Shown in pieces: positions 1 through 43,602 of a stretch of DNA of 43,602 nt. Positions within the stretch are counted from its first letter, which is position 1. The number at the start of each line of letters is the position of its first letter. The notes below the pieces were generated by a model. It saw nothing but the letters and a program-made list of their open reading frames with translations, was not told where the DNA came from and searched no databases. This DNA comes from an uncultured Bacteroidales bacterium (lineage in GTDB: Bacteria > Bacteroidota > Bacteroidia > Bacteroidales > FEN-979): assembly GCA_903875045.1 (NCBI GenBank), contig CAIQUS010000250.1:1-43602 (forward strand), read 5' to 3'. The translations under genes were made by a program, and so were the position numbers.

Positions 1-235
1 CCATCCCTTCGGGATTTTGTTGCAAATCAATATGGTTCACTACTACAATTATTTCATCCCTTCGGGATTTTTTAGTGAATCAATATGATTCACTACTACA
101 ATCATTTCATCCCTTCGGGATTTTGTTGTGAATTAGGGAATGACAATCCAACGATCAAAAGCCCGAAGGGCTGAAATGATTGTAGAATAATCGGTTGTGG
201 AGTCTATCCATAAACCCCGAAGGGGTGAAATATCA
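1..235. repeat. REP-like palindromic repeats, 53-bp tandem units
   Basis: The core CATCCCTTCGGGATTTT occurs at 2, 55 and 108, a 53-bp period in which the sequence between cores is also conserved (CACTACTACAAT follows each time). A partly inverted copy lies at 160-190 (GCCCGAAGGGCTGAAATGAT then TGTAG), and another palindrome, CCCCGAAGGGG, at 216-226. Because the inter-core sequence is repeated rather than unique, this is a tandem array of palindromes and not a CRISPR. Similar CCCGAAGGGG palindromes recur at 42.78 kb at the other edge of the window. I see no coding potential in 1-680. Confidence 0.7.
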
Positions 236-680
236 AATATGATGTACCCCATTAACAAATTTTCAACCCCGAAACTTGAGATACTAATAATCTGATCCGG
301 TTCACTTTGATTGAGACAATTCACCTGTTTTTTGAATGGTTTCAGGCTTAAAATCTTGGGAAAGCATCATTTTTTCAAAAGTAATTCGTTGAATTACAGC
401 ACCTTAAAATTTCAAAATCCATGATAACATCTCTTCCCTACTCTTTACAGGCATTTCCACTGAAAATCAGCGACTTTTTCATCCCTTTTTTATCCCCTTT
501 TTGAGAAAATTACAACAAAACACGATCAATTCCTTACAGTATCAACACTTTCAATATCTTTTGGACCAGGTATTATACGATTTCTAAATATTCTGAAAAA
601 CGGGTTTTACCGGGGTTAACATAATGAGGATCCGTTTCGGAAAAGCCAGCTTACCTCATCATTAAACATTTTATTTAGAA
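236..680. other. AT-rich intergenic stretch, nothing recognised
   Basis: No credible reading frame, RNA gene or mobile-element end is visible between the palindromic repeats and the promoter region of the next gene. A TTTTTCATCCCTTTTTTATCCCC-type homopolymer-rich run lies around 475-500. Confidence 0.4.
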
Positions 681-712
681 TTGATCTGAATAGATTTTTT
701 GTTGTGTCTTTG
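681..712 (+). promoter_or_regulatory. Possible Bacteroidota-type promoter
   Basis: TTG at 681-683 and TGTCTTTG at 705-712 resemble the Bacteroidota -33 TTG / -7 TAnnTTTG arrangement, spaced 21 bases apart. The -7 box deviates at one fixed position (G for A). It would start a leader of about 75 bases before the ATG at 794. The assignment is by eye only. Confidence 0.25.
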
Positions 713-793
713 CATAGAATCATTTTCCTATTCCCGTTTAACAAATGAACATGAGACGGATCGTGGTTTTATAACCATTAAAATCTGACAATC

Positions 794-1532
794 ATGAAAA
801 CAGTATCCTTTTTTATCGCTTTGCTTCTCCTCGCTAACTGCGCATTGTTGGCGCAGGTGAGCATCAATACCGACAACAGTACACCAGATGTATCGGCCAT
901 GCTCGATGTGAAATCTACGATCAAAGGTTTTTTGCCTCCAAGAATGACCACAACACAGCGCAAATGCGATTATTTTACCGGTAGCCGGTCTTACCATTTA
1001 CAATACCACCAAAAACTGTAATGAAACATATAATAGTTCCTCCTGGGTTACCAACACGCACTATATCGGCGAAAGCTATGGCGGAGGTATCGTGTTTTAT
1101 GTTTATGACAACGGGCAGCACGGTTTAATTGCGGCAACTGCTGATCAAAGCACAGGAATCAGATGGTATGGTGGTTCTTATACAAATACACGTGCCAGAG
1201 CAGATGGTGTTGGTGCCGGATTAAAAAACACCTCAATAATTATCGCCAATCAGGGCCCGGTTGACGGGAATGTATTTGCAGCCACCGTGTGCAATGAATA
1301 TTCAATAACGGTTGGTGGTGTTACATACGGCGATTGGTATTTGCCATCATTTAATTTATTGTACCTGCAAGAAAATGTCGTTGGCGGTTTTGCTAGTGAC
1401 TACTATTGGAGTTCCTCCGAGTACGGTCCCAACAGTATCTACGGCGCGTATAGCCAGATCTTCCACGATGGCTTACAGGGCTTCGGCCCTAAGGCCGCCG
1501 CTTACTATGTGCGTGCTGTTCGGGCTTTTTAA
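794..1532 (+). pseudogene. Secreted DUF1566-tip surface protein, frameshifted
   Basis: The first 56 codons give a signal peptide ([21 protein letters not shown]) and the shared N-terminal module of this region (a MLDVKST motif followed by PPRMTT.QR). At position 961 an extra C throws the frame: CAGCG-C-AAATGCG. Removing it restores QRNAI as in the paralogs and joins directly to a continuous downstream frame reading through GGGIVFYVYDNGQHG to a stop at 1532. The joined product would be about 245 residues. Its second half matches the DUF1566 pattern: GQHGLIAA, DQSTGIRWYGG, DWYLPS, YYWSSSE and a final YVRAVRAF. That domain is thought to have a C-type-lectin-like fold. The damage is one base, so it could also be a sequencing or assembly error or a phase-variable indel. 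There is no homopolymer at the site, which argues against simple slippage. Confidence 0.8.
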
Positions 1533-1560
1533 CAATTAATCCATTTAACCATTAAATAAT

Positions 1561-1587
1561 AACCGCATAGCGGTCGGATTTTTTTTC
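1561..1587. terminator. Rho-independent terminator
   Basis: ACCGC-ATA-GCGGT forms a short stem, followed after CGGA by eight Ts. It lies 30 bases after the frameshifted DUF1566 gene and before the convergent T9SS gene at 1813, as expected for a terminator of the plus-strand gene. Confidence 0.55.
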
Positions 1588-1812
1588 AAAAATGGCACTG
1601 CATAACGACTTGCCGGCGGAGTAATTTTACACACTCGGTTTGACAAAGAACCAGTTTTTTCATACGTCATTTTTTTATCGGTTAATACCATGAGATTTTC
1701 TGTTCTTTGTGAGAATAAATGAATGAAATTACAACAATATTGGCACGCAACTATTTCTGCCCGTAACCGTTCCTGCTCATGGCTAAACCGACACTGCGGC
1801 GGTGCAACCATG

Positions 1813-3873
1813 TTACTGAACGATCATTTTACGGGTTATCACCGACTTGCCGTCGCTGACCCTGACCAGGTAGAGCCCCTTCCTGAAACGGGAGAGATCG
1901 AACCGGGCGGGATCCCCCTGCATTTGGTTGGCCTGCAATAACACCTCCCCGATGGCATCGGAAATTGACAGCACGGCCGGAAGCTCCAGGTTGACCGTTT
2001 CGACCGTGAACACACCATTGTTTGGATTGGGGTATATTTTCAGCCTTTGATCCTCCCGGGGGTCGTCAGGAGCTGATGTTGTTGAAGCGACAACCGAATT
2101 TTTGTATGCGCCGGAGGGTGCGGCAACACCCGGGGGAACACTGCAGTAGCTGGAATTGGGGGTGATATATGCATGGATGTTACTGCCGCTCCTGGCATAG
2201 AATCCCGGCTCAATGAGCACGGAATATCCTGCAATAAGATCGACCGTCGAACCGGTCCAAAACACCACCGGGCCCGCACTGCCGCCAACCGTCAGGGTGC
2301 CTGTGGCATCGAAGCAGGCTGATTCCCCCGCGGTGACTGAAGTATCGGTAACCAGCCGGGACGCCCGTTGACCATCTACAAAAATGGCAAGGGTCATTGA
2401 TGGGATCGAGGACCATATCCCGACACCTCCCGTGTTTGTGAAAAGCATGCCTGCGCCTGTGCCGGTGTAACCACTGGACAACCCAACCGCCGAACGGCCT
2501 GTTGCCCCGGGATTGTTGTACCCGTCGACCACGACCCAGTATTTGGCCCCGATCGTCAATGGTATGTTGAGTCCCGTTTCATAAAACCAGGCACCCGTGG
2601 TTGAAGGATTTAACAGGCTGCCCTGGTAAAGGGGCGCACTCACGTTGGGATATCCCGAACCGTTATCCCCGGCAATGGCGAGAAGAACCTCCCCCCCTGC
2701 ATCGATTTCCTGTAAAACAACCCCGAAATTCTTGAGTACATCCACATCGGCATAAAATGACTGCGCATAGAAATCTGACCCGGATGCACCGAGAGACGAC
2801 ACATAATTGAGGTTGGCCCCGTTGTTCTCATCAATGATGGCAGCATTGATCCCTTCAACATAAATGGCGATGGTCATAGAGGATATGGAAGACCAGTAAC
2901 CGACACCGGCCGAATTTGAATAAAGCATCCCTTCGCCGGTATCCGTGGAAGTGCCCGACAGCCCGACAGCCGACCTCCCGGTTGCACCCTGGTTATTGTA
3001 CCCGTCGATCAGCACCCAGTATTTTTGCCCCATGGTTACCGGGATGCTGAGGCCTGTTTCATAAAACCAGGCACCCGTGGTGGTTGGGTTTCTCAGCGGC
3101 CCCTGGTACAGGGGGGCGCCGACGTCAGGGGCCCCGGATCCGTTGTCGGCGACGATGGAGAGTACCAGCTGCCCTTCGGGATCAATTTCCCGGAGAACCG
3201 CGCCGAACCGTGTAATGATGTCGACGCCCGCATAAAATGATTGTGCGTAAAAATCGGAGCCGGTTGCACCGATGGATGAAACAACGTTGTTGTTCCAGCC
3301 ATTGTTCTCGTCGATGGTCGCCGGTTTGATGCCCTCCACATAAATGGCAAGGGCCATGGTGGGAATCGAGGACCAGCTGCTCCCTGCCGTGTTTGAATAG
3401 AGCACTCCTTCCCCGGTCCCGGTGTAACTGTCCGAACGCCCGACACCCGACTTGCCGGTTGCCCCGGCATTGTTGTATCCGTCGATCAGGATCCAGTATT
3501 TCTGTCCAACGGTTACGTTTACACTGATGCCGGTCTCATAAAACCAGGCGCCTGAGGTTGTGGGGTTTTGCAGTGTTCCCTGGTACAGGGGAGCGGCAAC
3601 ATTGGGCTTCCCGGTGCCATCATCCGCTGCAATCGAAAGAATCAGTTGACCTTCCGATTCTATTTCCTGGATAACAACCCCAAACCTGGTGATGGTATTG
3701 ACATGTGCATAAAATGACTGCGCGTAAAAATTGGAGCCGGTCTGGCCGATAGCTGAGAGAATAATTGAATTCCAGCTGGTATTTTCGTCCACAAACTGCG
3801 CCTTGACCATATTAAAAGGGCTCAGGGCGAGCATGACCAGTGGAACAATTGTGATGAGAACTGACTTTTTCAT
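1813..3873 (-). CDS. T9SS cargo with three 160-residue repeats
   Basis: The likely start is the ATG at 3873, giving 686 residues and a clean signal peptide (MKKSVLITIVPLVMLALSP...VKAQ); a longer in-frame start at 3945 would bury it. Residues about 27-186, 187-346 and 347-505 are three tandem repeats, each opening with (V/I)DEN and containing FYAQSFYA, PLYQG, GAWFYETG, KYW(I/V)L(I/V)DGYNN and an AI(Y/F)V(E/D)G ending. The order and spacing suggest beta-sandwich modules. Residues about 510-590 hold a glycine- and serine-rich segment resembling the '3-coathanger stack' often found before sorting domains. The last about 75 residues are a T9SS type A sorting domain, starting at KIYPNPNNG and ending GLYLVRVSDGKSVITRKMIV. 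Export across the outer membrane by T9SS follows from that family. The binding target of the repeats is unknown. It is monocistronic and convergent with the gene upstream. Confidence 0.85.
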   Translation of the reverse strand: MKKSVLITIVPLVMLALSPFNMVKAQFVDENTSWNSIILSAIGQTGSNFYAQSFYAHVNTITRFGVVIQEIESEGQLILSIAADDGTGKPNVAAPLYQGTLQNPTTSGAWFYETGISVNVTVGQKYWILIDGYNNAGATGKSGVGRSDSYTGTGEGVLYSNTAGSSWSSIPTMALAIYVEGIKPATIDENNGWNNNVVSSIGATGSDFYAQSFYAGVDIITRFGAVLREIDPEGQLVLSIVADNGSGAPDVGAPLYQGPLRNPTTTGAWFYETGLSIPVTMGQKYWVLIDGYNNQGATGRSAVGLSGTSTDTGEGMLYSNSAGVGYWSSISSMTIAIYVEGINAAIIDENNGANLNYVSSLGASGSDFYAQSFYADVDVLKNFGVVLQEIDAGGEVLLAIAGDNGSGYPNVSAPLYQGSLLNPSTTGAWFYETGLNIPLTIGAKYWVVVDGYNNPGATGRSAVGLSSGYTGTGAGMLFTNTGGVGIWSSIPSMTLAIFVDGQRASRLVTDTSVTAGESACFDATGTLTVGGSAGPVVFWTGSTVDLIAGYSVLIEPGFYARSGSNIHAYITPNSSYCSVPPGVAAPSGAYKNSVVASTTSAPDDPREDQRLKIYPNPNNGVFTVETVNLELPAVLSISDAIGEVLLQANQMQGDPARFDLSRFRKGLYLVRVSDGKSVITRKMIVQ

Positions 3874-3976
3874 GGGTTCGGTTTTTAGTGGCGGGTCAAC
3901 ATATGGGGAATCATCGGAATCGTGCAGTGGGGGTCCAGAAAGCAATCAATACATTTCTGTAAAGTTACGATGATTC

Positions 3977-4222
3977 TTGCAAAAATCAGCCGGGTGTTCA
4001 TTTTTTTCGACCAATCGCACCGGCTGGGTGGACAGGCTTGTGCATGATATTGATATTTTGGTTCGGTTCAAATCCACCTTGTCGCTGCTCCAGTTAGTCC
4101 ATGTTGAAAATTTAATGTCGCAAAAACTTGGAATCCAAGTCGACCTTGTAACCGAAGGCGCCGTGAAAAATAGAATTTTGAAGGAAAGTATTCAGCAAGA
4201 TCTTCAAATAATATTTCAATGA
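3977..4222 (+). pseudogene. Truncated MntA-like nucleotidyltransferase (antitoxin) remnant
   Basis: From about residue 24 the frame reads DIDILVRF, then a helix, then a QVDLVTEGAVKNRI block and a short tail. This is the second half of the minimal nucleotidyltransferase (MNT) fold. The first half, with the GS(x)9DxD glycine-serine motif, is missing; only the DxD aspartates remain. The 23 residues before DIDIL are unlike the family, so the breakpoint is near 4046. Its stop overlaps the start of the HepT-like ORF by four bases (ATGA at 4219-4222), the usual arrangement of MntA/HepT pairs. In intact systems MntA AMPylates and silences the HepT RNase. This copy cannot be active. Confidence 0.75.
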
Positions 4223-4545
4223 TTAAAACGGATCAAGTTTATCTTGAACACATTCTTGAGGCCATCACAAAAATTGAGCGCTTCACTAAAGGAATTTCAA
4301 GGTTTGATTTTGACCACAATGTCATGATTCAGGATGCGATCATAAGAAATATAGAAATCATTGGAGAAGCGACAAAGAAAATCTCAAACGAATTATCACA
4401 AATTCATAAAGAAATTCCTTGGTCTGAAATGGCCGGGATGAGTATTTAACTCATTCATGATTATATGGATGTTGACCTTGATGTGGTGTGGAAAACAATT
4501 GAGGTTGATTTACCACTCCTTAAAGAGCTAATTTCTAACAGCTGA
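4219..4545 (+). pseudogene. HepT-like RNase toxin remnant with nonsense codon
   Basis: The frame begins MIKTDQVYLEHILEAI and is a four-helix HepT/DUF86 protein, with RNIEIIGEATKKIS and the WSEMAGM block. A TAA at 4447-4449 then interrupts it. Translation beyond the stop in the same frame gives LIHDYMDVDLDVVW and ends at 4545, which is the normal family C-terminus. The damage falls in the catalytic RX4HXY motif. The arginine position reads Ser and the stop lies between it and the still-present H and Y. So the gene would be inactive even with read-through. Total length with the stop ignored is 108 codons, the usual size. Confidence 0.8.
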
Positions 4546-4680
4546 TTTCAACAGGCCCTAATAAATAAGGCTTCGTTTGGTCAAGGAACGAGACCCAGGC
4601 CGGGAATCAGGTTTAATTGATAATTGGATTTTGGTAACATAAGAAAATGTGATTTATATTCATCTTGAAAGAAACTCCAA
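4546..4680. other. Non-coding gap before repeat copy A
   Basis: No ORF, RNA or element boundary recognised in this AT-rich stretch. Confidence 0.3.
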
Positions 4681-4776
4681 TAGTTGCAGCTTTGTGCATT
4701 AAGGGGAGCCTTAGTGGACAAGCCGGCAGAAATGTCGGCTTTTTCTTTGATTACCAGTCAATTCGACAGTTGCAAC
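4681..4776 (+). repeat. GTTGCAAC/hairpin element, copy A
   Basis: Consensus built from this window: an AGTTGCAACTTTGAGCA-like block, AAGGGGAGCC, about 10 variable bases, then a hairpin and a T run. Here the block reads GTTGCAGCTTTGTGCATT, then AAGGGGAGCC at 4701-4710, a hairpin of AAGCCGGCA and TGTCGGCTTTTT at 4720-4745, and an exact CAGTTGCAAC at 4767-4776 on the far side. Read on the minus strand it translates to a ...PLRLPLMHKAAT sequence like the tail of the recombinase remnant at 29.3 kb. It is probably a mobile-element end with a bidirectional terminator. Confidence 0.6.
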
Positions 4777-4819
4777 TCCTGTTGCTAAATGGATCTGATA
4801 ATCTACCACTTAGTGCAGA

Positions 4820-4984
4820 TTAATTTGAAATATTGAGCTTTATCTCACCTGAAAGAACTTTTTGAATAAACTCTTTTTGTTCTTGGAAAGATTTACCTGC
4901 CAGTTCCCTGGCAATTTGTTCCTTAATTTTTCTAAAATATAAAACGGAATCAAATTTTTTCTGAATTTCTGTGTCAGTCTTCAT
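4820..4984 (-). CDS. Small protein, probable antitoxin of the PIN gene
   Basis: This is a 54-residue ORF starting MKTDTEIQKKFDSVLYFR and containing EQIARELAGKSFQEQKEFI. It is charged and predicted helical. The FDSV..(M/F)R...EQI..E..G.(S/T)FEE pattern is what I recall of small proteins encoded next to Bacteroidota and cyanobacterial PIN toxins. Its ATG lies inside the last codons of the PIN gene (11-base overlap, different frame), which implies translational coupling. The order is toxin first, antitoxin second, the reverse of most VapBC operons. The antitoxin role is inferred from size, overlap and pattern. No DNA-binding fold is recognisable, so it may inhibit by protein contact only. Confidence 0.6.
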   Translation of the reverse strand: MKTDTEIQKKFDSVLYFRKIKEQIARELAGKSFQEQKEFIQKVLSGEIKLNISN

Positions 4985-5438
4985 ATTTCAATAATTCTTT
5001 AGGGCTTCGTATTTCAATGGGAGGGTAACCAAGTTTCATATTGATGGCATTAAACAATCTTATTTTGTCCCAATTGACAATATGCTTAAAATTCCAACTA
5101 AGAAGAACGTCAATTCGATTCACAGTGGCAATTGCAATATGATATGCATCATCCATACTCGTAGCCCCAAGAATCTTTTCATTTACATAAAGTTCCGCAA
5201 GCTGCTTTGATTCATCGGTGAATTCCAAAATTATTAAGCTTTTCGGAGGAATGAGGTTGATCACATCTTGAACATGTTTCGGGGCAGGCAATAATTCAAG
5301 TTTACTAATCTCAGACAAATAAACTTTAAAGTCCTCATTGATAATTCTTTCAAAGAGTTTTTTTGTGTCAGCACTAAATTCGTCATCAAAATAGCCACCA
5401 ACTACCGATGTGTCAATATAAACTCTTTGTTTCACCAT
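4974..5438 (-). CDS. PIN-domain RNase, VapC-like toxin
   Basis: With the start at 5438 the product is 154 residues, opening MVKQRVYIDTS. The PIN acidic residues are visible: D9 in YIDTS, E48 in SKLELL, D96/D97 in SMDDAYHIA, followed by a WNFKHIVN block typical of the C-terminal part. PIN toxins cleave RNA (often tRNA or rRNA) using these metal-binding acidic residues. An upstream in-frame extension to 5618 is not PIN-like and looks like accidental coding. All core residues are present, so this half of the locus may still be active, unlike the HepT/MntA pair on its left. Confidence 0.8.
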   Translation of the reverse strand: MVKQRVYIDTSVVGGYFDDEFSADTKKLFERIINEDFKVYLSEISKLELLPAPKHVQDVINLIPPKSLIILEFTDESKQLAELYVNEKILGATSMDDAYHIAIATVNRIDVLLSWNFKHIVNWDKIRLFNAINMKLGYPPIEIRSPKELLKYED

Positions 5439-5645
5439 GGCTCTCAGATTGTTGATACAAATATAGTCAATAAGACCGGAAAACCCAAATTCTTCATTAC
5501 CCGTGGACATAACAAATCCTCTGCCCCCCTCTGTCGGTTTTGGTTTACCGCCTTTCTTAAAATTTCGCCGGAAATCAAATAAGGTTGATAGAAAATTTTT
5601 ATAATAACCTAATAACAAAGGTGTTCACCGATAAAGAAGGAAGTC

Positions 5646-6032
5646 TCACAGTTGCAACTTTGAGCAGTACACTGTCGCCTGAATCGTTGATAATATCTCT
5701 TCAATTTGCTTGTGAACCTTCACGATGGGATGCCTTTGTCCTTTGCCCTTAGGGCACAGGTAATAATGATAGATTGTTTTATTACCCGACAATGAACCAT
5801 AGGTACGTGCAGCCCAGTCTGTACCAATTGTCGCATAGGAGATAGGGTCTCCATTGCCGCAATCGGCAGCCTTCAGCATTTCTGCCTTCTATTCCTTGTT
5901 TTTCCGGAAAACCATTTCGATGTTGATACGTTGACTTTGATGCCACATTAACAAGATAAAGATAGGGTACTTATATCGTTTCCGAACTAAAGGTAAATTA
6001 CCCTTGCTATTTGTTATTTTATGTTGTATCAT
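5646..6032 (-). pseudogene. Unknown ORF interrupted by an amber codon
   Basis: A single frame runs from an ATG at 6032 (MIQHKITNSKGNLPLVRKRY) to 5646. It is broken once by TAG at 5889-5891; the two halves give 47 and about 80 residues. The second half has a short Y/H/C-rich stretch (KTIYHYYLCPKGKGQRHP) followed by a helix, faintly like the zinc-ribbon part of large serine recombinases. That resemblance is weak and I do not claim a family. The last seven residues (YCSKLQL) are encoded by repeat copy B, exactly as in the recombinase-like ORF at 10.8-11.4 kb. So it is probably part of the same kind of degraded mobile element. Confidence 0.4.
5650..5670 (+). repeat. GTTGCAAC element, copy B (short)
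   Basis: CAGTTGCAACTTTGAGCAGTA matches the first block of copies A, C and F. The AAGGGGAGCC block and the hairpin are missing, so this is a partial copy at the 3' end of the interrupted minus-strand ORF. Confidence 0.55.
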
Positions 6033-6261
6033 TGTGATGAGATTAACACTACATCCTCTGTCTTTTCAAACCATAACAATTTCTAACACCTTAGTTTAGG
6101 TACTAAAAATCTTTACCAATGAACCTGTCAATTAAAGCTGTTGCCTGTATTAGCTGCAATTTCATGGATATAGCACCGTCTGAATAATTTTCCCATTAAG
6201 CCGCCCTCCTGAGGATTGCTTGTTGAGGGTCAAACTAATGTTTTAAGCCAGACCAAAAAGT

Positions 6262-8466
6262 ATGAAAATATTATCATTAATGATCGTCATGCTGTTGCTT
6301 AACAGCATTCTATTGTTTTCACAAGTAGCAATTAATGCCGATGGGAGCGCTCCTGATAATTCAGCGATGCTTGATGTGAAATCAACCACAAAGGGGATGC
6401 TCATTCCCTGCATGACCCTGTCTGAACGCGATGAAATCGACAATCCGGCAACCGGTTTGCTGATCTTCTGCACCGATGATAATCAGTATTATTCCAATAA
6501 AGGAACTCCATCCATATCCAACTGGGTGATTGTGAGCAGCCAGTGGTTATTTACCGGTTCAGATATTTATTTTACCGGTGGCAGAGTTGGTTTGAGTAAA
6601 ACAAATCCTAACTTCACTCTCGATGTTTTAGGGGATATCAATTTTTCCGGTACTTTGAGGAATAATGGCACAACTGTCGGTAACGGCATTTCTGCGGTCA
6701 CCGCAACCGCTCCTTTAACGAGCAGCGAAGGAGCAACCCCAAATATTTCAATCTCGCAGGCCAATTCAGTTACAAACGGATTTCTTTCTTCGACAGATTG
6801 GAATACCTTTAACAATAAACAGAATACACTGACCTTTGGGAATCTCACATCAGGTGATATAGCTTTAACAGGCGGCGCCGGAGCCGTCAATGGTAGCGGA
6901 ACAAGCATGACCGTTAATAAAGGAAACCTCACCGAGGAAACATCTTCTGTTCTTACTGTATCAGGAGGAACCGGGTCTGTTTTGGGAACCGGCACTTCGA
7001 TACAGGTGAAGTCAGCCAACACTAGCCAGTCGGGTTACCTGAGCAGTACTGAATGGAATAGTTTCAACAACAAAGTTTCAAGTCAGTGGGTTACAAATGG
7101 TCAGGATATATCCTATAATACGGGCAAAGTCGGGATTGGCACAGCTACGCCAGCTTCATCTGCAGCCCTTGAAATTACCAGTACAAATAGCGGAGTGTTG
7201 TTTCCCCGGATGACCCTGGATCAACGTAATGCCATAACCGGTCCTGCTGAAGGACTGATGGTTTTTTGCACGGATTGTGGCGCTGGTGGCACATTGAGTT
7301 TTTATTCCAATGGCGCATGGAGGACCTATACACCTTGTGCGGCTCCGTCTCCCTCAGTGGGCTCTCATATCGTTACGCCCGGTCAGATAACCTGGAACTG
7401 GACGACCGTTGAAGGTGCTACCGGTTACAGATGGAACACTACCGATAGTTTTGGACCTGCTGTTGATATGGGAACAAGCACATCAAAAACCGAAACCGGT
7501 ATTGCCTGTGACGCAATCTGCACAAGATATGTATGGGCTTATAATGCCTGTGGGGTATCTGTGTCGACAGCACTTTCCCAAACCATTCCGTCAGTTGCTC
7601 CTGCCACTCCCACTGCCGGTACCCATACCTCAATTCAAATCTCAATAGATTGGAACTGGAACACGGTTTCGGGTGCCACGGGATATAAATGGAATACTTC
7701 CAGTGATTATGGCACTGCAACCGATATGGGAGCCTCAACTACTAAAAGTGAAACAAACCTGACCTGCAACACCTCCTATAACCGGTATGTCTGGGCATAT
7801 AATGGCTGTGGATATTCCTCCCCAGTAACTTTATCGTACTCAACACTCACCTGCTGCGGGCTTTATTCCATCACCGTCAGCCATGTGGCAGGAAACGTTG
7901 CGCCGGTAGCAAAAACGCTCACGTACGGCACCGTCACAGGTATACCTGGCGAACCTTCAAAATGCTGGATTACCAGTAACCTTGGCGCCGACCACCAGGC
8001 AACCTCCAAGGATGATGCTACCGAACCCTCGGCAGGCTGGTACTGGCAGTTTAACAAAAAGCAAGGGTATCGGTATACTACAGCGAGAACACCCGCCAGC
8101 ACCTGGATATACCCTGTCAATGAAAACCTTGACTGGCAGGCTGTCAACGACCCCTGTGCCCTTGAACTTGGTACCGGCTGGCGTGTTCCAACTTCTGCCG
8201 AATGGATCAATGCAGATGCAGGTGGAAACTGGACTAACTGGACAGGTCCCTGGGAATCTTTGTTAAAGCTCCATGCTGCCGGTTACCTGCGCCCGGACAA
8301 TGGTGCGATGGACGCTGTCGTCCGCGGTGTATATGGCGAATACTGGAGTAATACGCAGATCAGCAATACCAACGCTAATAGCTTGACTATCTATTTTGCT
8401 TACACCGTGGTGATCACTCGTCAAAAGGCTCAAGGCCATTCACTGCGCTGTATCAGAAACTATTAA
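6262..8466 (+). CDS. Secreted tail-fibre-like modular surface protein, third tip type
   Basis: This is a 734-residue protein. Residues 1-20 are a signal peptide. Residues 21-88 are the shared N-module ([15 protein letters not shown], then LIPCMT where relatives have RMT). Residues about 95-295 form a shaft like phage or eCIS tail fibres, with GRVGLSKTNP.FTLDVLGDINFSG, two copies of (F/Y)LSST(D/E)WN(T/S)FNNK and KVGIGTATP. Residues 300-358 are a second N-module. Residues about 360-530 hold two Fn3-like repeats, each with a WNW...GATGY(R/K)WNT strand pair and RYVWAYN.CG. Residues 531-734 are the tip: CWITSNLGADHQAT, GWYWQFN, GWRVPTSAEW, YWS and a closing SLRCIRNY. That ending is of the FISUMP/C-type-lectin kind but is a variant without the QCWMAQNLN opening. 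It has no T9SS sorting domain. The function is probably binding at the cell surface (inference). It lies 47 bases before its paralog, as an operon-like tandem. Confidence 0.8.
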   Translation: MKILSLMIVMLLLNSILLFSQVAINADGSAPDNSAMLDVKSTTKGMLIPCMTLSERDEIDNPATGLLIFCTDDNQYYSNKGTPSISNWVIVSSQWLFTGSDIYFTGGRVGLSKTNPNFTLDVLGDINFSGTLRNNGTTVGNGISAVTATAPLTSSEGATPNISISQANSVTNGFLSSTDWNTFNNKQNTLTFGNLTSGDIALTGGAGAVNGSGTSMTVNKGNLTEETSSVLTVSGGTGSVLGTGTSIQVKSANTSQSGYLSSTEWNSFNNKVSSQWVTNGQDISYNTGKVGIGTATPASSAALEITSTNSGVLFPRMTLDQRNAITGPAEGLMVFCTDCGAGGTLSFYSNGAWRTYTPCAAPSPSVGSHIVTPGQITWNWTTVEGATGYRWNTTDSFGPAVDMGTSTSKTETGIACDAICTRYVWAYNACGVSVSTALSQTIPSVAPATPTAGTHTSIQISIDWNWNTVSGATGYKWNTSSDYGTATDMGASTTKSETNLTCNTSYNRYVWAYNGCGYSSPVTLSYSTLTCCGLYSITVSHVAGNVAPVAKTLTYGTVTGIPGEPSKCWITSNLGADHQATSKDDATEPSAGWYWQFNKKQGYRYTTARTPASTWIYPVNENLDWQAVNDPCALELGTGWRVPTSAEWINADAGGNWTNWTGPWESLLKLHAAGYLRPDNGAMDAVVRGVYGEYWSNTQISNTNANSLTIYFAYTVVITRQKAQGHSLRCIRNY

Positions 8467-8513
8467 ATTGTTTATTGAAGGCTAAACTTTTATTTTAATC
8501 AGACAAAAAAGTT

Positions 8514-10751
8514 ATGAAAACCTTATCATTTATTATCGTTATACTACTGATAAACAGTAGATTGCTATTATCGCAGGTTGCCATCAATACTGAGGGCGCT
8601 TCTCCCGACAATTCAGCTATGCTCGATGTGAAATCAACCACAAAGGGGATGCTCATTCCCCGCATGACCATCACTGAACGTAATGGGATAGCCAGCCCTG
8701 CAAACGGATTGCTGATCTTCTGCACCGGTGATAACCAATATTACTCCAACAAAGGAACTCCTGCCGTACCCAACTGGGTGATGGTGAGCAGCCAATGGTT
8801 TTTCAACGGTTCTGATATTTATTTTATCGGTGGCAGAGTCGGGTTAAGTAAAACAAATCCAGCCTACACACTCGATGTTCTGGGGGATATCAATTTTTCA
8901 GGTACGTTGCTAAAAAATGGCACGGCAGTCGTAACCGGCGTGTCTTCAGTCACCGCGACTACCCCTTTAACGAGTAGCGGTGGGTCAACCCCGAATATTT
9001 CGATTCCGCAAGCCAGTTCAGGTTCAAACGGGTATATCTCTTCGTCAGATTGGAATACATTTAACAACAAACAGAATGCATTGACATTCGGAAATCTCAC
9101 ATCCGCTGATATAACTGTAACTGGAGGTAACGGTGCTGTTATAGGCAGCGGAACAACCATGACCGTAAATAAAGGAAATCTCACCGAGGCAACTTCCTCT
9201 GTTCTTACCATAACAGGTGGAACAGGTTCTGTCCTGGGAACCGGCGCTTCGATCCAGGTAAAGTCGGCCAATTCCAGCCAGTCGGGTTACCTGAGCAATA
9301 CTGACTGGAATAGTTTTAATAATAAGGTTTCGAGCCAGTGGGCTACAGCCAGTCAGGATATTTATTATAATACCGGCAAAGTAGGGATCGGCACAGCAGC
9401 ACCAGTTTCATCTGCAGTTTTGGAAGTTGCCAGTACAAGCAGCGGTGTGTTGTTACCCCGCATAACGCTTGATCAACGTAATGCCATAACCAGCCCTGCC
9501 GAAGGTTTGATGGTATTTTGCACGGATTGTGGCGCTAATGGTACCCTGAGCGTTTATTCAAATGGTACATGGATGACCTATTCTCCCTGTGTGGTCCCAT
9601 CTTCTACACAAGGTTCTCATATTGTATCACCCGGTCAGGTAATCTGGAACTGGACAGTGGTTGCAGGCGCTACCGGTTACAAATGGAACACAACCGCCAG
9701 TTACGGTACTGCCCTTGATATGGGATCGGCCATATCAAAGACCGAAACCGGTATTGCCTGTGGTACAAACTACACACGATATATATGGGCCTATTATGCT
9801 TGTGGGGTATCTGTTTTGACAACGCTTTCTCAAGCCATAGCAGCCATTTCCCCTGCCACCCCCTCCTCCGGCACCCATACTTCGACCGAAACCTCCATTG
9901 TTTGGAACTGGAACTCGGTAACTGATGTTACGGGATATAAATGGAATACTGAAAATAATTTTGAAACCGCAACGGATATGGTAACCGCAACCTCTAAAAA
10001 TGAAACAAGCCTGACATGTGGAACGTCCTATACACGATATGTGTGGGCGTACAATGGCTGCGGATATTCCACACCAGTTACTTTAACGCAATCAACGCTT
10101 GCCTGCTGCGGGATTCCCATCACCGACAGCCGCGATGGCAAGAGTTATAATACAGTCGTGATCGGAACGCAGTGCTGGCTAGCTCAAAACCTCAACGTGG
10201 GAACAATGATCGCCGGTGCGGGTACCCAGGCCAACAATGGTATTATCGAAAAATATTGTTACAGTAATAATGAAGACAATTGCTCCATCTACGGGGGATT
10301 ATATCAATGGAGTGAAACGATGAATTACACTACTTCAACCAATTCAAATCCAAGTGGCCGCGAAGGTATATGTCCATCCGGCTGGCATTTGCCATCGGAT
10401 GCCGAATGGTGCCAGATGGAAACCTTTCTTGACGCAACGGTAAATTGCACCGGTACCGGATGGCTGGGTACGAATGCAGGCGGAAAAATGAAAGAAATTG
10501 GCACCAGCCATTGGTTAACCCCGAATACCGGCGCAACTAACAGTAGTGGCTTTACTGGTCTTCCGGGAGGCATGAATCAAGGTGGCTCGTACTCCACTAT
10601 CGCCAACTATGGGTATTTTTGGACTACTGTCGAATGTAGCTCAACGAGTGCCTATTACCATTCACTGTACTATAATAGCGCTACAATTTATCGAACCTGC
10701 CTCAGCAACAATAAGCCATGGGGATACTCCGTCAGGTGTGTAAAGAATTGA
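8514..10751 (+). CDS. Secreted tail-fibre-like modular surface protein, FISUMP tip
   Basis: This 745-residue tandem paralog of the preceding gene has the same signal peptide, N-module, shaft, second N-module and two Fn3-like repeats over residues 1 to about 530, clearly alignable throughout. The C-terminal about 210 residues differ. They are a canonical FISUMP domain: [72 protein letters not shown] and a final SVRCVKN. Like its neighbour, it lacks a sorting domain. The sharp switch from conserved to unrelated sequence at the start of the tip suggests module exchange by recombination. Surface display and binding are inferred from domain architecture only. Confidence 0.85.
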   Translation: MKTLSFIIVILLINSRLLLSQVAINTEGASPDNSAMLDVKSTTKGMLIPRMTITERNGIASPANGLLIFCTGDNQYYSNKGTPAVPNWVMVSSQWFFNGSDIYFIGGRVGLSKTNPAYTLDVLGDINFSGTLLKNGTAVVTGVSSVTATTPLTSSGGSTPNISIPQASSGSNGYISSSDWNTFNNKQNALTFGNLTSADITVTGGNGAVIGSGTTMTVNKGNLTEATSSVLTITGGTGSVLGTGASIQVKSANSSQSGYLSNTDWNSFNNKVSSQWATASQDIYYNTGKVGIGTAAPVSSAVLEVASTSSGVLLPRITLDQRNAITSPAEGLMVFCTDCGANGTLSVYSNGTWMTYSPCVVPSSTQGSHIVSPGQVIWNWTVVAGATGYKWNTTASYGTALDMGSAISKTETGIACGTNYTRYIWAYYACGVSVLTTLSQAIAAISPATPSSGTHTSTETSIVWNWNSVTDVTGYKWNTENNFETATDMVTATSKNETSLTCGTSYTRYVWAYNGCGYSTPVTLTQSTLACCGIPITDSRDGKSYNTVVIGTQCWLAQNLNVGTMIAGAGTQANNGIIEKYCYSNNEDNCSIYGGLYQWSETMNYTTSTNSNPSGREGICPSGWHLPSDAEWCQMETFLDATVNCTGTGWLGTNAGGKMKEIGTSHWLTPNTGATNSSGFTGLPGGMNQGGSYSTIANYGYFWTTVECSSTSAYYHSLYYNSATIYRTCLSNNKPWGYSVRCVKN

Positions 10752-10835
10752 TTGCTGGCTGAGACAATTCACTTTAACAAAAGAAAGGAAAGTGTATTAA
10801 ATTTGTGATCAAAAGTACTATTTTTTTATATTTTC

Positions 10836-11363
10836 CTAAAATTTCGTGAACACCTGAAGTGCGTATGGACCAGTCAAAATATGTGCCCTTTCCACGCCTG
10901 GAAAACTATCAGCCAGTTGCAACTTTGAGCAGTAAGGGGAGCCATATAGACAGGAGGTCAAAATCGACCTCTTGTTTTTTTTCGCCCGCTGGAAACCCTT
11001 GACAATATTGAGTAAGACTTGAACCTCTGGCTTGAAAAGGGTAGTTGCAACTCTTCCTTTTTCAATAATGAGTTTTCCGTCAAAGATGCAACTAAGTATC
11101 TTGTTTTTGGTCTTTCCATTCGCCTTCCTGTAATACTCAACGAGGTTCTCCAACATTGGTAATGTGTGCTTTACATAACGATTCTTCTTTGCCAGTTCCC
11201 CATAGTCCCCGATTACATTTCTATACAAAACATCCATTGGTTTATTCAAATATCTGGCAACAATTTCGGCAAACCCATTGTTCGATTCATCAATCAAGGT
11301 GGCATCAATCCCTCTTTGACCCAAGCCACATATCCATAATTCATTTTCTTCACTGCAAAACAT
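10836..11363 (-). pseudogene. Serine-recombinase-like C-terminal remnant
   Basis: The 175-codon frame contains LPMLENLVEYYRKANGKTKN followed by KILSCIFDGKLIIEKGRVATT. This resembles the region just before the end of large Bacteroidota serine recombinases, where a helical linker leads to an (I/V)GS(I/M)FPEKL.F..G..RT block. The N-terminal catalytic domain with its serine is absent. Downstream the frame runs through repeat copy C (encoding SPYCSKLQL) into unrelated sequence. The stretch before residue 85 is not recognisable. It is most likely a decayed fragment and not a working protein. Confidence 0.45.
10915..10982 (+). repeat. GTTGCAAC/hairpin element, copy C
   Basis: CAGTTGCAACTTTGAGCAGT then AAGGGGAGCC, followed by a hairpin of GAGGTC, AAAATC and GACCTC and a T run (10954-10982). 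The hairpin stem differs completely from copies A, D and F but its position is kept. A further exact GTTGCAAC lies at 11044-11051 inside the recombinase-like frame. The hairpin probably ends transcription after the FISUMP gene at 8514-10751. Confidence 0.65.
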
Positions 11364-11444
11364 CCCTGTATGGAACCCAATTAAGGAATGTCGGCGGACG
11401 AACTGGGCACTTCGGGTTGGCGGGGTGAACGATAAGCCAGGTTT

Positions 11445-14396
11445 TTATAATTTCAGTGATACCATAAACTGGTCATTCGGTTTCATGAGCCCATACGCCC
11501 TGGAAAAGCCAAAAGAAAGGGTAGACTTCAGGAGGCTGAATAACACGAGCTCTAAATCAAGCTGAACACCGGATGAAAAGAAATTCCGCTGAGGCCGGTC
11601 GTTCGCAATATTGGTAAAAAGTCCCATCCCAAACACCGTAAATCGGGCATAGGTAGAATAAAAACCCAGGAAGCCGAGTTTACGAAACCTGATGGGCCTG
11701 AAATCGATTTCGGTGGTTAATTTGCCATAATTGAGGGCTGATACCCCGTCAATCTGTACTCCGGGAAAACTTGACATATTACGGTACTGTTGTGCAGCGC
11801 GATAATCAACATAATTGTTCCCAAACCCACCGAAATAAAAGTATGAGTTGCTTTTATCAGAATCCCCGAAACTTTGTCCAGCCGAGGTCCGGAACCATAA
11901 TGAAGTGTTGCGCAATGGAAGCAGGAATCCGACATCAAAATTGTTAATCAACTGCGGATAGAAGATATTCCTGGCAAAGCTGGTATACGAATAAACATTC
12001 CAATCGTATCCCTGTTCCGTTTCGATAGCGCCCAGTGATCTTTTCAGGTAGCTCTTGTGAAAGTTAATGGTTCCGACAAAGAGTTCAGTATAATCGGAGG
12101 CAATGTTCTGATAAAATGGCAGGGTCTCGAGGTCGCCGTAGGCAGTGAGTTTGACAAAAAAATCGGTCTTGCCGGGAGAAAGGCGGTTAAAAAGCTTGTA
12201 ATATTTTCCGGATATCGAATAGCCGGCCCTGCTGAATTTTGTCGGACCGAAAAGATCATAAAAATCTGCACAATTATAATTGGCAGTGAACGACCAGTTC
12301 CAGATACTATATTCGACTGAAAGATGCACCGTTTCTTTCAAAGGAAGTGCCTGGTAAGGAGAAAAGGACCATTTCAGTGTCAGTGAATTCAGACCCATGG
12401 GATCCGTGAAGTTCATACGGTATCCGGCAGCGATATAGCTTTTGTAGCCCTGAACGATCGGGTAGGCGCTGGCCAGTTTCAGCTCTTTAACCGGCACATA
12501 TTTTTTTTCAGAAACGCCAATGGAATCGAGCTTTATCCTGGAGGGTGGCTGCAGCATCCAGTTTTCGACCTCCGGGTATTTCTGATAGATCTTTTGACCA
12601 AGGTATTCAATCGCATTGACATTGGGCAACGTATCGATCTTCATCATTCCGGGCACCATTCCATCTGCTGTATACTCCAGGACCAGCATGGAATCGGCGG
12701 AAACCGGCAACGGCCTGAAAAATCCACGGGTGGCATTGGTGAGAATCTCCGGCTGGCGGGTTTCAAGCGAAATTCTGAAAACATTGGATACTCCTGTTAT
12801 GTAAGAAGTTCCATACAGGTATTTTCCGTCAGGTGAAAAGACAAAATTTGCTGACGGATTATCCTTGAATTCATAGATTTCCCGGTAGTTCGTTGTTCCT
12901 TTAAGCAGATCTGTAATCCGGAACAGGACGAGTTTTTGCCTGCCCTGGATGTCCGATAAGGTAGCCGATATCATGAGCCCGTCGGGTGAAATATCCAGGT
13001 CGGAAAGATCTTTGCCAAATGGCAGCTGATAAAGGTTCTGCCATTCCTTGTAAGGCGGCATGAAACGGACCAAAATGGAGTAGCCGCTTATGCCTTGAAC
13101 CCCATAAATTGCCCGGTCTTTCCTGTTAAAAACCAGGTGGCCTGCCCTCGTGTACCTGATCAGGTCGCGGGTTTTTCCTGTTTTTATGTCGATTGACTGC
13201 AATCCGCGCCATTCGTAATTATGGGTTGAGGCGAACAGGGTCTTGGTTGAGTCGTCGTATGCCAGGCTTGTAACATGATACATGGAGGGGCTGGGAACCG
13301 ATTCGATTTTCTCCATTTTGCCGGTTTTAATGTCCACGCTGGTGATGTGTGCCATCTTGCCCGGATAGCTAACGGCAAGATATACCTTCCCGGCATCTTT
13401 ATCGTAATAGGGCCGGGAGGCAGAGCCCAGGGGCTTGCTTACGATCTTCCGGTATCTGCTTTCCGGTGCCGCCTGCAGGATTGCCTTCATGTTTGACTTT
13501 TGAAAGTCGTGCTCCCAGACAATCCATTTATCCCATTCCTTCTGGATGGAGATCCCATAAACATGTTTAAACTGACTTGCATAGTACCTCCTGCTGGTAT
13601 CGGTGCGGGAATAGAAATCCTTTAGCTTTGTCAGTCCGTATTGATAGGCGAGATAACTGACGAATCGCGTTCCATACAGGTAGGAGTTGACCCCAACCTG
13701 GAAGTCGATGGCAGTTCCCTCACTTTCCAGCCCGATCACATTATAAAAAAAACTGCTGTCGTGCACCATGGTACGGAATACCATTTCATCGTAACCACCC
13801 ATTACACGGCCGACTCCGCCGCTCATCCAGGTCTCCATAAAAACAGCGATTCCTTCATGATACCATCGCGGGGAGTACCATCGCGGGGTTGTAAAATAGC
13901 TGTATGCCATCGACAATGGATCTTTATTGTCGGGCATCACCCGGCCACCGAATATTTTTTTAAAAACCCGGTCGGTTTTTGAACGCTTGTCACACATCAC
14001 CTGGTGTGTAAGCTCATGGTTCATAAGCCATTGTATACGCTCGTTGGAGGGCACTACTGAATAAGTATAATTAAATGGAGCTATCCCGATATTCAGAAAA
14101 TTCCAGGGAATCACAAGAGTCCCTCCATTTCCCACATCCGTGAAGTCGTTAAAGAGAATATTGGTCTTCCCCGTAGGAGTATAATCCCAAAAGTTCTTAT
14201 GGAAATCAAGCGCGTTCTCAAATGAACGAACGGTATGCGGAACAAGGTAGGAGGTGTTTTTATCCAGGAAAACCAGTTTAACGTTTGGTGTCTCGTATTT
14301 GGTGATCCTGGATTTGTTCTGGGAAACCAAATTAAGGGGGAAAATGAAAACAACCAGGATGGCCAAACAGACCTGCCGGAGTAGAGGTTTAATCAT
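11445..14396 (-). CDS. HExxH metallopeptidase-like protein with beta-propeller and beta-barrel
   Basis: This is a 983-residue protein with a signal peptide (residues 1 to about 26, ending LNLVSQ). Residues about 35-300 are a gluzincin-type peptidase domain: H127-E128-L-T-H131 gives HExxH, and E181 in WYHEGIAVFMETW is a good third zinc ligand about 50 residues later, as in the peptidase MA group. Residues about 310-610 are TolB/WD40-like blades, with repeats such as LDISPDGLMISATL and FVFSPDGKYLYGTSY. From about 650 to the end, alternating aromatic/hydrophobic strands and a terminal FMVSLKL suggest an outer-membrane beta-barrel. No T9SS sorting domain is present, consistent with a barrel anchor. 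It starts 7 bases after the stop of the 14404-15426 gene, so the two form an operon. Substrate unknown. All the named zinc residues are present. Confidence 0.75.
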   Translation of the reverse strand: MIKPLLRQVCLAILVVFIFPLNLVSQNKSRITKYETPNVKLVFLDKNTSYLVPHTVRSFENALDFHKNFWDYTPTGKTNILFNDFTDVGNGGTLVIPWNFLNIGIAPFNYTYSVVPSNERIQWLMNHELTHQVMCDKRSKTDRVFKKIFGGRVMPDNKDPLSMAYSYFTTPRWYSPRWYHEGIAVFMETWMSGGVGRVMGGYDEMVFRTMVHDSSFFYNVIGLESEGTAIDFQVGVNSYLYGTRFVSYLAYQYGLTKLKDFYSRTDTSRRYYASQFKHVYGISIQKEWDKWIVWEHDFQKSNMKAILQAAPESRYRKIVSKPLGSASRPYYDKDAGKVYLAVSYPGKMAHITSVDIKTGKMEKIESVPSPSMYHVTSLAYDDSTKTLFASTHNYEWRGLQSIDIKTGKTRDLIRYTRAGHLVFNRKDRAIYGVQGISGYSILVRFMPPYKEWQNLYQLPFGKDLSDLDISPDGLMISATLSDIQGRQKLVLFRITDLLKGTTNYREIYEFKDNPSANFVFSPDGKYLYGTSYITGVSNVFRISLETRQPEILTNATRGFFRPLPVSADSMLVLEYTADGMVPGMMKIDTLPNVNAIEYLGQKIYQKYPEVENWMLQPPSRIKLDSIGVSEKKYVPVKELKLASAYPIVQGYKSYIAAGYRMNFTDPMGLNSLTLKWSFSPYQALPLKETVHLSVEYSIWNWSFTANYNCADFYDLFGPTKFSRAGYSISGKYYKLFNRLSPGKTDFFVKLTAYGDLETLPFYQNIASDYTELFVGTINFHKSYLKRSLGAIETEQGYDWNVYSYTSFARNIFYPQLINNFDVGFLLPLRNTSLWFRTSAGQSFGDSDKSNSYFYFGGFGNNYVDYRAAQQYRNMSSFPGVQIDGVSALNYGKLTTEIDFRPIRFRKLGFLGFYSTYARFTVFGMGLFTNIANDRPQRNFFSSGVQLDLELVLFSLLKSTLSFGFSRAYGLMKPNDQFMVSLKL

Positions 14397-14403
14397 AATG
14401 TCA

Positions 14404-15426
14404 TCACCCCCCTACACAAAATGGCGTGCAAGCGTCCATCAATGCGTTTTGCAGCATTGCCTGCATAACATCGAACTGATTGATTGCATTTGCCTTATTA
14501 TTGATGATCGATGCTATATCAGGCCCGGACTTTTTATCACTTGCATTTTTCAAATTTCCCTGGTCAGCCTGAAGGCATTGCGTTACAATAAGTTCCCCGC
14601 TAAGCGTTTCATCAAATGTATTCATTTGGCTGATGACTTTTTTAATATCAATCCCGGTAAACTCTCTCATTTCAGCTGTATCAACTGCCACCATCGAATT
14701 CATTACAGGTTTAAGTTCCACATCTGCCAAAAGCGCTTTCATTCCCTGATTATTGTTGTAAAATTTCTTGTCCTTGAGATAATTAAGCATTGGCTTGTCC
14801 TTGCTAAGCATGGCTGCAATCATAACATTGATGGTCAGCAAATCATAGGCGTCCTTCAAACCCTGGTGGGGCTTGTCAGGGTGACTGGACAGGTATGTTT
14901 CGACCGAACTCAGGTATTCAATTAATATTCCGTCACGATAGCGGATGCCGGTAATGGCGTTGTTGGCATTATGGAAATAACCTGCCAGGACGATATTTTC
15001 GTTATTTCCCAAAGATTCCAGCGCATGGATTATAGTCATAAGATCGACACGCGCGGAATCAAGATAGGTTTTGTACTCTGAAAGGGCGTTGACAGCGGTA
15101 TAACTGGTATTTTTAAACTCCTCTTCAGATGCAGTCTTCTCAATCACTTTTTCAATATCAAGGGAGGTTTTCAGTGATTTATAATACATGTAGGAGTAGT
15201 ACTTCAGGGTATATGCTGTTCTGGCTGTGTCTGATGCATATTCATTGCGCAGAATGACATCTTTTTCAGTCATATTGGCTTTCCTGTACTTGTCGACTGT
15301 GCCGAAAGTTCCTACCAGAAACTTACGCGAAGGTGCTCCTTCCGAGATCGATGCACCGATCAACAAACCGGCCAGAAGGGATCCGATAGCTATGAAGCTT
15401 GCCTGAATTACTGTAATTTTTTTCAT
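14404..15426 (-). CDS. Exported or membrane-anchored all-helical protein, unknown
   Basis: This 340-residue protein has a single N-terminal hydrophobic segment (residues about 8-27, QASFIAIGSLLAGLLIGASI), either a signal anchor or an uncleaved signal. The rest is predicted almost entirely helical, with charged and leucine-rich segments and a C-terminus carrying two cysteines (DACTPFCVGG). I do not recognise a family. It is the first gene of a two-gene operon with the HExxH/barrel protein; the 7-base gap suggests co-translation. It could be a chaperone, substrate or periplasmic partner for that peptidase, but nothing in the sequence decides this. Confidence 0.65.
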   Translation of the reverse strand: MKKITVIQASFIAIGSLLAGLLIGASISEGAPSRKFLVGTFGTVDKYRKANMTEKDVILRNEYASDTARTAYTLKYYSYMYYKSLKTSLDIEKVIEKTASEEEFKNTSYTAVNALSEYKTYLDSARVDLMTIIHALESLGNNENIVLAGYFHNANNAITGIRYRDGILIEYLSSVETYLSSHPDKPHQGLKDAYDLLTINVMIAAMLSKDKPMLNYLKDKKFYNNNQGMKALLADVELKPVMNSMVAVDTAEMREFTGIDIKKVISQMNTFDETLSGELIVTQCLQADQGNLKNASDKKSGPDIASIINNKANAINQFDVMQAMLQNALMDACTPFCVGG

Positions 15427-15779
15427 GGTTCTGTGTTAGATTTTATGAGGATATGTTCTAAATACGACCGAACTGACAAAAAGTTGGCGCTTTAATGAAC
15501 GAATTGTACCAAAATCTTTTTATAACAACGGTCTAATTTTAAGGGGCTAAGATATTAATATAAATTGAATTTTTAACTTTGTCTGATCAGGCCGGTGGAG
15601 TTGACCATCCCTGGCCGATTCTCATTGACCACACCTTGTACATTGATTGTTAAACTGTTAAGGTGGTTAGTATAACCAGCCTGTCCAGTAAGCTTTTATT
15701 ATCAATTATTAGGTAAAAATATAAAACTTTTATGGTTCATTATATGCCTGAGCCAAACCCGCAAAACATGTAGTCATCC
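15427..15779. other. Intergenic region with a TGACC-rich element
   Basis: It contains no gene. At 15594-15641, GTTGACCATCC, GGCCGATT and ATTGACCACACC form a pair of TTGACCA motifs of the kind found at many gene-block boundaries in this window (see 19222, 19547, 28173, 31141). These look like IS-end remnants. The promoter of the minus-strand operon should lie just above 15426, but no convincing -7 box stands out. Confidence 0.4.
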
Positions 15780-15850
15780 AGTTGCAAATTTGTGCATTAA
15801 GGGGAGCCCTAGTGGACAAGCCGGCAGAAATGCCGGCTTTTTCTTTTACT
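15780..15850 (+). repeat. GTTGCAAC/hairpin element, copy D
   Basis: AGTTGCAAATTTGTGCATT, AAGGGGAGCC, then a perfect AAGCCGGCA-GAAA-TGCCGGCTT hairpin with a T-rich tail (15818-15846). It is nearly the same as copy A in the hairpin. On the minus strand it falls in an open frame reading KEKAGISAGLSTRAPLNA, a reading-through artefact and not a gene. Two AATGAAAAGTGGCA repeats follow at about 15880-15910. Confidence 0.65.
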
Positions 15851-16041
15851 GGTAAGGGATTCGGCGGTTGCCACTTTTCATTCCTAATCGGTTCCTGCCA
15901 CTTTTCATTTTCACTCAATTTCATTTTAAGGATTGGTTATCTGTGCTTTACATAACACTTTCCAGTTGGTTTTTTCTGTTGCGGTCAACAAATGCTATTT
16001 CATGTTAATCTTCACTTTGCCGAAATAGATCAATAAATCTG

Positions 16042-16049
16042 TAATTTTG
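16042..16049 (+). promoter_or_regulatory. TAnnTTTG -7 box
   Basis: TAATTTTG matches the Bacteroidota -7 consensus exactly, with a TTTG about 22 bases upstream. It is only 12 bases before the first possible start of the BNR-repeat gene. The leader would be very short unless translation starts at the TTG at 16067. Confidence 0.35.
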
Positions 16050-16060
16050 GCAATAAAAAG

Positions 16061-18667
16061 GTGCTTTTGAGAATTCCATTGCAAAATCCGGTTCTGATCA
16101 TCCTTGTTTTGCTTTCATCAGTTCTGATGGCCCAGGTGCCAAATAACTGGCAAAGCCGGGGCATGGGCGGTGGAGGAGCTGTTTATTCCCCCAGCATCAG
16201 CCCGTTCAACCATGATGAAGCTTGGCTGTCCTGCGATATGTCCGTCATTTCGCGCACTTTTAATTTCGGGGTTACCTGGCGAACAGTGGGTTTCGATACC
16301 CTGACCGGTAAGCGTAATTCGATGGTGAACTTTACCAATCACCCGGATACCATGTTTATCGAAGCGGCTGATCCCTATAGATCCAGGAATTACCCTAAGA
16401 GAAGTTCGGATGGAGGAAATACCTGGGAGATCATTCCGTCAATAAACTATTGGGGAACATATGGCTCATTCCGCCTCTATGCCAATCCAAACAATGCGAA
16501 ACAATTAGTGGCCAGTTCTAACACGAATGTATGTTTTTCAAATGATTACGGCAATACCTTCTCAATCATCCACACGGCCTCAAACCAGGGCACTCCTTTC
16601 ATTCACCTCGCCGGGGTGCTGTACACGAACGATACCGTTTATGTTTCAACGGATAAGGGACTTATTATCTCACCAAATTCAGGTTCATCGTGGAATTCGT
16701 TCATCCCTTACAGTTCGATAGGAATTCCCACAGGCGCCGGGGGCGAAGGGGTGGTTTCGTTCGGCGGGGCAGTTACAGGTAACCTGACCCGGTTTTTCTG
16801 CGTCACCATCAACAACGCAAATCTCACTTACAGAACAGAGCCACGGGATATACAGTACTTCAGAAAACTTTACCGGATGGACTGGCCGACAAACGCATCG
16901 TGGATCGATATCACCCCAAATTTAAAAAATGCCGACCAGTCCCTAAATGATTATAATTATGTTTACCAGGTGACCAGTAACCCTGATAATCCCGACACCC
17001 TCTATTTTACGGGGCAAACCCATTCTCCGGCCACCGCAGCCGGTGCCAGAATAGGAACCGTTTTTAAGACTACCGATGGAGGAAATACTTTTTCAAATAT
17101 TTTCCTCAGGAACAATAACCCGACGAATGCCGGAATGACGACCGGCTGGGTGGGGGCTGCGAACTTCAGTCCGTGGGAACATACCTGGAACAGCCTTAAC
17201 ACAACGGAGGGGCTTTGCATTGATCCTAACGATGTGAACAGGCTGATGCGCACCGATTTTTCGATCGTCTGCACTTCCGAAAACGGGGGTGCTACATGGG
17301 ATCAGCGGTATGTCAGTTCGGGGGAGCATCCTCCATTGACTTTGATTGACCGTCAGGACCGCTATGAATCGAATGGCTTACAGACAACGGTCTGTCACTG
17401 GGTACACTGGATGAGCCCTGCAAGAATGCTGCTCACCTATTCAGATCTCCTGTTGAACGAAAGCAATGACGGCGAAATCACATGGGGTTTCCTGTACGAT
17501 TCGCTTTGGTCTCAAAAAGTCAATGATATCCATATGATCTGCCAGTCACCAACCGGCAGATTGTTCGCCCCCGAAGGGGAAGTACTTGGCAACAATGGTG
17601 ACTGGAGCGATTACAGGCTTGGGCTGGCCCCGGGAAAGATCATGTTTTCGGATGATGCGGCTCACTGGCATCTGCTCAGGGATTTCGGAGCTCCGGTGAG
17701 CTGGGCATCGTTTGATCCGAATGATGCAACCGTAATGTATACCGCCGTTCAAACACCCCTCAACGGGACAATGGGGGGCATCTGGAAATGTACCGGGTTA
17801 CCTGCATCACCAATGTGGACGCTGCTTCCGGCACCTCCCCGGTCAGAGAAACGACCTACTCAGATATTTGCCTTGAATAACGGAGATATACTGGCAGTCT
17901 ACGGCGCCAGGGACAGTACCTCCGTTCAACCGGCCGGCTATACATTTACCGCTTCAAGCGGCGTGTTCATCAGCCATGATCAGGGCATGACCTGGACAGA
18001 TCTCTGCATTGGGTACCCGGGAATGCAGAAAGACGCCCGCTATCTCACCATCGATCCGCATGATCCTTCCCAGGATACATGGTTCCTGGGAATGGGAAAT
18101 TCGGGTATCGGTTCGGAGCCAGGTCTTTACCGTACAACCGACAGGGGGGTGACCTGGATGAATGTTTGGCCAGGGAAAACGGTTTACAGCGTAACAATGC
18201 ATCCGGCAAAGAACGATGAAATGTATATATGTACTGCCAATGACGGACTGTTTAATGCCTTAGATGCCAGTTCAAATAATCCCAACATCTTTGCAGTGAC
18301 AAGCTATCCTTTCAAAGCACCGGAAAGGGTTTTCTTCAACCCCTATGATATAAATGAAGTTTGGGTGACAAGCCTGGGCAATGGATTACGGGTCGGGACT
18401 GTTTCCCCTGTAGGAGTTGACTCTCCTGAAAATGAATACAATACCCTGGTCCTGTACCCAAATCCTTCTTCCGGGGAAATAACATTGCATTGCCAGGTCC
18501 CGTTTAAGTTGTTTGTTTTGACAGACCTCTCAGGAAGAACCCTTTACCGGATAACAAACTTGGAAGACTACAGAACACTTCATCTCAAGAACCTGTCACG
18601 GGGTGTTTATTTTTATCAGGCTGATGATGGAAATCAGAAATGGCAGGGAAAAATCATTGTAAAATGA
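16061..18667 (+). CDS. T9SS cargo with BNR/sortilin-type beta-propeller
   Basis: This is an 868-residue protein. No ATG is available: the start is GTG at 16061 or TTG at 16067, the latter better spaced from an AAAAAGG site. A signal peptide follows (ILVLLSSVLMAQ). The body carries repeated Asp-box-like motifs: SSDGGNTWEII (about residue 115), SNDYGNTFSII, SPNSGSSWNSF, TTDGGNTFSNI, SENGGATWDQR, SHDQGMTWTDL and TTDRGVTWMNV. These mark the blades of a sialidase/VPS10-type propeller, probably two stacked seven-bladed units. The last about 80 residues, from LVLYPNPSSGEIT to GVYFYQADDG, form a T9SS type A sorting domain. Xyloglucanase-like GH74 enzymes share this architecture, but I cannot assign catalytic residues, so the activity is open (enzyme or adhesin). 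It stands alone between two repeat elements. Confidence 0.8.
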   Translation: MLLRIPLQNPVLIILVLLSSVLMAQVPNNWQSRGMGGGGAVYSPSISPFNHDEAWLSCDMSVISRTFNFGVTWRTVGFDTLTGKRNSMVNFTNHPDTMFIEAADPYRSRNYPKRSSDGGNTWEIIPSINYWGTYGSFRLYANPNNAKQLVASSNTNVCFSNDYGNTFSIIHTASNQGTPFIHLAGVLYTNDTVYVSTDKGLIISPNSGSSWNSFIPYSSIGIPTGAGGEGVVSFGGAVTGNLTRFFCVTINNANLTYRTEPRDIQYFRKLYRMDWPTNASWIDITPNLKNADQSLNDYNYVYQVTSNPDNPDTLYFTGQTHSPATAAGARIGTVFKTTDGGNTFSNIFLRNNNPTNAGMTTGWVGAANFSPWEHTWNSLNTTEGLCIDPNDVNRLMRTDFSIVCTSENGGATWDQRYVSSGEHPPLTLIDRQDRYESNGLQTTVCHWVHWMSPARMLLTYSDLLLNESNDGEITWGFLYDSLWSQKVNDIHMICQSPTGRLFAPEGEVLGNNGDWSDYRLGLAPGKIMFSDDAAHWHLLRDFGAPVSWASFDPNDATVMYTAVQTPLNGTMGGIWKCTGLPASPMWTLLPAPPRSEKRPTQIFALNNGDILAVYGARDSTSVQPAGYTFTASSGVFISHDQGMTWTDLCIGYPGMQKDARYLTIDPHDPSQDTWFLGMGNSGIGSEPGLYRTTDRGVTWMNVWPGKTVYSVTMHPAKNDEMYICTANDGLFNALDASSNNPNIFAVTSYPFKAPERVFFNPYDINEVWVTSLGNGLRVGTVSPVGVDSPENEYNTLVLYPNPSSGEITLHCQVPFKLFVLTDLSGRTLYRITNLEDYRTLHLKNLSRGVYFYQADDGNQKWQGKIIVK

Positions 18668-18858
18668 CCACCCCATTGATCCCTTCGCTTAACCTTGCCG
18701 GCTAAAACCGATTCTCATTTATAATTCCAGCTGTGGATTTCAGTCAGGATTATTTTGTTGACCATTATCTGCTATGATTGACCAACCAGATGTCACTTCA
18801 GGTCACTTCAAACCAACACTGAAAATCTTTGCTGAAAAGGCTTTTGAGCATGTGGCCA
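18668..18858. other. Intergenic region with TTGACCA motifs
   Basis: It contains no gene. TTGACCATTATCTGC and ATTGACCAACC at about 18756-18790 resemble the TGACC boundary element. The rest is featureless. Confidence 0.35.
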
Positions 18859-18918
18859 AGTTGCAATGTGCGCATTATGAAGAGCAAGAAAGGAGATCGT
18901 TTTCGACCTCCTTTTCCT
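18859..18918 (+). repeat. GTTGCAA/hairpin element, copy E (diverged)
   Basis: AAGTTGCAATGTGCGCATTA and then GAAGAGC take the place of the usual AAGGGGAGCC. A hairpin of GGAGATCG-TTTT-CGACCTCC with a T/C-rich tail follows (18892-18916). It is the most diverged copy, and its position just after the 3' end of a minus-strand remnant repeats the pattern of copies B, C and F. Confidence 0.5.
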
Positions 18919-18934
18919 TTTCAAGATTGCCAAA

Positions 18935-19240
18935 TCATTTTCCGGTAACTTTTACGGGTGGAATCTTCCAGGTGCCATTCAGGAATTCTTCCTTTGGCCA
19001 GTAAATACGCATAGTCAGACTGAACCCTTCTTTCCCTGCTGGCAACCAATTTGATTCCTTTTCTTTACCTGGATTCATATTTTGAATATAAATATCCAGG
19101 GAGCCGTCGTTGTTATACTTTAACTTATTCCTGTCGCCAATGGCATAACGGTTAATTTGATTTGCAACCAGAAGTTCATCAGGCCCATACATGGAACAAC
19201 CGGAGCTCTTGATCTCCCTCTGCCGATTTTGGCTGACCAC
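18935..19240 (-). pseudogene. DUF1254/DUF1214-type C-terminal remnant
   Basis: From about 19195 to the stop at 18935 the frame reads SMYGPDELLVANQINRYAIG, LKYNNDGSLDIYIQ, SNWLPAG and MRIYWPKEEFLNGTWKIPPV. This is the conserved C-terminal end of DUF1254/DUF1214 proteins, which are normally over 400 residues with a signal peptide. Only about 87 residues survive. The 15 codons ahead of SMYG are derived from the repeat starting at 19222, so the gene was cut at that junction. It cannot be functional. The family's biochemical function is not well established. Confidence 0.75.
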
Positions 19241-19320
19241 CTCAACTTATTAACATCCAATACTTAGGGCTGGTAATTTTTTTCGGCGAAGACTGGTCAA
19301 TGTAAGCGTTTCTTCCACCC
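19222..19320. repeat. 98-bp TGACC/GGTCA boundary element, copy 1
   Basis: GGCTGACCACCTCAACTTATTAA, a CAATACTTA block, then TTTCGGCGAAGACTGGTCA and AAGCGTTT. The same element occurs in the same orientation at 31141-31238, about 85 per cent identical by eye. The paired TGACC and GGTCA motifs resemble the multiple short terminal repeats of IS21-like elements. That family call is tentative because no transposase is present. Confidence 0.6.
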
Positions 19321-19370
19321 AAAAAGCAAAAAGCCGATAATGAGTCTTGCTGTCTAAAAATTGAGCTGCT

Positions 19371-19507
19371 TCTTCTGACGCTTCTCAATTTTAAGAACGA
19401 AATACAAACTACAAAGTACAAACGAAAGTGGGAAGTACAACGTTCGAAGGATGAACAACGGCTTGCTAATCCCAAACTTTGTCATTCGTCATTCGTCATT
19501 CGTACTT
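19371..19507. repeat. Dispersed repeat, inverted copy at 36.3-36.5 kb
   Basis: 19386-19470 is the inverse of 36328-36411 with about 90 per cent identity by eye (shared CGAAAGTGGGAAGTAC and AACAACGGCTTGCTAAT). The adjoining CTTCTGACGCTTCTCAATTTT at 19371-19391 matches the inverse of 36489-36509. At 19481-19507 three tandem CATTCGT units follow. No coding potential. It probably derives from a non-autonomous mobile sequence. Confidence 0.65.
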
Positions 19508-19546
19508 AGCATTCTCTTTGGGGCTTTGTTGTCCACGCCGGTCACT

Positions 19547-19645
19547 TTGACCAGTCTTCACCGGGCAATATGACCGCCACTCCTTGTTGATTGACAAACG
19601 GACATGGTGGTCAACAAAAATCGGCAGAGAGGGTGGTCAGAAACT
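19547..19645. repeat. TGACC/GGTCA-rich IS-end-like block
   Basis: CCGGTCACTTTGACCAG, ATATGACCGCC, CATGGTGGTCAACA and GAGGGTGGTCAGAA occur within about 100 bases, with an ATCGGCAGAG between the last two. Alternating GGTCA motifs of this type are seen at IS21-family ends in Bacteroidota (from memory). There is no transposase nearby, so this is a remnant. Confidence 0.45.
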
Positions 19646-19770
19646 CCGATTTTTCCACAAATGCATCCTAATTTTAAAAAAAAAATTGCAATTTTGCACT
19701 CTTCTGACGCCAGAATGTGTTATAATCCAACGTAATCAGCAACATTCGTCCATCTTAGTGCATTTAACCA

Positions 19771-21654
19771 ATGAAGATTTTAAAATTATTTCCCATCGTC
19801 ATTATTTTGTGGTCGTTTTGTCTTCCATCGGGTGCCCAGGAATCCAAGGCCACCAAACCGGTTGTTAAAGGTAATCCTGCACCGCAACGAAAAGCAAGTC
19901 CTCAAAGTACGCCGGTTAAAAACATGAAGCCGGTTAAGGAACCTAAACCGGTTAAAATAGGTAAATCAATCTGGTCGCAGGAAAACCTGAATGTGACCAG
20001 TTTCCAGAACGGAGACCCCATCCCTGAGGTGAAAACAACTGAAGCGTGGAAAAAAGCCGGCGAAGATGGTGAACCAGCCTGGTGTTTTTACAACAATGAT
20101 CCGGCAAACGGCCTAAAATACGGCCGGCTGTACAACTGGCATGCGGTAATGGATCCTAGGGGATTGGCCCCGTATGGCTGGCATATCCCGGCGGAATCGG
20201 AATGGGAAGAACTGATCAGTCTCCTGGGGGGGAATACTTCCGGTGGTAAAATGATGTCAACGGGAACAACCCTGTGGGAAAGCCCGAACAAGTATGCCAC
20301 CAATGAAACCGGATTTACGGCACTGCCTTCAGGTACAAGGTATTATTTTGGTGATTTCAGCGGAATCCGCGAAGGTACAGGCTTCTGGACCACCACAGCC
20401 ATTGACCTGAAAAGTGCTTTCAGCCATTCGCTTGATAATGGCTTTGGCATATTTGGCACGGGGTCAGTGGTCAAGGGTGGCGGCTTGGCAGTACGCCTTA
20501 TAAAGAATGACTTACTAAATCCCGGCTTCAAAACGATGGCCATCGGCGACTACATCTGGATGGCACAAGACCTGAAAGCCGTTAAATTCAGAAACGGGGA
20601 TGCGATCCCGGAGGTCAGAACAACAGAGGACCTGGAAGAGGCAGGCAAAACGGGCAAGCCTGCATATTATATCTTGCGGAAAGGAGCAGATGTTACCTTC
20701 TTTTACAATTGGTTCGCTGTAAATGATCCCCGGAAACTGGCCCCTGCAGGATGGCACATCTCAACACCCGGTGAGTGGACCGATTTGTTGTCGGAACTCG
20801 GTGGCGCTGCAAAAGCGGGTGAGAATATGAGAAAAGGCCGGTTTAACGCTACCGCTCCCGGCGTGGTTCAGTTCGGAACCATTATGAGTGCCGGCATGAT
20901 GGCCGCATGGTGGACCCTCGAAGAAACCGGAACAGAATTTGCCTCTGCTGCCGTCGCTCCGTTTATCCTCAGCAATGAGATAAAGATGAACCCGCTGGGG
21001 AAAACATTTGGATTGCTGGTTCGCTGTGTGAGCGACAGTATTGCACAACTGCCCGGCCCCCGGCATGTGTTTGGCACCATGACCGACCAGGAGGAAACCT
21101 CTTATAAGACAATTGTTATCGGCAGGCAAACCTGGATGGCGGAAAACCTGAAGGCGACGAAACTTAACGACGGAACGGAAATACCAAATGAAACAGATCG
21201 TTACAAGTGGCAAAAGTTGTCATCCCCGGGTTATTGCTGGTTCAGAAACGACCGGGATAAATACAGGAAGCGAATGGGGGCATTGTACAACTACTTCGCG
21301 GTAGAAACCGGAAAGCTTTGTCCCAGTGGCTGGCATGTGCCTTCAAAGGATGAATGGACTGCGCTGATTGAGTTTCTTGGTCCGGAAGCAGGTGGAAAAA
21401 TGAAGGTTACCGGAACGGATTACTGGCATGCCCCGAACCTGGGTGCAACCAATGAATCGGGATTTTGCGGAGTGCCGTCCAGCTATTTCTCAGATTCTTT
21501 TGGGGATGCCGATCGTGTTTCCTATTATTGGAGCAGTACTTCCGATAGCGACAGAGATGCCTATCAGAGTCTCCTGAACTGTGATTTTTCAGACCTCAAA
21601 TGCACCTCCTACAAAAAGGCAAGCGGGAACAGTGTCAGATGCCTGAAGGATTAG
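19771..21654 (+). CDS. Secreted triple-FISUMP protein
   Basis: This is a 627-residue protein. Signal peptide 1 to about 22 (LWSFCLPSGAQ), then a Lys/Pro-rich linker (24-62, with KPVKEPKPVK). Three FISUMP domains follow at about 63-246, 247-422 and 432-627. Each has a WxAENL/WMAQDL/WMAENL opening, a GR(L)YNWHAV or YNYFAV block, GWH(I/V)P...EW and a closing VRLI/VRCV/VRCL. The first two copies lack the cysteines of the third (CPSGW and SVRCLKD) and are more diverged, so the third is closest to the standalone paralogs. It lacks the N-module found in the other FISUMP genes here and has no sorting domain. A role in surface binding is inferred. The upstream 125 bases are free of other genes, so it has its own promoter. 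Confidence 0.8.
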   Translation: MKILKLFPIVIILWSFCLPSGAQESKATKPVVKGNPAPQRKASPQSTPVKNMKPVKEPKPVKIGKSIWSQENLNVTSFQNGDPIPEVKTTEAWKKAGEDGEPAWCFYNNDPANGLKYGRLYNWHAVMDPRGLAPYGWHIPAESEWEELISLLGGNTSGGKMMSTGTTLWESPNKYATNETGFTALPSGTRYYFGDFSGIREGTGFWTTTAIDLKSAFSHSLDNGFGIFGTGSVVKGGGLAVRLIKNDLLNPGFKTMAIGDYIWMAQDLKAVKFRNGDAIPEVRTTEDLEEAGKTGKPAYYILRKGADVTFFYNWFAVNDPRKLAPAGWHISTPGEWTDLLSELGGAAKAGENMRKGRFNATAPGVVQFGTIMSAGMMAAWWTLEETGTEFASAAVAPFILSNEIKMNPLGKTFGLLVRCVSDSIAQLPGPRHVFGTMTDQEETSYKTIVIGRQTWMAENLKATKLNDGTEIPNETDRYKWQKLSSPGYCWFRNDRDKYRKRMGALYNYFAVETGKLCPSGWHVPSKDEWTALIEFLGPEAGGKMKVTGTDYWHAPNLGATNESGFCGVPSSYFSDSFGDADRVSYYWSSTSDSDRDAYQSLLNCDFSDLKCTSYKKASGNSVRCLKD

Positions 21655-21812
21655 ATCAAATCACACATTCTGACCGGAGAAGCCGGGGCATCTCGGACTA
21701 ACAGATCTTTGTTCAATATCCATTCATCTTGCAGCCTGGTCGGTCTTTGACCACTAAAACCCAAAACTTTCACATCGAACGAACAGGAAGCAGAATTTGA
21801 AGGAAAAGATGA

Positions 21813-22660
21813 TCAACCGGTGATTTTGACAACCCTTTGCCTGGATACAATTTGCCCGCCTTTGCTTACGGTCAGCAGATAAACGCCATCAAACAAGTTA
21901 GCAAGATTCATCCTGGTCAGTTCCGTTTCAGGAAAGGCAACCAGTACCTCTTTGCCAGAAATATCGAACAGTCGGAGGGTGGTGTTCTGAATGTCTGCCA
22001 GTCTCACCGTCACTATATCCCTGACAGGGTTTGGCCATGCTGCCATGACAGGGACCGGTGTCTCCGGAGTTCCGGTTGCCACATCAAGATATCTTGAAAC
22101 AATAAAATCCGCATGGTTGGAATTGCCAGTAAATCAGCAGGCCACGATTTTTCCATCCGGGGCAACCCCGACATTTGAATACCCTTCAATCGTATTCATG
22201 CCGGTAATCACCTTTCCCTCAGAACCGAAGGTATTGTCGGGCAATCCATCCGGTAAAAACCGAAGCACGGCAAAATTATAGTCCCCACCTACAGGGGTAT
22301 TAACACGATGCCGTTGATCCCGAAAGAGGGATCAGGCGATCCGTCGGGCATGAATCTGACCAGTGCAAAATCGGCCCATGTCGTATAATTCATGGGACCG
22401 ACCCCGACTCCTCCGACAAGTATTTTACCATCTGATTGAACTGCAATCGAATTGGGGTTACCGTCGAATGATTCACCCAGCGAGGTTATTACTTTCCCAT
22501 TGCTGCCAAAGGACGGGTCGATCGACCCATCGGGAAGGAATCGTACTGTAATGAAATTATCGTGACCCAGGTTCACCGTGGATCCTGCAACAACGATTTT
22601 CCCGTCTGTTTGCAGCGCCATGCTCACTTCATCTGAGTAGTCATCAACACACTGGCTGGA
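21813..22660 (-). pseudogene. Delta-60 repeat T9SS protein, broken
   Basis: The minus strand carries delta-60 repeat blocks: ALQTDGKIVVAGST, NFITVRFLPDGSIDPSFG, AVQSDGKILVGG, ALVRFMPDGSPDPSFG. The frame then stops at 22289. In another frame the product resumes with NFAVLRFLPDG and VAPDGKIVAC, meets TGA at 22134-22136, and continues to a T9SS type A tail (AAWPNPVRDIVTV to QRVVKITG) ending at 21813. About 35 residues expected between two half-repeats are missing at the frame change, so it is a frame-shifting deletion. The 5' end is also cut, near the short repeat at 22658. Three independent lesions make this a secure pseudogene. Confidence 0.8.
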
Positions 22661-22683
22661 CATACCGTTGCTTATGACCATCC
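22658..22683. repeat. 26-bp dispersed repeat, copy 1
   Basis: GGACATACCGTTGCTTATGACCATCC here and, with two changes, at 24727-24752 in the same orientation. Each copy touches the end of a minus-strand gene block (the broken delta-60 gene; the GH27 gene). It contains a TGACC motif like the other boundary elements. Confidence 0.5.
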
Positions 22684-22825
22684 ATGAAATAACGGCCTGG
22701 TTCTTTAAATTAACCCAAAAAATCATATTTTTGCTCTATAGATAAGTAATACGATTCCGTCTATGGATTCCCTGAGAAGATTAAAACCAGGACCTGATCA
22801 CAAACCCATCATTCTTCGGTTTTAA

Positions 22826-22835
22826 CAGTTGCAAC
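22826..22835. repeat. Exact CAGTTGCAAC site
   Basis: This is the 10-base core of the GTTGCAAC element, without the AAGGGGAGCC block or hairpin. It lies 43 bases upstream of the FISUMP gene at 22879, at the junction between the broken delta-60 gene and the FISUMP pair. Confidence 0.35.
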
Positions 22836-22878
22836 CATAACGCTTTATAACCTTCAATAACAATAATGCATAAACAAG

Positions 22879-23799
22879 ATGAAAAAGTTTACAAAATTGT
22901 TTTTGGCAGCCTGTTTGATTACAGGTTTTGCTTGTGCTGTAAATGCCCAAAGCGTGGGCATCAGTGCTGATGGCTCGGCGCCGGATAACTCGGCGATGCT
23001 GGATCTGAAATCTACAACCAAAGGTCTCCTGCCGCCACGAATGACAACTGCCCAGCGAAATGCCATCGCCTCTCCTGTCAGCGGATTAATGATTTATAAT
23101 ACCGACGAAAAAAATATTAATGTTTTTAACGGCGAATCATGGGCTTTACTAAGTCCGGTTGTTTGCGGGCAAACCTTCAGCGACTCCCGCGATGGCAAAA
23201 TTTACGCAACTGTGCAAATTGGCACTCAATGCTGGATGGCGCAAAACTTGAATGTGGGAACAAGGATAAATGGTTCCGTAACACAGACTAACAACAGCCC
23301 AATTCCAATTATCGAAAAATACTGTTACAACAACAATGAAGCTAATTGCAATGTTTATGGAGGCCTTTACCAGTGGGATGAAATGATGCAATATTCCACA
23401 AATCCCGGAATACAAGGCATTTGCCCTCCATACTGGCATTTGCCGACTGATGCTGAATGGTGCACGCTGGCTATCTTCCTTGATGCCTCTGTAAATTGTT
23501 CGATAGAGGGTAATTTGGGTACCAATGCTGGTGGAAAAATAAAAGAAGCCGGAACAACTCATTGGAATTCTCCCAATACCGGAGCTACCAACAGCAGCGG
23601 ATTTACGGCATTACCCGGTGGTTTCTGTCCCTCCGGTGATTTTTTCTCATACCTTGGTTCCGAGGGCCACTTCTGGACCTCCACCGTCTATTCGGCTTCG
23701 AATGCCTGGTACCGCCTGCTCGCAGCCGATAAAGCTACCATAAACCGCAGCAAACCTCTCAGGGGCTATGGTCTTTCTGTGCGGTGCATCATGGATTAG
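22879..23799 (+). CDS. Secreted short FISUMP protein 1
   Basis: This 306-residue protein has a signal peptide (residues 1-23, ending CAVNAQ). The N-module spans about 24-90 ([37 protein letters not shown]) and joins directly to a FISUMP domain (about 95-306) without shaft or Fn3-like repeats. FISUMP landmarks are [74 protein letters not shown] and LSVRCIMD. It is the first of two tandem copies, 26 bases apart. No sorting domain is present. The function is inferred to be surface binding. Confidence 0.85.
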
Positions 23800-23825
23800 T
23801 ACTAAATCTCAATATTAAGATCAGA

Positions 23826-24701
23826 ATGAGAAATTTTACAAAATTGTTTTTGGCAGCTTTCCTGCTCACAGGCCTCGCTTTTAGTTTACATGCCCAGGGT
23901 GTGGGGGTAAATGCTGATGGCTCGGTACCAAATAATTCAGCTTTGCTGGATGTAAAGTCTGACGCTAAAGGATTTTTACCCCCCAGAATGAATACCATAC
24001 AGCGGAATGCTATAACCGCTCCGGCTGAAGGATTGATTATTTACAACACAGATGAAGAAACAATTAATTTTTATAATGGCACCAGATGGCGTTTGTTGAG
24101 TCAGGTCGTTTGTGGGCAAAGATTCAGGGACCCGCGCGACGGCAAAATTTACCCGACTGTACAAATAGGCACCCAATGCTGGATGGCGAAAAACCTGAAT
24201 ATAGGGACAAGGGTAAATGGTTCACAAGGACAGACGAACAACAGCCCAACCCCGGTTATCGAAAAATACTGCCACGAAAACAATGAAGCCGACTGCGAGG
24301 TTTATGGAGGCCTTTACCAATGGGATGAAATGATGCAATATTCCACAGTTCCCGGTGTGCAGGGTATTTGCCCCACAGGATGGCATTTGCCCACCAATGC
24401 TGAATGGACAACATTAATAACTTTTCTGGGCGGTGAAATGGTTGCAGGAGGAAAAATGAAAGAATCCGGAACAGCTCATTGGGCAGCCAGCAATACAGGC
24501 GCAACGAACAGCAGCGGATTCACAGGTCTTCCGGGTGGTTCCCGCGAAACGAATGGAGAATTCAGCATCCTCGGCTGGGACGGGAACTTCTGGAGTTCTT
24601 CCCAGAACTCGGCTGCAACACTTACCTGTCTCAGCAGCGTCATAGGCATGTTTTTCAACGAAAAGGCCTCTGGTCTTTCAGTTCGCTGTATCAGGGATTA
24701 G
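23826..24701 (+). CDS. Secreted short FISUMP protein 2
   Basis: This tandem paralog of the preceding gene has 291 residues from the ATG at 23826 ([19 protein letters not shown]); an in-frame ATG at 23784 lies inside the previous gene and is unlikely. The architecture is the same: signal peptide, N-module ([20 protein letters not shown]) and FISUMP tip. Identity to copy 1 is high up to [14 protein letters not shown]. It then falls in the last 60 residues, where the loop between FWSSS and LSVRCIRD is unlike copy 1 in sequence and six residues shorter. Such concentration of change in the tip loop suggests diversifying selection or recombination on the ligand face. Confidence 0.85.
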   Translation: MRNFTKLFLAAFLLTGLAFSLHAQGVGVNADGSVPNNSALLDVKSDAKGFLPPRMNTIQRNAITAPAEGLIIYNTDEETINFYNGTRWRLLSQVVCGQRFRDPRDGKIYPTVQIGTQCWMAKNLNIGTRVNGSQGQTNNSPTPVIEKYCHENNEADCEVYGGLYQWDEMMQYSTVPGVQGICPTGWHLPTNAEWTTLITFLGGEMVAGGKMKESGTAHWAASNTGATNSSGFTGLPGGSRETNGEFSILGWDGNFWSSSQNSAATLTCLSSVIGMFFNEKASGLSVRCIRD

Positions 24702-24726
24702 GGTAATTGTCTGTTTTGATATTTCC

Positions 24727-24752
24727 GGACACGCCGTTGCTTATGACCATCC
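24727..24752. repeat. 26-bp dispersed repeat, copy 2
   Basis: Matches 22658-22683 with two differences and lies between the convergent FISUMP and GH27 genes. Confidence 0.5.
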
Positions 24753-24768
24753 CGGTCAAAATAATTGG

Positions 24769-25968
24769 TTATTTCCCCGCAGCATTGCTTCGCTGGAGCC
24801 TGACAAGCATTACATCGTGGGGCCCGAGGATTCCCTTCAGGTTCTCTTTTGTGGTTCCGGTCACCTGGTGTTTCCAGAGATCCCTTACGATAAATGAATC
24901 ATCAATGGTATAGACCTTTTTGATGGTTGTCTTCAAATCCTGGTCAAACGACACAGGCTCTTTGCCGCGGTTGATCAGGCAGAAGGCAAAATCACCGCCG
25001 TCCAGGGGCTTGAACCAGATCTCCAGGTCGCCGTACTTCATCCACCGGATGGCAGAGATCCCAAGTTTATCCTGGTCAACTGAGATCACCTCCGGGTTGG
25101 TCAGGATGGCAATGGTCTCCTTCGACATGTTCCTCACATCGTTACCGGCCATCAGGGGCGAGGAGAACATGGCCCACATGCTCAGGTGCAGGCGCTCTTC
25201 CGGGAGTGTAAGCACGCCGTTGCCCACCTCGAGCATATCGGCATCATTCCAATGACCCGGTCCGGTATAATTGCCGATATCGGCCATCAGGTCGATGATC
25301 TGCACGACACCAAGCCCGCCCCAGTAATTTTTACAGTCGAAGCAGTTGATGATGTCTTCGGTTGCACGCCACAGGTGACCGATGTCCTTTCCCCACTCCC
25401 AGGGCTTATTTGTCCCCCATTCGCAAATGCTGTACACCATTGGTCTTCCTGCCTTGTACAGGGCATCCCGCATGGTCGTGTAGGAGGCTTCGGCGTTCTG
25501 CTTGCCGTGGGCACACCAGTCGTATTTCAGGTAATCGACTCCCCAGCAGGCATAGGTCCTTGCATCCTGGAACTCATAGCCCCTGCTTCCGGGCCTTCCC
25601 TGGCAGGTTGCGGTTCCCGCGTCGGAATAAATACCGAACTTCAGTCCCTTTGAATGGATATATTCTCCGAGTTTCTTCATTCCCGAAGGAAAACGTTTCG
25701 GATCGGCCAGGACGGTCCCGTTCGAATCCCTGCCCGTCTGCCAGCAGTCATCGATCACCAGGAAGTCGTATCCTGCATCCCTGAGCCCGCTGCTGACCAT
25801 TGCATCCGCCACCTCCCGGATGATCGTTTCGTCGATCCCGCATCCGAATTTATTCCAGCTGTTCCAGCCCATCGGCGGAGTTGCCGCAAGGTTTCCGAAT
25901 TTCTGGCCGTAGATGGCCTGGAGGGAAATCATCACCAGGATCATGCCTGTAATCAGTACTTTTTTCAT
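24769..25968 (-). CDS. GH27 alpha-galactosidase, secreted
   Basis: This is a 399-residue protein with a signal peptide ending near QAIYGQ. The GH27 TIM barrel runs from PPMGWNSWNKF (about 31) through DDCWQ, FGIYSDAGT and GHWNDADMLEVGNG. The nucleophile is D150 in YLKYDWC, and the acid/base is D205 in WRATEDI, by comparison with plant and human alpha-galactosidases. A short C-terminal beta domain follows (VYTIDD to VMLVRLQR). It should release terminal alpha-galactose from galacto-oligosaccharides or galactomannan side chains in the periplasm or at the surface. Its ATG overlaps the TGA of the upstream glycosidase gene by four bases (ATGA), so translation is coupled. Length and catalytic residues are normal. 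Confidence 0.93.
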   Translation of the reverse strand: MKKVLITGMILVMISLQAIYGQKFGNLAATPPMGWNSWNKFGCGIDETIIREVADAMVSSGLRDAGYDFLVIDDCWQTGRDSNGTVLADPKRFPSGMKKLGEYIHSKGLKFGIYSDAGTATCQGRPGSRGYEFQDARTYACWGVDYLKYDWCAHGKQNAEASYTTMRDALYKAGRPMVYSICEWGTNKPWEWGKDIGHLWRATEDIINCFDCKNYWGGLGVVQIIDLMADIGNYTGPGHWNDADMLEVGNGVLTLPEERLHLSMWAMFSSPLMAGNDVRNMSKETIAILTNPEVISVDQDKLGISAIRWMKYGDLEIWFKPLDGGDFAFCLINRGKEPVSFDQDLKTTIKKVYTIDDSFIVRDLWKHQVTGTTKENLKGILGPHDVMLVRLQRSNAAGK

Positions 25969-27968
25969 GGAGTGTTGCTTTTTTTAAAAATGACCGTTGC
26001 AGATTCACCGTCCCTGAGCACTTTATCAAGAATGATTTTACCTGTCTTTTTAACAAGGACCCTTCTTTTACCATCATGGGAAGTTACCTCAAGATCGAAT
26101 TTTGTTCCATATCCTGAAATATTCCTGATGCGCATATTTTTCCATCCTTCCGGCAGGTGCGGGTCAACTGTGAAGGAATTGAGTCCGGTCGGGCGGATTC
26201 CGAACAGGCCTTCAGTATAAACCCGGCAGTACAGTCCGCTTTCGGCAGACAAGTGACGCTGGTTGCCCTCGGGCCAGGCTTCAACAGGATAGGGAACGTG
26301 ATCTCCAAGCAGCCTTCGGTTTGAATAATATTGCAGGTATTCGAGGCCACGTTTTGTATCCCCGGCTGCGAGTGCGCCACGGAGGGCATAGAGCGTAGAG
26401 CGGTCCCAGAAAGTCTTGTCCCCGGCCTGGGAGGCCAAACCGTCGGCAGTCCACAGTTCCGGGGAAAAAAGTGCATCAATGGTGCCTTGCTTTCGATCGA
26501 AGATATTAACGGTAAGCGGGATGCATATCCAGGACCTCAGCTTGTCATTGCCTTCATAGTAACGGTATGTGTGAAATCCCACGAGATCGGCCCCAAAGTA
26601 TCCTTCGATGTTTTCCCTGAGCATTTCCGCCTCTTTCTAATAGGCCTGAACAATTTCAGGTTCTTTCCCCATGGATTTGCCTAGATACACGGCGGAGATC
26701 AGGGCGTCATAATACAGGGATGAGGTGCAGAGATTGGCTTCTCCGGAAGGAAACCTCCCTTCCAGTTCATCCGAGTTGGATGTAACAACCCCCCGGGCAT
26801 TCAGATGTCGCCGGTTGTATTCGAGGCACCATGCTATAAGGGGCCAGAGTTCTTCAGCGATAACAGGATCTCCCTGAGAAAGTGCAAACCGGGAAGCTCC
26901 ATAGGCGATCATGGCCGCATCACCCCTGTCTCCGGCCCCATTCCAAATGTCGGTTCCTTCAGCAATAATCGAACTGGGAATGGGATTGTAAGCGTCATTC
27001 ATGAATCGCGCGAAATGCCGGTATGCATTCAATGCGGATTCGATTCCGTATTTATATCCAAGGTAGGGGAAGAATGGATTGATGTATTCAGCCTGATCAT
27101 TGGCCCAGATCGCGGCATAATAACTTAGTCCCCCTGGCCCGTGCATGGGTCCGCCCCTGGTCTGGAAAATACTTTCGGCCGCCCGGATCTTGGCGAAGGA
27201 AAAAGCAGTATTTAAAATCAGATCGGGGGTTTCAAGCACCAGGTTGTCCGAAAATTCTGAAATCAGGGTATTTCGTTTTACCAGTTCATTTTCAACATCG
27301 GCCACGATGATGTCCTGGCCTTCTTTCAATGCAGTGAAATAAAGGTAAAACCGGGCTGTTTCTCCTGGCTTAAGCTGGAACACTCCATGATTCACCGACC
27401 CGGTAACAATACGATAGCTTCCGTCGACCCCTGCATCAGGATCGGTTGTGTTCATTACCTTAACTTCCGGGATCTCCAATGTCACCATTTTTTGCCCGAT
27501 ATTTTTCAGTTCATATTTTTCACAGAATGTCGGGAGGGTGGTCGACGGATATAGTGTTCTGGCAAGGTCTATTTTCCCGTCAAATGTGCTTTTTACAGTG
27601 ATTTTTCCATCCAGGACAACTTCATAAACCTTTTCGTGCAGCAGCAATTTTTTATTGACAAACAGCAGGGTGACCGGGTCAAGGTTAAAAGAACGGATTA
27701 AACTGGCATGTGTATTATTTGGTATGGTCCGCAGCAATGGCCAAACCATATCCCTTCTTAGGAAAAAAGAGCTGTCGGTATTTACACCATAACTAATCAC
27801 GGCAGAGATCTGCTGGCCACTCAATTCAATATGATCAGTGTGCGGGAGGCGATTATCAATCGTCCATTTTATGGCGTGGGTGTCTGACGGAACCCAGCGG
27901 TTCTGCTGTCCTGACACGCAAAGGGACAAAAGCAGCGGTAAAAAAACAATGATCTTTTTCAATGGCAT
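25965..27968 (-). pseudogene. Six-hairpin glycosidase with in-frame amber codon
   Basis: One frame of 668 codons runs from ATG 27968 (signal peptide MPLKKIIVFLPLLLSLCVSG) to TGA 25965, broken once by TAG at 26637-26639 after residue 443 (VQAY-TAG-KEAEMLREN). Residues about 25-245 are a beta-rich N-terminal domain. Residues about 250-600 look like an (alpha/alpha)6 toroid (IWANDQAEYINPFFPYLG, GTDIWNGAGDRGDAAMIAYG, PYPVEAWPEGNQRHLSAESG). A C-terminal beta domain ends at IFKKSNTP. No frame is shifted and the sequence reads well on both sides. So it is a fresh nonsense mutation, a base-call error, or stop read-through. I cannot fix the GH family. It is coupled to GH27, so the substrate is probably an alpha-galactoside-containing glycan. 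Confidence 0.75.
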
Positions 27969-28172
27969 ATTAGAATAGAAAGGTTATGTTTTGTATGAAC
28001 GACGTAAGTATGGGTAGTTCATTTGATAGTTTTACTGCAAACTTAATTAAAAGCTTTTCCAAATTTGCAATTGAACTTGTCTTGACCCCTGTAAGTTGGA
28101 TATTTTTATCTGAAATGTCCGGAAATTGTCTTTACCAATACCGGAAAACTCAAAAAAAACGATTGCTTTAAT

Positions 28173-28300
28173 GGACAAAACAAAGCGTTTTAACACCTTC
28201 CACCGAATATAGTTGACCACCTTTATTAGCAATCAATTAAATGAGATGGTCAGGCTTTTTCAGCGAAGGCTGGTCAAGGCCAGTGTTTTTTCCAATCAAA
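28173..28300. repeat. TGACC/GGTCA boundary element upstream of lipoprotein gene
   Basis: GGACAAAACAAAGCGTTTTAACACC, GTTGACCACC, ATCAATTAAATGAGATGGTCAG and CAGCGAAGGCTGGTCAA in order. The same series occurs at 40572-40695. Related single motifs are at 43370-43410. The first part of the gap (27969-28172) holds TTGACCCCTGTAAGTTGGAT at 28083-28102, which is like an IS3/IS150-type terminus, and nothing else recognisable. Confidence 0.55.
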
Positions 28301-28305
28301 CTCCT

Positions 28306-28340
28306 CCTGATAATAATCAGGCAATTCCTGCGTTTTTTTT
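28306..28340 (+). terminator. Hairpin with T run ahead of the lipoprotein gene
   Basis: CCTGATAATAATCAGG is followed by CAGGCAATTCCTGCG and eight Ts. The duplicated locus keeps it (40724-40745, perfect CAGGAATTTCCTG stem then CG and seven Ts). It would stop transcripts coming in from the repeat, or attenuate the gene if the promoter lies further upstream. Confidence 0.4.
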
Positions 28341-28406
28341 ACTAAATTTTTTCTATCGGCGATATATTACTTTTTCCTGACATTTTATTAACCAAAACTC
28401 CAAATC

Positions 28407-29054
28407 ATGAAAAAGTTATCATTCTTGATGATGGCCGTTCTGATTACCGGCCTGAGTTCGTGTCACAAAGACGCGACCAATAACATCCAACGCGAAGATC
28501 ATTTAACATTTTTCCCTCTTCTCCCCGGGAATTATTGGATCTACCAGAATTATGAGATTGACTCAATCGGGAAGGCCACTCCTACTAACGACTGGGACAG
28601 TTCCTATATTTCAGGCGATACGATGATCCGGGGCAACATGTACTTTGCGATGCATGAAAAACCGGTTTTGTATATGCCGGAACAATCGGTCTCATACCTT
28701 AGAGATTCTTCGGGATATATTGTCGATCACACGGGGAAGATACGTTTCGCAGAGAATAATTTCTCGGACACCCTTTATGAAGACACCTCAAACCTCGTCC
28801 TCTTCCACGGATACGCGGCCATGTGGGCAAAGGATTCAACCGTAACGGTCCCGTGCGGCTCATTCATCACAAGGAGCGTACGCATGTCGGTTGTTCCCAC
28901 CCGGAACAATGATCCGTACCCGACCAGATATTCCTATGATATCTATGGAAAGAATATCGGACGTATCAAGTTCCATACTTTCTTTTACGCCAGCAACAAG
29001 CATTTTGAAACACGGCTTGTGAGAGGCAAAGTCGTAATTGAAACCCATGATTAG
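28407..29054 (+). CDS. Lipoprotein of unknown function
   Basis: This 215-residue protein has an N-terminal lipoprotein signal, MKKLSFLMMAVLITGLSSC, with a lipobox LSSC and Cys19 as the acylated residue. The mature part opens with FFPLLPGNYWIYQ, a beginning common in small Bacteroidota lipoproteins of beta-sandwich type, and closes with GKVVIETHD. I see no catalytic motif. It is flanked by repeats and has a deleted copy at 40.57-40.91 kb, so the whole locus, including its 5' and 3' flanks, has been duplicated. Confidence 0.7.
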   Translation: MKKLSFLMMAVLITGLSSCHKDATNNIQREDHLTFFPLLPGNYWIYQNYEIDSIGKATPTNDWDSSYISGDTMIRGNMYFAMHEKPVLYMPEQSVSYLRDSSGYIVDHTGKIRFAENNFSDTLYEDTSNLVLFHGYAAMWAKDSTVTVPCGSFITRSVRMSVVPTRNNDPYPTRYSYDIYGKNIGRIKFHTFFYASNKHFETRLVRGKVVIETHD

Positions 29055-29317
29055 GATTCCAGACTGATTTTTTTCATTTAAAAAGCCGGAATTCAGAGCC
29101 TGGTGAGAGCAGAATCATTTCCTCCCTGCCCACGTTACTTTATGGATTATAAGAACCCAGATAAGGCAGGTTGAAATGATGTTACATTCCAAACATAATC
29201 AAATGCAGGAACATTTTTTACCTGGGGAAGAACTATGAAAATTTGTTTGGACCCCTGACAAATTAGACATTTTAGATAAAAATATCTAAGCAAATATTTT
29301 TAGAAATAACGGAATGC
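29055..29317. other. Intergenic region with IS3-like terminus
   Basis: GGACCCCTGACAAATTAGAC and ATTTTAGATAAAAATATC at 29245-29285 resemble the terminus at 28083-28131 on the other side of the lipoprotein gene. No transposase is present. The first 60 bases (AAAAAGCCGGAATTCAGAGCCTG) are duplicated at 40890-40912. Confidence 0.4.
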
Positions 29318-29560
29318 TCAATCAATGAACGCTTTAAGGCTGTAAAAAGGAAGTAAGATAGTTGCAACTTTGAGCATTAAGGGGAGCCCAAGGGGCCAAG
29401 CCGGTATTCCTGCCGGCTTGTTTTTTTTCCCTTCCAGATCGTTTGATATCCAATCAATTAATCCAAACACATGGTTTATTTCTTTGGTTCGACAAGTTCC
29501 ATTATCGAATTTTAACTTTTCAGAAAACATTAAACCAATGAACTGGGGTGGTTGGTTTGC
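29318..29560 (-). pseudogene. Serine recombinase C-terminal remnant
   Basis: On the minus strand the frame reads FIGLMFSEKLKFDNGTCRT, EINHVFGLIDWIS, then GKKNKPAGIPAWPLGLPLML. The first part matches the I(G/S)S(I/M)FPEKL.F..G.CRT..IN.V..LI ending of large serine recombinases of Bacteroidota. Only about 55 residues remain. The catalytic domain and zinc ribbon are gone. Repeat copy F forms its last codons, so the GTTGCAAC/hairpin element lies at the 3' end of this recombinase type. Confidence 0.65.
29359..29428 (+). repeat. GTTGCAAC/hairpin element, copy F
   Basis: TAGTTGCAACTTTGAGCATT, AAGGGGAGCC, then a hairpin AAGCCGG-TATTCCTG-CCGGCTT with eight Ts (29398-29428). It lies within the 3' end of the recombinase remnant on the opposite strand and 290 bases upstream of the next modular surface gene. 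Confidence 0.65.
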
Positions 29561-29718
29561 TTATAATCTGTAACTTCTGTAACTCCTTCGGAATTAGGGA
29601 ATCCGGTTTATTTAAGTATTTTCGCCAAATCATTCTTTCCAAACCCCGGATATTCAGAGGTTTTCCTTCCCAAATACTTAATACTTCATTCAAATTAATA
29701 TTTCCTTATGAGAAACCG

Positions 29719-31110
29719 GTGTACATTTTATTCCTGTTCCTTCTTTCAGGGATGGGTATTTTTGCGCAAGTAGGTATAAATGTCGACAACACTCCTCCTG
29801 ATCCTTCTGCAGGGTTGGATGTAAAATTCAGTAATAAGGGCGTTCTTTTACCCCGGATGACCCGTGCGGAGCGCAACGCAATCGGCGATGCTGCAGAAGG
29901 ATTGATGGTCTATTGCACCAATTGTGGCACGCATGGTGCATTAAGTATCTTCACAAATAAATTATGGATGACCTTTTCTCCTTGTGTGATCGAATCGCCT
30001 GTCGCCGGTACGCACATTATGTCGGAAGGACAAATTGTCTGGAACTGGTCTCCAGTTGCAGGGGCTCTCGGGTACAAATGGAATTTCTCTTCTGATTACG
30101 AAACTGCATCTGACATTGGTGTCACGTATTCATTCACCGAAACAGGCACTGTTTGCAATAGAAAATACAGGCGATACATCTGGGCATATACCAGTTGTGG
30201 TGAATCTGCAGTTACATCCCTGAGTACTACCGTACCTGTTAGTGTTCCTGCAACTCCTGTTGCTGCAACGCATGTTTCCACCCAATCCTCCATTTTATGG
30301 AAATGGCACCCTGTAACCGGCTCTACCGGATATAAATGGAGCTCCACGAACAACGTAACCACTGCAGTTGACATAGGAACTGATACAACGAAATACGAAA
30401 GTGCCCTGACATGTGGTGTGGAATATGAAAGATTTGCCTGGGCATACAATGGTTGCGGCTATTCTGTACCAGTTACGTTATTGCAATCAACACTTTATTG
30501 GTGCACTTGTGGAGATCTTTTAACAATTAACCATGTAGAAGGCTCCGTCGCACCAGTTACCAAAACCGTCACCTACGGCACTGTTGCCAACCTGCCCGGT
30601 GAACTTTCCAGGTGCTGGATTACCAGCAACCTCGGTTCCGACCACCAGGCATCTGCCGTGAACGATGCTTCAGAAGCATCAGCAGGCTGGTATTGGCAGT
30701 TTAATCTTAAACAGGGGTACAAACACGATGGCTCAACCATAACCCCCCAGACCAGTTGGATAGACGCTATTACTGAAAGTCTTGATTGGCAGACAGTGAA
30801 TGATCCATGTTCAATAGAGCTTGGTGCAGGATGGCGAATTCCAACTCACACGGAATGGTCAAATCTCAATGGATATTACGGTTGGATAAATTGGGATGGG
30901 CCATGGGGTTCAACCTTAAAAATCCATGCTGCCGGGCACCTTGAAAGCAGTGATGGCTCACTCTTAAATTGCGGTATAAAAGGCACATATTGGAGCACTA
31001 CACAGTTTAGTGCAAATTCCGGTTGGAACCTGAACTTTTCTCAAAGCATTAGTGCCATGTACTATGACAGTAAGGCGTTCGGCATGCCACTCCGTTGCCT
31101 CAGGGAATAG
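29719..31110 (+). CDS. Secreted modular surface protein, Fn3-like repeats and third tip type
   Basis: From GTG 29719 the product is 463 residues: signal peptide YILFLFLLSGMGIFAQ, N-module (ASGLDVKFSNKG with a PRMTRAERNAI block), two Fn3-like repeats (WNWSPVAGALGYKWN; WKWHPVTGSTGYKWS) and the tip found in the 6262 gene (CWITSNLGSDHQA, GWYWQFN, GWRIPTHTEW, LRCLRE). It therefore lacks the tail-fibre-like shaft. An ATG at 29708 begins MR but is out of frame by one base. Adding one A in AGAAACC would give MRKPVYILFLF in frame, so the original start was probably lost by a one-base deletion and GTG may now serve. Expression may therefore be reduced. Confidence 0.75.
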   Translation: MYILFLFLLSGMGIFAQVGINVDNTPPDPSAGLDVKFSNKGVLLPRMTRAERNAIGDAAEGLMVYCTNCGTHGALSIFTNKLWMTFSPCVIESPVAGTHIMSEGQIVWNWSPVAGALGYKWNFSSDYETASDIGVTYSFTETGTVCNRKYRRYIWAYTSCGESAVTSLSTTVPVSVPATPVAATHVSTQSSILWKWHPVTGSTGYKWSSTNNVTTAVDIGTDTTKYESALTCGVEYERFAWAYNGCGYSVPVTLLQSTLYWCTCGDLLTINHVEGSVAPVTKTVTYGTVANLPGELSRCWITSNLGSDHQASAVNDASEASAGWYWQFNLKQGYKHDGSTITPQTSWIDAITESLDWQTVNDPCSIELGAGWRIPTHTEWSNLNGYYGWINWDGPWGSTLKIHAAGHLESSDGSLLNCGIKGTYWSTTQFSANSGWNLNFSQSISAMYYDSKAFGMPLRCLRE

Positions 31111-31140
31111 GGTTGGACAGGCCGGAGTATCTGACCCTGC

Positions 31141-31238
31141 GCCGGTTTTGGCTGACCACCTCAACTTATTAATATTCAATACTTAATGCTGGTCAATTTA
31201 TTTCGGCGAAGACTGGTCAGGGGAAGCGTTTTTTCCAC
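31141..31238. repeat. 98-bp TGACC/GGTCA boundary element, copy 2
   Basis: Direct-orientation copy of 19222-19320 (shared GGCTGACCACCTCAACTTATTAA-like start and TTTCGGCGAAGACTGGTCA). The two copies bracket an 11.8-kb block. Confidence 0.6.
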
Positions 31239-31249
31239 TCTGTTCCAAA

Positions 31250-31987
31250 CTATCTGCCAAATCCAAATCCGATCTTCAGCCCCAAGCTGATTGCCGGGTA
31301 TACCGTAGTTTTTCGGAATGAAACCGGAGAACCGTCCTTGTTGTAAGATAACAAATCCTCCTTATCAGTATCCCAGTACCCATACAGATTATAATGATTG
31401 CTCTTTACCTTTATTCCAACCCCGGTGTAAAGATCTAATATAAAACCACCGAAATTCTTCATGGTTCCAATACGGAATATGACCCCATAAACCTGGTAAT
31501 GATTATCGCCATACGGATAACACTTTTCCTTATTCCCGTAAACGGAGGCGGGAAATGAAACATCCGTACACACCATGTCCTTGAAGATCATCCAAGGTAA
31601 GATGTAAAATCCCGGATGATTTTGGTTAAGCCGGTATATTTTAGGGCCGGCCTCAAAGGAAAATCCCTGCCCAGGCAAAAATAATGTTAATCCGAAAAAC
31701 GGATTACCAATGTCCGAATGTTGATGGCTCTCAAGTGGGTACTGGTAACCGAATTCCATTTCCAGGGATATTTTCCGGGATATTTTCCGTTCATAGGAAA
31801 CGGCAAAATCAACAAACAGCAGTCTTGCAAGATTCAGCTTGATAAAATTGCCGCGTTCTGTATCGGTGCGGGCCAGGTTCTTCTCAGAAGATCCCAGGGT
31901 AGGTCCAGCCGGGTTGTAAAGACCCTTTTCCTGTGTAAAGGCAGAAAAGGGCAGTGTGGCGAGTAAAAATATCAGAACTCCTTGCAT
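31250..31987 (-). CDS. Outer-membrane beta-barrel-like protein
   Basis: This 245-residue protein has a signal peptide (LIFLLATLPFSAFTQ). Alternating hydrophobic/aromatic strands such as LARLLFVDFAVSYERKI, SFEAGPKIYRL and GGFILDLYTGVGIKV, with a terminal KIGFGFGR rich in glycine and aromatics, suggest a small 8- to 10-stranded barrel of the DUF3575 kind. No enzyme motif is visible. The gene is flanked by repeats on both sides and probably transcribed alone. Confidence 0.65.
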   Translation of the reverse strand: MQGVLIFLLATLPFSAFTQEKGLYNPAGPTLGSSEKNLARTDTERGNFIKLNLARLLFVDFAVSYERKISRKISLEMEFGYQYPLESHQHSDIGNPFFGLTLFLPGQGFSFEAGPKIYRLNQNHPGFYILPWMIFKDMVCTDVSFPASVYGNKEKCYPYGDNHYQVYGVIFRIGTMKNFGGFILDLYTGVGIKVKSNHYNLYGYWDTDKEDLLSYNKDGSPVSFRKTTVYPAISLGLKIGFGFGR

Positions 31988-32038
31988 TTGGGTTTTGTTA
32001 TACTATAAACGGGATAAAAACGTACATTTCTAAAAATC

Positions 32039-32158
32039 CAAATTCCAAGTTTCAAACCCCAAATTCCAAGAAAGAAAACTCACGAAAGTTACTGTTTTAA
32101 TAAACTGTAAAAGCTGGGATTTGGGATTTGAGGCTTGGAATTTGAGACTTGGAATTTG
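32039..32158. repeat. Large imperfect palindrome
   Basis: CAAATTCCAAGTTTCAAA (32039-32056) pairs with TTTGAGACTTGGAATTTG (32141-32158) at 17 of 18 positions. A second CAAATTCCAAG (32060-32070) pairs with CTTGGAATTTG copies in the right arm. It lies between two minus-strand genes and could fold into a long hairpin, though low-complexity CAAATTCC repeats are common in Bacteroidota intergenic DNA. Confidence 0.6.
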
Positions 32159-32253
32159 CGATCAGATTGTCATAATATACACCTTTTGCATTATAACTGG
32201 TTCCTATTGTGATTTCTAATGTGCCCTGGTGTGCCTGTTGTGGTAAAAAAACT

Positions 32254-35200
32254 TCAATAGATCACCAAATCGTTTTCAACAGTCAGGACATGAGAGTCCC
32301 CGACAGTGAATTTAGCCCCGGACAATATTTCCAGTGTTCCTGTAACCGTCATATCACTATTCAGTGTTACATTTTTAGGTTTCTGATTGCTGATGATCAG
32401 GTTTCGGATGGTGTTTGGAAGCGAAGTCGGAAGAAAATTGGTAAGCTGGTCCATTGTTCCATTGAACTCAAAATCCGCATTGGAATCCAGCATGAGCGGA
32501 CCGGTTCCCTTTAAATTCCCTGCAACACCGTCAGGGTGCCCGATAACAAGGATTCCCATTGGCAGGAGATTGAAAGAACCAGTCCCTGAAATCACATGAT
32601 CATTCAGAATAAAACGCTGATTTACAACTATTCCGGACTGTACGAAAAGATCACCATCCAGGGTCACGCCAGATGGGTTTGAAACCGTAAGCCTGCCGAT
32701 TTGCAACACGCTGGAGGGAATTATAAACCCCGGTTGAGAACCGCCAAATGACAACCTGGAGGAGAGGCTGGTTTTAAAATTCAATGGATTACCTGCAATA
32801 GGATTCCCATTAAAGTTCATGGTCCGGCCCAATCCGACCAGGAAATCGCCGTCCGACAGGATCAGTGTCCCATTTATGGTACATACGCCATTCAATGTCA
32901 CCCCCGGAGAACGGTTGATCGTAAGGTCGTTGAGTTCAACCGAGGGTAATTGACCTGGTGAAGAGCCAGGCCCAAAAATAAGATTTGAGTTCACACCTCC
33001 CTGAAGGGAGCCCGACAGACCAATAAAAGTTCCGTTAAGCGTAAATGTATGGTTGCCAAGATAAAAACTGCCAAAATCCAACATCATATCTCCACCGATT
33101 TGCCTGTTGGCATGAAGAGTGACACCTGCTATATTTTGTATCTGAACATGATACGGTCCTTCTGTTTCCGGAAATTCTCCATCGGAAGTAGTTTGTGGTG
33201 TGAATCCATTGTAACGCAACCTGGCTGTCGGTCCATACAGATGAAACCCATTCCTGCTGATCGTGCCGTTTATCAGTGTAAAGGTGTCAAAAATATCAAT
33301 GTTGCCAGTTAGACTGATGCCATTGGACCTGTTGAGATAAAAATTCTGAAGTGAAATAGGGTTCAACGTCAATTGGCTCCCGCTGCCGCCCACTGCCATG
33401 GATGAAGATGGCCCTCCTTCAAGGATTCCACCGGAATAATTGAGGGTGCCATTGAGCGTTAACATCCTCCCATTGATGCTGCATGTACCTGCATTCAGTG
33501 ACAGGTTATTCTCTATCACCACATCCCCGGTAAAAGAAAGAGAAGCCGGTCTTGACATGGTCAGGCTTTGGAGGGTAATTGAGGGGAGAGACAGGCCGGG
33601 GGAGGTCCCAATGATAACCAGCCCTGAGGTTGCACCACCTGTGAAACTGCCGCCAGATAGCGTAAGTGACCCATTAAGGGTAAGCGTGTTCGATCCGATG
33701 GATAAGGAGCCTGAAGCGAGCGTGAGATTGTTTTCAACCCGAACATCACCATTCATCAGTATACCAGCGCTCCGGTTTATTTCCAGGAACCCTACCGTTA
33801 TGGCTGGCAGAGAAGCAGATGCGGGTGAAGGTCCGAAAATCAGTGTGGATTGAATTGTACCGGAAATGTTTCCACCTACCGACTGATCGATTATTCCATT
33901 GATTGTAAGTGTATTACTTTCGATGTACAGATTACCCGGCATGAGGAACAACGTACCTGAAACTGCGACATTGCCTCCCAGGAAAATACCCTGAGGACGG
34001 TTGATGGTGAGGTTGTTTAGCATCACAGCCGGAAGTGTTGTGGCAGCTCCGGTCCCCCCAAAAATGATATTTGACGATGATCCTCCTGCCAGTATCCCAT
34101 ACCCATCGATTAATGCATTCAGGGTAAGGGTATTACTTCCGATAGAAAGAATGCCGTTGGTAAGGAAAAGATTATCAGCCAGAATTCTGCTGAAATTCAG
34201 GTTCAGGGTGCTTCCTCCCGTTTTATCCACTTCAAGTGCCGGTGGTCCGCTCACAGCCGGGAACTCTTCTGCCCCGGTTGTTTGATTGCTGCTGCCATTG
34301 TACTTCAGCCTGCTTCCAGCCATGTATGAGAGTGCTTTGCCCAAGAGCTGTGTCACAACTCCGTTGGTTATTGTTGCTGTTCCCCAGATAGTTACATTGC
34401 CAATCAACCTTAAACCACTTGCCCTGACCAGCTGTAGGTTGTTCAGGGCGACATCAGGCAGGTCGAGCGCAGTTAATGACGTTCCTCCTGCAATCAGGTT
34501 TGATGAACTGCCGCCACTAAGGCATCCTGATGTCTTCACGAGAGTTCCGTTTAGTGAAAGAGTATGAGTACCTATATTAAAAGATCCGTCAGCGAGGGTA
34601 AGCGTTCCCCAAATGGTCTTATCAGCATCCATGGTTACACCGGATGGGTTGTTGATGGTGACAGAAAATGGAGCTGCGGAAAAAGGCCACTCTTTTATCG
34701 TTGTAATTTGTGTTGAACTGCCTTGGTATTCCAGCAAACCGGTAGAACCATAAGCGACAGTTCCGGATGAAATTGAACTATTGCCTAAACCGCTGCTGCA
34801 CAGTATCAGTGTGCCGTTGATGCTGATGGAACCATTTGTCAGGGAGAGACTGGTTGCCGATGATGTTGAGCCAATCATGAGTTTCCCGTTCAGCGGGGAT
34901 GGTATCCCGTTACCAGTCGACTGGGAACCAGTTCTGAAAAAATGGTAATTGGCCGCAAAACTATAATAGCGGCTTGTTGTCTGGATGCTGCCCGATGCCC
35001 CTGAACTGCTGATACCGTTTGCATTTGAAGTACGAATGGTGGATGAGCTGCCAACAGAAAACAGCCCAAGGCTGCCATCAACAATACTATTGCCCATATC
35101 CAGTGTAGTACCTGCACCAATCTCAAAATCGATATTGTTCTCAAAGGTTCCACCTGTTTTGGTATAAGTCTGGATTCCCTGTTTAACAAAAGTGATTTTT

Positions 35201-36021
35201 GCAGTATATCCGGAAGAATTCATTTCGGTGATCTTACCACCTGACATGGAGAAATTTCCGGACAGGTTAATGTATGCCAAGCTACTCCCTCCTCCCAAAT
35301 TCAAGGTACCTCCCTGTTGATCCCAGTTTCCAGTGATCGTCAGCGTATAATCGGCCGTTTCGCCAAGTTTGAGTTTCCCGCTGGCCCCGGTGTTTATCAT
35401 CAGAAAATCGCCACCTATGGTCTGAAGGTTCCCGGCGCAATTGGTTTCAGCAGTTTGTGATGGACAGTTCCATTTAAAGTGGTAAAAAGACTGATCCAGA
35501 TTTGTGATGCTTGCTGAAGAGGTAACACCTGTAATCTCACAAGCGGAACCGGTATTCCATGTGGCATCAGGCAATGCTCCTCCATCCTTGTTGTGCTGAT
35601 AAAGTGCATCCGTGTTAAAGATGAATTCAGCAGCAATACCCGAAATTGTACCCTGGTTTACAACTGTTCCGTTGATGGTGACAGGGTTGTAGATGGCCAT
35701 GTCGGTGCCGCTTCCGTCATTGACAGTCAGGGTAACACCACTGTTGACTGTCAGCGTACCATGCATGTGAGTCTGATCAATGGTTACATTGGCAGTGACT
35801 GTGACAGCATGACCAGCAAGGACATCAATCTGTTCATTTGAAAATGTGGGAGTAAAGGTCGCAGCGACCCATGTTGAGCCATTATAATACTCCCAGATGG
35901 TTACCTGGTTCCAGTTTCCGCTTGCTTTGGTCCGGAAATCGCCGATGATGGCAGAAGAGGCGGGGGCGGTTGCCAAAAGAATCATGAACAGAAACAGGAA
36001 GAAAATGGTTTGGGGTTTCAT
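32254..36021 (-). CDS. Large repetitive beta-helix-like secreted protein
   Basis: The start is ATG 36021 (MKPQTIFFLFLFMILLATAP), five bases from a GGAGG, giving 1255 residues. After the signal peptide, a G8/pectate-lyase-like opening (SGNWNQVTIWEYYNGSTWV, VTVTANVTI) leads to about ten imperfect repeats of roughly 75-95 residues. Each has blocks like LTLNGTL, GG.SSN(L/I)IFGG, LP.V.LNNLTINR..G, L.GNV.(V/I)..TL.L..G. This suggests a long right-handed beta-helix or filament. Proteins of this build in Bacteroidota usually end in a T9SS sorting domain, but here the sequence stops abruptly after VENDLVIY without one. So it is either truncated or exported another way. Function: probably surface adhesin or matrix protein (inference). 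Confidence 0.75.
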   Translation of the reverse strand: MKPQTIFFLFLFMILLATAPASSAIIGDFRTKASGNWNQVTIWEYYNGSTWVAATFTPTFSNEQIDVLAGHAVTVTANVTIDQTHMHGTLTVNSGVTLTVNDGSGTDMAIYNPVTINGTVVNQGTISGIAAEFIFNTDALYQHNKDGGALPDATWNTGSACEITGVTSSASITNLDQSFYHFKWNCPSQTAETNCAGNLQTIGGDFLMINTGASGKLKLGETADYTLTITGNWDQQGGTLNLGGGSSLAYINLSGNFSMSGGKITEMNSSGYTAKITFVKQGIQTYTKTGGTFENNIDFEIGAGTTLDMGNSIVDGSLGLFSVGSSSTIRTSNANGISSSGASGSIQTTSRYYSFAANYHFFRTGSQSTGNGIPSPLNGKLMIGSTSSATSLSLTNGSISINGTLILCSSGLGNSSISSGTVAYGSTGLLEYQGSSTQITTIKEWPFSAAPFSVTINNPSGVTMDADKTIWGTLTLADGSFNIGTHTLSLNGTLVKTSGCLSGGSSSNLIAGGTSLTALDLPDVALNNLQLVRASGLRLIGNVTIWGTATITNGVVTQLLGKALSYMAGSRLKYNGSSNQTTGAEEFPAVSGPPALEVDKTGGSTLNLNFSRILADNLFLTNGILSIGSNTLTLNALIDGYGILAGGSSSNIIFGGTGAATTLPAVMLNNLTINRPQGIFLGGNVAVSGTLFLMPGNLYIESNTLTINGIIDQSVGGNISGTIQSTLIFGPSPASASLPAITVGFLEINRSAGILMNGDVRVENNLTLASGSLSIGSNTLTLNGSLTLSGGSFTGGATSGLVIIGTSPGLSLPSITLQSLTMSRPASLSFTGDVVIENNLSLNAGTCSINGRMLTLNGTLNYSGGILEGGPSSSMAVGGSGSQLTLNPISLQNFYLNRSNGISLTGNIDIFDTFTLINGTISRNGFHLYGPTARLRYNGFTPQTTSDGEFPETEGPYHVQIQNIAGVTLHANRQIGGDMMLDFGSFYLGNHTFTLNGTFIGLSGSLQGGVNSNLIFGPGSSPGQLPSVELNDLTINRSPGVTLNGVCTINGTLILSDGDFLVGLGRTMNFNGNPIAGNPLNFKTSLSSRLSFGGSQPGFIIPSSVLQIGRLTVSNPSGVTLDGDLFVQSGIVVNQRFILNDHVISGTGSFNLLPMGILVIGHPDGVAGNLKGTGPLMLDSNADFEFNGTMDQLTNFLPTSLPNTIRNLIISNQKPKNVTLNSDMTVTGTLEILSGAKFTVGDSHVLTVENDLVIY

Positions 36022-36025
36022 TTTT

Positions 36026-36033
36026 TCCTCCTT
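36026..36033 (-). promoter_or_regulatory. Strong Shine-Dalgarno site
   Basis: On the minus strand AAGGAGGA lies five bases before ATG 36021. Such a canonical site is rare among the genes here and fixes the start against the upstream in-frame ATG at 36081, which would put 20 charged residues before the signal peptide. Confidence 0.65.
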
Positions 36034-36117
36034 CTTTTTTGTGATGATCACAAATATAAGAAAATTAAGGGTGAAAGTCAAGCCTTTTCACCTGGGAAGT
36101 CAGATACTTAAGCAGTT

Positions 36118-36303
36118 TTAGCGGAGGATTATAATTTCCTCATTACCCCATTGAAATTCAACTGTTTTTTCCCTGGTTGATTTTAACTTCAACGAAGAAT
36201 CCTCCCCATTAACCTTAACAGTGAGTTGGTCGTCAAATCCATGAAGAACAAGGCGAATGGTCGTAAATTTAGCGGCATATTCTCCGTCCTGACTGCTGAC
36301 ATT
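36118..36303 (-). pseudogene. C-terminal beta-domain remnant, perhaps of a glycoside hydrolase
   Basis: A frame without a start runs from the repeat boundary near 36303 to TAA at 36118: NVSSQDGEYAAKFTTIRLVL, HGFDDQLTVKVNGED, EFQWGNEEIIILR. It reads like the last strands of a beta-sandwich. The pattern (I.LVLHG.....V.VNG) recalls the C-terminal domain of GH31-type enzymes, but about 61 residues are too few for a firm family. It is cut off by the dispersed repeat at 36.3 kb. It may be a relic of further polysaccharide-degrading genes in this region. Confidence 0.4.
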
Positions 36304-36327
36304 TAGTGTGGTACAACGTGAAGTACG

Positions 36328-36509
36328 ATTAGCAAGCCGTTGTTCGTCCTTCGAACTATGTACTTCCCACTTTCGTTTGTACTTTGCAGGTTGTATTTCG
36401 TGCTTAAAATGGGCGTTGGTGCGGTAAAAGTGACAATTATGAATTTTATGTCATTCAAATTCAATTACTTGGAAAATATCAACGCACTAAAATTGAGAAG
36501 TGTCAGAAG
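36328..36509. repeat. Dispersed repeat, inverted copy of 19.4 kb
   Basis: 36328-36411 is inverse to 19386-19470. After a 77-base extra segment, AAAATTGAGAAGTGTCAGAAG at 36489-36509 continues the match to 19371-19391. In the 19.4-kb copy these two parts touch, so either this copy has an insertion or the other a deletion. Confidence 0.6.
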
Positions 36510-36546
36510 TCAGGGGGCGTAATATATGAAACGATGGGTGGAAGTG

Positions 36547-39471
36547 CTACAGAATCATCATTTTCCTGATGACCCGTTGTCCGTTGCTGACGATCTCAAC
36601 AAAGTAGATCCCGGGTCCGGACAATGAAGGGATATGAAGAGTCATGATCTGCCCTGATCCTGAGAGCATGATCTTTTCGCTGTACAAGAGAATGCCACTG
36701 GTTGAATAGACCGAACAGCTGGCCGTTCCTGCTTCTATCGCACTGAACGAAACTTTTACTTCGCCCTGATTGCCGGGGTTCGGGTAAATGACGGCCTTAA
36801 GCGGCGAGCCATCCGTTGAACCGCCCGGCTTCTGACCTTCAATTGAAAATGACCCTGTCGGGGACCAAACGATTTCTCCTGTGCTGGTAAAGCCCCTCAC
36901 TCTCCAGAAATATGTTTTTCCCGGCTTCGGTGTAAATCCCACAGGGTCGAGCGATCTCGTATCTCCGACACTCTTCGAGTAAAGAATACCCGAAGGGCTG
37001 CAACTGGCAGATTGATAAACAAATATGGTATATTCTGATAATTCGTCGCCTTCAGTGTCCCAGACGAACAGAAACCCTGATTGCCGGGATACATCCTGAT
37101 TACGGGGGGATAACAACCTGATCTTTGAACTCACATCATTGACGATATAGGCAATATACCAGGGTTTCATCCCATTCAGGCTGTCATAAAAATACCACTG
37201 CTGTTGCTCCCAATTGCCGAAACTATTGCTTGAATCATGTTTTAAATAATAAACATCCATTGCAAGGTAGCTAATCCGGGGTCCCATCCCGGCATCCTCA
37301 AGGTTTTTGAGGGAAGGAGCAATTTCGAACTCTGTTGTTGTCTCACATTCTGTTGATGTGCTGTAAGAGAAATCATACGACTGATTTAATGAAAGCTTAA
37401 ACACGGACGGAATTTCCACTCCGATGCTGGCTTCCTGGGAAAAACCATTGGTATAGGTGTATTTGGAAGAAACATCAATTTCGCTGCTATATGTTCCATC
37501 ATCCCCCGCACTCGGGCTGGTCCATGTCATGGTTGTCAATGGAGACACATTATAAAAAGCTGACTGGTTCTTGATTTGAGAACGTGTGCTACCATTATTC
37601 CATTCCTGCATCGAAGGGTCATTCGGTTGATTAATGCCAAACGGGAATTCGTGAATAGAGACATTCACATTTTTAAGCGCCATGCCTGTTGTTCGGAACA
37701 TATACTGCAATGTGTTTGGGATGGGATATGTGCTTTGTTTATCCCACCAGGGATAAACGTTAAACTGGTAACGGGTAATCTCGGGAACAGAGTAGAGGAA
37801 GACACCGGTGTCCTGTGCCGTTTCGGTAAGATTGAATCCCTTTTCGAGCGAATATGTCACCTTGTTGCTTTGCTTGAACTCACTTGTGTATGCCCCGAAA
37901 TATTTAAGTCCCAATGAGCCTATAAGGTGTTTTTCGTCCTCCTTGCCTAATTTTTCAAAACTGGCACCCACTGACCATTGGTCATCGTAGGTTACTGTCG
38001 TGTTCCAAGCCTGGGACGTTGTAAATGTCAGCGATAATTCGGTTGGGTGATAGCCTGCATACGCCAGTGAATCCCATTTATGCCAATCCATCGAACAGGG
38101 AGGAGCGCCATCAACAATGCCAATAAGGGTCCATAGCCCCTTGATATAAGGATATTTCTTCAGATCACCCAGATCGTTGCTGGAAACTGTTTTGGTATTG
38201 TCACTCAGGAATTTGTCAGACAAAAACTCGGCAGCATTCAGATGGGCTTTTTTATCCGGGTAAAAGAAACCGATTCTTGACTGGAACGCATCATTTCCCT
38301 CAAGGTTCGACCAGTCTTTTGGGATCAGTTCAGTTCCACAGGCTATATCCAGAATATTTGAACCGTTTAGAACGCTGCGGTCCGGTACCGGACAGGGATA
38401 GTTACCGAGCGTTACCGACCCCTGGTTCATTACGGTGAGTTGGTTCGTTGGCGTAATGTAGGACTCCTTGTAATACATGTGGTATTTGCCGTCGGAGGAT
38501 GTTGTTGACGGGATCATCAAATACGAAATCCTGTCGGTTTTGTCGGGGTTCGCTTCACTGGTTTTTTGCCCCTTTAGCGAACCGGAAGTTAAGGCAACCG
38601 CTCCAATTTCGATGCTATTGTAGGATGTGATATCAAGTGGTTCATAATTGAACACATACCCTGTCAGACTTTTTGTATAGGTCAGTAAGCCTATATAGTT
38701 TTGCGACGTTCCGGGGTTGTAAGTATCAAGAATAAAGGATACACGCTTGAGAGAATCAATACGTTTGATGAAGCCTCCGAATCTCGGAGTGCGTGGGATA
38801 TCGCTCAGGTAGTAGTTGGGTCCTTCTATGAATTTGCCCGAAACGGAGTCGTACGCATATTGCTGTATGCACCATTGGTGATAAAAATAGCTATATGTAT
38901 TCTGGTTAAGTCCGATAAAGAACAACAGGGAATCAAGCTGAAACGCTCCATATTTCTTCACATCCGGGGTGGCTTGCTGCATATCATAATAAACCCGGTT
39001 GGTGTTATGTACCCTGTCAAGCTGGGCAAAACACTCATAACTTGTCTCTTGGTTATGATCCAGAATATGATGGAAATGCCACAATAGCGCGTTAAATTCG
39101 AAAAAGAAGTTTTTTCCGAGTAAAAATTTGTACTTCCAGGAGAGCGATTCATTTGGATAACCAAAGTTGCTAATGTTGTTCTTTTTCGAAGGAGAAAATA
39201 GCAAGGCTGTTAATGGGGTTGTATTATAATGCGCCTGATTGAAAGTGTAAAAAGCGGGAGTTAAAGCTTGTGTATACCCACCCGGTTGCTGTTCTTCATC
39301 CCAGTCCATAATTCCGGTAAAAAGTGTGTCCTGGTAATTGTAAAATGCGACACCGTTGGCACACCAGGTTGACTTACTATCCTCCCAGACAGAATCCGGA
39401 AGGATATCAAGTGATTGTGCTATGGTCATCAGGGGGGTCAGTGCGAGGAAAACAAGTAAATATTTTTTCAT
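36547..39471 (-). CDS. Large T9SS cargo of unknown function
   Basis: This is a 974-residue protein. Signal peptide MKKYLLVFLALTPLMTIAQ; about 350 residues of mixed beta sequence (blocks LTYTKSLTGYVFNYEPLD, SYLMIPST). The central region (about 480-760) is dominated by Ser/Thr-rich alternating strands, e.g. WSVGASFEKLGKEDEKHLIG and KLSLNQSYDFSYSTSTECET. These resemble the amphipathic stretches of beta-pore-forming (aerolysin-type) proteins, but I rate this low. A Fn3-like domain follows at about 795-880 (FLFVWDTEGDELSEYTIFVY, GKTYFWRVRGF). The last about 80 residues, from KAVIYPNPGNQG to QRVIRKMMIL, are a T9SS type A sorting domain. It starts 34 bases after the outer-membrane barrel gene at 39506-40390, so the two are probably co-transcribed. 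Confidence 0.75.
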   Translation of the reverse strand: MKKYLLVFLALTPLMTIAQSLDILPDSVWEDSKSTWCANGVAFYNYQDTLFTGIMDWDEEQQPGGYTQALTPAFYTFNQAHYNTTPLTALLFSPSKKNNISNFGYPNESLSWKYKFLLGKNFFFEFNALLWHFHHILDHNQETSYECFAQLDRVHNTNRVYYDMQQATPDVKKYGAFQLDSLLFFIGLNQNTYSYFYHQWCIQQYAYDSVSGKFIEGPNYYLSDIPRTPRFGGFIKRIDSLKRVSFILDTYNPGTSQNYIGLLTYTKSLTGYVFNYEPLDITSYNSIEIGAVALTSGSLKGQKTSEANPDKTDRISYLMIPSTTSSDGKYHMYYKESYITPTNQLTVMNQGSVTLGNYPCPVPDRSVLNGSNILDIACGTELIPKDWSNLEGNDAFQSRIGFFYPDKKAHLNAAEFLSDKFLSDNTKTVSSNDLGDLKKYPYIKGLWTLIGIVDGAPPCSMDWHKWDSLAYAGYHPTELSLTFTTSQAWNTTVTYDDQWSVGASFEKLGKEDEKHLIGSLGLKYFGAYTSEFKQSNKVTYSLEKGFNLTETAQDTGVFLYSVPEITRYQFNVYPWWDKQSTYPIPNTLQYMFRTTGMALKNVNVSIHEFPFGINQPNDPSMQEWNNGSTRSQIKNQSAFYNVSPLTTMTWTSPSAGDDGTYSSEIDVSSKYTYTNGFSQEASIGVEIPSVFKLSLNQSYDFSYSTSTECETTTEFEIAPSLKNLEDAGMGPRISYLAMDVYYLKHDSSNSFGNWEQQQWYFYDSLNGMKPWYIAYIVNDVSSKIRLLSPRNQDVSRQSGFLFVWDTEGDELSEYTIFVYQSASCSPSGILYSKSVGDTRSLDPVGFTPKPGKTYFWRVRGFTSTGEIVWSPTGSFSIEGQKPGGSTDGSPLKAVIYPNPGNQGEVKVSFSAIEAGTASCSVYSTSGILLYSEKIMLSGSGQIMTLHIPSLSGPGIYFVEIVSNGQRVIRKMMIL

Positions 39472-39505
39472 GTGATTGAAGTTTTTGATATGTATTGCAT
39501 TTATG

Positions 39506-40390
39506 TCAAAACAGGTATTTGATGCCTGGAGTGATCACGATATCCTTCCCGATCCCGCAGTATAGGTTTGCTTCCAGGAGAGAGATGATCTTCCATTCGA
39601 TTTTAAGGCTGGCGTCGACAAAGGATTTATTGTAAAACACAGAGCATGTCTCCGTATTATAGGTACTTCCATCATCGGTGTTGGTCATTTTTATGTTGTA
39701 TTCCCGGTAATTATATGCCAGGTAAAAGCCTGGCCCGGCAGAAAAATTAAACCGTCCGGTACGGTAACCGGCCATAATGTTCACACGTGCCATAACGGTC
39801 TGTGATGTCACCTTCCGATCATCAGAAAAATTCAGCAGAGGCCCGTTCAATTTGTCATCGATCCGGGTTGTGGCCCCCTGGGTGAAGGTCAGAAGAGGAG
39901 TTGCATTCAAACCCCAATGTTGATTGAAAGCATAGCCAAACCTGAATTCAAAACCCGCACATATCCTCGAAAACGGGGAAGTCAACACCAGGTCGTTGAC
40001 ATCCCTTTCCCTGTCGTAAGTTGTGTACTTTGTTCGTGCAAGCCCCAGGATGAGCTTGCCATCGATGTGCCATTTTGATGAGGGCCGGTTGAACAGGTCC
40101 ATCCCGGCTTCAACCGCTAAAACCTGGTCTTCGCTGGTGAATCGGGTATTCGAATTAATGGAGCTTAGGTCATTACTTGAAAGGGTGTCGGCTCCGTAGT
40201 CAAGCCCCTGCCAAACAGAATGCTCAATGCAACTGTACAATTTCATGTCGGTGTGCACATAGGAATAGCTGAATCCGACCCAGAACCTGTGCTGATTGGT
40301 ATTGACAGGTTCACCTTGCTGTTTTTCCTGACCGGTGGCTGTATTAAGCGTCACAGTCAATAGCCATAAAAGTAAAAATAAGTGTTTCAT
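39506..40390 (-). CDS. Outer-membrane beta-barrel protein
   Basis: This 294-residue protein has a signal peptide (LFLLLWLLTVTLNTATGQ). Barrel-like strands appear throughout: FWVGFSYSYVHTDMKLY, GKLILGLARTKY, AGFEFRFGYAFNQHWGLNATPLL, ARVNIMAGYRTGRFNFSAGPGFYLAYNYREYN, with a final GIKYLF ending on an aromatic residue as in outer-membrane barrels. It precedes the large T9SS cargo by 34 bases and may help display or anchor it (inference). Confidence 0.7.
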   Translation of the reverse strand: MKHLFLLLWLLTVTLNTATGQEKQQGEPVNTNQHRFWVGFSYSYVHTDMKLYSCIEHSVWQGLDYGADTLSSNDLSSINSNTRFTSEDQVLAVEAGMDLFNRPSSKWHIDGKLILGLARTKYTTYDRERDVNDLVLTSPFSRICAGFEFRFGYAFNQHWGLNATPLLTFTQGATTRIDDKLNGPLLNFSDDRKVTSQTVMARVNIMAGYRTGRFNFSAGPGFYLAYNYREYNIKMTNTDDGSTYNTETCSVFYNKSFVDASLKIEWKIISLLEANLYCGIGKDIVITPGIKYLF

Positions 40391-40571
40391 CGTGTTGGAG
40401 TTGGTTGAAGTAGTAAAACAAATCCGATGTCGAAAATATTTGAAAGTTCATCCCTGGAAAGGGAGAGGGAGTATGATAGTATCGAAGGTAAAAATAGTCA
40501 ATATATCTCATCCCTTCTCATTTATTTATGAAACCTGTTTTGAGTTCTCGTTCCTGATATGAAAACAAGGA
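40391..40571. other. Intergenic region, upstream of barrel operon
   Basis: This should hold the promoter of the minus-strand operon at 40390. No convincing -7/-33 pair was recognised and no other feature is visible. Confidence 0.3.
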
Positions 40572-40912
40572 GGACAAAACAGAGCGTTTTAACACCTTCC
40601 GCCGAATTAAGTTGACCTCCTCCTTATGCTATTAGCAATCAATTAAATGAGATGGTCAGGCTTTTTCAGCGAAGGCTGGTCAAAGCGAGTGTTTTTCCCA
40701 ATTAAACTCCTGCTGATAATAATCAGGAATTTCCTGCGTTTTTTTCAATAAATTTTTTCTATCGGGGATATCTTACTTTTTCTTGACATTTTATAACCAA
40801 AACTCCAAATCATGAAAAAGTTATCATTGTTGATGATGGCCGTATTGAAACCCATGATTAGGATTCCTGGCTGATATAGTTCATTTTAAAAAGCCGGAAT
40901 TCAGAGCCTGAC
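40572..40912. repeat. Deleted duplicate of the lipoprotein locus
   Basis: 40572-40846 matches 28173-28450 in order: boundary element, hairpin and T run, TTTTTTCTATCGG, AAAACTCCAAATCATG and the first codons. 40843-40912 then matches 29035-29105 (ATTGAAACCCATGATTAGGA, AAAAAGCCGGAATTCAGAGCC). About 590 bases of the gene are missing between, with a short GCCGTA/GTCGTA similarity at the join. Confidence 0.8.
40812..40874 (+). pseudogene. Lipoprotein gene remnant (internal deletion)
   Basis: The first 11 codons (MKKLSLLMMAV) equal the lipoprotein at 28407 apart from one residue. The deletion junction follows, then the last bases of the gene in another frame, giving 20 residues and a stop at 40874. 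The lipobox and the whole mature protein are gone, so no product is expected. Confidence 0.8.
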
Positions 40913-41018
40913 GAGATTCGGTAGCATCAGAAACCACTGTGGCCTGTTGTGCGGTGCCAAGGTTTCGGGTAATCTGCCGATGGGGTCTGTTTTTGCATTC
41001 TTAAACACATAGAAAGTT

Positions 41019-42173
41019 TTAACCATTTTTCACGGCGCGAACCCAATATTTAGTTTCCTTCGCATCACGGTAATCACCAACAAAAGGCTCACCAGTATAA
41101 AAGTCAACGCACCAAGCACTTTTTTCATCTTTGGTAGAGCTAATATATATACTGTGTTTATCACGATACGCCCCATCAGCGTCTGGCTTTTGCTTTTGGT
41201 TTTTAAAACCCCCGATTGCGTCTCTATTCTCATCGATCATTAATAACTCTTCCTTTGTTGGCAGCCTCCATCCTCGCCCTAAACCTTGACAAGCGTTAAC
41301 GGCTTCATTAAAAGTCAATGATTTCGGAAAATCTTTTGAAGCAACAGAAAACAGATTACCTGTTATTGGATTTTGTAACTTATAATTCTCTCTCTGGGAT
41401 GGTTCAATTTTGTTTTTCTCATTCTCTTTGTCTCTTTGCTTAACTTGCTCATCAATCATTTTCATCAATTTCTCTGTTGTTGACAAACCGCGCTTTAAAA
41501 TTTCTTGCGTCTCTTTTGATAATTTGCCTGCCTTTTCATCAACGATCTCTTTATCAATATCCAACCACTGTATTCCATTCTTTGCAGTTCCTTCGGTTTC
41601 TTTTTTTGCTATTTCTGAGAGTTTTGCATTTAATTCTGCTTCTTTTCTTGCTATTTCTAATTCTTTACGCTTTAATTCTTCTAATTTTTCGTCATACTCA
41701 TTACAAAAATCAGTTTCTGGATTTGATATTTTTTCCTCTTGAGTCATTCCACTTAATATACAAACATCTATTCGCATTGAAATATGACCTTGCCAAGAAG
41801 TGGGGACAAATTTTAAATAACGGCCTTTAACTGGTGTCGGCAAGTTGGAAATCACTACAGTTTCCTGGTCTTTTGACCCGTCAAGATTCTCAATTGTATT
41901 CCAGTTTTTCAAATCATTGCTGATTTGCAAATTATATTTTGTTACCCATTGAGCTTGATTAAACCTACCCTGAATAGCCACAGCCACAATATTTTCTTCT
42001 TTACCCAAATCCACTCCAAGCCATTGTTCGTTGTCGTTTTTCTTTGAGGACCAATTTGCCATTCCCTCCCTGGAGTTTAATCTGGCTAATTTGGCAGAAT
42101 GCTTGCTGTTAAACTCCGATGAAGCAAATAACTGAACATCATCAAGGTCTTGAATTATCCATTTCTTTTCCAT
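41019..42173 (-). CDS. Discoidin (F5/8 C) - coiled coil - DUF1566 protein
   Basis: This is a 384-residue protein. Residues about 10-142 are an F5/8 type C (discoidin) carbohydrate-binding domain: FNSKHSAKLARLNS, WLGVDLGKEENIVAVAIQG, YNLQISNDLKNW and RYLKFVPTSW. Residues about 160-255 are a highly charged coiled coil (KRKELEIARKEAELNAKLSE, RGLSTTEKLMKMIDEQ). Residues about 280-384 form a DUF1566/Lcl tip: SLTFNEAVNACQGLGRGWRL, PTKEEL, YISSTKDEKSAW and a terminal YWVRAVKNG. No signal peptide or sorting domain is present, unlike every other surface-type gene here. It could be released by lysis or carried in a contractile or phage-like particle, or it could act in the cytoplasm. No particle genes are in the window. 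The order resembles a fibre with a C-type-lectin-like tip. Confidence 0.75.
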   Translation of the reverse strand: MEKKWIIQDLDDVQLFASSEFNSKHSAKLARLNSREGMANWSSKKNDNEQWLGVDLGKEENIVAVAIQGRFNQAQWVTKYNLQISNDLKNWNTIENLDGSKDQETVVISNLPTPVKGRYLKFVPTSWQGHISMRIDVCILSGMTQEEKISNPETDFCNEYDEKLEELKRKELEIARKEAELNAKLSEIAKKETEGTAKNGIQWLDIDKEIVDEKAGKLSKETQEILKRGLSTTEKLMKMIDEQVKQRDKENEKNKIEPSQRENYKLQNPITGNLFSVASKDFPKSLTFNEAVNACQGLGRGWRLPTKEELLMIDENRDAIGGFKNQKQKPDADGAYRDKHSIYISSTKDEKSAWCVDFYTGEPFVGDYRDAKETKYWVRAVKNG

Positions 42174-42345
42174 AAGAGATTATTTTAGGGGTAGTTGGTT
42201 CATGTACTTTTCCTGTAAAGCACATCGGTAATTTCTTTACGGAAAAAAAATCCATTACAAGAGTATTATTTAACCCTGTAGCTGATTCTATAAAATCATT
42301 TCCGTAAAGATTTAATAAGTCTTTCGTCAACCTTTCTCAATTCTG

Positions 42346-42483
42346 CTATTTTTTCTTATTTCCTCCAAGTTTAGTCCGTTTATCCGCTTTTCCTGCTTTT
42401 GTCACGGTTTTTGTGGTGTTTTTTGATCCACTAACACTTTTTGTTACTGATTTTGCCATAAGAGGTTTTTTCAAGTTGTACAT
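42346..42483 (-). CDS. Small lysine/threonine-rich basic ORF
   Basis: Two in-frame ATGs (42483 and 42459) give 45 or 37 residues. The shorter form begins MAKSVTKSVSGSKNTTKT and ends LGGNKKK, with 11 Lys and one Arg against one Asp. The composition resembles histone-like tails or nucleic-acid-binding peptides. No family is recognised and no strong ribosome site is visible. It reads toward the discoidin/DUF1566 gene, 172 bases upstream of it. The space between (42174-42345) holds a weak TTG-started frame that I do not call. Confidence 0.35.
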   Translation of the reverse strand: MYNLKKPLMAKSVTKSVSGSKNTTKTVTKAGKADKRTKLGGNKKK

Positions 42484-42654
42484 TGCCTACTTCCTTTTTG
42501 TCGGCGTTTCGGCTTTCTCCGGATTCCACAACAGGGAGACTTTACAAAAAGGGGTCATCTTTGTATTTCTTTCATTTAAGCCAAGATAAACCGATTATTT
42601 TATTCCTGTCTTCAGTTTTGGTGGATAACGATATTTTTTTTCCAATTATTACGA

Positions 42655-42710
42655 TAAAAGGTGGTCAGATTACTAGGGCAAAGGTTGGTCAATTTGCGCG
42701 TTATTCATCC
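42655..42710. repeat. GGTCA motifs (boundary-element remnant)
   Basis: AAAAGGTGGTCAGATTACTA and AAAGGTTGGTCAATTTGCGC lie 25 bases apart, similar to the GGTGGTCA pair at 19600-19640. Confidence 0.35.
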
Positions 42711-42752
42711 ATGTCAAATATATAAAATATTTTAATTGATTGATCACAATTG

Positions 42753-42868
42753 TACCAGTAGATTCGAATAATACAGTTTGACCCGACCCCGAAGGGGTCA
42801 AATACTGGTAGTATAAATGTCCCCGCAAGGCATTCACGACCCTGTAGGGGTCGAATTTTCGAATCAAT
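42753..42868. repeat. REP-like palindrome cluster
   Basis: GACCCCGAAGGGGTC at 42785-42799, TACCAGTA/TACTGGTA flanking, and CGACCCTGTAGGGGTCG at 42837-42853, each an inverted repeat. The type is as at 1-235. The beheaded ABC ATPase starts immediately after it. Confidence 0.6.
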
Positions 42869-43337
42869 GATGCATAGTCAAACATGGTTTGAAACAGACC
42901 AGGCTGCCTGGCACAATTCCATCGCTTATGTTCCGCAGGATTCGGTGTTCACCAATTCGTCCCTGCGCGAAAATCTAACCATGGGGAACGAACGGATTTC
43001 AGATGACCGGATATGGCAAACGCTCGATCGGGTCAATGCCGGCGGGTTCGTTCATGAACTCGTCGCGGTCCTGGATACAGCGATGAGTAACAATGCACAG
43101 CAATTCTCAGGAGGTGAACGTCAACGATTGGCCATAGCAAGGGCCCTGTTGCGGGAACCCACACTTTTACTCCTTGATGAGATCACAAACGCACTTGATT
43201 TAAAAAATGAACAGAAAATAATCGACATTCTGCTTAATCTAAAAGCAGAGATCACAATCATTATCATTACCCACAAAAAAGATTTGGTTCAATATTTTGA
43301 TACGATCGTTGATGTAAAGACATTGCATATTCAATAG
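42867..43337 (+). pseudogene. ABC transporter ATPase, N-terminally truncated
   Basis: The 156-codon frame holds the second half of an exporter-type ATPase: Q-loop YVPQDS (about 21-26), signature FSGGERQR (80-87), Walker B TLLLLDE with D104/E105, a NALD D-loop, and the switch histidine H136 in IIIITHKKD. The Walker A P-loop and everything before it, including any membrane domain, are missing. The sequence becomes ATPase-like at about residue 9 (ETDQAAWHNSIAYVPQ), right after the palindrome cluster at 42753-42868. It ends naturally at 43337. It is a fragment and cannot bind ATP normally. Confidence 0.85.
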
Positions 43338-43344
43338 CTGATTC

Positions 43345-43415
43345 AACCGGTGTTTGACCGAATGGTGGACAAAACGGATCATCTGACTGGTCAAAGCAAG
43401 CGGTTTTTCCATCCC
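43345..43415. repeat. GGTCA boundary-element remnant
   Basis: GTTTGACCGAATGGTGGACA, AAACGG, then CTGACTGGTCAAAGCAAGCG and TTTTTCCATCC. The latter half parallels CTGGTCAAAGCGAGTGTTTTTCCC at 40677-40700. Confidence 0.4.
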
Positions 43416-43509
43416 TGGCGATCGAATTGAAAATATAATCATTATTCAAATAAAGAGTCCACTCCGAAAAGTCGTTTATTCATCAAATCACCATTTAAAA
43501 AAATGTTAA

Positions 43510-43602
43510 ACCGCAAAGAACACAAAGAAACCGCAAAGAGCCGCAGAGATAACTCGCAGATAATTATAACTTTGCGGAACTCTGCGAAAAAACTCTGCGG
43601 CC
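43510..43602. repeat. CCGCAAAGA / CTCTGCGG inverted-repeat cluster
   Basis: CCGCAAAGAACACAAAGAAA, CCGCAAAGAG and CCGCAGAG on the left face CTTTGCGG, AACTCTGCG and CTCTGCGGCC on the right. The inverted array runs off the window end. It is a known style of low-complexity intergenic palindrome and holds no gene. Confidence 0.6.

Follow-up and report, generated by a model that had tools for sequence, protein, structure and literature searches.

Tip exchange and DGR writing as probable sources of diversity in a putatively exported binding-protein family of an uncultured Bacteroidales bacterium

We analysed a window of 43,602 nt, corresponding to contig CAIQUS010000250.1 from the 5.96 Mb genome of an uncultured Bacteroidales bacterium (FEN-979; assembly GCA_903875045.1). 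The features of the window are listed in Table 1. Module matches and Pfam searches bore out the description in an earlier note of six of seven loci sharing a signal peptide and an N-terminal module (N-module), with locus 19771 consisting of tips only, and of three tip types in the window (DUF1566, FISUMP and a third tip). The gene plan given there held with two corrections: a frameshift near positions 957–964 breaks the gene at locus 794, and a minus-strand Lcl_C tip, which had been missed, is present at 41019. All seven loci are on the plus strand, as had been noted, but this pattern is local, with the related tip at 41019 on the minus strand. In profile searches, loci 8514, 19771, 22879 and 23826 exceeded the Pfam cut-off for FISUMP (Fib_succ_major); using the Pfam and NCBIfam FISUMP profiles, locus 6262 had no match and locus 29719 fell below the cut-off.

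Table 1. Positions of the tip-bearing loci and associated elements in the window
Feature	Position	Strand	Content
Locus 794, frame 1	794..1018	+	Signal peptide and first half of N-module (module match 857-964)
Locus 794, frame 2	948..1532	+	N-module end (957-1055) and DUF1566/Lcl_C tip
Locus 794, variable repeat (VR) of DGR	1372..1535	+	Compared with the G054 template
Locus 794, post-VR hairpin	1562..1576	+	ACCGCATAGCGGTCG, then T run
Locus 6262	6262..8466	+	Signal peptide, N-module 6325-6540, shaft, second module 7129-7335, Fn3-like parts, third tip ~7855-8460
Locus 8514	8514..10751	+	Tandem copy of 6262 body, modules 8577-8792 and 9381-9587, FISUMP tip ~10107-10745
Locus 19771	19771..21654	+	Three consecutive FISUMP tips, without N-module
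Locus 22879	22879..23799	+	Signal peptide, N-module 22954-23157, FISUMP tip 23212-23790
Locus 23826	23826..24701	+	Signal peptide, N-module 23901-24104, FISUMP tip 24159-24695
Locus 29719	29719..31110	+	Signal peptide, N-module 29770-29982, two Fn3 folds, third tip ~30508-31107
Locus 29719, VR-like end	30926-31107	+	Without adenine bias versus the genome's own template
Locus 41019	41019..42173	-	F5/8 type C domain and Lcl_C tip, without N-module

The whole genome contains 78 N-module genes, spread over many contigs, together with 77 FISUMP and 36 Lcl_C matches in profile searches. The N-module is ~68 residues long; neither Pfam nor NCBIfam gives it a name, and a sequence search of the PDB returned no match to it and, for the third tip, one antibody match only, at chance level (E = 0.93). 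The note had suggested that all three tips may share a C-type-lectin fold, and such a fold would be expected for the third tip; the two predicted structures had low confidence across the tips, and their VIA-align rows spanned model residues 71–246, the Fn3 part, outside the N-module. Export of these proteins is likely because signal peptides are present; the attachment role that the earlier note gave to the N-module is putative. A crude type IX C-terminal sorting motif was absent from 80 N-module frames, and Pfam scans did not find Por_Secre_tail in the window tip proteins; this domain is present in the neighbour genes at 1813, 16061 and 36547.

We next consider the proposal of the earlier note that tips are swapped on a constant front. 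On a tree of 76 N-modules (72 columns, with many forks unresolved), 26 label changes were required among genes bearing any of the three tips (n = 61), versus a mean of 26.7 for shuffled labels, and 219 of 500 shuffles were as low or lower. Keeping one gene per contig (n = 37) gave 15 changes, versus a shuffled mean of 14.7. Addition of the remaining 15 genes under a fourth label, 'other', gave 36 changes versus 39.8, with 22 of 200 shuffles as low, so slight clustering of tips on the module tree may be present. The placement of the three tips no better than chance supports tip exchange between fronts. At the DNA level, loci 6262 and 8514 align without gaps at 69–88% until ~7856, after which the alignment becomes gap-rich at the tip border. 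Swapping is thus supported by both the label shuffling and the 6262/8514 border; agreement of module and tip histories throughout, the pattern named as refuting it, is not what we see on this sparsely resolved tree. The wider idea of a combinatorial display system stands as far as tip exchange is concerned, but it overlooked writing by a retroelement, which would add to tip exchange because the tips are variable domains of the diversity-generating retroelement (DGR) type.

A DGR works through a reverse transcriptase (RT) and Avd, which together copy a template repeat (TR) while misreading its adenines; the copy then takes the place of the VR in the tip. The genome has one complete DGR, on contig C29, and its target has the family plan with the third tip. 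The C29 TR and VR differ at 20 of 57 adenines and at none of 126 other sites. The RT exceeds the RVT_1 cut-off and has a PHROG reverse transcriptase as its closest match in that collection (E = 2e-98), and Avd is recognised by Pfam bAvd (55.2 bits; cut-off 40) and by the PHROG Avd family (E = 5e-19); its NCBIfam match has an E value of 2e-17, yet lies below that model's cut-off. Tips on contigs C200, C90, C178 and C198 are 66, 63, 67 and 73% identical to C29 upstream and, at the non-adenine sites of the VR, match the TR at 98 (P = 1e-15), 93, 91 and 92%, respectively. On this sequence evidence, the C29 DGR appears to have written in cis and, to at least four distant copies, in trans. Trans diversification has been deduced in a similar way for Thiohalocapsa PB-PSB1, from VRs matching a distant TR at non-adenine sites; the proteins described there are related conflict-system proteins with read-level proof, whereas the present case is known from assembled sequence (PMC10907252).

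Other candidate elements were rejected. Contig C29 ends 470 bases beyond the RT, and no second DGR was seen in that stretch. The RT on C93 is closest to retron models, below their cut-offs, and the stretch examined around it held no TR/VR pair; likewise, no such pair was found in the stretch examined around the RT on C244, which is surrounded by ORFs that we take to be Cas1, Cas2 and type III genes.

Locus 794 has the VR and hairpin expected of a DGR target, here of a second, DUF1566 type. Compared with the template of a related genome (G054), its VR is changed at 29 of 55 adenines and 7 of 92 other sites; in a codon alignment with the same template, the counts are 30 of 50 and 8 of 91 (P = 1e-10). 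Comparison with a TR-like repeat of G015 gave 28 of 50 adenines and 12 of 94 other sites (P = 7e-8). We conclude that locus 794 is probably a DGR target site of this second type, in a gene that is now frameshifted. No matching template and RT were found in the bacterium's own assembly, a draft of 253 contigs that is 99.1% complete, so a 794-type DGR locus may have been overlooked.

Behind the 794 VR is a hairpin of conserved sequence with a 5-bp stem and a 3-nt loop, followed by a T run, before which it could double as a terminator. Three copies of the hairpin are present in the 5.96 Mb genome, all of them close behind a VR, and none in the reversed control. Among 61 genomes, 13 of 16 hairpin matches are 25–69 bases behind a tip, and the VRs of all 13 such tips are adenine-biased; the other three matches are not near any tip. 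Phage BPP-1 is described as having a short inverted repeat downstream of its VR that is required for efficient homing, with 7–10 bp stems of free sequence, 4-nt GRNA loops and a distance of 4–34 bp from the VR (PMC3240598), unlike the conserved sequence, shorter stem and loop, 25–69 base spacing behind the tip and T runs seen here.

The other tips in the window look cold, as are most family copies in the genome. Loci 6262 and 29719 showed no significant adenine bias against the genome's own template, differing at 27 of 56 adenines and 47 of 124 other sites (P = 0.13) and at 23 of 56 and 41 of 124 (P = 0.19), respectively; nor did they show excess identity in the VR region. For the FISUMP tips, all templates compared were foreign: against template L084, the tips of 22879 and 23826 had some adenine bias (P = 8e-6 and 8e-4), with 37% and 29% of the non-adenine sites differing as well. 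No clear bias was seen in 8514 and 19771. In all three tip families of the genome, the most variable columns are those of AAN codons (P = 9e-9, 4e-8 and 1e-5), although in cold copies variable columns may reflect ordinary loop evolution. Among relatives of the RT, 41 of 54 loci adjoin TR/VR pairs, some of them doubtful; the targets include each of the three tips, and six carry the N-module. Hence each tip type appears to be a DGR target, in this genome or in relatives. Of the five RTs from the same genus, three are broken or cut.

Taken as a whole, the data suggest that the loci are probably part of a genome-wide repertoire of exported binding proteins diversified by both tip exchange and DGR writing. 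Such a protein would have a constant front made of signal peptide and N-module, in some cases followed by a shaft resembling phage fibres and by Fn3 spacers, and would end in a tip that binds ligands and comes from one related set. Duplication and recombination would move tips between fronts, a step seen as a pattern, and a DGR would write random residues into tips, next to the short hairpin behind the tip stop codon. The C29 DGR would serve its own target and other family genes, with 794 as a site of the second type. These proteins may serve to recognise changing extracellular partners, such as cells, particles, phages or glycans.

An ordinary large family of paralogous adhesins, with the DGR as a late guest using a few members and the window loci related by homology only, is in our judgement an unlikely alternative. 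It would account for the many cold copies, for the lack of a DGR RT match in same-genus genomes such as G013, G016, G017 and G018, which have up to at least 50 N-module matches, and for the joining of the N-module to non-DGR parts (S74, Collar, cohesin and InlB-type repeats). It does not account for the VR and hairpin of locus 794, the overwriting of several copies far from C29, or the tracking of template AAN codons by the variable columns of all three tip families. The genes are very improbably phage tail-fibre genes or prophage remnants: the shaft of the C29 target matches tail-fibre families (E = 8e-46) and some N-modules are fused to a Collar or S74 part, but signal peptides are present, the genes are dispersed over many contigs, two viral_contigs scans gave 2 and 1 related loci, and a Pfam scan of window proteins, covering a subset of frames, named no phage structural gene. 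Site-specific inversion of the shufflon kind, in which a recombinase would exchange the tips carried by a single body, could produce tandem genes alike in body but not in tip (6262/8514 and the C13 array), but is scarcely credible given that every tip sits in a gene with its own front, that neither of the two window inverted repeats of at least 25 bases (19388/36327 and 96/156) is at module borders, and that the same Pfam scan of a subset of frames revealed no recombinase. Intergenic repeats D5, D7, D10, D12 and D13 were also rejected as exchange sites, being off the module borders and, in the searched stretches of the bacterium's own genome, found only in the window.

Returning to the repertoire diversified by exchange and writing, multi-target DGRs are already known. 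In the Treponema denticola DGR, as here, one template and RT serve several dispersed, remote targets (seven in ATCC35405), and strains without RT and template are reported to have targets too; what differs here is that 78 genes share one exchangeable front with three related tip types and are mostly cold (PMC4891356). Cyanobacterial DGRs are described as having scattered C-type-lectin paralogs, of which some are remote from the RT and some have remnant TR homology; their varied N-terminal domains are mostly kinase-type and the proteins are, by that paper's account, mostly cytosolic, unlike the exported proteins with a constant front and varying tips considered here (PMC7517822). DUF1566 and Fib_succ_major are both listed as DGR variable domains similar to each other (PMC4159848); here they occur in one genome on one front, plus a third related tip. 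A literature search, judged by title or abstract, revealed no recognisable description of such a front-plus-tip repertoire; the shared exchangeable front with three related tips would be what is new.

More tentatively, we suggest as possible, although we would not favour it as a whole, that retroelement and targets form separate, loosely coupled populations in the genus. Targets would be a large, freely shuffled front-plus-tip pool, in which a tip is writable when it keeps a template-matching VR and the conserved hairpin behind its stop codon; template and RT would come and go between genomes; cold copies would archive binding solutions used earlier; and orphan sites, 794 among them, would be ports for a regained or visiting element writing in trans.

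The hairpin offers a practical handle on DGR target sites that lack an adjoining retroelement, sites that would escape the approach of a large survey as described (PMC8144416). A stored set and a fast-changing set of binding proteins seem to coexist in one cell. The findings link exported proteins of an uncultured Bacteroidota genus, which form a large and unexplained class, to targeted hypermutation, bring together the exchange of tips and their point diversification within a single protein family, and make it testable what switches a tip from cold to hot.

An earlier note described seven plus-strand loci in the window, contig C250 in a draft assembly of 5.96 Mb (253 contigs, 99.1% complete); all seven are present. 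As claimed, six of them encode a putative signal peptide followed by the shared N-terminal module (N-module); the seventh, 19771 (loci are named by start coordinate), consists of three FISUMP domains and nothing else. We also recovered the three tip types, FISUMP, Lcl_C/DUF1566 and a third type (tip3). Locus 794 is split over two frames. Elsewhere in the window, positions 40630-40891 look like an internally deleted copy of the 28407 gene (28224-29084): they repeat its upstream region and first codons and then pass to its very end (families D5, D8, D14). Adjacent minus-strand frames at 25965-26624 and 26637-27968, the second without a family match, read like one glycoside-hydrolase-type gene broken between frames. 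Short intergenic repeat families occur at 19193-19318, 28151-28300, 31135-31240 and 40572-40706, and at 4682, 15780 and 29360; an 84-base inverted pair lies at 19388-19471/36327-36410, and the contig edge (1-230) has short repeats that contain CATCCCTTCGGGATT in either orientation.

We searched the same genome for reverse transcriptases (RTs) and found three. The RT on contig C29 belongs to a complete diversity-generating retroelement (DGR; see table), with a template repeat (TR) that differs from the variable repeat (VR) of the target at 20/57 adenines and 0/126 other sites. The target combines a signal peptide and an N-module with a shaft, a second module, a pair of Fn3-like parts and the third tip; window locus 6262 has this plan, and 29719 has it minus the shaft. 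The 192-residue frame between target and TR had no Pfam match at 0.01, and its PHROG and NCBIfam matches were weak and unrelated; we consider it a candidate DGR accessory protein. It has phmmer relatives (E < 1e-3) in DGR loci such as L083, L093, L098, L102, L118, L129 and L133. Contig C93 carries a retron-like RT, under model cut-offs (L014, 5417-6628), shortly upstream of two N-module genes. On C244 (L013), an RT stands next to putative Cas1, Cas2 and type III genes, and a repeat of about 69 bases is arranged head to tail.

Features of the C29 retroelement, and an additional tip in the window
Feature	Contig	Coordinates	Strand	Remark
Target	C29	757-3783		
192-residue frame between target and TR	C29	3871-4449		L012
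TR	C29	4610-4792		
Avd	C29	4849-5199		
RT	C29	5165-6355		
Extra Lcl_C tip	C250 (window)	41019-42173	minus	Pfam domain scan

RT relatives were present in 9/120 genomes and 5/19 same-genus ones (own genome included), with the frame cut or broken in G001, G004 and G010; the nearest are assigned to uncultured Bacteroidetes or Bacteroidales, with 'LacPavin' and 'AlinenLipids' among the samples. We fetched 54 RT-relative loci, 41 of which have a repeat pair, some doubtful, whose mismatches fall on A (or on T when the other strand is read) in at least 75% of cases. Targets at these loci carry third-type tips (L083, L129), FISUMP tips (L084, L085, L110, L118, L131, L133) or DUF1566 tips (L086, L088-L092, L097, L100, L127), and the N-module is also present at L083, L097, L098, L118, L131 and L133.

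The C29 TR had 31 blast matches in its own genome at E <= 10, and 18 at E <= 0.01 (TR itself counted). We aligned 32 tip3 domains by codon, leaving out three rows (one duplicate, one fragment and one cut short). Non-adenine differences from the TR rose from 0/124 in C29 and 2/124 in C200, through 9-11/124 in C90, C198 and C178, to 41/124 in 29719, 47/124 in 6262 and 63/122 in C194. In changed AAN codons of the fresh copies, the third base was kept in 16/16 (C29), 14/14 (C200), 14/14 (C90), 16/16 (C178) and 14/15 (C198) cases; the background C share at third positions of these genes is 0.28-0.36. To separate homing from plain duplication, we compared non-adenine identity to C29 upstream of each VR with VR identity to the TR. 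For C200, identity at non-adenine sites is 66% to C29 upstream and 98% to the TR within the VR (P 1e-15). The corresponding values were 63/93% for C90, 67/91% for C178 and 73/92% for C198, with a weaker rise at the VR in C160, C31:31620 and C13:12404, and no rise in window loci 29719 (68 to 67%) or 6262 (66 to 62%). These comparisons show that VRs remote from the TR have been overwritten. The remote VR on C90 (L026, 2870-5824) lies within a protein that has an FGE-sulfatase domain, the third tip with the VR in it, and at the C-terminus a Hint-type domain (PT-HINT/AXH); the VR is thus not C-terminal there. Template AAN-codon columns were the most variable in own-genome tip3 (32 domains, P 9e-9), FISUMP (40 domains, G010 template, P 4e-8) and DUF1566 tips (14 domains, P 1e-5). 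Ordinary loop evolution could also give this pattern; hence, the case for writing rests on the flank comparison, on the adenine bias seen in the fresh copies and on a hairpin behind the VR.

This hairpin, ACCGCNNAGCGGTCG, lies downstream of the VRs of C29, C200, 794 and the related genomes G015 and G054, and is absent behind C198, C178, C160 and the other copies compared. It occurs three times in the own genome, with none in a reversed control, and 61 genomes gave 16 matches in 9 genomes (control, 2). Thirteen of the 16 lie 25-69 bases downstream of a tip domain, all with an adenine-biased VR (P <= 6e-5); the three away from tips (G009:C411, G005:C606, G052:C50) are about the control expectation. 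Hairpin-marked sites were present in G002, G009 and G027, genomes in which no DGR RT was found. Efficient homing in BPP-1 requires a hairpin located downstream of its VR (PMC3240598); the shape of that hairpin differs from the one described here, for which a terminator role is possible.

Stretches of the own genome were compared with 54 candidate templates, some of them duplicates. The 794 tip (1372-1535) differs from the template of G054, a different family of the same order, at 29/55 adenine and 7/92 other sites (P 1.3e-9; codon alignment, 30/50 and 8/91, P 1.2e-10), and from a template-like repeat of same-genus G015 at 28/50 and 12/94. The direction of change follows from the reverse comparison: with 794 as the template, there was no adenine bias (P 0.97-1.0). 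Seven other own DUF1566 copies, out of 14, had 16-24/91 other-site differences. The 3' end of 794 matches the G054 VR, not the G054 template; searching the own genome with this template gave 794 as best match and no template. Locus 794 carries a VR and hairpin, and it may be, or have been, a working gene.

An N-module profile built from eight rows had 100 matches at E <= 0.01 in the own genome, and the fetched stretches contained 100 module domains in 80 open frames, corresponding to 78 genes (one duplicate from overlapping loci; 794 counted twice). For a tree we used 76, dropping the duplicate, both 794 pieces and a short C147 frame. Q precedes the module match in 63/76, with AQ or SQ one or two residues earlier in the other 13, and 74/76 have a hydrophobic core ahead of it (putative signal peptides). 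The C-terminal tips are tip3 (27), FISUMP (23), DUF1566 (11) and other (15); a Pfam scan of 10 of these 15 found Peptidase_S74 in two, phage Tail Collar, InlB-type repeats and cohesin in one each, an under-cut-off match alone in one, and no match in four. Some genes have mixed tips in tandem, such as DUF1566+tip3+tip3 on C86. The N-module was present in 65/120 genomes (own included) and 17/18 other same-genus genomes, with up to 50 matches per genome among those listed, so each genome has at least the number counted.

On the module tree (76 genes, 72 columns; 27/73 inner branches open), four tip labels required 36 changes (minimum possible, 3; shuffled mean, 39.8; 22/200 shuffles as low), and, counting starred branches alone, tip3 must have changed at least 10 times, FISUMP at least 7 and DUF1566 at least 9 times. 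Three labels (61 genes) required 26 changes versus a shuffled mean of 26.7 (219/500 as low or lower), and one gene per contig (n=37) 15 versus 14.7. Some sister modules carry the same tip; others carry unlike tips, including C86:3420/C86:424 (100/87) and, with weak support, window loci 6262/8514 (88/22), whose DNA aligns ungapped at 69-88% up to about 7856 and needs many gaps beyond. The proposed exchange of tips on a constant front is thus supported as a pattern.

Published work (PMC4891356, PMC7517822, PMC10907252) already describes DGR targets that are multiple or remote, their grafting onto different fronts, cold copies (tips without sign of recent writing) and RT-less targets; PMC8144416 suggests intragenic recombination of targets, and PMC4159848 names DUF1566 and Fib_succ_major as DGR domains. 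As far as the literature was searched, what is new is how large and open the repertoire is, one front common to three tip types and non-DGR tips, and a sequence-conserved hairpin marking live and orphan sites. The sequences establish the module and tip families and the C29 DGR. Writing may go on today, and the proteins would be displayed outside the cell and may bind changing partners.
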